Source of the DNA: Symbiodinium sp. CCMP2592 | Taxonomy: Eukaryota > Sar > Dinophyceae > Suessiales > Symbiodiniaceae | DNA length: 64,000 nt | Reading direction: 5' to 3' | NCBI GenBank assembly: GCA_905221615.1 | Contig: CAJNDT010006192.1 | Coordinates: 120,001-184,000 of the forward strand | In this document: piece by piece, positions 1 through 64,000 of the stretch | How the letters are laid out: each line of letters starts with the position of its first letter | Numbering within the stretch: the first letter of the stretch is position 1 | The notes under the pieces: model-generated | Told to the model about the DNA's origin: nothing | The model's input: the letters and a program-made list of their open reading frames with translations, nothing else | Databases searched by the model: none | Translations under genes and position numbers: made by a program

Positions 1-170
1 CGCGCTTCGGGAGCACTACCGTGCCTCCCTAGCCGCTCCCGTCAAAGACATGTAGAGCGGATACGCCACCCTGTCGTCTCATCGGAAAGCAGCTAGGTGC
101 TGCGACCAAAACTGAAGTTGCCACAGGTGGCTAGAAGGGCGGAGCGCAGTCCGCGACTTCTAGTCCACGG
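1..170. other. left-edge flank, no gene recognised
   Basis: This is the stretch downstream (minus sense) of the PLD-like open frame. I see no open frame, promoter or terminator that I can support. If the retroelement is complete, further domains would lie beyond the window edge. Confidence 0.3.
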
Positions 171-3100
171 TCACTGCGGCTCCACGTTGGGTTGCGCGGC
201 GGGCTGATGGACATTTGAGGGTTTTGCCCGCCCGCGGTGGTTCCGCTGAGGTGCTTCGAACTCCTCGAGCTTCAGCGCCTTGGACCACTCGGTGCCAAAC
301 GAATCTAGGCACTTTTGGCTAAATTCAGAGGTCAGCACACTGGCGACCGCGATGCCGACCTCCGCGTTGGCCCGTGAACTAGCACTAAAGTTTAGGCTTC
401 CTATCACGGCGCTAACTGTGGAGTCCGGCATCGTCACGAGCACCGTCTTGGCGTGGTGGATGCCCGCGAGGCCTGCGCCGATGCTCACGTCCGTGCGGTT
501 CTCGGCGGCGTAAGCCGCCTTGACCGAGGTGCCCTTGCCGACACGGACCTGGACGCCAGCCGCCCCTAGCTCCTTGAGGGACTGCAGCTGGAGCTTGGTC
601 CGGCGCGTCTGCGAGTTGTCGGCAAGCACGTGGGCTCGGGCGCCTCGCTCCAGCGAGGACACGAGGGCTCCAACCAAAGGCTTGCTATCGAAGCTGTAGG
701 CTCGCACGTAAACGTGGTCCCCATGCCCAGCGTCCGATAGCATCGTTTGTACCACAGCGTGATACTCCTGAAGGGTCAGAAACTTGACCCCGGCTCGCTC
801 GAAGCCGTCAGGGATCGGGAAGTCTCTGACACGCCGTGCCTGGCTCGACATGGGAGCTGTCGGAGCCGGAGACGCCGCAGAGGTACCCTGGCGGGAAGCC
901 TCCGCTGCAGGCGTCTTCGGAACAGTCTCTGTCGGAGGCGCCGACACTGTGGCCACCTCGTGGCGGCCTCTGAGCTTGGTAACGCCGTCAAGGCAACCCT
1001 CGGACGGGTTCCCGACATTCCGAGCTCTTTCAGAGAGCGATCTCGCTTTCGACACCATGCCGGCAAGGCACCCCTGTTCCAGGGCCGGCGCGCCGAGGAT
1101 CGCACGGGCGCGTCTAGTCGCGGCCGAGGCGACGGACAGCGTTGGGGCAGCGCTCGCGCCTGTCATGGCCACGAGTTGCCCCGCAGCTTCAACAGCGCGT
1201 TCTATGTGACCACAACGTCCCTCGTTGAGGAATGCCTTGCAGTCGCAGCCTGCGCCGTCCGCGACCGACCCGACCTTCACAAGAACCCTGTGTGCTCCGG
1301 CCTTAGTCTTTGATGCAACCTCAAAGACAGCCTCCCGGCCTTCGAGCGACACCAGAACAGCATGCCCAAAGGGGTTACCGTTCATGGCGTGCATTAGCCG
1401 GTTAGTGGCGACACGTCCGGCCCACCACAGCACTACGGCCGCGAACGTCCACAGTAGGACGACGGCCGTCAAGCCAACCACGCGGACACCCCGAACGAGG
1501 ATACCAGAGGATTCCTCGATGAGGTCCTCCGCCGCAGTGGCAACGGCAGTGAGGCTCACGTGTGCCACCTCTCTGGCACCGCGCTCAACAGTGAAGAGGG
1601 TAGGCGCCAGCGCAGCGGCCACCAAACCCGTCTTCCATCCAATGTTGCCCGTTGTGGCGTGGGCTGCGCGAGTGCGCGCTCTCCTGGAGAGAGCCCAGCT
1701 GGAGACCGCAGCGCCTATCGAGCGCACGGCCCCAAGGAACCCACCACGGTTCGAGGGCCCGGAAGAGACAGCGGGGCGAGAAGAAACGGCAGGGGCCTCG
1801 GGCGCCACTCTGTGGCCACCCGGGCCACGCAGTGGGAGCGTGAGGGCGGGCTGCCCAGCACGCTCGCCGAGTCGGGAGGAGTATGCCAGTACGGCAGCAC
1901 CTCCGGCCCACCATCCTCGGTTGCCGTAGCGGTTCGAGCTTCCCCTTCCACCACCTTTGCCACCACCCTTGCTGCCAGAGCTGCGGCCCCCACTGGGTGC
2001 ACCGCGCCCGGAGGAAGGTTGGCTCCACCAGGCTCGGGCAGAGTCTTTAGAGAGCTCTGCCTGCCTGCGCTTTTCAGCGCGGAGCCTCTTCCGTCCGGAG
2101 CGGAGGAATTTCCTCGCATGCTCCGCAAGGGGATCGGCGTTGAGGGAACGCTCGATACGTTCCATCTTCGTGCCCTCGCTCTCTTCCGACGAAGAAGCAG
2201 CTTCATCGTCGCCTTCCTGGGGCGGCATGCCGTGGGTTATGAACGACGCGCCCGACTTAGGGCCACTGCACTTAAAGCACAGTTTGCGCCATAACATGGT
2301 CCTCTCTTGGCATGTGTCCCGCCCACAGGTCCAGTAGGCGTTGGACATTGCGGCGGCGATCGCGTCCGAACGCTTCGCATAAAGGTACTCCTTTATGCGT
2401 TCCTTATGTTCATCGAGCCAGACCTCGATGAACCACGCCGGCGCCGTTCGCATGTCCACCGGCGTGCTCCAGTACAGGCTGTCCTCGAAGATCCCCACAC
2501 AGGGGGCACCTCCGAGCTCCTCGGAATCATGGTGCCGGCAGGTATTGCGTTCTGGTGGGTTCGCACGCCCACAAGTAAAGCAATCCCACCAGCCCCAAGG
2601 CCAGACCTTGCCTGTGAGGAGCGGAACGCGCTCGGGTGTCGGTCCAAGCTCGTTTTCATCGTAATGGGGCCAGATTTCAAACACTGGCCTGTTCGACAAA
2701 ATCGCAGCCTGGTAGACGAACGCGCGCCTCCGGCGCCGCGCCAACGCGAGGAGCTGCTCGAGCGTATGCTCACCACCGCCTCGGAAGAATTCCCTGATCT
2801 GTTCATCATGTTGGAGATCAAGGGGGACCGTGAGCCTGGGATCCACGTCGCGGGCGCCGGCCCTTCCAGGCCCCGGCGGTGGAGTCGCATCCCAGTCCAC
2901 GTCGCGCCAATCGGCCCCGGGAACCTCGTTCGAGAGTCCGTAAACCCCCGAAACTCGGTGTTGGGGAGCCGGCGACTCCATGGTATCCTGCCATGTTGTG
3001 AATCGCTTCTTGGGCGGCGGCGGTCCCTCCGGCTCCGAGGGTCGCCGCTTGTCTGTGCTCGACGGAGCAGCGGCCCCGCTGGCACCTTCTTCGGCACCTG

Positions 3101-3695
3101 CCTCGCCACTAGACGAGGGAGCCGCGCCTGTCCCGGCCGCGGCTCCTGCAGGGCCGGCTGGTGCCGAGGGCGCTTCTTCCGTCTTGGTGGTGGCCCGCTT
3201 GGCCGCGGGGCCTTGACGCTCAGAGCCGCTCTCCTCAACGGCGCGCTTGAGGGAGGAGAGGGACTTAGCCTCTGCTGTCCCCTTTTCCTCCTTGGTCACT
3301 GCAGGAAGGCGGGTGTCGCGCCGTGCCTCAGGAGCCGCAGCCGCGGCCTCCTGGGCCGAAGCAGCAAGCTCCTCCTTGGCGCGTGCCGCCGCTCTTTCCC
3401 GTGCCAAGCCTGCCTTCATAGACTCCGCGAGGCTAGGGATCCGGACCTCCGGACTCCCCGCCTCAGCTGGGGGAGTCACGTTGGCCGCAGGCGCTGCAGA
3501 GGAGGAAGACGCCTCCTGAGAGGCATCCGGAGGAGCAGGAGCCATCTCCTGATCCTCGGCATGCGTCGCCGAAGATGGCGGAGCTTTCTTCTTAGGGCTG
3601 GAAGCCTGAGGCTCCGCACCCCATCGTGGATCAGGCGGGGTTCCAGTCCTCTGGACACCCCCCTTCTCTCGAGGGAGCAGATCCGTTTCCAGCAT
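171..3695 (-). CDS. retroelement-type protein: zinc fingers, SWIM finger, PLD-like domain
   Basis: An open frame of 1174 codons; ATG at 3693-3695, stop TGA at 171-173. The first ~330 residues are low-complexity Ala/Pro/Glu. Two cysteine clusters follow (about 370-400 with CFTCG, and 454-480 with TCGRDTC and CFKC), then a Gly/Arg/Ser stretch typical of RNA binders. A hydrophobic segment (about 740-765) comes next, then a SWIM-type CxC...CxH finger (about 815-827). The C-terminal ~200 residues match the phospholipase-D/Nuc fold: HHAK at about 1080 and GSLNFS about 19 residues later form one HxK...GSxN half-site, as in Nuc or Zucchini-type nucleases that dimerise. Activity on nucleic acid rather than lipid is inference. 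The frame is the same as the upstream open frame, separated by one TAG. Confidence 0.75.
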   Translation of the reverse strand: MLETDLLPREKGGVQRTGTPPDPRWGAEPQASSPKKKAPPSSATHAEDQEMAPAPPDASQEASSSSAAPAANVTPPAEAGSPEVRIPSLAESMKAGLARERAAARAKEELAASAQEAAAAAPEARRDTRLPAVTKEEKGTAEAKSLSSLKRAVEESGSERQGPAAKRATTKTEEAPSAPAGPAGAAAGTGAAPSSSGEAGAEEGASGAAAPSSTDKRRPSEPEGPPPPKKRFTTWQDTMESPAPQHRVSGVYGLSNEVPGADWRDVDWDATPPPGPGRAGARDVDPRLTVPLDLQHDEQIREFFRGGGEHTLEQLLALARRRRRAFVYQAAILSNRPVFEIWPHYDENELGPTPERVPLLTGKVWPWGWWDCFTCGRANPPERNTCRHHDSEELGGAPCVGIFEDSLYWSTPVDMRTAPAWFIEVWLDEHKERIKEYLYAKRSDAIAAAMSNAYWTCGRDTCQERTMLWRKLCFKCSGPKSGASFITHGMPPQEGDDEAASSSEESEGTKMERIERSLNADPLAEHARKFLRSGRKRLRAEKRRQAELSKDSARAWWSQPSSGRGAPSGGRSSGSKGGGKGGGRGSSNRYGNRGWWAGGAAVLAYSSRLGERAGQPALTLPLRGPGGHRVAPEAPAVSSRPAVSSGPSNRGGFLGAVRSIGAAVSSWALSRRARTRAAHATTGNIGWKTGLVAAALAPTLFTVERGAREVAHVSLTAVATAAEDLIEESSGILVRGVRVVGLTAVVLLWTFAAVVLWWAGRVATNRLMHAMNGNPFGHAVLVSLEGREAVFEVASKTKAGAHRVLVKVGSVADGAGCDCKAFLNEGRCGHIERAVEAAGQLVAMTGASAAPTLSVASAATRRARAILGAPALEQGCLAGMVSKARSLSERARNVGNPSEGCLDGVTKLRGRHEVATVSAPPTETVPKTPAAEASRQGTSAASPAPTAPMSSQARRVRDFPIPDGFERAGVKFLTLQEYHAVVQTMLSDAGHGDHVYVRAYSFDSKPLVGALVSSLERGARAHVLADNSQTRRTKLQLQSLKELGAAGVQVRVGKGTSVKAAYAAENRTDVSIGAGLAGIHHAKTVLVTMPDSTVSAVIGSLNFSASSRANAEVGIAVASVLTSEFSQKCLDSFGTEWSKALKLEEFEAPQRNHRGRAKPSNVHQPAAQPNVEPQ

Positions 3696-3707
3696 AGGGG
3701 GATCTAT

Positions 3708-3710
3708 CTA
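3708..3710 (-). other. in-frame TAG between two open frames
   Basis: The TAG ends the C2H2 open frame. After four further sense codons in the same frame, the ATG of the next open frame (3693-3695) follows. It could be a nonsense mutation in one polyprotein, a read-through stop or a genuine gene end. Confidence 0.6.
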
Positions 3711-5627
3711 CAGTTGGGTGTCAGTCTGCTTTGCGATAGGGTTCAAGACACCCGCGGCGAGCTTTTCTTCTCTGAGCCCATCGTGGGCGTTCCAGATAAG
3801 GTCTGAAAAGGTTTCCCTCATCGCTTGGACGTGCTCCCTCGGGGTATCTTCACGGGGAGCGTCCACGTCCGGATCTTGGGGCTCCAAAAGCTCGTCGGGG
3901 AACGCCGGAGGAGGCGGTTCAACATCTTCGGGAACCTCTCCGGATCTCCCCTGCTCTTCGTGAATCGCCTCCAACGCTTCGCCCAGCGGGGTCTCGTCCC
4001 TAAACAAGTGACGGTAGGGACTCGGAGCTGCGGCGTTGGGCATCATGAAGTCCGTCTCCTCGTACGCTGGCACGAGAATGGTACTCGGGTAGCGCACGGG
4101 AGGCTTCGCCCGCTGCACCGGCCTCCGGTCAAGGCGATACGTGCGCCAGAGACCATCGGAAGTGACACAAGGCGCCCCATCCGGGAGCCGCCTGAAATCA
4201 CGCAGCTCCGCCCCGATGCGATCACAGAAGCGGTCCGGGTTGGAGATATGCGTAAACCGGCCCCGGTCAGCCTCAAAGACCCAGACACGGTCTCTGTGGT
4301 CTCTGCGAGCTTCTCCGTGGCGGAAGCGTCTCAGAGCCACAGCGGCTTCTCCAAAGAACGCATCGTCGCACGGGGCCGGCACCATGTTCGCCGGAAGGCC
4401 CCTTCCGTGGACAGCCGCTCGGTGGTACGCGGCTTCGTACTCGTGCTCGAATTCGGCACGGCACCCGCGGATACCACACTTGTGGCCGGACCCACGGGAA
4501 GGAACCCTTCTAGGGTCTCCGTTCCCAATCTCCTCGGGGGTAGGGCAACCAGCCACGCCCCCGCCATGGATCGCACTCCGGTCGGGGGTGTCCCCGAGAT
4601 CGACGAATTCCCCAGGCACTGCAGCCTCCTCGGGAATCGGATCCACACTGAAAGGCACAAAGGTGTGCCGCGCAGGAGACTTCGGAGCGGGCCGTTCTTG
4701 GCTTGCCGACCGACGCTCCACGGATGCTATGAAATCGTCGATCCCGCGGAGGATGGCCTCAGTCTTGGCCCGTTCCTCCTCGGTCTCCTCTGGGACGGCC
4801 GTACCTCCTTCTCGGGAGCCCTCTGGGCCTCCCGTGGAGGCCGAGCTCGCAGAAGGGGCTTCAGCACTAGGAACGGCCCCCTTCGGAGCGGCCTTGAGCG
4901 GAGGCCCACCAAGCTTAGGCGGGATAGGGCCTTGGTAAGGCCCGGGCCCCAGCCCTCCATGAGGCAAGGGCCTTTCCGACCGGTTCCTCGCAGCAGGTGG
5001 CGGAGGAGGAGATCGCGCGATGGGCGGCTCAGCCGGCCCACCCAGCAACCATCCAGGCCTGGTGATCAAGAACTCCTCGGCCCTCTCGGTTTCCATGATC
5101 AGGAACGGCGGTGGAGGCCTGACCCCTTTCGGCGTCGGGCCAGGCTTCACCGTGACCATTCCTTCCGGAACGGCTGGCCTCTTCGGCGGCGGCTTCGGGT
5201 TCGCCTTCTTGCTGAAGTTCTTCGGGTGGAACAAATCCGCTGGAGTAAGCGTACGGTCCGCCTCCATCGGCTGATCCCCAGGCGCTGCACCGGCACCCTC
5301 AGGGTCCCCGGGCGCGGCCTGAGGATCCTCAGGCAGCTCATCCCGGGCCCTGGGCGGCGTCTTGTAGCGGATCGTGTCCGCAGGCGGTGCTTCGGGAGGC
5401 ACCTTTTGAGGGGGGCGGTGTGATCTTCCCCGCTCCTGTTCCCCTGCCGAAGGCGCTCCCTCTGTGGCCACCTTGGGGGTAGGCTTTAGTTTGCCTTCCC
5501 GCCCTGGCGGCGGCCTATCATCGACCGTCCTGGACCGATGCAGCGCAGAGGGCATCCCACGGGGACCACCCTCCTTAGGTGGTCCAGGCGGGGGTCCCGC
5601 CGGCATTGCCGAGCTCTTGGCCCGCAC
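3708..5627 (-). CDS. Pro-rich retroelement-type protein with C2H2 finger
   Basis: The stretch is open from just after the TAA at 5796-5798 to the TAG at 3708. The 5627 codon is GTG, the first ATG lies at about 5606, and the frame stays open upstream to 5795, so no start is certain. Most of the protein is Pro/Gly/Glu-rich and disordered. About residues 384-410 hold one C-x4-C-x12-H-x4-H unit, a C2H2-like finger. The C-terminal third is more ordered (HLFRDETPLGEALEAIHEEQ). It lies between the Tpt1-like and the PLD-like segments in the same frame, so it may be a middle part of one polyprotein. Gag-like RNA binding is only a guess. Confidence 0.6.
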   Translation of the reverse strand: MRAKSSAMPAGPPPGPPKEGGPRGMPSALHRSRTVDDRPPPGREGKLKPTPKVATEGAPSAGEQERGRSHRPPQKVPPEAPPADTIRYKTPPRARDELPEDPQAAPGDPEGAGAAPGDQPMEADRTLTPADLFHPKNFSKKANPKPPPKRPAVPEGMVTVKPGPTPKGVRPPPPFLIMETERAEEFLITRPGWLLGGPAEPPIARSPPPPPAARNRSERPLPHGGLGPGPYQGPIPPKLGGPPLKAAPKGAVPSAEAPSASSASTGGPEGSREGGTAVPEETEEERAKTEAILRGIDDFIASVERRSASQERPAPKSPARHTFVPFSVDPIPEEAAVPGEFVDLGDTPDRSAIHGGGVAGCPTPEEIGNGDPRRVPSRGSGHKCGIRGCRAEFEHEYEAAYHRAAVHGRGLPANMVPAPCDDAFFGEAAVALRRFRHGEARRDHRDRVWVFEADRGRFTHISNPDRFCDRIGAELRDFRRLPDGAPCVTSDGLWRTYRLDRRPVQRAKPPVRYPSTILVPAYEETDFMMPNAAAPSPYRHLFRDETPLGEALEAIHEEQGRSGEVPEDVEPPPPAFPDELLEPQDPDVDAPREDTPREHVQAMRETFSDLIWNAHDGLREEKLAAGVLNPIAKQTDTQL

Positions 5628-5795
5628 CTCAACTTCCAGCTCGGAAGACGAGTCCTCGTCACCGATATAGTAGTTGACCGGGCCGGCTCCGCCAGGCGGC
5701 GCCGACTGCTCTCTGCGGACTCCGCTCCCGGGCTCCGCATCATCGACCCACCGCAGGGTGTTACCCTGACGCTCTGCAAGCGAGAGGTCGAAGAC

Positions 5796-6752
5796 TTAAC
5801 AGCCGGGTTGCACCGTGAGGATTCGGAGGATGCATTCTGGAGGGACACGCCCTGTCAGAACACATCCGTCTGTCCCTCTCCAGACGGGCACCCCGGAAGC
5901 CCTTAGGAGCTCGAGGTTCGAGACCACAAGACAGGTCGAGTTCGTTCTAAAGCCCGACGTACTGTCCCGCTGTCTTGGGTACCCGGGCCCGATCACCCAA
6001 TGGACAGTCAGGCGCGGGCCGTTTCCGCCTCCCGGGAGGAGGCCGTCGCGGCCGATCCGCCGCGCATGAAACACCTCTGTGCCATGACAGAGGGTGGAGC
6101 CTCCGTACTCTACCGAGAGCTCACTCATGCCGGCCTCATCGAGGCCGTCTCCATACACGGTGCCCGCGGTCAATCCTGACCCACGGCCGTGTCCCTGGAG
6201 AGCCCGGATCCGGCCATCGACCAGCTCCAGCCGCTGCTTCTCCCGACCGCCAGCCGCGTTTTCCAGATCACTCGCCGCACCTGCCTCGATCGCGGACGAA
6301 GTGATCTGGAGCTTCTCGGCTACGGCGGATACGCTAATCCAGCCCCCTTCGCCGAGATGGCCCTGCAGGCCGAATTTGCCGTGGCGGAGGGCTTGCGTAA
6401 GCGCCCTCTGGCAAACCGCGGGGTTCTCTAGCCACACCAACGGCTGCCATCGTGAGTTGCTATCACGACCGCCTTTCCCTTCGTTCCCGCGTCTGCGGCC
6501 ACCTCCCATGGCGCCCCTCGCGGCTCCCTGGCCCACGAAGGGCCCGGCACACGGAGGAAAAAGTGGGAGTGGCTCCGCGACCAGCCGGTCCACGGAGGAC
6601 CCACCGGCAGCGAAGGAAAGAGGGGTACACGCGACCTCCCGGCCCACGTGTGACAAAGCACACCGCGAGGCGCAAGAAGCCGATGGCAAGGGCCCGCGCG
6701 GCCCGTCGCAAGCTACTGGGCTACTCGTCTTGAGCCCACGCTGCGCGGCCAT
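5796..6752 (-). CDS. RNA 2'-phosphotransferase-like protein (Tpt1/KptA family)
   Basis: The 318-residue reading starts at the ATG at 6750-6752, chosen because it directly follows a polypyrimidine/CAG acceptor-like tract; the frame is open further upstream. Residues ~101-315 show the Tpt1/KptA pattern: ALRHG (121-125), RALQGH (183-188), LCHGT (221-225), GFR (267-269) and a C-terminal GCVLTG (296-301). Tpt1 enzymes remove the internal 2'-phosphate left by tRNA ligation, passing it to NAD+ as ADP-ribose 1'',2''-cyclic phosphate. The family's conserved Arg/His positions are present, so it may be active. The N-terminal 100 residues are low complexity. The stop TAA (5796) is followed in the same frame by the C2H2 open frame. 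Family assignment is by motif reading; a role in the retroelement cycle is inference. Confidence 0.72.
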   Translation of the reverse strand: MAAQRGLKTSSPVACDGPRGPLPSASCASRCALSHVGREVACTPLSFAAGGSSVDRLVAEPLPLFPPCAGPFVGQGAARGAMGGGRRRGNEGKGGRDSNSRWQPLVWLENPAVCQRALTQALRHGKFGLQGHLGEGGWISVSAVAEKLQITSSAIEAGAASDLENAAGGREKQRLELVDGRIRALQGHGRGSGLTAGTVYGDGLDEAGMSELSVEYGGSTLCHGTEVFHARRIGRDGLLPGGGNGPRLTVHWVIGPGYPRQRDSTSGFRTNSTCLVVSNLELLRASGVPVWRGTDGCVLTGRVPPECILRILTVQPGC

Positions 6753-7076
6753 GTCCTGAAAGGCAGGGGGTTCAAGGGGGCTGCACAGAGAGAGGGGGTA
6801 GGGATCACACTCAGCACGACCTACACCCTGGACTACCTCACTACACCCTTGCTGCAGCACGCACGCAACGAGTAGTAGCATAGAAAGGAGGTAGCGACCC
6901 ACGGGCGTACAGGCCTGCGTCCGAGCTGCCCCCCACGTTCCCCCCCGAACCCCCCGGACGCGGCACACTAAGACCCCGAACCCTAACCTAGACCCCGCGG
7001 TCAAGACACAAGCGGTCAAGACGAACACAAGCGAGTTAGGGTATAGGGCTCTTGTGGTGTGGTTAGTGTCCGTTAG
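6753..7076 (-). promoter_or_regulatory. spacer with splice-acceptor-like tracts before the Tpt1 ORF
   Basis: On the minus strand two pyrimidine tracts end in CAG: TACCCCCTCTCTCTGTGCAG (ending 6781) and CCCCTGCCTTTCAG (ending 6756), the second only three bases before ATG. This is what a spliced-leader trans-splicing acceptor upstream of a dinoflagellate gene looks like. The rest holds AACCCTAA-like stretches and reads open by chance into the RT frame. It is probably a 3'UTR/5'UTR junction between two units. Confidence 0.45.
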
Positions 7077-9374
7077 GGATTCATCGTGTTTTGCTTTTGC
7101 TTTAGGCGCGACCTTCCGGTCCGCGTCAGGCGGACTGGAGCTCGAGCCGTCGCGGCCTCGAGCGCCTAAGGCTTCAAGGGCGGAAGCGGCGGTCTGAGGC
7201 GCGGAGCGGCTGCCCCTCCGGCACGCCGTCCTTATCTCCTCCTCTGCCTCCGCATCCGTGAGGAAACGGCCGTCAACGACCCTACCTGTACGAACCGTCA
7301 GGTCGTCGACATAGGCCACCCATTCCTTAGTGAACCTAAGCCTTCGATTGCGACCCGGCGCATACGCGCGGTCCACGCCGTAGTTAAAATCGTCGGGACC
7401 ATTGACAGGCCCGAAGGTAAGCCCAATAGGGAGGTACTTACCGCTACGCGCAACAATGGCAAGAACCTCCCTGGCACGCTTCGTGTTGCGGAGCTGATTG
7501 AACCCGGAAACCGCATCAACGAAGCTATACCAGACTGATCCTACCGCTGCAGCGAGCACATCCGTGCTCCGCCGGCAGTAGTAAGTGGATCTCTTCCCCC
7601 TGGCGTTTACCCTGCGGTAATCTACCACCAAGCGGCGTTTCCTCGCCCGCTTGTGGGAAGGCATCTCCTTCGTAGGGAAAGGGGCCGAACCCCAGGCCGA
7701 AGGGCCTCGCACAAGCTGCCCTCTCTGGACCTCCTCCTCAAGCCGGTCATAAACCCACTGCGCCGCTTCCCCGCGGAGCGCATGGGGCTGAGAGCTGACC
7801 GGAGGCCCCGTAGGGACGCAGTCGGGCGCAAACTTCCGGACCGTGGTACGCGCCGTACCTTCGACCCAGAATGCAGCGGCCTTCCGGCCCACCGTCTCCT
7901 TAATGGCTGCGAGATCAGCCTCGGTGAGCCCCGGACGGTTCTCCGTAGGGCCCAACCTGAGGCCTTCAATGACCTGCGCCTTATACTCTGGCGTACGGCG
8001 GGGGTCGGCAGCCACAGCCTGGCCTGCCAACGCATAGACCTCCAGGTCCGCGAAGACACCATCCCAATCCTTGGCGTCTGCCTTCGACCGCCAGTGAGCA
8101 TCCATCTTCCTGGAGAACTCCAGAACTTCAGCCTCCATCTTCGCTCTCTCGTGAGGGGAGAGGTCCTCGCCAGACTTAACGTCCGGCAACGGTACCTCCG
8201 GAGCGGAAGGCTTCGCAGGCTCAGCCGGCGGCTGGCCGCTCACTGAGCAAATGCTGTCGTAGCAAGGGGGCTGGTCGCCCCTCAGACCAGCATCCGCCAG
8301 GCACCGGCACAAGGCCGGAGCGAGCACCCTCGAAGAGGTCCGGGCCTTCGCGTGCTGATGGGCTACCCTGCCCAAAGCGTCAGGCTTTGCACAGCGAACG
8401 CAAACCGAATCCATCTTGAAGTTGGAAAGACAGATCAGCGCTCCTTCCGAATGCTTAGAACCCCTAGGAACTGATCCCAAGAGCTGACATCGATCAGCTC
8501 GGCCGAAAGCCCAAGGGAACTTCGGTTCTGAAAGCGTCCCAAACACGGGAGCCCACCCCTGGGCCTCCCAAGGCTCCCAAAGTCCTTCCTGATCTGAGAT
8601 AGTAACAAGCATCTGGCGCCCCTTCTCGGCCGCCATTGCTCCCCACCTACTGACCAGGGAGAGGAACTCCTTGGGGATACCCTTACCGGATAGGCCCACA
8701 ACGAGACACTTGGGGTCGATCGTATCGACCAGAAGGCTCAGGGCTTGCCGGTCCTCCTCTGAGGAGAAGTCCCAGCGGATCCCGTAGGAGCTGGCTCCTT
8801 GAACCGCAGCAGGAGGGCTACGCAGGCCTCCTGCCTTACTGACCTGAGTAAGCGAGTGCTCCGACACCGCTACTTCGACAAGTTCCACGTCCATACCCTC
8901 TAGGTGATCTCTGATCCACCCCTGGACCGCGGCACAGGAGCTACCTCTACCGACGATCAAGGAGGGCGCGGGAGCCTCAGCAAGGAGCTCCTTCAACGCA
9001 GCAGGGACGTCAATCGGGAAAGCTGCCACACCCACTCGGTCCGGCACGGACTCTTGCAAGGAGTAACCGGCCTTATCGAGCTTCCGGGCAGAAGACGCAG
9101 CGAGAACCCCATCCCTACTAAGATCCACCTTGGAGATAATCTCCTTCACGGTGATGGACTCTATGGCCTGTCTCGTCCCTTCGCGGGTCAGAGAACCGCC
9201 TTCGTCCAAAAAAGCAAGGTGCCACCGGACTCTGAGTCCTGAGGCGTCGGGGATGTACCGGTGGACGCCCACCTGTGCCCTGGCTTCGTCCACTTGCGTG
9301 ACCTTGCCTAGGCGACAGGTTGTAGGGCCCACTCGGGCGCCATGGTACGCAACATGGTCACCAATACGCAACAC
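7077..9374 (-). CDS. reverse transcriptase polyprotein, 5'-truncated by the gap
   Basis: The frame is open into the N gap; the codon at 9374 is GTG, so the start is artificial. Numbered from there, residues ~35-110 (HRYIPDASGLRVRWHLAFLD and following) look like the basic tail that follows integrase in dinoflagellate retroelements. Residues ~130-360 contain two possible zinc CxxC sets (CVRC, CRC). The RT follows: RLVVDYRRVN (581-590), motif A FVDAVSGF (618-625), motif B LTFGPVNGPDDF (652-663) and motif C YVDD (688-691). This is a Ty3-like core. No thumb, connection or RNase H is recognisable after residue ~720. The ordering (tail before RT) would be copia-like, but integrase itself is not visible. 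Probably the 3' remnant of an element copy. Confidence 0.75.
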
Positions 9375-9376
9375 GA

Positions 9377-9476
9377 NNNNNNNNNNNNNNNNNNNNNNNN
9401 NNNNNNNNNNNNNNNNNNNNNNNNNNNNNNNNNNNNNNNNNNNNNNNNNNNNNNNNNNNNNNNNNNNNNNNNNNNN
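9377..9476. other. assembly gap of 100 N
   Basis: Exactly 100 N, a standard placeholder for a gap of unknown size. It separates the RT polyprotein from the exons at 9477 and beyond, so their true distance and linkage are unknown. Confidence 0.98.
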
Positions 9477-9593
9477 TGCGCCATAGTTCCCATGATCTGC
9501 CTTACATCAGAAATGCCGGCCTTCGTGCACAGGTAGTGGACTCTGTTGCCATAGAAGATCCTAGGTTTGCCACGGCGGGCATACCAGCGAAGC
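9477..9593 (-). CDS. exon of hAT-like multicopy gene, cut by gap
   Basis: The exon begins after TTCCAGTAG|G and reads LRWYARRGKPRIFYG, then VHYLCTKAGISDVRQIMGTMA, into the gap. Phase fits the preceding exon: that exon ends with two bases of a codon and this one supplies the third. The 3' part of the gene is lost in the gap. Confidence 0.5.
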
Positions 9594-9687
9594 CTACTGG
9601 AACACAACCGCTATGACGACGACAAACTTGCAGGGTAGTTGCGGCTCTGGTGTCTGGATCTACTCGTAAACTAACTGGGTTGCACAC

Positions 9688-9980
9688 CTCCTGGGAGCCT
9701 GGGAGCCTGGAGCCTCGGAGCCGTCCACGGAACTGGGAACCTGCGAGCTGTCGGAGAGGATGTATCCATCCACAAATAAGAACCGCTGGCGCTTGGTGAA
9801 CTCTTCCAGTACTCTGGGGGTGCAGGATACATCTGGATCCTCAATGTCAAAGTTCCTGCGCAAGAAACCCAGGCACTCAGATGTGTAGTCGCAAGTGAGT
9901 CCACAGCGCATGAGGGCTGCTGCATTCATGTTTTGCAAGGCGCGCTCTGCTCGGGAGCGTATCTCGACCGTGTTTCTCTC
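9688..9980 (-). CDS. exon of hAT-like multicopy gene
   Basis: The exon starts after ACACAG|GAG and reads ERNTVEIRSRAERALQNM, then CGLTCDYTSECLGFL and RQRFLFVDGYIL. It ends in a GGGAGCCT-derived stretch (EAPGSQAPR) before a GT donor at 9687. It starts in phase 0 and ends in phase 2, agreeing with both neighbours. The match to a family I recall as abundant in dinoflagellates is from memory. Confidence 0.6.
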
Positions 9981-11011
9981 CTGTGTGTCATACAACGGAC
10001 ATTTCAACATACATGACATACATGCGTAGAGTACATACATACTATTACATTTACATACATACATGCATACATACTACATACATAATACTTACATACATTA
10101 AATTACATACATACATACATACAAACATACAAACATACAAACATACATACTATACATACATAACATACTACGATACATACACACATACATACAAACATTC
10201 AATGTTTAAAATAATTTAATTTATTAATATTAAATTAGTTCATACTCAGTCATACAATACATACATACATACATACATACATACATACATGCCATACATA
10301 CATACATACATACATACACACATACATACATACATACTATACATACATACATACATACATACATCATACATACATACATACATACATACATACATACATA
10401 CTATACATACATACATACATACATTGTATTATGTTAATAATAATATGTCTAATAACACCTACATGCATACATACATGCATACATACATACATACATACAA
10501 TGCCAATACAATACATACATACATACATACATACATACGTATCATACATACATACATACATACATACATACGTATCATACATACATACATAATACATACA
10601 CACATACATACTTTAAATTTCTTAACGCTACACATACATACATACATACTACATACATACATACATACATACCTACATACATACGTACATGCATACATAC
10701 TTACATCCATGCTTTACTTACATAATACATACTACATACATACATGCATACATACATACTCATACATAATACTTACATACATACATACATACATACGTAC
10801 ATGCCATACATACATACATACATACAATTCAATTTAGATACTACACATTGAAAGTGAATTACCATGCATTAATACATACATACATACATACATACATACA
10901 TACTACATATCATATACATAATACTAAGACTACATACTTAGTTATTATTGAATAAAAGTTAATATATTATTAAATAGTTATTAATCATTGTCATTAATAT
11001 TTATTAATCTA

Positions 11012-11046
<35 letters not shown>

Positions 11047-11193
11047 ATTTATTAAAATAATAATTACGTACATACATACATCCGAACATACATGCATTAA
11101 TACAATCCATACTAAGACTAAGATTTAATACACAATAATTAAATTAAAATAAATAATAATTATTAAATTTAATAATTTTAAAATTTGTTTGAC
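9981..11193 (-). repeat. 1.2 kb intron filled with CATA repeats
   Basis: GT (11193) to AG (9981), joining two open exons in phase 0. It contains long runs of (CATA)n interrupted by AT-rich stretches and an (ATT)n run near 11011-11045. Both strands are open in several frames only because TACA repeats lack stops; these are not genes. Confidence 0.75.
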
Positions 11194-12044
11194 ATAAGGA
11201 CAAGACTCGTCAGCAGCCTGCATAGCACATAAGACCGCCATCGCACGAATCCTGCACAAGTACTTCAGCATTGGTGTGGCCGACGAGTCAAACCGAGGTT
11301 GGGAGAACGACAACGCTCGGATCACCTTCTCCACACCAGCCTGGGAGCCATGGAGCCTGAGAACCTCTTGCTGGGCCGCCATGAGCCTGGCCTTCCAGAC
11401 TTCTGAGTTCTGGATGTCCGGGATAAGCGCATGCTTGCCCTTGCCGGGAGCAAACAAACGCTCCCACTGGTCTTGGAACTCGGGCATGGCGTGAAGAGGG
11501 TCCTGGTAGGCAATACGAACCTGGTGCGCAGGATCATGGCTTACCCAGACCAGGTTAGGATACTGGCCGCCAGTGACCAACAACCTTCCACACTTCCGGG
11601 CAGATGTGCACTGATCGGCTGCAAAGTGCCGCACGTGCAGCTTCAAGCGGCTGCAGGACTCCTCGTCAGTTTTGCCTTCCGGATCCTGACAGGCCCTGTC
11701 AATGACTATGCCTATGCTGTCTGCCATCACCTGACTCTTGTCCGCATCGTGCTCCTCCAATGTGTTTTCAGGAACACTGGCACCTGTCTTGTAGACCCCA
11801 AGCAAGCCATCGGCGACAAGCGGGCCATCCTCCGAGCCTTGGGAGCCTTGGGAGCCTTGGGGACCTTGGGAGCCTGGAGCCGCTGACTGCTTGGCAGTGC
11901 GCGGTGGAACATCGCAACGGTACCTCACCAAACGATACTCCTTGCGGTCGTCCACGGACAAGCTGATGCTGGTGGCTTGTTCGAGACGCTGCTTGCGAAC
12001 ACTCTTGACAGCCCAGTGCATAACAAGAATCATGTTCTTGAGAC
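11194..12044 (-). CDS. main exon of hAT-like multicopy gene
   Basis: An 851-bp exon after CTGAG|G with a GT donor at 11193. It reads LKNMILVMHWAVKSVRKQRL, then SISLSVDDRKEYRLVRYRCD, HFAADQCTSARKCGRLL, then PNLVWVSHDPAHQVRIAY and PDIQNSEVWKARL. The order of an early DD, a later ADQCTSARK and a PAHQVR block resembles the layout of hAT-type transposases (D...D...CxxH). This resemblance is weak and inferred. A GGGAGCCT-derived linker (GSQGPQGSQGSQGSE) sits in frame near the start. The same arrangement recurs, as I recall, in very many dinoflagellate proteins of unknown function. Confidence 0.65.
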
Positions 12045-12155
12045 CTCAGATGATTAATTAAATTATTTGTCAAATTTTAAATTTAAATGTGCCAAAATAA
12101 AATGTCAACAATCTGAAACCTTAGGCCTTTTAAAGTGCTGCATCCTGGCTCACAC
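12045..12155 (-). other. short AT-rich intron
   Basis: 111 bp, GT to AG, strongly AT-rich against GC-rich exons. It joins exons with matching phase (1 + 2). No hairpin as clear as those in the right part. Confidence 0.55.
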
Positions 12156-12417
12156 TGTCAAGCTTCGTGTTCCTGCCAGCAGCGAAGTCTTCCGTGGAAT
12201 AGAATTTCACGGCACCTTTGAAAGAAGATGCTGTCCGGCACGCCCGCCACGCTCGCAGCCAATCTGCCGGCTGAGGAACGTTGCCGGAGAAGAGGTGCTG
12301 ATGCTTGATGCTGTAAGGCAAGCACTGTGAGATCGGCGTGTCAGGAGCTAGGTAAACCTTCGTGGCCACCTGGTGAACGAAGGTCTTGCTGTGAGCGTGT
12401 ATGCAGCATGCCTGCAT
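12156..12417 (-). CDS. exon of hAT-like multicopy gene
   Basis: It reads HAHSKTFVHQVATKVYLAP, then LFSGNVPQPADWLRAWRACR and SFKGAVKFYSTEDFAAGRN, ending in phase 1 at a GTGTGAG donor. The 5' border is uncertain; the frame is open up to a TGA near 12457, and an AG|G acceptor inside (GATGCAG|GC) is possible. Confidence 0.55.
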
Positions 12418-12478
12418 CGCACTCCTGCCAAAGTCTGCGACTGATGCCTTAAATCACAGCTGACAACGACAACATGAT

Positions 12479-12813
12479 GCGGTCCTTGATCGGACCTCAT
12501 AGGCACCCCACTTGGTAGAGAGGCGACTGCCCAGCCTTAGGCATTTAGGGCTGCGAAAGTTGGGCTGGTCACGGTCAGCCTTAATTTGATCACAAAGGGG
12601 CTATCCGCTCGCACTACACTGCACAATTCGGCCGGACTGCAACCTCTTCCGCTCTGCTGGGTTCTGTGCCAAAACATTCATCAAGTGTGCACAAAAGTGA
12701 CAGCCGATGCCCCAATCGCCTCCTCGGCGAGCTGGTCTCTGGCCCAGCCAAACTGTCCGCTGCTGCTTGCCCCAAGACGTGTGGGTGAGGCTTCCGGCTT
12801 TGCTCCAAACTTC
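12479..12813 (-). CDS. exon(s) with Cys-pair domain of hAT-like gene
   Basis: After CTTCCAG|GAAG the frame reads EVWSKAGSLTHTSWGKQQRT, then VWLGQRPARRGGDWGIGCHF with CxxC (GCHFCAH). After one in-frame TAG it continues as STKWGAYEVRSRTASC. The TAG may be removed by a small intron or may be a nonsense mutation. A BED-like zinc-binding N-terminal region would suit a transposase-derived protein, but I cannot confirm it. Confidence 0.45.
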
Positions 12814-12952
12814 CTGGAAGCGAAGGAACCTGACTGACATGTTGGGATTGTATGCAAACGGACGAGATCAAGTCGAGAATGCCGGAAGCAAGAACCAACC
12901 AGCAACTGCAACATAGTCAAGTAGCAAGTCTGCCACAAACAATAACGATCCA

Positions 12953-12959
12953 ACAGAGA

Positions 12960-13056
<97 letters not shown>

Positions 13057-13086
13057 AGAAAGAGAGAGAGAGAGAGACGGAGAGCA

Positions 13087-13131
<45 letters not shown>

Positions 13132-13175
13132 GAGAGAGAGAGCGAGAGAGATAGAGAGAGAACGAGAGAAAGAGA

Positions 13176-13206
<31 letters not shown>

Positions 13207-13262
13207 CGACGGAGAGAGAGAGAGAGAGAGAGAGAGCCACCGAGAGAGAGAGAGAGAGAGAA
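12953..13262. repeat. (GA)n microsatellite
   Basis: About 310 bp of GA dinucleotides with a few interruptions. On the gene strand it is a long CT tract inside the intron between the first exon and the Cys-pair exon. The long Ser/Leu and Arg/Glu open frames here are repeat artefacts. Confidence 0.9.
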
Positions 13263-13368
13263 CACGACAGCAAGATGATAAAGAACCAAAATGAAAAAAT
13301 AGATTGACATGTAATGTGTATGCATGCATGGCAGGCATGTAAGTATGTATGTATGTAGTATGTCTAGT

Positions 13369-13495
13369 TGCCCGGTTCAGAAACCCTATTAATAATAAGA
13401 CCATTTATGATTTAAATTTCTATTTAAATATTAAATAAAATTATAAATTAAATAATAATTTAAATTAAAATTAGGGTTTCTGAACCGGGCAGCTT
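13369..13495. mobile_element. AT-rich element with ~20-bp terminal inverted repeats
   Basis: Arms GCCCGGTTCAGAAACCCTA and TAGGGTTTCTGAACCGGGC are exact inverted copies flanking an almost pure A/T centre with no coding capacity. It lies at the donor side of the first intron of the hAT-like gene. A MITE- or introner-like element is the best reading. Confidence 0.65.
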
Positions 13496-13768
13496 GCATC
13501 GGCTGCATTTCTCGTCGCCACCACGATGGCGAGCCAAATGCTCTGCATCGCTCTCAGTCGCGAGACCAACATCGCCACATCCCTTTCCGGTGTCGTCGTC
13601 GCCCTCCTGAGCCAGGCCTTCGCCGGACTCGAGCCGAAGCTTCTTCGGGGCCGCAGGCACGGATCCTTGTGGACCTCGTCTTTTTTTTGTCGGCGTCCGG
13701 TCCTGCTTCCGGGAGCGTAGTCCGAACCGAGCGGCAAGACCACGCAGGGTGCGGCTACCCACTGGCAT
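13496..13768 (-). CDS. first exon of hAT-like multicopy gene
   Basis: ATG at 13766-13768, then MPVGSRTLRGLAARFGLRSR, a Lys/Arg-rich stretch (TPTKKRRG), an acidic stretch and CSRC at the end. The donor is unclear (GC at the border with the inverted-repeat element is possible). The basic N-terminus fits a nuclear, DNA-binding protein; that is inference. Confidence 0.5.
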
Positions 13769-13868
13769 TGAAATCCTGGGGGCCTTGGAGCCTTGAGCCT
13801 GGGAGCCTGAAGCGACCGCGCAGCACTTACGATGACAAGCAAACGCAACCGTGGCAACCGTGCTAAGA

Positions 13869-14222
13869 CTGGAACTGAATCAGACTCTGCAACTGGTCCA
13901 ACCGACTCCGACTAACCCGAGAACCGCGCCTCCAGCTTCCCGTTCGATCCGACAGCGAGCAGCTGCCTGGCAGACGTGAGGGTATTACCCCGAGTCAAGC
14001 AGCCCGAATGGCACAACACTGCGAACTCCTATGCACACTGCGGCGGTTTGTTTCACTGGGAGTCGGCAGGGTGACCCAGTCTAAATAATCTGTACTGCTC
14101 GGAGCAGGCTTTCCCGAATTTTGCACCCGGCCTCACCTAAGTCAGTCTATGATGCCAACTCCGAGTGGCCAAATTAGAAAACGCATGCCATTCTCCGTCA
14201 TAATATGACGAATTAATGACTA
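13869..14222. other. intergenic stretch, nothing recognised
   Basis: Upstream of the hAT-like gene and downstream of the methyltransferase stop. No open frame with convincing composition, no repeats, no structured RNA noticed. Confidence 0.4.
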
Positions 14223-15833
14223 CTACTTTGCCCAGCGATGGGCAAGACGGGACGCCAATGTGGCCGTGGCACCCTTCCTCGAGCACTTCTTTGCTGCCTG
14301 CGGTCTCAAGACTTTCTGCCAACGCTTTGCCAAAGCTGACATGCCTTCAGCCTTCTGAGCCTTTGGAGCCTTTGGTGCCTTTGGAGGCTTCTGCGCCGAT
14401 GCAGCCTTTCGCGCCTTGGGAGCCTTCCGTGGCTTGCCATGGCGCTTGCGGCATTTCGCTGCTGCGCCGAGCACAACTGAAGCAGTTATGCTTGGCGCAG
14501 CAACGGTGCTGCACAAGGCTGTCGGCCGGGAAGCTTTGGGCAGGCTCCAGTTTACCAACGCAAGCGCAAACTTCATTGCCACGGCCACAATCTGCACATG
14601 CATCGTGTTGCCGCCCATGCTGGCGAGCTCCTTGTCGGTCACTTTGCTGGGAAAAACCATACGGTGAATTGGAAAACCGTGCAGCATGACTTTTTCAAGC
14701 GGGCTAATGATCCTTCCAGCTCGTGCGGATACCAGTACGGCCCCAGGTGTAACAGTAGGCAGGGAGCCATCGGTCCGCACCCGGGCTCGGTTCACATTCT
14801 GGGATACATCCGCGACAAGCTCCTTACTGCCTGCATGCTTTGTGCAAATGATGTCCCAGGCATCACGCTCACGCGGCAAATGCAGGAACAACGTGTCTGC
14901 GCAGCAGGCGACTCCGCTCTCAGTGCAAGGCCTCCGACTCTCACTCTTCAACCGGCTGCCCTGCTGCATTGAAGCTTTGCACATCTTGTGCAATTCTTTC
15001 CACTTTGGAGCATGGGAGCCTGGAGCCTGGGAGCCTGGGAACCCACGGTTGGAAGCTTGCGACCACTTCCGTTTGCGGCTTTCCTGGTACTGTGCCACAG
15101 CAGGGTGGCTCGCCGGTAGCAGTCTATCCAAAAGATCGACTGCGTCTCCGGAAGCAACTGCATCCAGGACTTCCGCCCAAGCCTCACGAAGCCAGCACGA
15201 CATGTCCTTTGGCGAGATGAGGCTCACATCTTGCCGGACCCCGATGAAGTAGTACCTAGGCCTCTGGATGGGCTCCTGTAGCTCGGCAGGGTTCATCAAA
15301 ATCATTTCGACATGATAGCCTGTGGACCTGAGTGCCGCCAGAACCTTTGCAGAAACACGCTTGATGCCTGACACATTCTCCAGCACGAAGCACGAGGGCC
15401 GCACAAGTTGGATGCGTGCAACGACCCCATAGAATATTTGAGCCTGTTTTTCCTTGAGGAGCCTTGACTTATTGTGGAGCAGGCTGAACGGCTTGCAGCT
15501 GAAGCCGGCAATGTACAGGTGAACGAACGGTGCCTTGTCAGCATCCAGGACACTGTGGAACAGTACCGAGGGCTTGGTATTAGCCTCGATAACCGACCGA
15601 GGACCAGCAGCCACCTCACTCCCAAACAAATGCTGGTGCGTGATGCCGAGCTCCCTAAGGCCATGGATCGGTGCATCAATGCCACTGCAATCAGTTCCCA
15701 CCAACAATCTTTGTGGAAGTTTGGCCGCCCCGAGACCAAAACGGGCATGAGTGGCACCGATGCTGGCCTCGGTGGCACTCTGAAAGCCGGACCCCCAGCC
15801 GTCCAGCCACTGCCTCAAAGTGCCTGGAATCAT
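14223..15833 (-). CDS. C5 cytosine DNA methyltransferase
   Basis: Single uninterrupted frame of 536 residues from ATG 15831-15833 (context GCCGCCATGA). The frame also stays open upstream through repeat-derived codons. Motifs in order: I VGTDCSGIDAP (45-55), IV AGFSCKPFS with catalytic Cys113, VI FVLENV (149-154), VIII IQRPRYYF (189-196), a ~160-residue recognition region, IX RTDGSLPTVTPG (353-364), X GGNTMHVQ (407-414). The usual Pro-Cys of motif IV is Ser-Cys here. The tail after ~460 is Lys/Ala/Pro-rich (PKAPKAPKAQKA), like a linker-histone tail, suggesting chromatin binding. A GGGAGCCT-derived insert (GSQAPGSHAP, 267-276) lies in the recognition region. It would transfer methyl from SAM to cytosine C5 in DNA. 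Whether it belongs to a host gene or a retroelement-type methyltransferase cannot be told. Confidence 0.85.
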   Translation of the reverse strand: MIPGTLRQWLDGWGSGFQSATEASIGATHARFGLGAAKLPQRLLVGTDCSGIDAPIHGLRELGITHQHLFGSEVAAGPRSVIEANTKPSVLFHSVLDADKAPFVHLYIAGFSCKPFSLLHNKSRLLKEKQAQIFYGVVARIQLVRPSCFVLENVSGIKRVSAKVLAALRSTGYHVEMILMNPAELQEPIQRPRYYFIGVRQDVSLISPKDMSCWLREAWAEVLDAVASGDAVDLLDRLLPASHPAVAQYQESRKRKWSQASNRGFPGSQAPGSHAPKWKELHKMCKASMQQGSRLKSESRRPCTESGVACCADTLFLHLPRERDAWDIICTKHAGSKELVADVSQNVNRARVRTDGSLPTVTPGAVLVSARAGRIISPLEKVMLHGFPIHRMVFPSKVTDKELASMGGNTMHVQIVAVAMKFALALVNWSLPKASRPTALCSTVAAPSITASVVLGAAAKCRKRHGKPRKAPKARKAASAQKPPKAPKAPKAQKAEGMSALAKRWQKVLRPQAAKKCSRKGATATLASRLAHRWAK

Positions 15834-17340
15834 GGCGGCAGCGACTCTACTGGGCCTTGGAGCCTGAGAGCCTGGGTGCCTGGGTGCCTGGAGCCTTGAA
15901 TGCAACGGTAACGTTTAAATTGCTGCACTTGCTGACAACTTCAAACTTCGCGACGAGTGACTGGCACTGGGACAGAAGCAACGGCGATGATCCCACCAGA
16001 CCAGTACCCCTCAATGACCCTTGGATGCACACAAAACACCCTTAGATGCAGTGCCTGGCCTGATCGTTGCATCCAAGGGTCATCCGGGTGCATTGAAGGG
16101 TCCTTTCAAGTTTTGGTGTGTGCTTTGCTGAAGGAATACAGGTGGTACAGGGTGGGGTTTAGGATAAAGGTGGCTTGGTGTCGAGGGTTTCGAGTGTAAC
16201 CTGGGTTTCAGCAATTGACCCTTGGATGCACACAAAACACCCTTAGATGCAGTGCCTGGCCTGATCGTTGCATCCAAGGGTCATCCGGGTGCATTGAAGG
16301 GTCCTGTCAAGTTTTGGTGTGTGCTTTGCTTAAGGAATTTACAGGGTGTACAGGGGGGCTTTAAGGATTTAGGTGGTTTGGTAACGAGGGTTTCGAGTGT
16401 AACCTGGGTTTCAACTATCATCGACGAACAACAATGACGAGTTTGAAGACTTGTATCAATCTTTGTGGAAGCTTGGTCGCCCCGAGACCAAAACGTGCTG
16501 GCATCGGTGGCACTCTGAAAGCCCGAACCCCAGCCATCCAGCCACTGCCTCAAAGTGCCTGGAGACGCACGGAGGGCTGGTAGACATGCAGCCTCAGGGG
16601 CTTGGAGCCTGAGAGCCTGAGAGCCTGGGCGCCTGGGGGCCTGGGGGCCTGGAGCCTTGAATGCAAAGTTTGAATTCTGCACTTGCACAACTTCAGACTT
16701 CGCGACGAGTGACTGGCACTGGGACAGAAGCAAAGCCGATGATCCCAGCAGTAAAGCCTCCCCCTCATTGCAGGAACAATCTGGCGGGACAACAGGATCC
16801 CTGGCCCAGATTTTGCCCCAGCTGGCGCATTAGCCCATTGGCCCAGCTGTCATCTGCCACTGCCTTGGCAGGTTGGCCTCAAGGCTGAGTTCCTGCGGCC
16901 CGACACCCGGCCAACGGTGCCCACAGTGACGTAACGGCAGCGTACACTGTGTGGGTAGGGTCAAAATGCACACTCTACTAGGCCTTGGAGCCTGAGAGCC
17001 TGGGTGCCTTGGTGCCTGGAGCCTTGAATGCAACGTTTAAGTTGAGCACTTGCTGACAACTTCAAACTTCGCGACGAGTGACTGGCACTGGGACAGAAGC
17101 AAAGGCGATGATCCCACCAGACCAGTACCCCTCAATGACCCTTGGATGCACACAAAACACCCTTAGATGCAGTGCCTGGCCTGATCGTTGCATCCAAGGG
17201 TCATCCGGGTGCATTGAAGGGTCCTGTCAAGTTTTGGTGTGTGCTTTGCTTAAGGAATACAGGGGGTACAGGGGGCTTTAGGATTTAGGTAGTTTGGTGT
17301 CCAGGGTTTCGAGTGTAACCTGGGTTTCAGCAATTATCGA
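15834..17340. repeat. three copies of the methyltransferase upstream region
   Basis: Two repeat blocks alternate. Block A (GGGAGCCT run, then GACGAGTGACTGGCACTGGG) occurs near 15845-16000, 16590-16750 and 16970-17125. Block B (TGACCCTTGGATGCA...TGCATCCAAGGGTCA, itself a hairpin, then a run ending GTGTAACCTGGGTTTCA) occurs at about 16010-16213, 16213-16420 and 17131-17335. Confidence 0.75.
16455..16600 (-). pseudogene. truncated copy of the methyltransferase 5' end
   Basis: Reads PGTLRQWLDGWGSGFQSATD, nearly identical to residues 3-22 of the methyltransferase, then loses the frame where the gene reads GLGAAKLPQRL. It is a dead partial duplicate lying within the repeated upstream region. Confidence 0.7.
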
Positions 17341-17455
17341 CGATCAAGAACGGGGTTTAGGGTTTACTTTCATTTTAACTTATTATTTAATTAAATGTTA
17401 CTTAATTTAAAATAATAATTTTGAAATTAAACTTTAACCCTAAACCCTAAACCCT
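17341..17455. mobile_element. AT-rich element with telomere-like inverted ends
   Basis: Ends GGGTTTAGGGTTTA and AACCCTAAACCCTAAACCC are inverted to each other and enclose an A/T-rich centre. Same architecture as the element at 13369-13495 with different arms. Confidence 0.5.
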
Positions 17456-18164
17456 CATGGGGGCTGTTAGGGGTTGAAGCCTTTACTGGAGTGGGCATTT
17501 TAGGGGTACCAGGCTTTAGGGAGCGGGCTATGGGCAGGGTGTTAGGCTTACGGCGGGGTCATAGGCGTTCAAAGGGATTTTAATGAATCGACTGCAGCCG
17601 AGTACCGTAAGATGGTGATAATCTTAAGGGTTTAGGGTCTGGAATTTAATAGGGTCCAGGGTTTAGGGTTTAGACGATTTATGGCCTACTTTCAACAAAA
17701 ACGTTGCTAAACCCCGCCACTACCTCTTTAATCATTTTTGTGAGGGGTTTGCCAAACAAAATCCTTCGGAGCCTTGGAGCCTTGGAGCCTAGGGGCCCTC
17801 GCGGACGCGTGACGCGTGCGTGACAATGTGTTTCTGTCACGCTATACGCGCATGTACGCGCTTCTGAGGGTCCGTGGACCGGAGCGCCGGCTCACAGCCG
17901 CTGCGCAGTCTCCATGCGTTTGTGGTCTGGAACTTCCAGTACCGCATGGCTGTGGCGTTGCCGTGCTGCCATGTGCAGCCCCAGTTTGCCGCGACCGGCA
18001 GGCAATTGTACTCGCCGTATGGCCTCCAGGATTGGGAACGCAGACGCTGTGCATTGTGGAGTTGTTGCCATACCACGCTTAGCTCGTCCCAATTCGAGCA
18101 GCGTGTTCATAGGGCTGAGCCCCGCGGCGATGCCCGATACGGGACATGCCTTTGTGTGAACTCC
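17456..18164. other. intergenic, scattered TTTAGGG; no supported gene
   Basis: Holds short TTTAGGG runs, one GGGAGCCT cluster (about 17768-17790) and a GC-rich block at 17800-18160 that is open in several frames on both strands. None of these frames shows a motif or splice context, so I call none. Confidence 0.4.
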
Positions 18165-19030
18165 GGTTTAGGATTTAGGGATTTAAGGGTTTAGGGATTT
18201 AGGGGTTTAGGGTTTTAGGGGTTTAGGGGTTTAGGGGTTTAGGGGTCTAGGGGTCTAGGGTAGGGTTTTAGGGGTTTAGGGGTTTAGGGTTTAGGGGTTT
18301 AGGGGTTTAGGGTTTAGGGTTTACAGGGGTTTAGGGTTTTTTTGATGCGATGGCAGAGGGGTTTAGGGTTTAGGGGATTGGGGTTTAGGGTTTCGGGGCT
18401 AAGGGTTTAAGGCTACCTAGCAAGGACGAAGCCCGCATTGCAGGGTAACTCCGAAGCAACAGGGTTAAGGGTTTGTAAGGATTTAGGGTTTAGGGTTTGT
18501 AAGGGTTTAGGGTTTGTAAGGATTTAGGGTTCAGGGTTTGCAAGGATTTAGGGTTTAGGGTTTGTAAGGACTTAGGGTTTAGGGTTTATCGGATTTAGGG
18601 TTTAGGGTTTGTAAGGACTTAGGGTTTAGGGTTTAGGGTTTGTAAGGATTTAGGGTTTAGGGTTTGTAAGGACTTAGGGTTACGGGTTTAAGTAAGGATT
18701 TAGGGTTCAGGGTTTGCAAGGACTTAGGGTTAAGGGTTTGTAAGGACGTAGGCTTAGGGTTTAGGGTTTGTAAGGAATTAGGGTTTAGGGTTTGTAAGGA
18801 CTTAGGGTTTAGGGTTTAAGTAAGGATTTAGGGTTCAGGGCTTGCAAGGACTTAGGGTTAAGGGTTTGTAAGGACTTAGGGTTTAGGGTTTAAGGATTTA
18901 GGGTTCAGGGTTTGCAAGGACTTAGGGTTAAGGGTTTGTAAGGACTTAGGCTTAGGGTTTAGGGTTTGTAAGGCCTTAGGGTTTAGGGTTTGTAAGGACT
19001 TAGGGTCTAGGGTTTGGGCTTTAAGGGTTT
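18165..19030 (+). repeat. degenerate TTTAGGG array with a ~24-bp higher-order unit
   Basis: First loose TTTAGGGG/TTTAGGG units, then from about 18470 a repeated unit of the form GTAAGGAYTTAGGGTTTAGGG. Interstitial telomere-like sequence. Confidence 0.85.
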
Positions 19031-19059
19031 TGGAATTAACTTAATGGAACCTTCCGCGA

Positions 19060-19250
19060 GTCCCTAAACCCTAAATTCCTTACAAGCCCTAAACCCTAAG
19101 CCTAAGTCCTTACAAACCCTTCACCCTAACTCCTTGCAAACCCTGAACCCTAAATCCTTACTTAAACCCTAAACCCTAAGTCCTTACAAACCCTAACTAA
19201 ATCCTTACAAACCCTAAACCCTAAGCCTAAGTCCTTACAAACCCGAACCC
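19060..19250 (-). repeat. same telomere-like array in inverted orientation
   Basis: The CCCTAAA-orientation continuation of the preceding array, with the same CCTTACAAACCC spacer, so the two form a large imperfect palindrome centred near 19040. A further short TTTAGGG run lies at 19290-19380. Confidence 0.8.
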
Positions 19251-19380
19251 GCCTCCGGCTCCAGCGCGGATTCCGCTGCCGAGCCTCGGCGAGTAAGGTT
19301 TAGGGTTTAGGGTTTAGGGTTTTCGACGCTCACACTCGCACAGGCAGGCAAGGCTCCACGGGTTTAGGGTTTAGGGTTTA

Positions 19381-19939
19381 TGGATACCCTTCAAAAAAGC
19401 CTGAATTCCCGCTGGCCTGAGCAGGCAAGCCGGGCCGGGATGAAGATCGCCTGCCGCGGGGGGGGGGGGTTCTGCGGTTTATCGGGCTGGGGGGTTTTAC
19501 TTGACAAGCTGATTGAAGAAAGCATTGTTTTTGCATGTGCGCTCGCTGTCGGCCGCACGGCTGGAGGGTGCAGGCAACATCGACTAGACTTGACGTTGCT
19601 CTGCACATGCCAGGATTCTGGCCAGCTGGACAATGCCAGGATTCCGTCGTGGCTGGCTGGCTTGAAATCTTTGAATTGGCACAAGCTGCTTGTCCCCCTG
19701 TGCGTTCGGCCAAGATCCTAAGCCTAGGAGCCTTGGGAGCCTGGGAGCCTTGGAACCTTGAACTTGAGTGAAACAAAGCTATAATACATTTACACATGAA
19801 TCATATCACTTTTGTATTATTGTCATTAATATAAATCATGGCTCCTCAAGACATCCCAGCCTTAGAACCTAGGAGCCTAGGGGCCTGGGGATCGCCTGTG
19901 CAAAACAAAGCCAGCCAGCAATGAAACAGTCAGCAGGCT
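19381..19939. other. spacer downstream of the seven-exon gene
   Basis: Contains two GGGAGCCT clusters (about 19725-19760 and 19868-19890), a G10 homopolymer at about 19459 and AT-rich stretches. No gene supported. Confidence 0.4.
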
Positions 19940-22011
19940 TCACTGATCAGGGTTCCTGGTGCCTGAATATTTCATGGCCAAGTCGACCTGTCGCCCCCAT
20001 TTACCGCACCGGCAGAGGGTGACCGTGTACGGCCTGCCAATGGCATCCAGGTGCCGCTGAAACTTCATCACCAAGGGCACCCGCTTCCACAGGATCACGC
20101 GTTCCTGGGATGGAAGGTTATCAGTCAAGTTAATACTAAACTATTTTATTTAAAATCGCCCAGGCGCCAGAGTGTAGCCATCCAAGAAGAGCCCGAAGTC
20201 GTCCCCATCGCCCAGGTAGGCGAAGGTCACCTCCCTCTTCTTCGAGAAGCGGAAGTCCTCCATGGTCTCGTCCAGATCGCCCTTGATCACCTCACAGAAC
20301 GGCATCTTCGTCTCAGTGACGAACTTCTTCGAAGCGCAAACCGTCGCTGGGATCAGGCCGATGGAGTAGAAATAGCCTTGATCGGTCGCCCACAAAGACT
20401 TGGATCCGTACAGCGCCGCCATCTCAAGGCCGTCGGCAGGGAGTGGCGTAATGAAGTGCCCAAACCCGGCATCCATCCGGGCAGTGTTGGTCATCACCTC
20501 CGACCGCCTTGGATTTTTATCTAATTAATAAATAATTTAATCATAACGGAACGGCACAAAATACTGAGCCAAGTTGCCGCAGGGCTTGGTTGAAGACAGC
20601 AAGCCGCACGCCGCACTTGTACAGCTTGTTTTCATACTCCTCGGTGAAGCGCTCGCGGAGGAAACTGTTTTGGAGCATCATCTCGTTCCTCTCCTCCACG
20701 GATGCGAAGGTCTGCGCAGCAATGCCTATCGGAGCAGATCTTGGTACCGCTGACAGGAACCCGCATTTGTTCAAGAACATGGAGGCAAAGGCCAAGACAT
20801 CCTGGGCGTACGATGACACCGACAAGAGCAAGCCATCCGTCATGATCGGCAGTGACCATCCTGCCCACTGGGGATCCTGGTCCTTGGTTAAGTCTGGACT
20901 CAGTCGAATGAGTCATATATAAGTCAAACGATGCAAACAATCTGTTACTCCAACTTCGATCTAGCCTAGCCAGGGTTCGAAGCGATTCAACATACATCCT
21001 CGCGCAGCCCCGTTTGCTATGTATGGGAACAAGAGGATGCGGACCACCTTTTCGTCAGGCGCATAGAGAAACTGATCCAGAAGCTCCCGGATGCAGCACG
21101 CCACCTCAGTGCAATTAATAATAATTACATTCATTCACAGATTTAAGTTAATTAATAACTTCATCAGGCTCAGGTACAACAGAGTACACCTGCGGCGTTG
21201 CATTCTGCGGCGGCATGGACGTCGCGATGCTCTGCAACTTGGGCATAACCTCCATGTCTTCCCACGGGAAATCTGAGTTGACACGATCTTCAGAACAATT
21301 CAAATGAAAAACTAAACTACAACCTACTATAATAATATGATTAATTATTATGATTACTAAATTAAATTAATTATTTAATTATTATATTATTAAATTAAAT
21401 TTTAATGTTATTCTGCCGAGGTACATGCTATGATGCCACAATTGTCGGAAAAACTGCCGTCTGGGTAGAATGAGCTGCGATACGCATTGAACCCTGCCAG
21501 TGCCCACGTGAACTGCTCACTCGTGTCGTAACGGTCTCTCAGCAGGTCCGGCGCTTGCTTCAGGTGCCTGGAGGATCTATAATAATAATTATTAAAATAA
21601 AAAACTGATTAATTATAAGTTCAAAGCAATAAACCAAATAATTAATGTAACATCTAACTTGAACTCCCAGTCGTTTAAGCCAATGTGCATATAGTGGGAC
21701 TGGAGATCCGTAGCCTTGTAGCGCAGCATCGCCGGTTTGATCATGGACTGAAGGACTTGTGGGATGTTCTCGCCGACATCCGACGAAGTGGCATCGTCAC
21801 TGGCCCTTGCCAACGAAGTCGATCCCGAGCCAGGCTGCTGCTGCTCCTCCTGGTCCTCCTTTTTGGCGGGATCTGAGACCACTGTGAAGCCCTCCGAATC
21901 CACCGTCTCGGACGGCTGTGCAGCCGCAGCTGCGGCGGTGTCCGTGGACTCGACCGCCTTCGCTCGGAGCTTCAATGCAGCCATGATGTCACTGTCCGCG
22001 CTGCTTGACAT
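19940..22011 (-). CDS. unknown multi-exon gene (about 535 residues)
   Basis: ATG at 22009-22011, stop TGA at 19940-19942. Exons: 21659-22011, 21425-21576, 21160-21287, 20996-21104, 20548-20893, ~20160-20507 and 19940-~20111. The first five introns (40-137 bp) are GT-AG and keep codon phase at every junction; the sixth, near 20112-20159, is AT-rich but I could not find a clean donor. The N-terminus is low complexity (SSSADSD, Ala run, QEEQQQ). Later parts look globular: DRYDTSEQFTWALAGFNAY, then CCIRELLDQFLYAPDEKVV, then QGYFYSIGLIPATVCASKKF, and a Cys-containing tail TLCRCGKWGR. I do not recognise the family. All introns are AT-rich against GC-rich exons. Confidence 0.75.
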
Positions 22012-22039
22012 ATGCTAACCCAGGAACTGGTCTGACTCC

Positions 22040-25000
22040 TGCTTCAGGAGCCTGAAACCTGGGAGCCTGAAAGAGCCTGGGAGCCACCGTGACAGGAAAC
22101 GCAAGTGAAAGCAGCTGACTGTGATTGCATGTGGTGCACGGCAAACACTCCAGGCATGCATGCAACACTCCGCAGGTGCATGCAAAACTGGCGGCTTGCC
22201 TTCACGAAGAGCCGCGGCGGCCGTCGGCAGGTGTTCAAAACCTCAGTGGAACTGACTGAAATCTGGGAGCCTAAAGTGCCTGGGAGCCTAAAGTGCCTGG
22301 GAGCCACCGTGACAGGAATTTCAAGTCAAAGCAGCTGACTGTCATTGCATGTGGTGCTCGGCAAACACTCCAGCGGCAACACTCGCAAGTCAAAGCAACT
22401 GACTGTGATTGCATGTGGTGCTCGGCAAACACTCCATTGGCAACACTCCACGGGTGCGTGCAAAACTCGCGGATTGCCTTTGCAGAGCCGCGGCGGGCCG
22501 TCGGCAGGTGTTCAAACCTCAGTGGAACTGACTGAAACCTGGGAGCCTAAAGTGCCTGGGAGCCTTTAAAGTGAAAGCTGCTGACTGTCATTGCATGTGG
22601 TGCTCGGAAAACACTCCAGCGGCAACACTCGCAAGTCAAAGCAGCTGACTGTGATTGCATGTGGTGCGCGGCAAACACTCTAGGCATGCATGCAACACTC
22701 CACGGGTAAATGCAAAACTAGCGGCTTGTCTTCGAAGAGCCGCGGCGGCCGTCGGCAGGTGTTCAAAACCTCAGTGGAACTGACTGAAACCTGGGAGCCT
22801 AAAGTGCCTGGGAGCCTTTAAAGTGAAAGCTGCTGACTGTCATTGCATGTGGTGCTCGGCAAACACTCCAGCGGCAACACTCGCAAGTCAAAGCAGCTGA
22901 CTGTGATTGCATGTGGTGCACGGCAAACACTCTGGGCATGCATGCAACACTCCATGGGTAAATGCAAAACTGGCGGCTTGTCTTCGCAGAGCCGCGGCGG
23001 CCGTCGGCAGGCGTTCAAAACCTCAGTGGAACTGACTGAAACCTGGGAGCCTAAAGTGCCTGGGAGCCTAAAGTGCCTGGGAGTCACCGTGACAGGAATC
23101 GCAAGTCAAAGCAGCTGACTGTCATTGCATGTGGTGCTCGGCAAACACTCCAGCGGCAACACTCGCAAGTCAAAGCAGCTGACTGTCATTGCATGTGGTG
23201 CTGGGCAAACACTCCAGGGGCAACACTCCACGGGTGCATGCAAAACTGGTGGCTTGTCTTCGAAGAGCCGCGGCGGCCGTCGGCAGGTGTTCAAAACCTC
23301 AGTGGAACTGACTGAAACCTGGGAGAGCCTAAAGTGCCTGGGAGCCTAAAGTGAAAGCAGCTGACTGTCATTGCATGTGGTGCTCGGCAAACACTCCAGT
23401 GGCAACACTCGCAAGTCAAAGCAGCTGACTGTGATTGCATGTGGTGCACGGCAAACACTCTAGGCATGCATGCAACACTCCACGGGTAAATGCAAAACTG
23501 GCGGCTTGTCTTCGAAGAGCCGCGGCGGCCGTCGGAGGAAACCTCAGTGGAACTGAGTGAAACCTGGGAGCCTAAAGTGCCTGGGAGCCTAAAGTGAAAG
23601 CTGCTGACTGTCATTGCATGTGGTGCTCGACAAACGCTCCAGTGGCAACACTCGCAAGTCAAAGCAGCTGACTGTGATTGCATGTGGTGCACGGCAAACA
23701 CTCTAGGCATGCATGCAACACTCCACGGGTGCATGCAAAACTGGCGGCTTGTCTTCAAACTTCGAAGAGCCGCGGCGGCCGTCGGCAGGTGTTCAAAACC
23801 TCAGTGGGGCTGACTGAAACCTGGGAGCCTAAAGTGCCTGGGAGCCTAAAGTGAAAGCAGCTGACTGTCATTGCATGTGGTGCTCGACAAACACTCCAGT
23901 GGCAACACTCGCAAGTCAAAGCAGCTGACTGTGATTGCATGTGGTGCACGGCAAACACTCTAGGCATGCATGCAACACTCCACGGGTAAATGCAAAACTA
24001 GCGGCTTGTCTTCGAAGAGCCGCGGCGGCCGTCGGCAGGTGTTCAAACCTCAGTGGAACTGACTGAAACCTGGGAGCCTAAAGTGCCTGGGAGCCTAAAG
24101 TGAAAGCAGCTGACTGTCATTGCATGTGGTGCTCGGCAAACACTCCAGTGGCAACACTCGCAAGTCAAAGCAGCTGACTGTGATTGCATGTGGTGCACGG
24201 CAAACACTCTAGGCATGCATGCAACACTCCACGGGTAAATGCAAAACTGGCGGCTTGTCTTCGAAGAGCCGCGGCGGCCTTCGGCAGGAAACCTCGGTGG
24301 AACTGAGTGAAACCTGGGAGCCTAAAGTGCCTGGGAGCCTAAAGTGAAAGCAGCTGACTGTCATTGCATGTGGTGCTCGGCAAACACTCCAGTGGCAACA
24401 CTCGCAAGTCAAAGCAGCTGACTGTGATTGCATGTGGTGCACGGCAAACACTCTAGGCATGCATGCAACACTCCACGGGTGCATGCAAAACTGGCGGCTC
24501 GTCTTCAAACTTCGAAGAGCCGCGGCGGCCGTCGGCAGGTGTTCAAAACCTCAGTGGAACTGACTGAAACCTGGGAGCCTAAAGTGCCTGGGAGCCTAAA
24601 GTGAAAGCAGCTGACTGTCATTGCATGTGGTGCTCGGCAAACACTCCAGTGGCAACACTCGCAAGTCAAAGCAGCTGACTGTGATTGCATGTGGTGCACG
24701 GCAAACATTCTTCGAAGACAAGCCGCTCTCTCTCTCTCCCCCGAGTCCGTGTGAGAGAGAGAGAGCGGCTTGTCTTCGAAGAGCCGCGGCGGCCGTCGGC
24801 AGGTGTTCAAACCTCAGTGGAACTGACTGAAACCTGGGAGCCTAAAGTGCCTGGGAGCCTAAAGTGAAAGCAGCTGACTGTCATTGCATGTGGTGCTCGG
24901 CAAACACTCCAGTGGCAACACTCGCAAGTCAAAGCAGCTGACTCTGATTGCATGTGGTGCACGGCAAACACTCAAGGCATGCATGCAACACTCCATGGGT

Positions 25001-25170
25001 AAATGCAAAACTGGCGGCTTGTCTTCGCAGAGCCGCGGCGGCCGTCGGCAGGCGTTCAAAACCTCAGTGGAACTGACTGAAACCTGGGAGCCTAAAGTGC
25101 CTGGGAGCCTAAAGTGCCTGGGAGCCGCCGTGACAGGAATCGCAAGTCAAAGCAGCTGACTGTCATTGCA
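22040..25170. repeat. tandem satellite, ~250-bp unit, 12 copies
   Basis: The anchor GAGCCGCGGCGGCCGTCGG (and close variants) occurs 12 times at spacings of about 249-281 bp. Each unit contains two versions of CAGCTGACTGT...GCATGTGGTG...GGCAAACACTC and one or two GGGAGCCT-AAAGTG pieces. Units differ by small insertions. Repeated open frames on both strands are artefacts of the satellite. Confidence 0.9.
24708..24782. repeat. hairpin replacing part of one satellite unit
   Basis: CTTCGAAGACAAGCCGCTCT and its inverted copy flank a short loop with CT/GA runs. The right arm is normal satellite sequence; the left arm is its inverted duplicate and replaces about 40 bp of the normal unit. Confidence 0.75.
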
Positions 25171-25380
25171 TGTCATGCTATAACATGATTTTTGCTCTCG
25201 TCCTGCCCCCCCCCCCCCCTGAGGCTGCGGCTGCGGCTGCGGCCACAGCCGAAGAGTGATCACGACGAAGTCCATGAAGACATGGCGGCACGGGTTAGGG
25301 GTGGGCCTTGAGCCTGGCAGCCTGGGAGCCTTGGAGCCACCACCTACTGTAGTCTGACTGACTGAGCCTGGACCTGCATG

Positions 25381-25680
25381 CTGGGGTCTGACCGAGCCTG
25401 GTGCATTGTTCTGGGTCTGTGCATGCATGCTGGGGTCTGACCCAGCCTGGTGCATTGTTCTGGGTCTGACCGAGCCTCGTGCATTGGTCTGTGCATGCAT
25501 GCTGGGGTCTGACCGAGCCTGGTGCATTGTTCTGGGTCTGTGCATGCATGCTGGGGTCTGACCCAGCCTGGTGCATTGTTCTGGGTCTGACCGAGCCTCG
25601 TGCATTGGTCTGTGCATGCATGCTGGGGTCTGACCGAGCCTGGTGCATTGTTCTGGGTCTGTGCATGCACGCTGGGGCCT
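25381..25680. repeat. 121-bp tandem repeat
   Basis: GGGGTCTGACCGAGCCTGGT starts recur near 25382, 25502 and 25622, i.e. every ~121 bp, with a related sub-unit (ACCCAGCCTGGTGCATTG) inside each. The acceptable-looking open frames here are repeat-derived. Confidence 0.85.
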
Positions 25681-25689
25681 CGGTCGGGG

Positions 25690-25965
25690 ATGCACGGGCA
25701 TCCCTCACCCCCGCAAGATGTCAGTGGTGGGACCACAGACATCTTGCGGGGGTGATGGATGTCTCTATCCATGCACGCTGGGGCCTCGGTCGGGGTTCAT
25801 GCACGCACATCCTTCACCCCTGCAAGATGTCGGTGGTGGGACCACAGACATCTTGCAGGGGTGAGGGATGTCCGTGCATCCCCCGACAGGCATCAACTCC
25901 AACCAGGTGTTTCCACTGGAAACACCTGGTTGGATTGATGCCTGGTCTGACCCCTCGAGCCTGAA
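25690..25965. repeat. cluster of three perfect or near-perfect hairpins
   Basis: Arms: CCCCCGCAAGATGTC / GACATCTTGCGGGGG; CACCCCTGCAAGATGTC / GACATCTTGCAGGGGTG; and CCAACCAGGTGTTTCCA / GGAAACACCTGGTTGG. The first two are diverged copies sharing the loop GTGGTGGGACCACA. Confidence 0.8.
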
Positions 25966-26339
25966 GGCTGCAGTTGGTTGTATGCAATGAACCCCACAAA
26001 ACACCAAAAAATTAAAAATCCCCGAAACGGCCACCAAGTATTTACATGTATATTTATATCTGGATAGGAATTTCAGGGATCAGCTGGAACCCAAAAACAT
26101 ACAGGGGCCTAAATAATTGCCTTGCAGAACTATACTGCCGGTTCCTTATTATGCAACTCAACTATACTCGAACATATCCTAACACCCTATTCCAAATATT
26201 ATGGCCCCTATACTATCTTCCAGGGAAATACTCAGCAAGAGGCTCAAATCTTTCCGACCTGGCCACGACAAGCAAACCAAGCCTTAGGCGTGCACAACTA
26301 GTGTAGGGGTTGCCATGATAGGAATAGGGTCTTGGGGCA

Positions 26340-26453
26340 TATGGGAGTTTCCGAAAATAGGGGAATAGGGGATCCTAATATTGTACCCCAAATACTAGGA
26401 TCCTTATTATAAGGACCCAAAATAAGGTACCCCTAACTTTCGGAATTTCCCAT
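26340..26453. mobile_element. hairpin element, family A copy 1
   Basis: Arms TATGGGAGTTTCCGAAA and TTTCGGAATTTCCCATA with a CCTTATTATAAGG centre. Related arms recur at 44668-44781 and, disrupted, at 50784-51125. Confidence 0.65.
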
Positions 26454-26492
26454 AGAGTAGTACAACCAGAATGAGAACCCTAAGGAGTCATG

Positions 26493-26587
26493 TAGGAACC
26501 TGATTAAGCAACCTTTGGCCTCCTAAAATAGTAGGATTCATATAAGAGACCCTTATAAAGGCCCAAGGTTTCTTAATCAGGTTCCTA
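26493..26587. mobile_element. hairpin element, family B copy 1
   Basis: TA, then GGAACCTGATTAAG, inner sequence, then CTTAATCAGGTTCC, TA. Arms are shared with 35629-35730 and 40732-40831; all three copies are bordered by TA on both sides. Confidence 0.75.
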
Positions 26588-28102
26588 GATTAACATTGGT
26601 AGTTATTCAGGTTTCGAGGTTAGAGCTTCTAGCTCGGTGTGTTGCAGGACCCAGCATAGCAACTGCACAGTGAAGAAGGTAGGTCGGGTCTCAGGTTCAT
26701 TCTTCCGTAACTAGACTAGGAACCCTGATTCAGGCTTCTGTATTAGCATCTTCAAGAAACCCTCTTTCCAAGTGGCAACAGCTCCGAGACAGTCTCTGAC
26801 AACCGTCTGGCTCTTAGTAGGATGGATCCCTGTAGTAGTCCCTACAATAGTCCCTGTAACTTGTAACCCATTCCCCCCGCCCCTACTAAGAACCAGACAA
26901 ACAAGCGGTAAATGAGTTCAGAAAGGACGGGGCTGTCTGCCGCCACGTCGTCATGCATTTGCAGACGGAGCTCCGCTGTTTCAGCCGAAAGCAAAGCTCA
27001 CACTCTGGGGCTCCTTTAGATTTGGAATAGGGCTTTTGGGATGTTTTCGGTGCACTGTCGTAAAACTTCAATTTTGGTTGGGAGCCCTGTGGAATACTGC
27101 AGAGAGTTGTTCAGGCTTCTATGCGGATGGCGCAGATAGGGTGGCGACCAGCTCGGAATTGCGTGTGCAAACGCTCGAACTCTCCTATGGATGGGCCGAG
27201 GCGATGGCAAGTCCGGACTGAATAGATGTAATGTAAGGGCCTTATCATTTAAGGGTTATGGGGGTTCCGTAATATTAGTAGAATATATCCCAAACTGAAT
27301 TCTAATTGTAAGGGGCACTAATTACATTACATTATGCCATCATGTGCTTGAAACAGTGCTGGAGGCCATTCAGAATTTCATCCGTCCAGCCTTCCGGATT
27401 CCAAGTTTTGAACACGTGGTGCGCGAATGATTCGGGGTTCGTCAATCGTAGGGACCCGCAGCGGGGTAGGGGGAGGTGGGTAGGGGACTATGCTTCCTTA
27501 GATAGGCCTTATTAAGTCGTTATTCTACGTATGAAGGCCCCCTGGTCCCTCGCCCCTACCCGCCTAGGGGTCCTTATGAGTCAAGTGAAGTAGTTGGTAT
27601 GTTTCCACAGAATAAGGCTAAGGCATAACGTTCTGGGGGCATGTTATGCTTTGCTTGTCCAGGGACCGTAGGGGGATACTATCTTCGTATTCGCCCACCA
27701 CCTTGTTCAAAAAAGTTGATAAGCAGCATGAGTATACTGTAAGCATCTAGGAAAATGGCCGTCGATCCCACTGGGCCTGTCCCAAAAAACATCTCAACCA
27801 ACTCGTGCTACAAACTTTCTCGTGCAGACGCCGGCGGCCAGCTACAAGCCCTGTGGATGTTGAGCTCTGGCCACATCCTGATCTTTGCTCAACTGCGGCT
27901 CGTGGAAACCGGACGATTAGTCTGAAGACTTTTGAGCTCGTATAACCCAAAGGGTCCAAGTACCATACTATACTATACTATTACTGGAGCAATTGGGTTT
28001 GACCAAGGCCATGGAACACAACAACACTACCATAAACCGCTCGCGCATGCAGCAAGTACACACGACACACACGACATGAAACGTCTTGCCGCGGCCGCGC
28101 TC

Positions 28103-28756
28103 CTAAAGGAAGAAGCTGAGCTTCCCGTCGGCGCTAAGCATTGCTGTGTAAGCTGGCTCGTGTCTCAAAATTTCACATTTCTCACTGCATTTCATGGTGG
28201 ACTCGTGGGGCGCCGTCTCACTCGGAAAAGGGAAAGCTGTCCACCTGGCGCCTGCGAGGCTCTCGAGGGCAAGAATTCCAGGCTCGCTTTGGGGAAGGCC
28301 CGTCCCAAGTGTCGACAATCCGGACGAAGTCTCTGCCTGTACCCTCGGTGCCTTGAAAGTGCCCTCATCGTCTGCCATGGCATGGTCGTGAAACTGAGAA
28401 TGACAAGCCCCGCCCGGCCATGGCTGTGGCGATTCTGCAGGCACGAAGTTCTGCTTCTGAATATGTCTTGGCCTTCTGCTGCTCCTAAACGGCTCAAGGC
28501 AGAGCGGAGTTCTTTTGCCAAAGCCGGGCAGAAACTGGCCGTGGATGTTGTCGATGATCTTCTGCGCTCCGAACCTGTTGGGTGTGCGGATGACAGCGAA
28601 ACCGCGCGACTTGCCATTCGGAAACAGCTGCATCTCAATCTCGCAGTGGGTCAAACCACGTGAATGGAGGAAGTTGTGCAGGACTTCCGCATCACACTTC
28701 GCAGGGATGTTGCGCAAGAAGAAGGCACCCTCCGGATCCTGCGCCTGTGCCGTCAT
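28103..28756 (-). CDS. RRM-domain RNA-binding protein
   Basis: 217 residues from ATG 28754-28756 to TAG 28103-28105; the open frame continues upstream without a better ATG. The N-terminal ~90 residues form an RNA recognition motif: RNP2 FFLRNIP at ~12-18 and RNP1 KSRGFAVI at ~49-56, followed by a helix with INNIHG-like IIDNIHGQFLPG. The C-terminal ~120 residues have no recognised domain. Alone in an otherwise repeat-rich stretch; no intron is needed. RRM proteins bind RNA in splicing, stability or translation; the target is unknown. The overlapping plus-strand frame is a shadow. Confidence 0.7.
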   Translation of the reverse strand: MTAQAQDPEGAFFLRNIPAKCDAEVLHNFLHSRGLTHCEIEMQLFPNGKSRGFAVIRTPNRFGAQKIIDNIHGQFLPGFGKRTPLCLEPFRSSRRPRHIQKQNFVPAESPQPWPGGACHSQFHDHAMADDEGTFKAPRVQAETSSGLSTLGTGLPQSEPGILALESLAGARWTAFPFPSETAPHESTMKCSEKCEILRHEPAYTAMLSADGKLSFFL

Positions 28757-28869
28757 GGGTAGAGCAACGATCTCACGTGTCCGGCCACAGAATTTTGTTA
28801 AATGTCTTGCCGAAGTCAACGGCAGAGCTCTGAGCCCAGATGATTGGGTGTGCGAAGACTTTCCGTGCT

Positions 28870-29334
28870 AAAACAAAGACTGATCCGTCAACGGCCCTAA
28901 ACCCTACAGCCAACAACGGCTCCACTTAGGGGGGGCACCATCAGGGCTCCTTCAAAGGTGCTATAGGGGTTCCGTTAGAAGAATACTACAAGGGGTCCTT
29001 TCAAGGCCCCAAACCCCCTGAAGGTGGTAAGGTCTTCCATGCCATCTTAAAGCTGCAACCTTGTTATCTTGTAGTCAACATGACTGAGGAGGCTCGGGGT
29101 TCGTAGAGACTTAGAAGTCTACACCACGCATACGCTTACACACATAAGTCATGCACCAAGGACATCATATCGTAGTTATTAAGTCATGCACACATTTAAA
29201 TTTGCCCCTCTGCGTACTCGAAGGTATGCCTTGCTGTGATACATTGCCGTGCCGACTCTCGTATACTATCTCATGCTAAATTCCATGTCGACGGCCTTTG
29301 CGCAATATCTGCAACCCCAGTGCATAAGCCTTAA
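28870..29334. other. no gene seen
   Basis: Short imperfect inverted repeat at about 28925-29035 and ordinary sequence; nothing else supportable. Confidence 0.3.
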
Positions 29335-29560
29335 TCAAACCCTAAACCGCTAGACCTCTAAACCTCTAAACCCCTAAACCCTAAAACCCTGAACCCTAGA
29401 CCCCTAAACCCAAGCCCCTAAACCCCTAAACCCTAAGCCCTAAACCCTAAACCCCTGAATCCTAGACCCCTAAACCCCTAAACCCTAAGCCCTAAACCCT
29501 AAACCCCTGAATCCTAGACCCCTAAACCCCTGAGCCCCTAAACCCCTAAACCACAAGCCT
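29335..29560 (-). repeat. CCCTAAA (telomere-like) array
   Basis: Loose CCCTAAACCCCTAAACC units, with a ~75-bp sub-block repeated (GAATCCTAGACCCCTAAACC at about 29456 and 29510). Confidence 0.8.
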
Positions 29561-29749
29561 AGAGAACTCTGCCAGGCGAGGCGCTCGGTGATGTACTGCT
29601 CAATGGCGGTGTGACCATCTTCCTGGCCTCTGTTAGTTTGCATAGGGTTTAGGGTTTTAGGGTTTAGGGTTTAAGGTTTTTCTGAAATAGGTCCGTCCTT
29701 TAACCAGTAACAAACGATACTTGAAGCAACGTCGTTCAAGGGTCTATTT

Positions 29750-30127
29750 TCAAGGTTTAGGCACGACAGTCAATCCCCTAGCTACTAGCCACAAGATCTG
29801 TACCAGATAATGACAGGATAGCTCTTTAAGTCTTTGGGGTGGGCTCCATTTTTGGGATTCAAACTCCGGCCTGTAGCACTTAGTTTCAAGAAAGGGACAT
29901 GAAGTAGCTGCCAGTTTAGCCTCCCTATGACAACCTTGCATATCAGCTATTCCGGCCGCTCCGATAGCTGTACCCAGAGGCCCCAAAGTAGTTCCTTTTT
30001 GGGGTTCATATATAGAATCCTATAAGGTAATCCCAAAAGGAACTACTTTGGGGCCCCTGGGTATGCTACTCCTGACAGAGGACCGGTGTACTGCTGCCCA
30101 AGGAGCTGCGGGTCACCTTGAAGTCAC
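29750..30127 (-). CDS. two candidate exons around a hairpin intron
   Basis: Exon 30077-30127 follows CTGCCGCAG| and reads DFKVTRSSLGSSTPVL; the next, from 29967, reads IGAAGIADMQGCHREAKLAA, then SCPFLETKCYRPEFESQKW. A GT-AG intron (29968-30076) joins them in phase (1 + 2) and consists almost entirely of the hairpin. The protein is unknown. The 3' end is not fixed; the frame closes at 29750. Confidence 0.45.
29968..30076 (-). mobile_element. hairpin intron (introner candidate)
   Basis: Arms GGCCCCAAAGTAGTTCC and GGAACTACTTTGGGGCC make an almost perfect ~94-bp palindrome. On the minus strand it begins GTCAGGAGTAG and ends GGGTACAG, giving GT-AG borders. Confidence 0.6.
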
Positions 30128-30724
30128 CTGCGGCAGCGGTAGGATTTCTGCACTGCTCTCGCAATCCGAGTACAGAGGCTGCAACTGGCAATTGTCACGA
30201 CAACACTGGCTCAGACCCTAAAAAACACTATCAAGCGTTCGCAGTTGAAAGCCCCCTTGCTTATATGAGAGCAGCTACGAAAAGCTTATTCTCAAAGAAT
30301 CTGAACCCATTGCCTTCTGAAGCAAGTCTCTACGGCAGCTCACGGTAATGCTGGTCCACGCCCTACACGCATTCAATCCAAAGCCGAAGCAGCGATTGGA
30401 ATATCTCAAAGCAAGCGATCCGAACAAAAGCGTAGCAGTAGGTCTTAATAATCACTGCTGCACTAAGCGTCCCAACTCCCCAATTCCATGCACTCCTGAA
30501 CCCCTAAATTGAAAGCTCGAAACACCACGCTTGACAATCAGCATAGCCCAGTACATTCAAGTACTCGACTCGCATGTGAAGGCACTCAGTTTTCAATGCA
30601 TTACCCTGATACTGAAAACCACGGTAGTTCGTCAAACCCTGCACTATCCCAAACGGTCCTAGGTTGTCCTAGGTTCTGACTGTGATGGGGGATACTTTCC
30701 CAAATCATAGTAATGATTCCTAAT

Positions 30725-30832
30725 ATATGGGTGGTTGTCAAAATTATTCTCCCTTTTTGGGTACCCTAAATATTAGGTGCCGTACGATAAAAATAGGGAC
30801 ACAAAAAGGGACCATGATTTTGACAACCACCC

Positions 30833-30836
<4 letters not shown>
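30725..30836. mobile_element. hairpin element, family E copy 1
   Basis: Arms ATGGGTGGTTGTCAAAAT and ATTTTGACAACCACCCAT, with CCCTTTTTGGG/ CAAAAAGGG inside. Second copy at 53968-54076. Confidence 0.7.
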
Positions 30837-30879
<43 letters not shown>

Positions 30880-32014
30880 GATAGGAACCCAACATTCTAC
30901 TGCACAGGCACTTAGGATCCTTTGAGTATCCGGGGATCCATAAACAGACAGCCACGCATAGACACTAAAACATGCCGTAAATCACTCAACCCTAAACCCG
31001 AAATCGGGTAACCGGAAGCTCTCAAACTGCTTTTAATCATATAATCACAAGCTACACCCCCAAAGCCCTAAGCGCTAACCCCAATGCCCTCACCCACCCC
31101 CAAGGCCCGTATGCAAATCCATGACGCCGTGTACATCAGTTCCAATTCTTAAGGCCTCTTTCTCGCGCAAAAGCCTAAACCCTCAAGCACCCTAAACCCT
31201 AAACCTAAAACCAGGCCGGTCCCGGCAGAACTGATCAGTCCCCCTGAACCGTAAACCCTAAACCCAGCCTTTTTTCCACAGGTCGCCGATCTCCTTCAAG
31301 GCTTTCTTCAAGGTCTCTAACTCCTTGGCATAGGGCTGTTGGGTCTTTAGGGTTTAGGGCTTAGGGTCTGAAATTCAAGGGTTGCCTCGTGTGATGCTTT
31401 TCGCTTGCACAGGGAAGTGTACTTCGAGGGCTTGTTGTGGCAGTTTGAATGTCTATGTACATAATTTGCGCCGATGTGACAATGCGAGCTCTGGTGAAAT
31501 GGAGGGTGAACAACTTCTGCAGTCTAGATGATCGTATTTCCACGAGTAAACTATCTTGGGGTGTACTAAGTTTGCAGTTTGGGGTGTCGGATTGAGGTGT
31601 ATGGGTCTATAGGCGAGTTTCAGCACTTGAGGGCCTTGAGGCTGATAAGCATCTGCATCGTTCACAGATGCTGAAAATCTTCAGCCAGAAGCAACGAAGG
31701 TGAGCCTCCTCCACACACCATGCAAGATTTCAGGCGTGGGATTGCAATTGCGACGATCTTGGGATTTTGGGATTTAGGGTTCGCGATTTAGGGTCTAGGG
31801 TTTAGTGTTGGGCTTTTAGAGTGGATTTTAGGGTTTAGGAAGAACTCCAAACTGTATAGTATAGGAATGCATAGGAGATACTACGTATACTTACGATGTA
31901 GGAAGAGGCACCAAGTACGGTTTCGAGTTCCCCCGTAACGGTTTTGAATGCGATAAAAAGGAGGCCCTGGCAAGGAGCCTCTATTGCGGGCGATGAAAGA
32001 AATGTATGTATACA

Positions 32015-32048
<34 letters not shown>

Positions 32049-32576
32049 CATATCTATATATATATACATAACTATAAGTATAAATATACATATAAATATA
32101 AATACGAATATGAATATAAGTATAAACATAAATACGAATATAAATATAAGTATAAATATGGATATGAATATATAATATGTATATATATATACAATAAATA
32201 TATACATATGTATATATATATATATATATATACATACATATATTGTAACCCCCCCAAGAACTACCGACCCTCGTTTTGTATAGCAAGAACCGTGTCAAAC
32301 CAGCTTTTCCGGAAGGTCAAGACCCTGTATCAGTCAAAGACTACCGAAATCAAACTCACATTTCAAGAGACTGTGTCCGTCAACTAATTCAGGTTCGATG
32401 TGAGCACGCTGTCAACGGCAACACGGTGCTATTCCACATTGGTTCGACGTGAGCACGCACTCAACAGCAACACTGTGCTCTTCCAATACAAAGCCAACTG
32501 TCTCTGGGTAAAACAAAAAAAGAAGAAAAACATCTTTGAGGAGACTATGCGGCCAAACTCTGAAAACTTTTTTGGG

Positions 32577-32765
32577 TTTTCCCCAGGAAAAAGATAGTTT
32601 CCGAGTGGAAAACCAAGTATGACAAAAAAAAATTGCACCGGAAAACCAGATGATGTGTTTGTTTTTTGGGTTTCCTTAGGAAAAATTGGTTTTGCGGTCC
32701 CAAACTATTTCTTCCCTAGGAAATGGTTGGTTTTCCACTCGAAAACCATCTTTTTCCCAGGAAAA
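32577..32765. repeat. long inverted repeat (38-bp arms)
   Basis: Arms 32577-32615 and 32728-32765, with cores TTTCCGAGTGGAAAACCA and TGGTTTTCCACTCGAAAA; a 112-bp loop lies between. Longer loop than the other hairpins. Confidence 0.6.
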
Positions 32766-34140
32766 CTTCGTATTTCACTGCGAGACCAAGATTTTCGTAG
32801 CAAAAGGTGTGTATTTGATTTATTGTTTGTGCGCGTTGCAAGTTGGTGTTGCCAATAAGGTTCCAGTGTCATCACTATTGTGATTCGATCCCGCTTAGCG
32901 TGCGCACTATACACTAGGTTGGGTAATGACCAAGACAGTATTCGGATCAGTGTTGGGGTCAATAGATAGGTAGTATTGCAAGTTTAACGCAGACTATAAC
33001 CCTGGATTTCAGGGTTCACACAGCTACCGATTTCTTCCAGCTGACTATGGTTGCAAATTCAAAAGCACATTGGGGTCAGATTCTGGGTGGTACAAAGGTT
33101 ACTATAGATGACCTTGGGCTGTACGGTCACCATTAACATAGCTGCGAATGACAAGGATAGTGTTGGGGTTGCTGTTGTTTGGAATCAGGGGTCAGTTAAC
33201 GATCCTGGTCATTATGTTGGTATCTAGTACACGTTTAACCTTAGAGTTAGTATGTGTGTACACATAAATGTCCATACACGCTTACGAGCAAGTCCGGCAG
33301 CAAGTCCGACATGATCATATAGTACATAGAAGGGTGTGCTATATACAATATACATGTTGATGTAAACAAACAAATGAATTTATGATGGCACAGAATCTAA
33401 AGGCAATCGGGCAACACCAGAGTGAAGACAGCGAGGATCGCGGTTTTAGTGGAGTTCGATTGTGTAGCTGAATAGTAGGAGGAATGCGACGTCTACCGTT
33501 GAAATAAATGTTCCTGCAATATTTAGCTTACTTCTCTATGAATAGAACAGGAACTCGTACTGGGGATGCCATGACTTTAAACTTCGGGGCTAGAATGCTC
33601 ATGCCAGGGATACCGCAACTACATCGGGATTGATGAACCTGTTGGTGAAGCCAATGAATGGTCTGGGTTTCTCCTAAGATGGGTTGCTGTTGAGGGAAGT
33701 ATCCGGTACAGTACGGAGGCTACCCATGCGAACAGCTTATGGATGGTCTTTAAACTATCGGGGGGGCCAATCAGGCTGATGTATATTATTGTATTAACCT
33801 GCAGGTCGATCTGGGTATTAATATGGGGATGTATAATGGGGTTACTAGTCGGCGCAGCATTTTATTCCATACGAACTAAGACGTCGATCTGTAAGGCATC
33901 TTTTTTGTGTGAACGTGAAAAGAGTACTACTGTCACCATTGGGGCCAATGTAAAGGTTAATTATTGGGATACTGTTGTTTAAGAGTAGGAGTCAATCAAG
34001 GCTTACGCTCATTCATACCTATTGCTGGGGCTTTGATCTGAGACGAGAGGGAGTTAATACTCGGGCCCATATTGATCTTCGGGTTGCTGGCAGTATCGCG
34101 CGGCACCTCGCGGTAGTTCTTCGGGGGGTGGTTAGCTAGC

Positions 34141-34191
<51 letters not shown>

Positions 34192-35428
34192 TATGATGCA
34201 GCCCGCCAAAGCATCATCAACATTCGCAGCACCGAGCTAGTCCAATGAGAGTTTCAGAAAACGAGGACCGATACTGCGCAGGGTTTAGGCTGGGGCGTGA
34301 AGATGGATTAGGAGGGACTGTTGCGTACTATATGGGCTCTCACTGTAGGCTGTTTTGGGACTCGGAGTTAGGTTTACGGAGCCCAATTGTTAAATAAGAC
34401 GTACTCCCTTGTTGTAACCAGGAATCGGAAGGAATTGTCTTTGCAATCGTCTTTGGCTTTTGATAGCCAGCCATCCTTGACCCTATTTCCGATAAAACCT
34501 AACACCCTAAGCCCTAAAACCCTAAACCCTACACCTTTGCTCCCTGCCTTGGCATTGAGCACGCCTATCTTTTGTAGCCTCGGACAGAGACAGAGACCCG
34601 AACCCAGGATTTGGGTTTAGGGTTTTTCGGGCTTAGAGTTTTGGGCCAAGTTCTCGGGTTTTCCCCTATCCATGAACCGCAGAAGTCCCGGCAGACAGTC
34701 CCAAGGCTGTACATCCCTTGCACAGCGAATGTCCGCGATTGAAGATTATGTAGGCTGCACCGTTTAGGCTTAGGACTTATATCGAGCTTTAGATGTCGAT
34801 CTTGGATGCACCATGTCCGCTCGTTCCAGACAGAACACTGTCGCTTTCACCATCGCTTCCTCTTTCTCTCCCTAGATCTCTCTCTCGGCCTTATGTTCCT
34901 TTACCCTAAACCCTGAACCTAAACCGCTCTCTCTCTCTCTCTCTCTCTGTCTCTCGTTCCCTCTCACTCCCTGCTGCTCGCAGTAGGGCTACCAGGATGC
35001 AGGGGCTTGGGTTTAGCACATTTATGCTTGTTTCATATGTGGGGTAGGATACTTAAAGTAGCCTAAACCCTAAACCCTACAAGCAAAGTTCGCTTAGGGC
35101 GTAGGAATACTTCATGATGCAGTTGGGACATTTAGTACCAATTTAGGGTTTAGAGGTCTGAGTCTAGCACATTTCGGGCTTCATCAGGCACACACTCTGA
35201 CGGCTTCATACGGCTTCGGAAATTCAGAGTCACATCAACCGGCGCGACTTCCGTTTTCCTATAGCCCAAATGCATACAAGCGACATGGTGGCGTGGGCTT
35301 CACTGGCCTGAAGCACAGATAATGGTTTAAGCATCACTATTGAAGGGCAACATGCGGCATGTTCTGTGAGGCATACTGCGACCAGTTCACGCTAAAGGAC
35401 ACTGTCATTATCACCACTACGATATACA

Positions 35429-35998
35429 TCAGCCATAAGCATTGAAATCATAGGCTGTCACAGTGGCTGCTGCAACCACCATATTGAGGGATTCTTCAGA
35501 CGACCCTGCCAACCCTGAAGGATCTTTCAAGCTATGGCTAACCGCCTTTTGAAACAGGTGTGACTTGTCGCTTTGGTATTCTGCAAGGGCCTGCTCTGCA
35601 TCAAGCCATTCGGAATTATATCTTAACGTAGGAACCTGATTAAGAAACCCTGGTCCTGGAACCCCCAAATAGTAGGATTCATATAAGGAGCCTCGTAATG
35701 AAGACCCAGGCTTTCTTCATCAGGTTCCTACATTACTGACGCAAGACTTGGGGAGATGGCCTGGTGCCATGGACTTGGGTAGGCCAAGACTGTAGTGCGG
35801 AACACATTTGCCCACATGGTGGGGATGAGGGAGTTCGAAGTTGAGTACAACATACCAGGGGGGGAATGGGCCGCTTTTTAACGTCATCGAACCACACAAG
35901 AACTGGGTGTCAGGCCCGCCCAAACTGGTGGCTGCAATGATTCTACAGCCTCTGATGAACTCCTTGCTGATTGCAATACACCCTTTCTAGCTGTAGAA
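35429..35998 (-). CDS. two candidate exons around a family-B hairpin intron
   Basis: The upstream exon (35732 to about 35998, after AAAG|GG or TAG|AAA) reads CIAISKEFIRGCRIIAATSL, then GGPDTQFLCGSMTLKSGPF, WYVVLNFELPHPHHVGKC and PKSCVSN. The downstream exon (35635 to 35429) reads VPTLRYNSEWLDAEQALA, then SHLFQKAVSHSLKD. Removing 35636-35731 (GT-AG) joins them in phase 0 exactly. A further likely exon upstream at about 36045-36165 reads SSVICDGPESSVMFDEDER. The protein family is not recognised. Confidence 0.6.
35629..35730 (-). mobile_element. hairpin intron, family B copy 2
   Basis: The inverted arms GGAACCTGATTAAGAAA and TTTCTTCATCAGGTTCC are bordered by TA. On the minus strand the donor GT is formed at the outer end of one arm, and the acceptor AATCAG|G lies inside the other arm, so its last bases (GTTCC) stay in the message. 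Confidence 0.7.
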
Positions 35999-36165
35999 TC
36001 CTGGCCTGGAACCTTCAAAGAGCCCGAGAAGATATGGTTTTGTTCACTCCTTCCCCATCTCCCGATATGCCTGGGGTTCGGCACACCTTTCGTCTTCGTC
36101 AAACATCACCGAAGACTCAGGCCCATCACAAATCACAGAGGACTCTTCCGGCGTGCAGAGTACAG

Positions 36166-36689
36166 GGCCAAAGCTTCCGGTGGAGCCTAGTCGACCCAAA
36201 AGACCACAGAACACACTCGAAGCTCAAACCCAACACCTCAATCAGTAAGTTAAACACTAATCTAATTAACCTGTGACTAACTCTATCACTTCGAGTCTCT
36301 TGACACCGAACTCTCAGCCCCCCCAACCTGTCCGGGATTAGGGCTTAGGGTTCCCGGTTGGTCTTTGCAGATCTTCTCTGGGGGGTAGGAGAACCGAGCG
36401 CGCGGACCTTGAGGTCGTAAGGCAAGAGATACTCACCATCGAACCGGTAGTCTTCGCCCACCTTGGAGACCACACTTTAGCCTGATACTATGTATTCGTT
36501 TAAAGTATATGAACCGTAAACCCTTATGTATCTGTGTATGTAAGTATGTAAGTATGTAATTGTGTATGTATGCATGCATGCATGCATGCATGTATGTATG
36601 TATGTGTACATGTGTATGAATATATAGTGCGTGTATAAATGTATGTATATGCATGTGTATATATATATATACACGTGCACATGTCTGTA

Positions 36690-36729
<40 letters not shown>

Positions 36730-38372
36730 CAGCATATAGCTACATATTTGTACATTCATTTATACACTGAACAATCTGCGCGACGCAAGCGTCTTCATGC
36801 GTACATGGCCGTCTTCACGGCTTATGGCTGAGGTAGTTGTTTTCTTCTGCGATTTCTCGCATCGTTGCTCTGGCGTTGATTCTGTTATGGAGGGAGTCGC
36901 CGTTGGCATGCCGTAAGTTCGCTCAGAGCTACAAATCTTGGCCGAGTGCAGCTGGCAAGTAGGGTTCTTGTCAAGTGGAATGGTGAGCGGGGTTCGTTTA
37001 GGGACGCAGGTGTCATCGCTCGAGGACATGCACGTGTCAATGCAAGCGTGGGCGCACAGCTCTGCTGCGGAACACCACGCTGCAGAAATGTGTCAGGCTT
37101 CTGTCCCTCTTTACCCTGTTGTGATTTGCTGCTTGTGGGATTCAGGATGTAGAGTTTGAGGGCCGGCTTTGACGGGTCTACAGAGGTCTGGGGGATTCTG
37201 CAGAACTTGCTCTACTACTGGCATCCGCTTATGTTCCACATATGATTGTATAAACCCCGCACTACCCCCAAATCACTAAACCCAAACTGAGTTAGGTTTT
37301 TTAAAAGAGGTTTTCAGTTGAAAGAAGCCTAGTTTTCAACTACATAAACAAAAAAACCCTGACAGAACTGCCCGAAATCTAAGGCTCCCGCAGTGTAGGC
37401 CTCGACTAGTGGATGGAGGCCGCCTCCCGAACCTCAACTCTCCGGAGCTTCGCCGAGTGATGCAGGGTTGGATTGGGGCTGAGGGAGGCTAGTGTTTTCA
37501 ACAAAGCTATGGCTGTGGGTGTTTTGACGCAGAGATTTGGTGATTGTTTCCTACATGTCTTGAAGCATCACGGCATTGTGTGCCCAGTCAATGGCTTACG
37601 CCACCTCAAGTCCGTCGGTCGCGAGTTCAAGGCACCCAGCGGGATTGTCGCGAGCAGAGAGGTTTTCCATAAGTATAGCATTCTGGTTGCCGGTTTGACC
37701 ATTGCCGAGCAATTCTCGCGGTTTGGTTGTTGTTCTGCTACGGGATAAGATAGTTTGGCGAACAGCGCAGAGTCCTAGGCATGCTTGTGTCGCTAATCAT
37801 TTCCGACCAGAGGTGTTGACGCTCGGAGGCTCGTGTGGCTTACAACGAACGCGGGTAAGAAATGAATCGGTTTAGGGTTTAGTGTTCCTTTAAAGGGCTC
37901 CATGCGGGCTTAAGGATTGGGGGGGCCTTAATGATGAGATTAAGTGAGGTCTTTTGGTATATCATACGATAGTCTTAGCGAGGAATCCGAAGGAATCGTT
38001 TTGGTTACTGTTCTGGCCAGTATACTAGCAGGCAGTTATTCCGACCTCTACGTTATTTCCGCATGCCGATGAGCGGGACTTTCAGGGCATAGCTTTCAAA
38101 AGCCCTAAACTCTAAACCCTAAACTCTTTAAACCTCAATCGCTAATTAAACTCAAAACCGTAATTGGCGCTTAGGGTTCTTGGAGTGCAGTATAAGGAAT
38201 GCTTTGCCATCGCAGGGTGCAGAAAATGACATGCGAGGGCGAAGGACTTGCGTTCGGGCTCAGGGTTTAGGGTTTATGGTTTAGGGTTTCGGGTGCAGTG
38301 TTTAGGGTTTTGGGATTTGGATCATGCAAGGGCGTTAGGACCCAGCTGATGACTCTTCCTGAAGTGGATTGC
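36166..38372. other. mostly non-coding with TGTA/TA microsatellites
   Basis: TGTA/TGCA and TA repeats at about 36530-36735, dispersed TTTAGGG, no exon I can support with splice borders. Confidence 0.35.
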
Positions 38373-38474
38373 TCAACAACTCCACACCACGACGTTAACC
38401 AAAAAGCACAAGAGGGCCACTGACAGGAACAACACTGTGGTAGCATTTCCAACGGCCTTGTCGTTTTGAAACGC
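38373..38474 (-). CDS. candidate last exon with C-terminal membrane anchor
   Basis: After GTGTGAG|G the frame reads AFQNDKAVGNATTVLFLSVA, then LLCFLVNVVVWSC and TGA. A ~22-residue hydrophobic segment at the very C-terminus would anchor the protein in a membrane. GC at third positions is high. It probably ends the exon series that lies to its right. Confidence 0.45.
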   Translation of the reverse strand, partial: AFQNDKAVGNATTVLFLSVALLCFLVNVVVWSC

Positions 38475-38663
38475 CTCACACCCTAAACCCTCAATTGGGA
38501 GTGCTCGCATCCTTGAAGGCCAGAAGGCTATGGATAATTAGAATAGGGGTAGGGGTCATGCTTTATAGCAAAATCATACCAAGAGAAACCACGGAATGCT
38601 ACTTGGTAATTATGCATGCCCCATTCAAGAATGTCCCAATTTGGTCCTAACCTGAAGCCTAAC

Positions 38664-38747
38664 TTTGGAATGCCTGAGGATGGGGTCTGTCATGAATCCC
38701 ACTAAGCTTCTTCGCAGATTGCTGTAGAGGCCTGAACATATACCGGG
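38664..38747 (-). CDS. candidate exon
   Basis: Between TTGTTAG| and |GTTAGG. Reads RYMFRPLQQSAKKLSGIHDR. Codon-like composition on the minus strand only. Likely part of the same gene as the membrane-anchor exon. Confidence 0.4.
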
Positions 38748-39064
38748 CTAACAAAAAGCCAAAAAGTCGACACGTCAAACTGCTCCGGCCAGAAGGAGAT
38801 AATGCTCCTAACCCCAAACCTTTATAAACCCTCATCTGGACATCCATCCATGACATGTTCGGGCGTTCTGAGAGGCGTGCCTTGCCAGAGCTTCGCCATG
38901 GCCAGCGATCGCTGGCAGAGGAGAATGCAAGCAGAACGAAATAAATTCCTAACCTTGAACCCGTAAAGGTCCTATAGCCTGATCAAATCGTCCACACTCT
39001 AACTAAAACCCTCAACTTCTACCTCAAAGACCTTCGCCTCTATGTAATTAGATCGTAAAGGACC

Positions 39065-39165
39065 ATGGTTTTTTGAAAGTTGAAGCTGCAGTGGTTGCAG
39101 TTGTTGCTGTGCTGAAGCTTGGACGGGGGCGCGAAGGCCGTCGAACTTGTTGATCGACTGGCTCG
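39065..39165 (-). CDS. candidate Gln-rich exon
   Basis: Reads SQSINKFDGLRAPVQASAQQ, then QLQPLQLQLSKNHG. Low-complexity but coherent; borders not resolved. Confidence 0.35.
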
Positions 39166-39369
39166 GGAAGTTTAGGGTTTAGGAGTTTAGGGTTTACACT
39201 GAACCCCAGAAAGTTGGAACATGGATTTTGGATGATTCGTGCTGCTAGGATTCCCCACACTTTACCTTCGGGGCATGAGGATAATGATGTTCCAGCTTCC
39301 TGGCTTCTACTGTAGGTTCTAGGGGTTCTTCTGGTTGTTAGGATTTGCAGCACCTATCCTTGCTTAAGG

Positions 39370-39575
39370 CCGGAGGGGTCAGGCTTGAATGGATGCGGAT
39401 GTTACGCAAGAAACGTCGGGCACGCACAGGATCCATGGTGGTCACGATCTGATTGAGACTCTCCGTAAGCTGAAGGATTTTGTAGCATAGGCTCCATATT
39501 GAGGTATCCATATCTTCTGAAAGTCCCATAGCAACTCCTTTTAGAAGAGTTGGGCTGTCAGCAGCATGCTTCAAT
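39370..39575 (-). CDS. candidate exon
   Basis: Reads LKHAADSPTLLKGVAMGLSE, then DMDTSIWSLCYKILQLTESL and DPVRARRFLRNIRIHSSL, a helical, globular-looking stretch. Exact borders not fixed. Confidence 0.45.
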
Positions 39576-40232
39576 CGAAAAGCCCGCAAACCCTAAACCC
39601 AAAACGCTAAACACTAAACCCTATGTAAGCCCTAAAGCCTAAAAGCAGGTTTTGGCTTGCAGAAGCTTCCTCGGTTGAAAGGATCGTCGAAATCCTCCCG
39701 AAGTGAAGGGGGCGCTATTCGCCTTCCCTCCAGGAGTTTCTCGCAAGCCAGGGGAGGGGATTGTAAGGGCATTTATCGTAGGGCTTTCAGGGATTTTACA
39801 AGGTCTTGCAAAGGTTGTAATATCGGGTTTTGGTCTGCTTAAAATTGTTGCGCAGGGTTCTGTATGTAATGACCCTTTTCGGAAGCATCCAACTGCTTGA
39901 GTTGAGGTGCATAACCTCTGTCTCGAAGAGAAACTCCCATCTACCGCCGGCTAGACTGAAGGAGTCAGGTTATTCTATGCTTTGAGCGGTACTTGGAGGT
40001 TCATAGGTAGTCAAAAGTATACATATACTATAAGCCTAATTAACAGGGGACTCATAACTAGAATAGGCTTTGGGGGGCCCATTATACTGTACTTATAACA
40101 AGGAAGGTCCCCCCCCCCTCCCCCAAAACAACAAAAAAGTATCGGTAACTATTAAGGCCCCTATATTCGAATACAAAAGGGCATCAGCCTTAATAAGGAC
40201 CCTATGAAAGTAAGTGCTTTCAGGCCAGAGAC

Positions 40233-40338
40233 CGGCTGTTCCGGGCTCTACCGAGGCCGTAATCAGCCCGAAGCCTATACCAAGTGCAATCAACCTAGAG
40301 AGGTCTATGGATCCAGTCATCAAGTATTTCTGTCAACG
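40233..40338 (-). CDS. candidate exon
   Basis: Reads MTGSIDLSRLIALGIGFGLI, then TASVEPGTA before a GTCTCTGG donor; an acceptor TTGACAG| lies just upstream. Mildly hydrophobic. Confidence 0.4.
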
Positions 40339-40380
40339 GGATAGACTCTTAACCGTTGGCTATATAGTATGCTGGGGAGT

Positions 40381-40577
40381 ATGTGGGTAGTTCTCTAAGT
40401 TAGGGCTCCTTTCAAGGTTCTTGTAAGGGTACCGTACTATTTATTCTGGGGACCTAAAACAGGGACCCGAATATTGAGAACTTCCCTCATGGTACCCTTA
40501 TATGATCCCTGTAGAAACCCTTCTAGATCTCTTTCAGACACCCTAAACGGGACCCCAATTTGGAGAACTACCCACAT
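40381..40577. mobile_element. hairpin element, family F
   Basis: Outer arms ATGTGGGTAGTTCTC and GAGAACTACCCACAT about 197 bp apart, longer than most hairpins in this part. Confidence 0.6.
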
Positions 40578-40731
40578 GATTGTTGGGTATGGTTAGCCCC
40601 GAACCCGGTCTCGTATACCCCAACCTAATTCCTAAGTCGCCCCTCGCCTAAACAGTTCGCCTTGCACCTTAGGCCTACGGAAATACATCGCAAACTCATC
40701 GTAGTTCTGGTTTAGAGTTCAGGGTGTCACG

Positions 40732-40831
40732 TAGGAACCTGATTAAGAAACCCTGGGTCTTGATTCGGGTTCTTTATATGAATCCTACTATTTCGGTGCT
40801 ATAGGGCCAGGATTTCTTAATAAGGTTCCTA
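40732..40831. mobile_element. hairpin element, family B copy 3
   Basis: TA, GGAACCTGATTAAGAAA, centre, TTTCTTAATAAGGTTCC, TA. Same arms and same TA borders as copies 1 and 2, with the inner sequence in the opposite sense. Confidence 0.75.
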
Positions 40832-41236
40832 CGTTAGGGTTTGGGGTTCAGGATTTGAGATGGAACGGGTTGAAAACTGATAGAAGGCTCTGGGGGTTGG
40901 TGCAGGATTTCCTTGACCAAATGTGCATAAATCTCAATAAACCGTGCGGAGCCCTGAGAAGTCTGAAAGCCTGAGCTGTTCGCTTCAGACATGCAAGGTC
41001 GCTCCTGTGGATGTCTTATGTCTTAGGTTCCATGACATGTTGCCATGCCCTTGCGCCAATGTCGCTTCCCGCTTCCGCTTCGGTTATCGAAGTCGGGCCT
41101 TCCTGATCTGTTGGGGTTGGGATCTAGAATAAGATTTTGAGGCACATTATACTATAAATGTCATCAGCAACCCCCAAAAAATTAGTATTGGTAATGATTT
41201 AGTCCCCCATAGTACTGACATCTGACGCCTTCCTAC

Positions 41237-41312
41237 AATCCGCGAGTCGAACTCAAGAAGGCGCCAAACCTCTTTGAGGATGGCATGGCCCTTCCCGATC
41301 GAGTCGCAGTTG
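41237..41312 (-). CDS. candidate exon
   Basis: Between CTCTTAG| and |GTAGGAAG. Reads NCDSIGKGHAILKEVWRLLE then FDSRI. Third-position GC is high in this frame and not in the others. Confidence 0.45.
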
Positions 41313-41810
41313 CTAAGAGGTTAGGGGCTTTAGGGTATATGGGTTTAGGGGTTCAGGGTTGAGGGGTTTTGGGCTTAGAGTTTCGGGTTTACGGAGGTTT
41401 TTGGCTTCAGAAAGGACGGTTTCAGGGCTCAGGTTAAGGGACATTTTGGCTGTAGGGTACGTCATCAGCGGTCTTTCATCGCGACAGCCAGGAAGTTTGG
41501 TACCCTCGGTCGCTGCCTGGGATCCTGGTCAAGCAAGCCAAGACCAATCCTTTTGGGGGTTTAGGGATTTGGGTGCCACGTCAACAACGACCTCCACCAC
41601 CACCAGGACCAAGCACACAAAAAGGGAGACCACCCAAAAAAAAAAACAGAAGGAGATGTAAGAGACCGAACCTAGACTGCGTCGAGACCACCAGTAGAGA
41701 ACTAGGCCCAATGCCTCGCTGTGATTTGCAGCTTCCGGAGAACCTTGATTCCTTGATGTTTCCGTGCTGAGCTCATGGCTTTAGGATGCGTGCGGGGCTC
41801 GGGGGTTGTG

Positions 41811-41916
41811 ATGTAGGGGCCTTAGTAAGTAGAATAGGTTGTTGGGGGTTCCTTATTATATATATATAGTACAGTATAGCCCCAAAACCTATTCTAATTA
41901 TTAAGGCCCTTACATT
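41811..41916. mobile_element. hairpin element, family C copy 2
   Basis: Arms ATGTAGGGGCCTTAGTAA and TTATTAAGGCCCTTACAT with inner AGAATAGGTT / AACCTATTCT and a TATATA centre. A decayed relative lies at 27225-27340. Confidence 0.7.
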
Positions 41917-42114
41917 TTACTTCCAATTCCGAGGCTGTCAACCCTAAACCTTAGCGCTTCAGCAGCACGAGGACTCAACTCAATCTGCATTCTCTTGCAA
42001 TCTGTCGGGACTCTGACGAAATGCTGCTTAGTACGAATGCTGATTGAAGAGGTATAAGGGTGGCGGTGGTAGAGTCTGAGCTAGGATCGGACGACTACTC
42101 CCCACCGCCCGAAG

Positions 42115-42236
42115 AAACACTAGGATACCCAGCAGCCTAAGAATAAAAAGGCCTCCCTTTTTGGTATTGGGTAACTTTATAAGGAACCTAGGACTACAAA
42201 AAGGGAATAAGGGTACTACTGGGCATCCTAGTTTTT
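42115..42236. mobile_element. hairpin element next to the IFDG gene
   Basis: Arms ACTAGGATACCCAGCAG and CTACTGGGCATCCTAGT. Overlaps the stop codon that closes the neighbouring exon, so it is probably another intron-borne hairpin. Confidence 0.6.
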
Positions 42237-42778
42237 GTCGACTCCCGGGGCCTGTGAGATCGTGAGAGGAAAGTCGCTGGGGTCGGGGATGTCGCCGTCG
42301 AAGATCTTACCGTCACCATCGAAGATCGGACGTCCATGTCCGGGACTCTTGGGATCGGGAACTTCGCCGTCGAAGATCCTAGTTCATGGTTTGGGTTCAG
42401 GGTTTAGGGTTTAAGGATAGGTTTAAAGGTGTAAAAAATTATTACTTATTGATTGGGTTTTAGTACCCATAAGAATGTAAAATCTTACTCAACTATGACA
42501 AAGGATCTTGCCGTTGTGGTCGAAGATCTTACGCAGGCGCCCATGTACGTCATGTACCACATACAGCTCCACACACTTGCCAAGCATGAACTTCTGCACT
42601 TGCATTGACCAGGTTTCGCTGTAGTCTATCCTCAAGGGCGCAACCACCTGAGGAGAAGCAGGGCTTTTCAGGACGCTTTTGGCACACGGGCGTACCTCGC
42701 AGACCACTTTCAGGAGTTCACAAGGCGCCCAGATAAGAAAGACCTGCAATCTACCCCGAACCTTGAGAATCTGTGTCT
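42228..42778 (-). CDS. candidate two-exon gene piece with repeated IFDG motif
   Basis: Exon 42508-42778 reads ILKVRGRLQVFLIWAPCELL, then PLRIDYSETWSMQVQKFMLG and VELYVVHDVHGRLRKIFD. Exon 42228-42378 reads IFDGEVPDPKSPGHGRPIFD, then GDGKIFDGDIPDPSDFPL. Removing 42379-42507 joins them in phase (AA + G), but the donor would be GA, a form known in dinoflagellates. The repeated KIFDxxGKIFDG suggests short tandem protein repeats. The final TAG at 42228 lies in a hairpin and may be intronic. Family unknown. Confidence 0.5.
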
Positions 42779-42866
42779 CTGTCGGAAGCATACCTATACT
42801 TCCCTCGTGTCTCCAGCGCCTTGAAGCTCATTTTAAGACTACTTCAAGACTTCCCTCTAAACCCTA

Positions 42867-42955
42867 CCTTAACCCTGAAGAGCCTGCCTTTTTAGGGTTC
42901 CCTGTTATGTTTTCCTTATATAGGTCCTTAAAAACGTAGGTTCTTCAGGGTTAGG
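42867..42955. mobile_element. hairpin element, family G copy 1
   Basis: Arms AACCCTGAAGAGCCTGCC and GTAGGTTCTTCAGGGTT. Family copies at 58881-58975 and 60089-60180. Confidence 0.75.
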
Positions 42956-43084
42956 GGTCAACCCTAAACTCAAAACCCTAAACCGTTCCCACGTTTCCTG
43001 ATCCCTGAAACCTAAAGCCAAAGCACTGCAAGGCCTAGCCCCTGAGTCTCGAAACCTCTTACCCTGACCACCCCCCAGGTGGAC

Positions 43085-43268
43085 TACGGCTGATGACATA
43101 AATCGAACCCTGGGGTTCCTTTAACGGGATCTATAAGGGTACGTTTACGGGGTTCCTTGAAGGGATGGATCTATAGGGGGTTTAGGGTTTAGGATATGAA
43201 TCCTGCATTACTTGAATGACGCTAGACTATGGGAATTATGGTACATTCCCTATGCTGGGTAATGCAGG

Positions 43269-43306
<38 letters not shown>

Positions 43307-43335
43307 GTATATATATATATCATCATCATCAACCG
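43085..43335. mobile_element. hairpin element, family H copy 1, with insertions
   Basis: Outer arms TACGGCTGATGACATAAATC and ATCATCAACCGT, inner arms AATCCTGCATTAC and GTAATGCAGGAT. Enlarged relative to copy 2 by ~110 bp on the left and a (TA)n expansion on the right. Confidence 0.55.
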
Positions 43336-43541
43336 TCTCAAGCCCTTTTGGAACGCCCTGATACACCGTGAAGGTCCAAACCCTGCAGACCCGCCAGACC
43401 CTGAACCCCCATTCTTATAAAGTTACAAGGGTCACCCTAAGAATTACTACATTGTGAAAATGTAAACCCTGAACCCTAAACACCTAAACCTTAGACAGTG
43501 TTATAAGGACTCTTGAAGACATCCCACACCCGAAACCCCAC

Positions 43542-43631
43542 CTCCGGGTGGAAGTACGTTTTCGCCGTGTCCAGAAGCAGGGAGATGTCTTTATCCCCAA
43601 AGAGGACCCCAACCTGATCTCGCGCTACGCT
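43542..43631 (-). CDS. candidate exon, 30 codons
   Basis: Between CTTCAAG| and GAG|GTGGGG. Reads SVARDQVGVLFGDKDISLLL, then DTAKTYFHPE. Exactly 30 codons, phase 0 at both ends, about three quarters G/C at third positions. Confidence 0.5.
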
Positions 43632-44667
43632 CTTGAAGTGGTTTAGGGTTTAGAGTTTAAGGGGTTGAGGTTTTTTTACGTTTTGAATGGGTATAGAAGG
43701 GCTCGTTCCGTAAGGGTTCTTACTGTACAGCTTGATCTTGGGTTTAATGGGTTCTTTGGAGGGATGTGATAGGCGGCTACATTAAGGGTCCCAAGGTTGC
43801 AACTTTGCAGGGCTTGGGTTCCAAGCTTTGGGGCATGTGGGATTTCGGGCTTCAGGGTTTCGGGCTCAGGGGGCCTTAGAGCTGCAGCGTTTGGGGTGTT
43901 TGAGATTTGTCGATTTGGGCTTCAGGGCTGTAGGCATTGCATGGAGGCATTCAAGTTTTGGGGCTTGACGTTGACATTGAGGTTGGGTTTGGGGTTTAGA
44001 GATTACGGTTCAGGGTTTGGGTGTAGCTTCAGGTTCGACGCGAGGGCTTGAAGGGAGATAGGCTTGAGGTTGGCACCTAAAAGGCCTTTAGGGCTTTTTC
44101 AAGATTTGTGTTGCAAGTTTGCCAGTGTATGGGAAGCAAGCTTTGCCGCATCTATCATGCGGTGTGGCTTACGATGCCGGTCAGGACTGGCCTGCCTTGT
44201 GATGTCTCAGGCCTAAACCCCAAACCCTACACCCCGATTAAACCCTAAACCCCTCAAAGCCTGAACCCCAATTAAACCCAGTCCGTAAACCCTTGTAAAC
44301 CCAAAAGCCCAAAGCCCCCAGAAGCTCTGAAACCTCAAGTTCACTCTTGGAAAGTGCTCACAGACCAAACCCAAACCTCCAAAGCCCAAACTCCGAAAAC
44401 GTAGACCCCCCTAGGCCCCAAACTAATGAAACCGCGAAGTCTATGCCTTGAAAAGCCGATCCGCGAAACTGTAAACGCCCTCAACCCTGCACCCTGAAAG
44501 CCTGAAGCTCTTTAGACTCTTAAACCCCAAACTCTTGTGGAAGCTCTTGAAATAGCCTCAAAATTCCCAACCAAAGCCGGAAGCCAAACCGCCACGCACC
44601 GCCTCCTCCTTTTTCCGGCCCTCCTTTTCGCCCATAATCCTTGGGGCTTCTGATAAATCTGGGCCTG

Positions 44668-44781
44668 AGATTTGGGAGTTTCCGAAAATTGGGGTACCTT
44701 ATTTTGGGGGTCCTTATAGTAAGGAGCCTACCATTTAGGGTACTATATTAGGAACCCTTATTTTCAGAAACTCCATTTGGG
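44668..44781. mobile_element. hairpin element, family A copy 2
   Basis: Arms TGGGAGTTTCCGAAAAT and ATTTTCAGAAACTCCA, centre GGTCCTTATAGTAAGGAGCC. Confidence 0.65.
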
Positions 44782-44909
44782 TTGTGTCCTTTTATATGCC
44801 CTCGCTTTATTTTCGACTTAGCAGTTAGCGTCCAGAAACCAGGTTGGTTGAGGGACGGGGACACCTTACAGGATCCGGAACAAGGGCAGGATAACCTTCT
44901 GGATTAAAG

Positions 44910-45017
44910 GTACGGTTGATGATATAAATCCTGCATTACCTTAAGGACCCTAAACTATGGAAATTGTGGGTATATTCCTTATAATGGGTAATGCAGGATT
45001 TATATCATCAGCCGTAC
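44910..45017. mobile_element. hairpin element, family H copy 2
   Basis: Arms GTACGGTTGATGATATAAAT and its near-perfect inverse ending CATCAGCCGTAC, extended by CCTGCATTACC / GGTAATGCAGG. Contains GT at one tip and CAG near the other. Confidence 0.8.
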
Positions 45018-45253
45018 TAAGCCCAACTAGATCACTCCTTGGGTCTGGCTGTGGGCTTTTTGCTGGGGGCCAGGTTCCCCAGCAGCCCATTGACAAGATG
45101 GGCATTAGGGCTACTACAAGGGATAGTTCAAGTGCCACTACAAGGGTTCCAGATGAAGGTTCAGGGATTCGGGGCAAAAGAAACCAGGGGTTTGTTTGGG
45201 GTGCTGTTTTGTACAAGCGGAACCTGGATGCCTGGGATTTAATATAGTAGAAG

Positions 45254-45337
45254 CCAGAAAGTTGGAATATCTTTATCGTAACCCCTTTAAGGTAAATTAT
45301 AGGGATCCTACCATTAATCCATATTCCAACTTTCTGG
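45254..45337. mobile_element. hairpin element, family I copy 1
   Basis: Arms CCAGAAAGTTGGAATAT and ATATTCCAACTTTCTGG. Nearly identical to 50919-51002 over the whole length, indicating recent movement. Flanking minus-strand islands (QQPTLRVSPMQPSTP and IQVPLVQNSTPNKPL) suggest it sits in an intron. Confidence 0.75.
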
Positions 45338-46734
45338 AGTTCCCTTTAGTGGGGTCGAGGGTTGCATTGGGGAGACTCGGAGTGTGGGCTGTTGTCTAGG
45401 ACTGGGGTCTAGGTTTGAATGCCGGATGCCATTTGCTCTGAATCGCCACACAGCCTGAAAACACTGAGGTTGTGGGACGGACCATATGGATGGAACACCA
45501 ACGAGAAACGGAAGGAAAAACGATATTGATGGAACATGTTTTGTATCTGCAGCACCTCATGAGTCTTTCGAAAGCCTGTCCATGACACGTGCAGCAGTAG
45601 AGGCATGAGGGGTATGTAAAATGAGAATACAGAACAGAGGCAGGCGCACGAACGGCTTTCAGCTTTAAAGTTTGGTCTCCAACTTACTGAGCTTCTCCAG
45701 GCGTGCTGCACGCGACACAAGTTCCCCGTGATTTTTCGCTCCATCATAACTCACAGTCTAGTTTATGGGGGTTTGGTGTTCGGGTTTTAAAGGCTTTAGG
45801 AAATGTTGGGGTTAAGAGCAAACGAAGCGTAGCCCTGTTTATGGTCGACTTTCCAATTTCCCCGAGCCTTCAATCCACGGGTGCCACCAGCTGTGCACGC
45901 GGCTCCCACACCGAAACGAACACAAAGAGAACATGGGCTGCATCCCTTTGGGACAAGTGCCCAAGCAGAGCCCCTCGACTACGTTCCGGCTTTTGGGTTT
46001 CGGATTTAGGGTTTAAGGTCAAGGCTTTTGGGTTTAGGACACCCAAAGAATCCGCAGAACCCCACGCCCCAAACTGCGAAGCCCTAGGCTGAAACTCAGA
46101 AGCCTACCACGAAAGCAGCATGAACAAGGTCCAAAAGGCATCGTGTCGTAGGGAAATCCAAGCCCAACAGTCTCGTTGGGATCCTGCATCATCTGTTAGG
46201 TACTGCCGCCATACAGTAAGAGTCTATAATAGGGCTACTATCAATGTCCAAATATATCTAGATTATGAATACTCAACTATTACTGAGTGGGGGCCGTACC
46301 CAAATCATCTGCTAGCTTTGGGACTTTACAGAGTTTTGGGGCTTTGGGGGTTTTCGGTTAGGTTTACAATGCAGGGTTTAGGGTTCAAATCTGTAGCCCT
46401 TCGCTGAGCAATCTTGCTTTTGTTGTGCTTGGTGTCGCTCTGACAAACGCTTCCTCCACATGTAGTTGATGGCAGGTTTCGGCCCACTTGTCGCCGGGCT
46501 CTCGCGGCGGCAAGTTTCAGAATGGGAGTGTAGGGCCCGAGGAGGATTCTTGTTTGCCTATTGCGACGGCTTGCTGAGGTGCTTTGACAATTTGCCCGAG
46601 AAATCTAATTACACCTGCAGCCCCAGAGCCCTGTATCCTGAAATGCTAAAGCTTAGGTACTGCCCTAAACCCTAAACCCGAATTTAGGGTTTAGGGTTTT
46701 GGGTTTAACCCAAAACCCTAAAACCTAAGCCGCG

Positions 46735-46815
46735 GCTCCTTGCCCAACTCTTCGCTGAACCACTGGTCAGGCGGAAGGTACCAAGGGTTCCTGACCTGCA
46801 TCTTCCCAGCGGGTC
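46735..46815 (-). CDS. candidate exon
   Basis: After ACCTAG|GA. Reads PAGKMQVRNPWYLPPDQWFS, then EELGKEPR; possible GC donor. Trp/Pro-rich and clearly coding-like. Confidence 0.5.
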
Positions 46816-47322
46816 CTAGGTACCACCGCAAATCATCATAATGATTCCCTAAACCCTATATCCTAAACCTCTACACAGGACCCTAAACCCTCAACCCTAA
46901 ATTCCCAAATCATAAGACTGATTCCTAATATGGAAACACTACAGTATACTGTTATCGGTATTTAGGACCCTATGGGCTGGGATTGGAATGTTATGTTTTG
47001 GGGGCCGTTGATTCTTTCAGGTCCCGGATATTTTGGGGGCAAAAGTGCTTTATAAATTTCACGTTTTCGGGATGCTTGGGGTTTAAGATCATGCTGTATG
47101 CAGGTTCAAGAATCTCATTTCCAGAACAAGGTTTGCTAGGTAAAGGCACTCTGCGTAATTAAGAGGTGGGGTAGAGCTGATTTGGGCGTTAGGATTCAGT
47201 GCCCATGGAATGCCAAGTTCATGCAGCATCCTCGAACCCGGATCAAAAGATGCGAGTCCTTAACATAAACCCGAAACCCAAATGCAAAGACCCTCAATGG
47301 ATTAGAGTTCTAAAACCCTTAC

Positions 47323-47391
47323 GGCCCAGAAGACCATCGACAAGCAGGAAACGGCCTTCCCCAACCGCTCCCTGTCGACACTGCGCTCGCC
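47323..47391 (-). CDS. candidate exon, 23 codons
   Basis: Between GCCAAG|G and |GTAAGGG. Reads GERSVDRERLGKAVSCLSMV then FWA. 21 of 23 third positions are G/C, the strongest coding signal in this part. Confidence 0.5.
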
Positions 47392-48199
47392 CTTGGCACG
47401 TGGATTTCAGGGCACAGTCAGGGCACACTCTCCCATACAGTTTTACATATGAACATATACATACAAAGTCAATTATATATATATATATATATATTACGGC
47501 ACCCCAAGGAATGGTTTGGTAGTTGATTAAGCTTCTATATTGCAGGGTCTAGGGTTCAAGGTTTAGGGTCTCGTGGAAATCCAGGCGCATACCCCCAACA
47601 ATCACTCCAAAAATAGCACGATTTAAGTATCATGTCTTGGCTTTCGGGCACTATGTGTGCTTTGAGGCTTAGGCGAAGTAGATCACAAACCATCGATCCC
47701 TCATCGAAATATGCACGGGGTGTCTCTTCCTGCTGGCATGGAATTTTCCCGGCTCTTGCCAGCTCTTTTCGGGGCCCTAGATACTTTATAGTTGGAAAGA
47801 GGAACCCAAGGATAGCAAGGACTCAATACATAGTGTACGGATTTGGTTTATGATGCTACAAAGATGTTATGAAGTGCTATAGTACCAATGCTACTGCGCC
47901 TGCCCGTAGAGTACGTCATGGGGTGTTAGTCTACTAGAGCCAATGGCTCGAGGACAAAAGGCCTAAAACCCATGACCCGAAACCTTACACCCTAAAACCT
48001 TAAACCCTACACCCAATTGCCTAAACACTAGAACTCCAAAACCCAAACCCCAAAACCTAAACCCTAAAACTCAATGATGATGATGATGATTGCGACTCTG
48101 CCTCGTCCCCGAATCCCTGACCCGCCTCTCATAAGATCCTAGCTAAACCCTGATTCCATAAACCCTAACTTACAACTCAGGGTTTAGAGTTTAAGTATA

Positions 48200-48330
48200 A
48201 TTGCAACTCCTTCTGATCCAATCTTCCTATCATGATGTCCAGCCGATAGAGCTCCGAACCGAAATCGTTCTGAGCCCGGGGCCCGTCGACGTCCCTTGCC
48301 CTTGCCCTTGCTGGGATCGGCGGCCATCTC
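48200..48330 (-). CDS. candidate basic exon
   Basis: After TTGTTGCAG|G. Reads EMAADPSKGKGKGRRRAPGS, then ERFRFGALSAGHHD. The Lys/Gly/Arg run could be a nuclear-localisation or RNA-binding tail. Confidence 0.45.
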
Positions 48331-48982
48331 CTGCAACAAAGCCGGAAGGAAGGCTAGCGTAATTCCAAGGAATCCTGATATTAAACCCGCAGCACCGCAT
48401 GAGCTGTCGGTTCTGAGTTTGGACCCTAATTCCTAAACCCTAAACCCTAAGCCCGAGACCCTAAACCCTCAACCCGAAACCCTAAACCCGAAACCCTAAA
48501 TCCTAAACCCTAAATCCTAAATCCAACCTCTAAACCCGATCTAAGTTCCTGTGGCTTCGGGGTGCTCAGCCTTCTTAAGCCGGCTCTCCCTCTGAGAGCC
48601 GTTGAGACCCGAAGTCAACAAAACAGTCCCCATCCCAGAACCCAAATTCCGTTTGGGGTGTAGTTTAGGGTTTAGGATTTCGGGTTTAGGGTTTCGGGTT
48701 TAGGGCTGTTTAAAACCAGCAATTTCCGGAATCTGAGGACCATGGCAGATTCGGGCTCAACTGCAAAATCACACTTCAACCTTCCACAGCCTCAGCCTAT
48801 TCAGGGTTTAGGGTTTTAGTTTGGACGGCAGAATTTTGGGTCGTAAAACTTCAGTGTATGAGTCCCGAACAAGCCAAAACTTCAGCCCTAAATCCCTTGA
48901 GACTTTAAGGGTTTTAGGGTTCAGGGCTTACAGGGTTCAAGGATGTTGCAGGTTCAGGGTTTAGGGCAGCCACAGAACAGAC

Positions 48983-49025
48983 CCGAGTCCTTCTTCACCG
49001 GCGCCGGAGGCTCTAAGAATTCCTC
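48983..49025 (-). CDS. candidate short exon
   Basis: Between TTTGGCAG|G and |GTCTGTTC. Reads EEFLEPPAPVKKDS, 43 bases, phase 0 start and phase 1 end. Confidence 0.4.
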
Positions 49026-50450
49026 CTGCCAAACTCAGACAGGTTTGGGGCAGTTCTTTCGGTGCGAAGTGGGCTTTCAGGCTTAGTTCGGGGGTCTCTG
49101 ATTCGGGTGTCTGCTTTGGCTTTAAACAAATGTCGGATTCAATGCTCAGGGGGTTAAGGGTTTCGAGGCATCACACCCATCTATTTTTGCAGGTTTCAGA
49201 GCTCCGGTTGCCAGGCTGGCCGTAATAGAGGGGTCTGCGTCACCAGACTACGGTGTCAGGGTATTCTACCGAAGAAAATTTCGCTAAGATAGCCCTACGG
49301 AGCAGTATTGGTAACTGTTCAGGCCCCCTTGATACCCTAAACCCTGGCCCCTAAACCCTAAACCCTAAACCCAGATTGACATATCAATCGAGCATACGTC
49401 TGGCTCGGACACGGACTGCAGGGGCCGAACGGGCCTAGCAGTGCCGGTGCCAGGTCTGGGGTGGCAAGAATTAGCGCATCAGGGTTTACTTGGGGTTTAG
49501 GGTCCATGTATTCATATAGTATATACATTGGCCTTAATGTAGTCCCTATATAGGTACTTTGGGGCTCATATATCTCTATATATGGGCACATGGACCCTTA
49601 GGGTTAGGGTTTAGGGTCCATGACCACCAAGGCATGCAGTTTAGGCTTTAGGGTCTTCCGATGCAGCATTGCAGACACCCGTGGCATGCGAGATGTCCGG
49701 GAACGAGTCTCTGTCATTCTCTCTTCTCATAGCATCTGCATCAGGTTGGCCCAACCAAAAAATGATGCGTCTCGACCTTTCCCAGATTCCTAGATCATTC
49801 TTTAACCGAAACCTAAACACCAGGCTTCTGGGGTTTAGGGCTCTTCGCACGAAGCAATGCGGAGTTGTCATGGCTCGGGCGCAGTAGCGAGAGATCAGCT
49901 ACTGAGCTGTTTTTCCCTTTCGACTCAAATTGAACGGTAACAAGGACAGACATAGATTGTCAACACACATGACATGCTCCAAAACCCCCAAAGCCCTATA
50001 AAGCACATGCCTCCAAGAAACAACCCTCTGAGAACCCCCTCGCAAACCGACCCTAAAAAGCGCCCAAACATTGCTAAAACAACGAGGGCCCTTCATGACC
50101 GCCGCCGCAAAACCACTGCAAAACTTCTCCCAAAACCCTCTGAAGCCAGAGACCCTCAATCCAAGCTTATTAAAATTCCCCCCCCAAAGTCATGCCATGA
50201 CAATCTGGGGGGGGGGGGGGGGAAAGGAACCCTTACAAGCAACCTTCAAGGAATCCTTTTTAGGGGCACTGTACCGTTCAACTATGAATCCCTCTCTGGT
50301 ATACGGGCCTTCTACTATTTCAGGGTTCATCTCGTCCTTCGGGCAAAAGGAGTCCCTTACCTTGAATTATAGTAGGACAAGTATTCCGGCTTAATGTAAA
50401 CTTTCCTGTAGTTAAGGCGAGGTGGATGACCATGATATAATAGGATCCCT
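49026..50450. other. non-coding, one hairpin
   Basis: Dispersed CCCTAAA, C8 and G14-type homopolymers near 50178 and 50208, and a hairpin at 49499-49599 (AGGGTCCATGT / ACATGGACCCT). No exon supported. Confidence 0.4.
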
Positions 50451-50458
50451 AACATGAC

Positions 50459-50526
50459 TGCATACATACATACATACATACCTACATACCTACATACCTA
50501 CATACCTACATACCTACATACCTACA

Positions 50527-50558
<32 letters not shown>

Positions 50559-50576
50559 GATACGATTATACATATT

Positions 50577-50622
<46 letters not shown>

Positions 50623-50660
50623 CATATGTGTATATATATATATATATATATATGTATATT
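50459..50660. repeat. (CATA)n/(CCTA)n followed by (TA)n
   Basis: CATACATA and CTACATAC units to about 50560, then TA dinucleotides to about 50655. Confidence 0.9.
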
Positions 50661-50783
50661 TATCTATGCAGACAAGTATTTATAGTCTTTGATTAAGGGA
50701 CATTTTCGAAGGTCTGGGGAGGCCCTCCTTGGCCGTGATGACACCAATCCGGTGCATGATCGAGGCCCAGGCTTCGGGAGCCT

Positions 50784-51125
50784 CACTGGGAGTTTCCGAA
50801 AGTTAGGGGGGGTTACCTTAGGGTTCCTTAAAACGGTTACCATAAGGGTTACTATAAGGGTTGCTATAAGGGCTACTATAAGAGTTGATATGGGAGTTTC
50901 CGAAAGTTACAGTAGAAGCCAGAAAGTTGGAATATCATTATCGTAACCCCTTTAAGGTAAATTATGGGGATCCTACCAGTAATCCATATTCCAACTTTCT
51001 GGAGTTCCCTGTAGGTGGTTACCTTAGGGTTCCTTAAAACGGTTACTACAAGGGTACTATAAGGGTTCCTTTAAAGGGATACTATAGGGGTTTGGAGTTT
51101 CCAAAAGTTAGGGGGTTACCCTATT
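50784..51125. mobile_element. nested hairpin elements (family A disrupted, family I copy 2 inside)
   Basis: The piece TTACCTTAGGGTTCCTTAAA occurs on both sides (about 50812 and 51019) of the family I copy at 50919-51002. GGGAGTTTCCGAAAGTTA occurs at 50787 and 50891, and an inverted-family end (GGAGTTTCCAAAAGTTA) at about 51093. This indicates insertion and local duplication. Confidence 0.6.
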
Positions 51126-51503
51126 TTGGGGGGGCCTTATACTATAGGTATCCTACGATTCTTCCGAATCAGGGGGTTACACTATTTTGGGGGGGGCCTA
51201 ATACTAAACCTTATTTTTGGGGGGCCTTACAATGACGAGTACCAGGGTTTTTGTGGTTTTAAGCGGTCTTTTGGGAGTTTAGGGCTTTACCTAAGCCCTG
51301 CACCACCCTCACAACCTGACCGCTGCGCTATGCGCTATGCTTGGCATCTCCCCTGAAAGCTTGGCTTTCGAGGGTCTGGTAGTTCGGGTTTCGGGCTTCG
51401 GGGGATCTTTTCTTACGTTAGCTTGTAGTACTCTTTTTGTACACTGCACAGAAGTTCTCAGAAGTCTTCGTCTTATTATGTTAGATGTCATATGCTAGTC
51501 TAC

Positions 51504-51567
51504 CCTGCATTCTCTGCGCGGCCTTCTTGCGGGTTTTGGCACCTTGCTGTCCCTCGCCGTCCTCGTC
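51504..51567 (-). CDS. candidate basic exon
   Basis: Between GATTGCAG|G and |GTAGAC. Reads DEDGEGQQGAKTRKKAAQRM then Q. Its start resembles the acceptor region of the island at 53000-53185 (TTGATTGCAG, GACAGCAAG). Confidence 0.45.
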
Positions 51568-51770
51568 CTGCAATCACGGAGGAGTTGGAACGCAGAACAA
51601 CCAAACTCAAGCTTAAATCCCTACACTCCAAGACAGACACGAAATGGCCGCAAAACCTTAGCCCCAGAACCCCGAACGCTTAACAACCTCACCCATGGGG
51701 CCTGAAACCCACAGAACCCTAGACTTCGAGTCTCGAGGCTTCCTGAGGCTTCCTGAGTATTAGGGATAGG

Positions 51771-51892
51771 GAGGCTTAGGGGGGTAGGGGGGAGGCGGGT
51801 AGGGGCTAGGCTTCCTTAAGTAGGCCTTATTATGGGTATTAAGGGCGCCTACCCCCCCCCCCCCTCCCCTTACCCCCCTAAGGGTACCTATG
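51771..51892. mobile_element. hairpin element, family D copy 2
   Basis: Arms CTTAGGGGGGTAGGGGGGA and CCCCTTACCCCCCTAAGG; related to 27461-27572 (GGTGGGTAGGGG, CTTCCTTAG.TAGGCCTTATTA shared). Confidence 0.6.
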
Positions 51893-52999
51893 ATGAGTAA
51901 GGGGTCTAAGATTGCTGTGCATAGCTATCGCTTTAGGATTATCGCCCAAATTGTATCAAAGAAGTAGAAGTCCATATTTGGCAGTATCACAGAAGCCCCA
52001 AAGCATAGCAAGGTAGAAGTTACGTACAGTAAATAAGGCTCACAAACTCAGACTCAAGACCATATCCATCTGATGTAGCGGCCTCGATAGTTGCTTTTGG
52101 GGTATATCATACCAAGTTTATGTGAAGGAACCCTAAGGGACAACATGTTGGTAATTATTCTGAGCCTAAGTTTCGGGCCCGCCAGAGCCTTCTGCTTTCA
52201 GGTTTGGTTGTGGTTTGGGGCTTTGAATGGGGGTTTGGTGGCTTGGGGTGGTTTAATCCCATGCTTGAGGATCGCGGAGTGCGGGCTTTCGGCTTTGAGG
52301 GTTTAGGGCTTCGCAACCAGAGACTTCAAAACACCTCCATCAGGCAATACCAGGGGTTAGGGTTTCTAGTGCTATCTAATATACACCGGACATTGAAGAG
52401 GCGACATAACATATACCTACAATATCCTAAAATCATGGAGGCTCAGTCTGCTCCAAGGCATAGCGTTTCTTCCGCCCAGTGTGGAGGTCTGGGGAAGAAA
52501 GGGCAGCCAAAGCGAAAAGAGCCCCTCAACCCCAAACCCCGGACCCCTCCAACCCTAAACGCCTGCATCCCTGAACCCCTCAACCCTGAACTCCCAAGAA
52601 CAGCGCCACGGGCCCTAGAGCCGAACAAACTTAAACCCCAAGACCCCAAACAAACATCCAAATACCCAGCACACACCATACAAAGAAGGCTCTAGGGTTT
52701 AGGATTAACCCTAAATTGCCAAAACTTCCTGGAGGCCCACGGGTTTAAAACAGAGACCACATAAGGAAAGCGTGGGGCTCTCAAACAACTCTACCTCACT
52801 ACCTACATCCCCCCATGCATGCAGTTCGTTATTGGACTTATATTGGCTAACTTGAATCTAGGCTCCATGGAAAAGATAGCTAACCAACACAAAAGAACCG
52901 CCATTGAGAGTACACGCAGACTCTCTGAAGACCATCTTTCTTGAATCGTTGGCGGTGAGCTGGGTTAAGCATAAGCTGAGGCCTAATTACCCCCCAAAC

Positions 53000-53185
53000 C
53001 CCCAGAACCCAACGTTACACTCTACGTGTGCCGGGGCCCATTTGAGGTCGAGGAGGGCTAAACTCGCCAAAAACTTCCCATGCCTGATGCCCGACACTCC
53101 AAAAGCGGCACCCATGACCAGCATATCGGTTTCGCCTTTCTGGTCAATACCCTGGTGACTTGCTGTCCGTCGTGGTCCTCCTCCT
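53000..53185 (-). CDS. candidate exon
   Basis: After TTGATTGCAG|G. Reads GPRRTASHQGIDQKGETDML, then VMGAAFGVSGIRHGKFLASL and LDLKWAPAHVE. 3' border not fixed. The hydrophobic Leu run upstream of it comes from a CAG/ACTGCT low-complexity region (53360-53460), not from a signal peptide. Confidence 0.4.
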
Positions 53186-53967
53186 GCAATCAAGCCAGCA
53201 TACTGTATCCAAGGCAAGAGCAACAAAGCGGATTCCGACAAAGGCTCACACTTTCCCCCTGGTTCGTTGGTATTTGAAGAATATACCAAGCTTAGAAGGC
53301 AGACGTTATTGGCTAATTGGGCCAAGATTAAGAATGGTATCGCCATCCCTCCATCCAGTAGCCACGGCACAAGCAACAACAGCAACAGCAGCAGCTGCAA
53401 ATGATACTGCTGCCGCTACCGCTACTGCAACCCCGACTGCTACTGCTACTGCCACTAATTAATGCTGCTACCCATTGTGTCCGGCATGCATTCCCCTTCA
53501 TGCCAAGGGCAGACTGTTTCGCGTGCCTGCAGTAGCACCCTATCGCCCAAGAATCGGTGAGGTGCTACCACTACCACAACCGCTGCCACAACTACAACCA
53601 CAATTGCTACCACGACAACTACCACCACCACAGATGTTGCAAGTACTCCTCCTCCTCCTCCTCCTCCTCATCCCCCCAACCCTGCCTTTGCCTTGCCTTT
53701 TGTCTTGGCTTTCGCCACCTGGACGTGCAGCTTTTGGCAGTGGCGGATTTCGGCTTCAGGGCCCAGAAACTCCATGACGACGAGGATTTGGGGTCCTAGG
53801 TAAATCCTAGACTCCAAAACCGTTCAAGTTAGGAATATCCCGTAAATCACCGGGAGCCCGCATATGATTTCAGGGATATCCACAAGTAAGGGGCTTGGCG
53901 GTCTCTGAGTCTAGGGCCTGGAAAAACCCAAAGCCCCGATCTTCTGCTGCTGGCAGATGCTGCTTCT

Positions 53968-54076
53968 CATGTGGGTGGTTGTCAAAACTGTGGTCCCTTT
54001 CTGGGTCCCTAATATAGTACGGCATTTAATATTTAGTGTACCCAAAAAGGCACCATAATTATGACAACCACCCATG
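53968..54076. mobile_element. hairpin element, family E copy 2
   Basis: Arms CATGTGGGTGGTTGTCA and TGACAACCACCCATGTG. Inner sequence related to copy 1 at 30725-30836. Confidence 0.75.
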
Positions 54077-54644
54077 TGTAGCCATGCATGACAGACATGT
54101 TGTTCTAACTTTAGACCGAAGTCGCTGCCTAGGACTTGTAGTAGAGTGCCGGCGAGCCGGCATGATCAGGCCCAAATTCTAAATCGCACCCGTGCCCTTC
54201 CAAGTATAGACACCAACTTTCCGTGCTTATCCCTAAACCCTAAACCCCTAAACGCTTATAGCTTATAGAAGCCTTTTTAGTATCCTTGCTCTCGCCAGGC
54301 CTTTGGCCCTTTCGTCTTGCCTCTTGTCTCCTCACAGGCCGTTCTTCGTCACGCCTATGCTGCCCTCAACCCGTTTCCCGACAAGGTTTAGAGTTGTAGG
54401 CGATTAGGGCTCAGGGTTCAGCAGCTCCGGATCGAGCAGTACTATAGGAAATTTGCTTTTACAGTTTTGATATAACACACACCCACCCAAAGAATCCCAT
54501 AACAGTAAGATATAAAAAGCTTATCAACAGGTTATCAACTACATAAAGTTCATAGTTTTATACACTTCCCCTCTGCACCAAACCTTAACACACTTATAGC
54601 CGGAAAGTAGAAAGTTAGTAGAAAGTTTAGAGCTCGCACACAAG

Positions 54645-54930
54645 TGCTCACAACAGCCCTAGTCCCTACACCCTAGAGCCCAAAACCTAGGCCCTAAACC
54701 CTAAAGCACAAAGCCTGAGGCCCTAAACCCTACAGCCCAAACCCTAATCCCTAAACCCTAAAGCCCAAACCCTAATCCGTAAACCCTAAAGCCCAAACCC
54801 TAATCCGTAAACCCTAAAGCCTACGCCCTAAACCCTAACGCCCAAGGCGCTAAACCCTAAAGCCGAAACCCTAGGAGGACCTAAACCGTAAAGACTAACA
54901 CCCTAGTCCCTGAACCCGAAAGCCCAAACC
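54645..54930 (-). repeat. CCCTAAA-related tandem with 24-25 bp unit
   Basis: Unit AACCCTAAAGCCCAAACCC with TAATCC spacers repeated several times. Confidence 0.75.
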
Positions 54931-54934
54931 CTGG

Positions 54935-55280
54935 AGCAACCGTATGACCGAAAAAGTACCACGACATTGGTACCAGGGTTGTGTGACCTTTTCGGTCAAC
55001 GACATGACCCAAAAAGTCCCACAACATTGGTCCGGATGACCGAAAAAGTCCCATAACATTGGTGGACCAATGTTATGGGATTGACCGAAACTGTCCCATA
55101 ACATTGGTCCCCCATGACCGAAATAGTCCCATAACATTGGCCCACCAATGTTGTGGAACTTGTGCGGCGACTGAAAAATCCCATAACAAAGGTCCGGATG
55201 ACCGAAACAGTCCCATAACAACGGTCCGATGACCGGAAAAGCTCCACAACAATGGTCCGAGATGACCGAGAAAGTCCCAT
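54935..55280. repeat. minisatellite with ~25-37 bp unit
   Basis: About ten imperfect copies of ATGACCGAAAAAGTCCCATA plus ACATTGGTCC, two of them inverted (CCAATGTTATGGGA, CCAATGTTGTGGAA). The minus strand is open for ~130 codons with repeated CYGTFSVIR / WDFFGH peptides, which follow from the repeat and are not good evidence of a gene. Confidence 0.8.
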
Positions 55281-55559
55281 AGGGTTTAAATTGCATATGA
55301 TGAGTGGGTTTCGGGTTGTAGGGCTTAGGGTTTAAGGACCCACAGCCCGCAGTCCATCCGGAACGCTTGACTGCAACCCTCGCGGCCTTTGTGGTTTGGG
55401 GCTTTGGGCTGAAGAAGCACAGTTTGTGTCTGCATAGTGAGCACAGGGGCCTAAGTAGTTAGACTCGGGCTCGGGTTGTCGGATGCAGTATCCGAAAATT
55501 CTAATTTGGGAATGTAAGGGATACTGTACGGAATTATTTGCTTTGGTCACGGGGTAGTT

Positions 55560-55642
55560 ATTGCGGTATGGCAACCAATGTAGGCCGCTCTTTTTCCGTA
55601 CTTTCCGCCACAGGCACTGGAACCTATACTGCAGGTTAGCTC
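55560..55642 (-). CDS. candidate exon
   Basis: After CGAATAG|G. Reads ANLQYRFQCLWRKVRKKSGL then HWLPYRN. Basic and aromatic; 3' border unclear. Confidence 0.4.
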
Positions 55643-56149
55643 CTATTCGTCCGCACAAGGCCTAAACCCTAAGCGCAAACCCCCAAAAATTCCCTTAGGG
55701 ATCCCGTTTACGGAACCCTTAGGGATCCCTTTAAAGGAACCCTTGCGTTCCCGAAAATACCAACATGCAATTTAACAACCAACTCGCACAACCCCGAACC
55801 CAAGACATGACCCCCCCCCCCCCCATCCTAGAGGGCTCAAAAGGTGGGATGTAGGCAGGTAGTTGATCCCGATAAGTGTCCTGCTAAAACAGGGCGACTT
55901 CATGCTCCCTCCCACCAGTTGAGGTTCTTGCAAGACCACTGTAAAGCCTAAACCCTAGAACCCTAAAGCCCTAGGCTCTAAACCCTGGACCCCTAAACTC
56001 TCGAAACCCTAAAAACCCAAAATGATGATATAGGGTCCTTAATAATTTAAAACAGGGTTTTGGGACCCCTTATACTATACTTATAGTAAGGAACAGCCAA
56101 AATAGTATAGGTACTTATGATAAAGGCCCCCCTATTAAACCCAAAACAC

Positions 56150-56232
56150 TGCGTCTTCCCCCACTGCTCTTCCGTTTCCTTGAACACGACGGGCCCAAGC
56201 AGCTCTTCGCGGAGACGTCGATTGAGCTCTAC
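56150..56232 (-). CDS. candidate exon beside a family-J hairpin
   Basis: After CCAAGTAG|G, where the hairpin arm ends. Reads VELNRRLREELLGPVVFKET then EEQWGKT before a GTGTTTTG donor. 27 codons plus two bases. Confidence 0.5.
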
Positions 56233-56237
56233 CTACT

Positions 56238-56354
56238 TGGAGGACCATGAGACTTAGAAAGCACATTTAAAAGTACCTCAAGTGTGGTTATAGGCAATTG
56301 TCAGTATAGCTACCCTAATAAGTAACCCCAGTAACTAAGTCCCATGATCCTTAA
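56238..56354. mobile_element. hairpin element, family J copy 1
   Basis: Arms GGAGGACCATGAGACTTAG and CTAAGTCCCATGATCCTT (imperfect). Lies between two coding-like islands, so probably intronic. Copy 2 at 62915-63037. Confidence 0.6.
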
Positions 56355-56355
56355 A

Positions 56356-56445
56356 GTAGTGGCGTCGGACTTTTCGAGGGCTCTGATCTCAAAGACAGGC
56401 AGAGGGTCTTTCAATCTGCAGAGGTTTTCGTCCGCAATCCAAACC
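56356..56445 (-). CDS. candidate exon
   Basis: After TGTTTAG|G. Reads VWIADENLCRLKDPLPVFEI, then RALEKSDATTL, running into the family-J hairpin. Donor not resolved. Confidence 0.45.
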
Positions 56446-57567
56446 CTAAACAAGGCTCAGGTTGAGGGGCTGTTCTATTTCTGGCAGTTCGGGCTCGGAG
56501 TTTTGGGAACAACGACTGCTTACTGCTGGCCGATTCCTCATTCGCGCCAGACCCCAGGAAGTGAAGCAGCAATCTTGCAATAGACCACAAGCCAAAATTC
56601 TCTGAGCACATCTTCTGAAACCCAAGACCCTACGGGTTTAGGGTTTAGAGGGCTCAATCCCACATCGACAGTCACTCAAGACGAAGGAAGGACTGGGATC
56701 CCCTGCAGACACCACTCGGTTATCCGGAAGGATGATAGGAACGCCTTTGTCGTCAGGGTCCTGTCCAGGCTGGTTTCCATGGGGCTTGACTTGGATGAGA
56801 GTTTCGAGACTAAGAAGAATAATCCGTAATAAGAAATAGATAACAATAACAATAATAATAACATGAGGCTTGAGGTTTGTGGTGTAACGGGGTTTGCAAG
56901 GCTGCAGAGCTTGGGTGTCTAAGGGCTTGAGGATTTTGTTCCAAACGTGTTTGTCCTTGGGCTGGGGGGTGAGAACACTTGCTTACTTTCGAGCCCCTCA
57001 TTCCTGACTCGACCCTTCCTGCAACCCGAAAACAATAAAATGTGAGACTGTGCAAAAGCTGAACAAACTCGAGCAAAAACCGGTCACGCAACATTGAGCC
57101 CCTGCGAAAGACCTAAAAACCCTATGACACCTTCGTAAAGACCTTAAACGCTAGCCCAACAAAGACCCTAAACAAGTAGACCCGAAACCTAACCCAAGAC
57201 CCTAAAATCAAACCCTAAACCTGCCAAGACCCCTAGCTATCCTCTGTCGTACCCTACATACCCACCGTTACAAGAACTAAGAGCTGCATGAACCTCAACC
57301 ACAAACCACCCAAACAAGAGACCACAACCCAAAAAACCCCAAAACAACGAATATAGGGCCCTACTAATTACCTATAGATACCATTTTGGGTGGCCTTCTA
57401 GTTATAGGACAAAAACCTAGACCTTAAACCCCTAAACCCTAAACCCTAAACCAATAAATAAACCCCCAAAATCCGACTTCACAGGAAACTGTGGACCCTA
57501 AACTTCCTAAACCCTAAACTCCTCAACCCAAAACACCGCCAAGCCGAAATCATGAGAAAATGTGGAC

Positions 57568-57632
57568 CTCGTCTCCACCGGGCTTCGACTTTAGCAGCGC
57601 ATCCGTATCGTCCACCCGGTCGGGACGCCGGA
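57568..57632 (-). CDS. candidate exon
   Basis: Between GTTACCAG| and GAG|GTCCAC. Reads RRPDRVDDTDALLKSKPGGD then E. 16 of 21 third positions G/C. Confidence 0.45.
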
Positions 57633-58179
57633 CTGGTAACGATTTAGGGTTTCGGGTTTAGGGTCAAGCCAATTCGGGTGGCTTAGGGTTGAGGGGTTCA
57701 GGGATTTAGGGTTTGGGGTTCAGGATGTACGGTTTGAAGGTTCAGGGCTCAAGCTGTGAAAGCTCGGGACTTATGGTTCAGGGTTTGGGGTGTTGGGGTT
57801 TAGGGCTTCGGGGCCCTGTAGAGCTGAATAAGGTGTCTCTCGTTGCTATAGGCCTGCTCGTGGTGGGAACTTACATCGGGAGGGGGTGTTCATGATGGTG
57901 CGCCATATATGTATTGCTACCACCACGATCAACACCATCCTCCCTCCTCCTCATCATCGTTGTCACCGTCATCAACATCATCGTCGTCATCACCATCGGA
58001 ATCTCCACAGTTTGTGTTGCTCATGAATCAAAACATACTACATAGATATGTACATATATCTATATATAGATGTAAAGACACATATATGTGTAGATGGCTG
58101 GCTAGCTAGCTAGATAGGCAGACAGATAGATAGATAAAGAGAGAGGCTATTCCTCTTTATCTACTCTACAATAGTCATG

Positions 58180-58517
58180 CATTCATTGATTCATTCATCC
58201 ATCCATCCATCCATCCATCCATGCATCCATCCGTGCGTGCCTGCCGGCCTGCATGCATTCAGTCACTCATTCCTGAGTTTCTCTACTTACGTTGCATGCA
58301 TCTATATATATATAGATATAGATATATATATATATATACATATGTGTGAATGCGTTATGTATGTATGTACGTACGTAGGGATGGATGGATGGATGGATGG
58401 ATGGATGGATGGACGGACGGACGGACGGACGGACGGATAGAGAGAGAGAGAGAGTCCTTGTGTGTATACATATACAGATATAGACATAGATGTACATATA
58501 GACATGCAGAACTACAA

Positions 58518-58561
<44 letters not shown>

Positions 58562-58570
58562 ACACATCTA
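58180..58570. repeat. cluster of ATCC, GATG/GACG, GA and TA microsatellites
   Basis: (ATCC)n at ~58195-58232, (GGAT)n then (GGAC)n at ~58378-58438, a short GA run, and (TA)n at ~58303-58340 and ~58523-58557. Open frames here are artefacts. Confidence 0.85.
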
Positions 58571-58880
58571 CATCTTGGATAGACAGATAGTGAATTAGTT
58601 AGGTAAAAAGATCGTCAGGCAAATAAACATGGATGGATTTGTCTACGAAGGATCAAGGGGATATTGTTTCTAGTTACAAGTCGACAACAAAAAACAAACC
58701 TCTACACACCCTCTTCCAGAGTTTGGGGTTGCATACGAAGGCCGGAATTTAAGCTTTGGAGGGCTTTTGTATTGACTATAAATAAACAAACACACTAAGG
58801 AACCCTGCCCCGATACTCAGCTCCGGTCAGGAACCCGAAAACCTAGTTCTTGGACCTATATAACCGTATTTCTTAGGCCT

Positions 58881-58975
58881 ACCTTAACCCTGAAGAACCT
58901 ACCTGTTTAAGGATTCTATAAGGAAATCATAATAGGGAGCCCTAAAAAGGTACATAGGCTCTTCAGGGTTAAGGT
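58881..58975. mobile_element. hairpin element, family G copy 2
   Basis: Arms ACCTTAACCCTGAAGA and CTCTTCAGGGTTAAGGT. A coding-like minus-strand island ends just to its right. Confidence 0.75.
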
Positions 58976-58997
58976 AAAATTTGGGGAGACCTGGAAC

Positions 58998-59092
58998 CAG
59001 AGGCGCCTTGCACGTTGCGCTTGGCTTCCTGAATGATGTCCTCCGGCGCTTGGATGCACCAATCGTCCTCTTGGAGGCGTTCGGGCCGAGGG
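58998..59092 (-). CDS. candidate exon
   Basis: Between AACGCAG| and |GTTCC. Reads PRPERLQEDDWCIQAPEDII, then QEAKRNVQGAS. With a GC donor in the next exon upstream the two join in phase. Strong codon bias. Confidence 0.5.
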
Positions 59093-59407
59093 CTGCGTTT
59101 TGTTGAGGGGTTTAGGGGTTTAGGGGGTTCAGGGGTTTAGGGTTTAGGGGTGTAGGACTTTAGGGGTTTAGGGTTTAGGGGTTCAGGGGTTTGCTTCGGG
59201 CGTCGGCATTTTTTAATTCTGGTTACCACACTCTTGTTTGCAGTTTCTTACATCCCCGAAACCTAGGCCAACTTCTAGGCACCAAGCATCCGATGTAACC
59301 CGAAGCTTCAGGTAAACTCTACAAAACTCGAAACCCTAAAGCTTACAAACACACCCCAAACCCTTTCATCCGAGAACGCAATTCCTGATTTCTCTTAAGC
59401 CCTGTAC

Positions 59408-59494
59408 ATGCAGGTCCTTGGAGGCGAACAAGTCCACGGACACGTCATCCTCGAAGGGGTTCCTGCTCGAGGCCGGATTCTTCGACACTAGGGC
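59408..59494 (-). CDS. candidate exon
   Basis: After GCTGTAG|G. Reads ALVSKNPASSRNPFEDDVSV, then DLFASKDL; donor either GCATGT or GTACAG. 24 of 28 third positions G/C; the plus-strand reading has no such bias. Confidence 0.5.
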
Positions 59495-59847
59495 CTACAG
59501 CAACTGCAAGAGGGATGGAACCTGATCGACCTGAATTTCTTTAGAAACCAACTAGACACGCTAGCAAGCAGTCAGGATTATTACTGTTGAGTCATCCTAT
59601 CTGCACTGAGCATCCTTGTGCAGCATGCACCACAAGGCATCACCTCACGTTTTGTTGCTTACTTCTCCCCGATCCAACATCAGCTTTGCTACGTAAACTG
59701 CTGCGAGGCACGGCACCTTTCTCGTTTTCAATCGGGTTTTTGGACATCCTGTTCTGACTGTTCTACAATTAGAAGAGGAAGTCTGAGGCAACACATTGCT
59801 GAGTATTCAGGCTTCGGGCTGCCGACGCAGTTCGATTTCTATACTGA

Positions 59848-59950
59848 ACTTAGAACCCTAGCAAAAATTATAATTGTAGCTGATTCTTAGGGATTATAAT
59901 AACCAAAAACTTAAAAGTATTTCTAAGTACCCCTAAGATTTTCCAATACA
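59848..59950. repeat. dispersed ~100-bp repeat, family K copy 1
   Basis: GAACCCTAGCAAAAATTA, then CTTAGGGATTATAATAACCAA, repeated at 60412-60512. No strong hairpin. Confidence 0.6.
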
Positions 59951-59960
59951 GGCAAGCTCA

Positions 59961-60392
59961 TCAGAACGAGAAAGTGGCGATGTTTGATGCACTTGTGATC
60001 GGTCGGCCCTCATGCTTCTCAACCGCAAACACAAAGAGACCCCTTCTTTGGTAGAAGCCGAAATTGCAGAAACAAGCCCTAAACCCTGCCTTAACCCTGA
60101 AGAGCCTACCCTTTTAGGGTTCCCTACTATAATTTCCTTATATAAATCCTTGAAAACGTAGGTTCTTCAGGGTTAAGGTGAACTTTACACCCCCACCCCT
60201 TTGGGAGTCACAGTTGCACTCCTCAGCCCTGGAAGGCTTTCGCAGATGCAACCGACAAATACCGAAAACAAGGGGTCCAGGGTTTAGGGTTTGGGGGCCT
60301 ACAGAATAAGACCGTGTCATTGAACTATCAGCAAGTCGGGATAGCCGGGGACAGCTGCCAGGGCTTCTATGCTCAGGCCTCACGGTTTCCAA
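59961..60392 (-). CDS. candidate exons around a family-G hairpin intron
   Basis: The upstream stretch (to 60184) reads HLRKPSRAEECNCDSQRGGG then VK; the downstream stretch (60096-59961) reads VKAGFRACFCNFGFYQRRGL, then FVFAVEKHEGRPITSASNIA and a TGA. Intron 60097-60183 (GT-AG, 87 bp) joins them in phase (2 + 1). A second frame is also open downstream, so the choice of frame is not certain. The 5' part (METVRPEHRS...) includes telomere-like sequence and may contain another intron. Confidence 0.45.
60089..60180 (-). mobile_element. hairpin intron, family G copy 3
   Basis: Arms CCTTAACCCTGAAGAGCC and GTTCTTCAGGGTTAAGG. Donor GT is at the outer end of one arm and acceptor CTTCAG|G lies inside the other, the same layout as in the family B intron. 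Confidence 0.65.
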
Positions 60393-60519
60393 AGTTCAAA
60401 CCCTCCAGCACCTAGAACCCTAGCAAAAATTAACATTTTAGCTCTTTCTTAGGGATTATAATAACCAACAATTTTAACACTATTTCGAAGTGCCCGTAAG
60501 AAGCTTCTAACTCTCCGAT

Positions 60520-62799
60520 ACCCATACACTAAACCCTAGACCAGACACCCCCCAGCTACTCTAGCTTCTCTCCAATCAACCCCATCTCACACCATCCCAG
60601 AAAAGAAACAAAGAAGGGACCCTTAATGGGGACCCCTACCCTATCATAAGCTATATAATTGTATTTTATAGCCTTGTTAAGGGTATATACCTAGGGGTCG
60701 CAAGCCGCACCAAAACTCGCCTTGCTGAAGCGGGCTGGGGCATGGCGGCCTCTGCGGCCTTCAAAGTTAGGGTTTAGTAGGTTTGGTAGGTTTAGTGGGT
60801 TTAGGGTGTTGGTGGTCCCCCACTGTTTGGCAGGTTTAGAGTTTAGTAGGTTTAGGGTGTTGGGGTTTAGGAAATGGGATTTGGGCATGAAGAACCACAT
60901 TAATCGGAACTGGGTTGAAGTTTTGGTGTAAGACTGATAGCAGGCAACACTAAGGAAGGACGTCATGATAGGGTTGCATCAGACTCATCACAATGCTATA
61001 GCGCTTACGGATTGTCACGAAGGGTTTCCTCTGAATTAAGGATACTACAGAATATTAAGCTCTTGATTCTGGGTGTGTACGAGGGCCCGATTAGAGAGTT
61101 TTCTTGTAGAGCTCCATAAGAGTGTTTTGAACAAGTGTTTGAACCAAATTCGGTGTGCCTGTTTTGGGGGCCACATGGCGTGAGGGTAGAGTTAAGGGGT
61201 GTGGGGCTAGGGGTTGGGATTCGGAGCTGTGGGGTTCCGGCTCAGGAACTCAGAAGATTCGGACATAGCCTGGTGCTTGGTTTGGGTTTCTCTGCTTAAG
61301 TTTTCAGGATGTCGGTCAGTCAAGGAATGGTTCCTTGAGGCTTGGGGCTTAGACCCCGCAAGCCACTTAAGTTTTGGTCCGTAGTGTTCACCCGTTTCGA
61401 TTTGCCCTGTTTAGTTGCACCGCAACACATAACAAACAACAGGAAAGTCATCCTTTGCCATAAGCCACCATACAGCCTCACAGAGGCTCTCATCTAGGTC
61501 GACGACCCTCCACATACCGCAAACCCGGATGCCCACGAACAATTCGAAACTGGCACAGACTGCAAAATTAAATTTGCAGCCTGAAGAATCCTACATAAAT
61601 CCATAAAGCAATTCAAGGCATGTACCTCGATCTGGCCCTTTATTTATGCCCGATTTTTGCAGGGTTTAGGATCCCGGACGCAGGAAGCAAAGCACCCTAA
61701 ATCGCCCTAAACCCTAACAAACCACTATAAGAAGCCTGGTTGCCAGCGCTCACTGGCTCAAGCCAGCTTAGGCTGTAGTTGGTTTAAGGTTTCGGGCGGG
61801 TTAGCCTTTCAGGTATGGTAGTCCCTTCTAGCAATATTAAACGGAGCGCCGGACCCCCTCGTGCAAATTAGGTGTTAACGGGCAGACATGATTTCCGGAG
61901 GATTGGCCCAAGGTGTGTCCATTTTTTGGGGGATGCTTGATAGTAGACGAGGGAAGCGATTAATTAACAAGGAATAGAGACCAAAAGAAAGCCCGAGGCT
62001 ATCAACTCAACAAGAAGACATTAAACTAGAAGAGCCTCGGCACCGCGGCGTGGCGACATCGACATCACCGGCGGCAGCGATACGTGAGGCTGAGCGACAG
62101 GCAGCCCATTTCCAGTTGACTCCAAAAGCCCTTAACTTGGTACCTTTATCAACCTGAAGCCTGTACCTCCAAAGAATGGCCGTACGAGTTGGCTCAGTGC
62201 ATTTGGGGGTGCTGTAAAGCCTCCTCTACTCCAGCTCAGAGCTCACATCTCTGCAAGTGCTACTTCCTGTGGCTTCAATCCCTGGTCCTAAAAACCAGCA
62301 CTCAAAGGCTCTGTGGATGCAATATGAGGCTTTAGTGCAGCATGAATCATGAATGAAGTCTTCGGATTCCCAGAGTGGCGGGGTTTCAGGGCTTCGTGTT
62401 GGCCACAAAGCGCCCCTGAGCTAAAACCCCGAAAACCTGAAAAGCTCTGAAACTCTGAAGCTTACAACCATCAAAGCCTGCAGTCCTAACCCCAAACCCT
62501 GAAGTCTCAAACGGGCCTCCTAAGCCACAACACACACTCCCCTAAAAAATACGATTCTGGAGCCCTACGAACATGCCCAAAGCGAACCCGAAACTCCTGA
62601 AGCACACCGTAACATGAAGAGCGTTTTGGAGCCCCCACGTTAACAACAGCTACAAGTTGGATATATGTAATAACCTTGCAGAATTAAGAGGTACCCTGCC
62701 TTCTTCTTCGGCATGTTTGCTTGGCCGTGCCTGATGAAGCAGCGAGTTTGAAGGCTTAGTAGCAGTCGCTGGAGGTGGTGAGGATTTCGAAGATTTCAG
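60520..62799. other. no gene supported
   Basis: Dispersed TTTAGGG and ordinary sequence. A GC-rich block at 62035-62110 is open on the minus strand (VAQPHVSLPPVMSMSPRRG) but without clear borders. Confidence 0.35.
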
Positions 62800-63210
62800 G
62801 TGAGAAGTTTTGGGCTTGAGATTCTGGGAGTCTTCTGGCTCTGCTGATCAGAGAACGTCCGAAAACCCGAACCCAAGCCCCAAACGCCCCGGACCGAAAT
62901 CTTCTGGAACCTTGCTTGGAGGTTCATGGGACTTAGTAAGTGCAGTTACAAGTACCTTAACTGGGGTTATGAGCAATTATAAGTGTAGTTACCTTACTTA
63001 TTTATAACCCCAATTGCGAAATCCCATGAACCTCCAAACCAAGTGTCGAACCCTTATCAGCAAAACACAACCGAGAGACACCCTTCATGAAGAGGTTTTG
63101 GAGTCTCTGGGAGTCCCTCACGAGAACCCCCCCACTGTCCTTGTGCAGGAGAGGCCCTGCCCAAAGCTGGCCGCCGAAGCCAGAAGGCTGAAAGAGCGGC
63201 ACTAAATGGC
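62800..63210. other. open islands on both strands around a family-J hairpin
   Basis: The 63041-63210 block is open on both strands (minus: VLVRDSQRLQNLFMKG; plus: CPKLAAEARRLKERH). The hairpin 62915-63037 (arms TTGGAGGTTCATGGGA / TCCCATGAACCTCCAA) separates it from a minus-strand island at ~62830-62905 (ISVRGVWGLGSGFRTF). Strand not decided. Confidence 0.35.
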
Positions 63211-63425
63211 TCGGAGCAAATTCGGGTTTGGGGTTTGAGGTTTGGCATTGCGGGTTTGGGGTTGAGGCTTTAGGGCTTAGGAGCTATTGTTTAGCCTCTC
63301 TAGTGGCTGAAACTCTCAGAACCATCAGCAAGGGAAGGCCTTGAAGCTGCAAACAACTTATCATGATGTATATGTATATGAGTCCTGAAGCTCGGACTTG
63401 GGCAGGGCAAACGTCAGCAGTTCTT

Positions 63426-63663
63426 CTAGATGTCAGAACAAGCGCAGTACAACTCCGGTGGAATGGCTTGCAAAATCCGCACTGGAAGCCCTGACCTCCC
63501 TGGGTTCTTGTTAAGGAGATTAACCTAAGTTGCCGTAACAAGGAAACCATACTATTTGCGATAGATCCCGATAACTTAGACGCTTTTCTGGTAACTTCCC
63601 TCAACAAGAACCCAGGACACTGTAAACCCCTATCGCCTCGCATGCTGGGAGGCCGAATTCGGG
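63426..63663 (-). CDS. two candidate exons around a hairpin intron
   Basis: Exon 63621-63663 (after CTTCTAG|) reads PEFGLPACEAIGVY; exon 63426-63499 reads RSGLPVRILQAIPPELYCAC then SDI and TAG. Removing 63500-63620 joins them in phase (1 + 2). Alternative frames are also open downstream. Confidence 0.4.
63500..63620 (-). mobile_element. hairpin intron (121 bp)
   Basis: Arms CCTGGGTTCTTGTT and AACAAGAACCCAGG. On the minus strand it starts GTGTCC and ends ACCCAG, with AG|G acceptor. Confidence 0.55.
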
Positions 63664-63772
63664 CTAGAAGGGTTTCAGGGCTTTCAGCCTTTCACAGAGT
63701 CACTTTCAGCTATGACAGTTAGACCCTTCTCCCTTTCCGAGTCGAACGGTTTGGGGTCTACGGCTTAGGGAT

Positions 63773-63950
63773 CCGCCAGAATTTGCCAACAGATGTGCGA
63801 AATCCGTGGCCCTTTGTTTAATGCGGTATTTACAGGCTTTTGGCTCGGTGGCGGATCACTTCCGCCAGATTTTGCCCGCAGATGTGTGGGATCCCTGTCC
63901 GTAGTTTTAACGCGGTATTTACAGGCTTTCTGCTCGCAGGGATTAGGAGG
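63773..63950. repeat. tandem duplication of ~89 bp
   Basis: CCGCCAGAATTTGCC and GCGGTATTTACAGGCTTT at ~63773-63850 recur at ~63862-63940 with moderate divergence. Confidence 0.7.
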
Positions 63951-64000
63951 ACACCCCTTGCGATTTGTGATTTTGGAACTTATTTGTTATAACAACCTTT

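Follow-up and report, generated by a model that had tools for sequence, protein, structure and literature searches.

The short hairpin-forming palindromes in a 64,000-nt stretch of the genome of Symbiodinium sp. CCMP2592 (hereafter, the window) are very probably non-autonomous, almost fully palindromic MITEs of several families, and one of these families, M, appears from its sequence to have also made an intron in a gene at the locus C3890. A preliminary description had regarded the palindromes as hairpin introns belonging to several unrelated arm families. The density of the population is real and non-random: 24 non-simple palindromes (score of at least 26, span of at most 220) were found between 28 and 64 kb, while 1, 2, 1, 2, and 2 were obtained when the chunks from 24 kb onward were block-shuffled five times. 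The 24–28-kb chunk contained six more. Copies of at least eight families (A, B, C, D, E, H, I, and M) occur at other places in the genome, so the plurality of families was borne out, but they are only partly unrelated: 15 of the 105 pairs of family representatives aligned better than all 60 shuffles, where about 2 were expected. Two of the 15 were pairs of same-family copies (D/D2 and G/G2). In the alignments of the representatives, A has a core in common with D, B with D and with L, and L with M. The boundaries of the copies coincide with those of the palindrome, and the flanks of different copies are unrelated to each other.

The following positions are those in the window, and no strand is assigned to any palindrome. 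Families A, C, E, and H consist of short palindromes (approximately 90–112 bp) with terminal inverted repeats and without coding capacity. Family H, at 29971–30063, has the form TA|CCCAGAGGCC...GGCCCCTGGG|TA, and family A, at 35624–35735, has the form TA|ACGTAGGAACC...GGTTCCTACAT|TA, with further A copies at 26488–26592 and 40729–40834. The H and A consensus sequences are themselves palindromes, almost fully so in H. Copies of family C are located at 60087–60180 (TG on either side), 58880–58976 (TA on either side), and 42867–42956 (within CCCTAAA-type repeats), and those of family E at 50908–51013 (TA on either side) and 45254–45337 (core palindrome). Families B (TA|TGGGTGGTTGTC...GACAACCACCCA|TA, 30726–30835; a second copy with TG on either side, 53970–54076), D (TA|TGGGAGTTTCCG...GGAATTTCCCA|TA, 26340–26454; a second copy, D2, 44675–44774), and I (TA|CGGTTGATGAT...ATCATCAGCCG|TA, 44911–45016) have ends resembling those of C, H, A, and E, the four families covered by the dinucleotide counts given below; three B copies at other loci do not show a TA or TG pair at their flanks. 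The remaining palindromes are F (51766–51891, with a similar palindrome, judged by eye, at 27446–27579), G (41811–41915, with a related copy at 27232–27335), J (49499–49598), K (62909–63044), and L (40381–40577, with sequence in common with B and M).

A first look at the genome gave 1037 candidates for family H, 1475 for A, and 949 for C, and 40 of each were scored (94–100% for H). Ten arbitrary places (30 kb in total, on contigs that had already entered the analysis) contained seven copies of the window families, and a rough scaling from this small number gives approximately 2.6 × 10^5 copies in the genome. The families were rarer in ten spliced-leader loci (30 kb in total), which contained one copy, although one versus seven is a small-number difference.

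The target duplication was examined through the dinucleotides on the two sides of each copy. In family C, they were identical in 32 of the 43 copies (20 TA, 10 TG, 1 AC, and 1 AA), while shuffled flanks gave a mean of 17.5 and a maximum of 27 in 5000 trials. Furthermore, in CCCTAAA arrays carrying a C insertion, removal of the element with 2 bp kept the register of the array in 13 of the 14 cases, the sole exception being the copy at 42867–42956. The 2-bp duplication is thus best proven for C, because the concordant ends are locus-specific and the array register is preserved. The same dinucleotide was found at both flanks in 30 of 33 H copies, 23 of 35 A copies, and 4 of 4 E copies. The shuffles equaled these concordances in 9%, 78%, and 100% of the trials, respectively, and a TA target duplication is consistent with the H, A, and E data, in which it is inseparable from a fixed TA end. 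The reading adopted for A, C, and H is that of palindromic MITEs duplicating 2 bp, TA or TG, on insertion, with the best proof in C.

In the preliminary description, the removal of four hairpins as GT–AG introns was said to join open frames in phase: those of families H (29971–30063), A (35624–35735), and C (60087–60180), and that of family M discussed below. The arithmetic holds for three of the joins (118 + 215, 255 + 204, and 212 + 133 open nt), but the fourth has only 71 + 64 nt in its most balanced frame. Such lengths do not stand out clearly from chance: at least 100 open nt on both sides were found for 11 of 23 window palindromes, as compared with 34% of 1500 control segments, and at least 118 open nt for 6 of 23, as compared with 23%. 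The proposed donors and acceptors deviated from the element borders by −13/−3, +4/+12, and −3/+10 nt at the H, A, and C loci, respectively, and by −5/0 at the fourth, where the acceptor was the only border to coincide with an element end. Since the borders do not match the element ends and the joins are near chance, the proposed splice sites were rejected.

Whether every hairpin family is an introner, each palindrome being a spliced intron, can be weighed from these results together with those on the genome copies. The three in-phase joins and the introner structure of family M speak for this idea. However, it would require a different splice geometry at each of the four loci, the joins are near the chance level, and the ends of A, C, and H are of the TA or TG type without a terminal AG. 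Nor were H and A copies concentrated between coding segments: 8 of 58 had at least 100 open nt on both sides, as compared with approximately 25% of the control positions. In addition, two of the joined products had no homologue in a database containing Symbiodinium proteins. In A, C, and H, neither splice sites provided by the element or its duplication nor a location between coding segments (open-frame comparison on H and A) could be found; the intron assignment of these loci fails, these elements look like ordinary non-coding insertions, and the idea that all the families are introners is extremely improbable. Two further comparisons were made. Of the 246 filtered ORFs near H and A copies, 150 were searched with Pfam, and two matches resulted, SR-25 and ubiquitin; the search had no power and was given no weight, as the positive control was equally empty (one implausible match in 26 of the 201 ORFs at the DinoSL loci). 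The TCP1 genes, taken as a sample for introns, comprised three full-length genes in one frame each, one gene in four pieces, and one fragment; by eye, the intron stretches of the gene in pieces contained no hairpin.

A reading of the palindromes as genes for structured non-coding RNAs or as precursors of small RNAs, with the hairpin under selection, is suggested by the strength of the hairpins and by the near-perfect palindromic consensus. Nevertheless, no compensatory arm changes were found among the H and A copies (53 broken pairs versus 52.3 in the shuffled data, and 63 versus 63.5, respectively), which is the pattern that neutral decay of inserted copies would leave. The many near-identical copies with target duplications also count against selection on the hairpin, as does the Rfam search of the 26–64-kb region, which gave no match at gathering scores. 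This interpretation is very unlikely. Palindromic MITEs remain the preferred reading of the population, and family M requires separate consideration.

Family M is a multi-copy element with defined ends, represented in the window by the palindrome CTGGGTTCTTGTT...AACAAGAACCCAG (63500–63615), whose right arm has diverged. The first look at the genome gave 197 candidates, of which 40 were scored. The ends of the element are CTGGG...CCCAG, so that CAG is terminal on both strands. In 8 of the 10 M copies in which both ends were recognized, the element is flanked by a 4-bp duplication (TATC, TATA, GAAC, GATT, TTTA, CTTC, AGTC, and GTTC); single-end matches (L058, L118, L127:875, and one near position 1290 of the window) were kept out of the 10. 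The window copy, flanked by CTCC and GACA, is one of the two without a matching duplication. Element and duplication together span 112–121 nt in seven measured copies. On one strand, 6 of the 8 duplications start with GT, GC, or GA, as compared with the 34% that equal base frequencies would give (p = 0.02); when the gene-borne copy is left out, the figure is 5 of 7 (p = 0.05).

This gene-borne copy lies at C3890 (region 1485600–1487000) between two coding exons, in the arrangement ...GTGTACTT|GTTC-element-CCCAG|GTTCACATT..., where the duplication gives the GT donor and the element end gives the AG acceptor. Read through the element, all three frames meet a stop within 80 nt, while removal of the copy leaves 396 + 816 open nt. 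The paralogue C5147 (3150–4334) is uninterrupted and matches residues 1–391 in one open frame with 77% identity; its DNA aligns with the C3890 junction without a gap over 131 nt, and residue 122 is also spanned in one stretch without a stop by 12 further of the 31 rows compared. The M copy occupies exactly the position of a predicted intron, and its removal restores the frame, in this one gene (C3890 versus C5147). The case rests on the paralogue; an open side of 396 nt is not rare in itself, as 400 nt are attained at 3.9% of the 3160 control positions. One of the four M copies with long flanks is in a gene, and this locus had been chosen for its transposase. For the L005, L056, and window copies, no convincing spliced frame was found, the best having 226 + 137 open nt (L005, minus strand); for the window copy, with its end at 63615, it has at most 111 + 150 open nt. 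The fourth proposed intron was therefore right in kind, as a copy of an element that is intron-like at C3890, but the window copy itself is not supported. In a further paralogue, C742, a gap of 121 nt does not correspond to an M element.

Alternatively, M may be no more than a MITE, its copy at C3890 being part of a pseudogene or of an assembly error and not of a spliced gene. A truncated second M-like copy and a transposase gene, located just downstream of the C3890 copy, are in line with this. On the other hand, the exact duplication gives GT, the element gives AG, and both exons are open and aligned to the paralogue without an indel. This alternative is consequently judged unlikely, and M would be intron-making at C3890. 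Tc3/IS630-type transposases are encoded in the genome and may act on such elements. No autonomous partner with the ends of A, C, E, or H was found; the single end read of a transposase-bearing element, of the DDE_3 type (L128, ~2190), bears no resemblance to the family ends, and it had no meaningful match in the window or at the other loci.

Several MITE families would thus have spread through insertion with target duplication. Family C inserts at TA or TG sites and duplicates 2 bp, and H, A, and E, which have the same kind of ends, may do likewise; copies of these families and of the similar B, D, and I occur chiefly in non-coding DNA where CCCTAAA-like repeats abound, each copy decaying independently. 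Insertion of M duplicates 4 bp around a palindrome whose two strands both end in CAG. If the duplication starts with a donor dinucleotide (GT, GC, or GA), the 5′ splice site may be provided by the duplication and the 3′ splice site by the element, and splicing out of the element with one target copy would restore the old coding sequence. Because M is a palindrome, it could serve in either orientation. A bolder proposal is that all belong to one superfamily, linked by the A–D, B–D, B–L, and L–M cores and diversified by end changes, in which CTGGG...CCCAG and the 4-bp duplication turned a MITE into an orientation-independent introner, with preferred targets supplying the donor beforehand. We consider this possible, though rather doubtful.

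MITEs of the Stowaway or Tc1/mariner type are short, non-autonomous, and hairpin-forming, with a TA duplication, and the TA/TG families in the window share these characteristics. They depart from this type in that 10 of the 43 C copies have TG/TG instead of a strict TA and in being palindromic almost throughout; moreover, no autonomous element sharing their ends turned up. Introners rank among the foremost explanations for episodes in which many introns are gained, and dinoflagellates supply them in abundance. Family M can make introns in the manner suggested for the introners of S. microadriaticum, to judge from its duplication and ends. The latter are described (Gozashti et al. 2022, PMC9860276) as having 4-bp target duplications, terminal inverted repeats, a 3′ splice site on the element, and a 5′ splice site from the duplication, and one example, at LSRX01000224.1:86725–86839, is 115 nt long. 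M fits this description in all these respects (112–121 nt); in addition, its palindrome is nearly complete and has CAG on each strand. The introner elements of Amoebophrya (PMC7789003) have inverted repeats of 8–20 nt, direct repeats of 3–5 nt, and many non-canonical borders. In both systems, introns are associated with inverted repeats and with short direct repeats, but the arms are longer here, and M at C3890 has a GT–AG border. In Suessiales, inverted-repeat elements have been counted in introns, in 3.2–6.3% of Symbiodiniaceae genes (PMC10522408, PMC11114475), whereas the TA/TG population found here is non-genic, and such a population is not described with the counts in the accessible parts of these two reports. 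Full-length transcripts (IsoSeq) and RNA-seq data have been published for the present genome under the name S. tridacnidorum CCMP2592 (PMC8045281). The genome holds an introner-type family beside closely similar hairpins that do not make introns, and a matched filled (C3890) and empty (C5147) site within one gene family. In this comparison, introners seem to be set apart from the other hairpins by their CAG termini and 4-bp duplication, and not by the hairpin itself.

Imperfect palindromes of about 85–135 bp are numerous across a 38-kb stretch of the window. With simple repeats excluded, the score threshold was reached by 24 palindromes in the chunks that start at 28 kb or beyond and by 6 in the 24–28 kb chunk, as compared with 1–2 in each of five block shuffles of all these chunks (24 kb onward); the hairpin population reported in the preliminary description was thus borne out. 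Comparison of the palindromes, whose families are designated A to M, revealed core words common to A and D, to B, D and L, and to L and M, and these families may share descent. Such words (e.g., TAGGATYC in A and D, ACC.TACTATTT in L and M) occur in palindromes with different arms. The window also carries, all on the minus strand, a 1174-aa ORF that encodes a PLD-like domain close to the C-terminus (171–3695), an ORF in which a reverse transcriptase match below the cut-off and a tRNA 2′-phosphotransferase (Tpt1/KptA) domain share one frame (5796–9374), a C-5 cytosine DNA methyltransferase ORF (14223–15905), and an RRM-like ORF (below the Pfam cut-off; 28103–28819) with relatives of up to 63% in Symbiodinium and an ENA sequence at 81%.

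In the genome (1.098 Gb, 5383 contigs), where the window occupies C5330:120001–184000, at least 40 scored copies were found for each of families H, A, C and M, with 1037, 1475, 949 and 197 first-look candidates, respectively; their window copies lie at 29971–30063, 35624–35735, 60087–60180 and 63500–63615. Within 164 kb (55 of the 58 fetched H and A loci), 80 further copies of the window families occur, a density probably biased upward by the choice of loci that hold a copy; the reversed-sequence control gave none. Ten arbitrary 3-kb places contained 7 copies in 30 kb, and ten spliced-leader loci 1 in 30 kb. The 21-nt dinoflagellate spliced leader itself has 429 exact copies in the genome (reversed control, 0), and four of the ten loci sampled, L009–L018, namely L010, L012, L013 and L014, show repeated partial leaders resembling recycled mRNA insertions.

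The hairpins had been taken for GT–AG introns (introners) whose removal joins minus-strand open frames at four loci, those of H, A, C and M. For the first three, the proposed intron borders lie off the element ends, by different amounts at each locus, and the ends in this group (GGGTA, CATTA and AAGGTR) have no terminal AG. Open frames across the empty sites were not longer than in the controls: 100 nt or more on both sides was reached at 4 of 28 H loci (one of the 28 being a duplicate) and 4 of 30 A loci, against about 25%. When GT and AG could be placed anywhere up to 15 nt from either end, 100 nt was reached by 11 of 23 window hairpins and by 34% of controls, a modest excess of joined frames that is not clearly significant. 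No relative of the joined products at the A and C loci was found in the protein collection, which includes Symbiodinium proteins, and the products at the H and M loci gave no match in Pfam, the one database searched for them. Border mismatch and ends without AG in all three families, control-level frames in H and A, and the lack of homologues at the A and C loci make A, C and H very unlikely introners.

The flanks of these families point to another origin. The element border coincides with the palindrome border in H and A copies, and both flanking dinucleotides are TA in 29 of 33 H copies, with TG/TG in one more, and in 23 of 35 A copies; since shuffling the sides returns nearly equal concordance, these flanks are compatible with a TA duplication without proving one. 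Among 43 C copies, 20 TA/TA, 10 TG/TG and 2 other concordant pairs were found, while 5000 shuffles gave at most 27 concordant pairs of 43. Degenerate CCCTAAA/TTTAGGG heptamers are dispersed through non-coding DNA (window 26000–64000 and other loci), and C insertions often lie inside such stretches. In 14 C copies with CCCTAAA-like sequence on both sides, the heptamer register is kept on removing 2 bp in 13 and 3 bp in one; this natural empty-site test demonstrates a 2-bp target duplication. The H consensus is close to a perfect palindrome, and arm changes in H and A copies are uncompensated to the same degree as in shuffles, as expected if they decay like neutral insertions with no sign of hairpin selection. 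The palindromes with 2-bp duplications are therefore MITEs, compatible with the Tc1/mariner type in their duplication.

An open-frame Tc3-type transposase is encoded in the genome. Its one readable element end differs from the hairpin family ends, so that it is at most a candidate partner. Tc3/IS630-type frames occur at loci L127–L130 (contigs C3890, C558 and C2846), with HTH_Tnp_Tc3_2 and DDE_3 in L128 and DDE_3 in L127; nearly identical frames recur at C558 and, in copies spaced about 3.56 kb apart, at C2846. The L130 copy adjoins an ORF with weak, below cut-off matches to DnaJ and the geminivirus Rep catalytic domain, and the two possibly form a composite mobile element.

For family M, however, the introner reading holds in kind. 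The element reads CTGGGTTCTTGTT...AACAAGAACCCAG and therefore ends in CAG on either strand. Among the 10 copies in which both ends could be recognised, 8 have perfect 4-bp duplications, six of them fetched for this purpose and two met in other loci; the copy at L056 and the window copy have none. For the latter, taken to end at 63615, joining yields open frames of at most 111 + 150 nt (plus strand) and 72 + 213 nt (minus strand). On contig C3890 (L137 and L127), sampled because of a nearby transposase match, a 108-nt M copy separates two open exons (...GTG TAC TT|GTTC + element|GTTC ACA TTC...). All frames through the element hit a stop within 80 nt; without it and one GTTC, the frame stays open for 396 nt on the upstream side and for 816 nt on the downstream side. 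Exon 2 has a weak, below cut-off PAS match and is followed 3′ by a truncated second M-like copy (L127:875). In a genome search with the spliced protein, a paralogue on contig C5147 (3150–4334) matches residues 1–391 at 77% in a single open frame, its DNA being gap-free in alignment over the junction, and 12 further matches among the 31 listed span residue 122 in one stop-free stretch. The two contigs represent the filled and empty site within one gene family, and the insertion created an intron-like insert with its GT donor from the duplication and its AG acceptor from the element; we infer that it is spliced.

According to the passages on Symbiodinium microadriaticum in PMC9860276, introners there have 4-bp duplications and inverted repeats, carry the 3′ splice site and draw the 5′ splice site from the duplication, with an example spanning 115 nt. 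The architecture of family M is the one described in those passages, and PMC10522408 and PMC11114475 give counts of introner-type elements for introns in this algal group; the introner part of the hairpin population is thus of a known kind.
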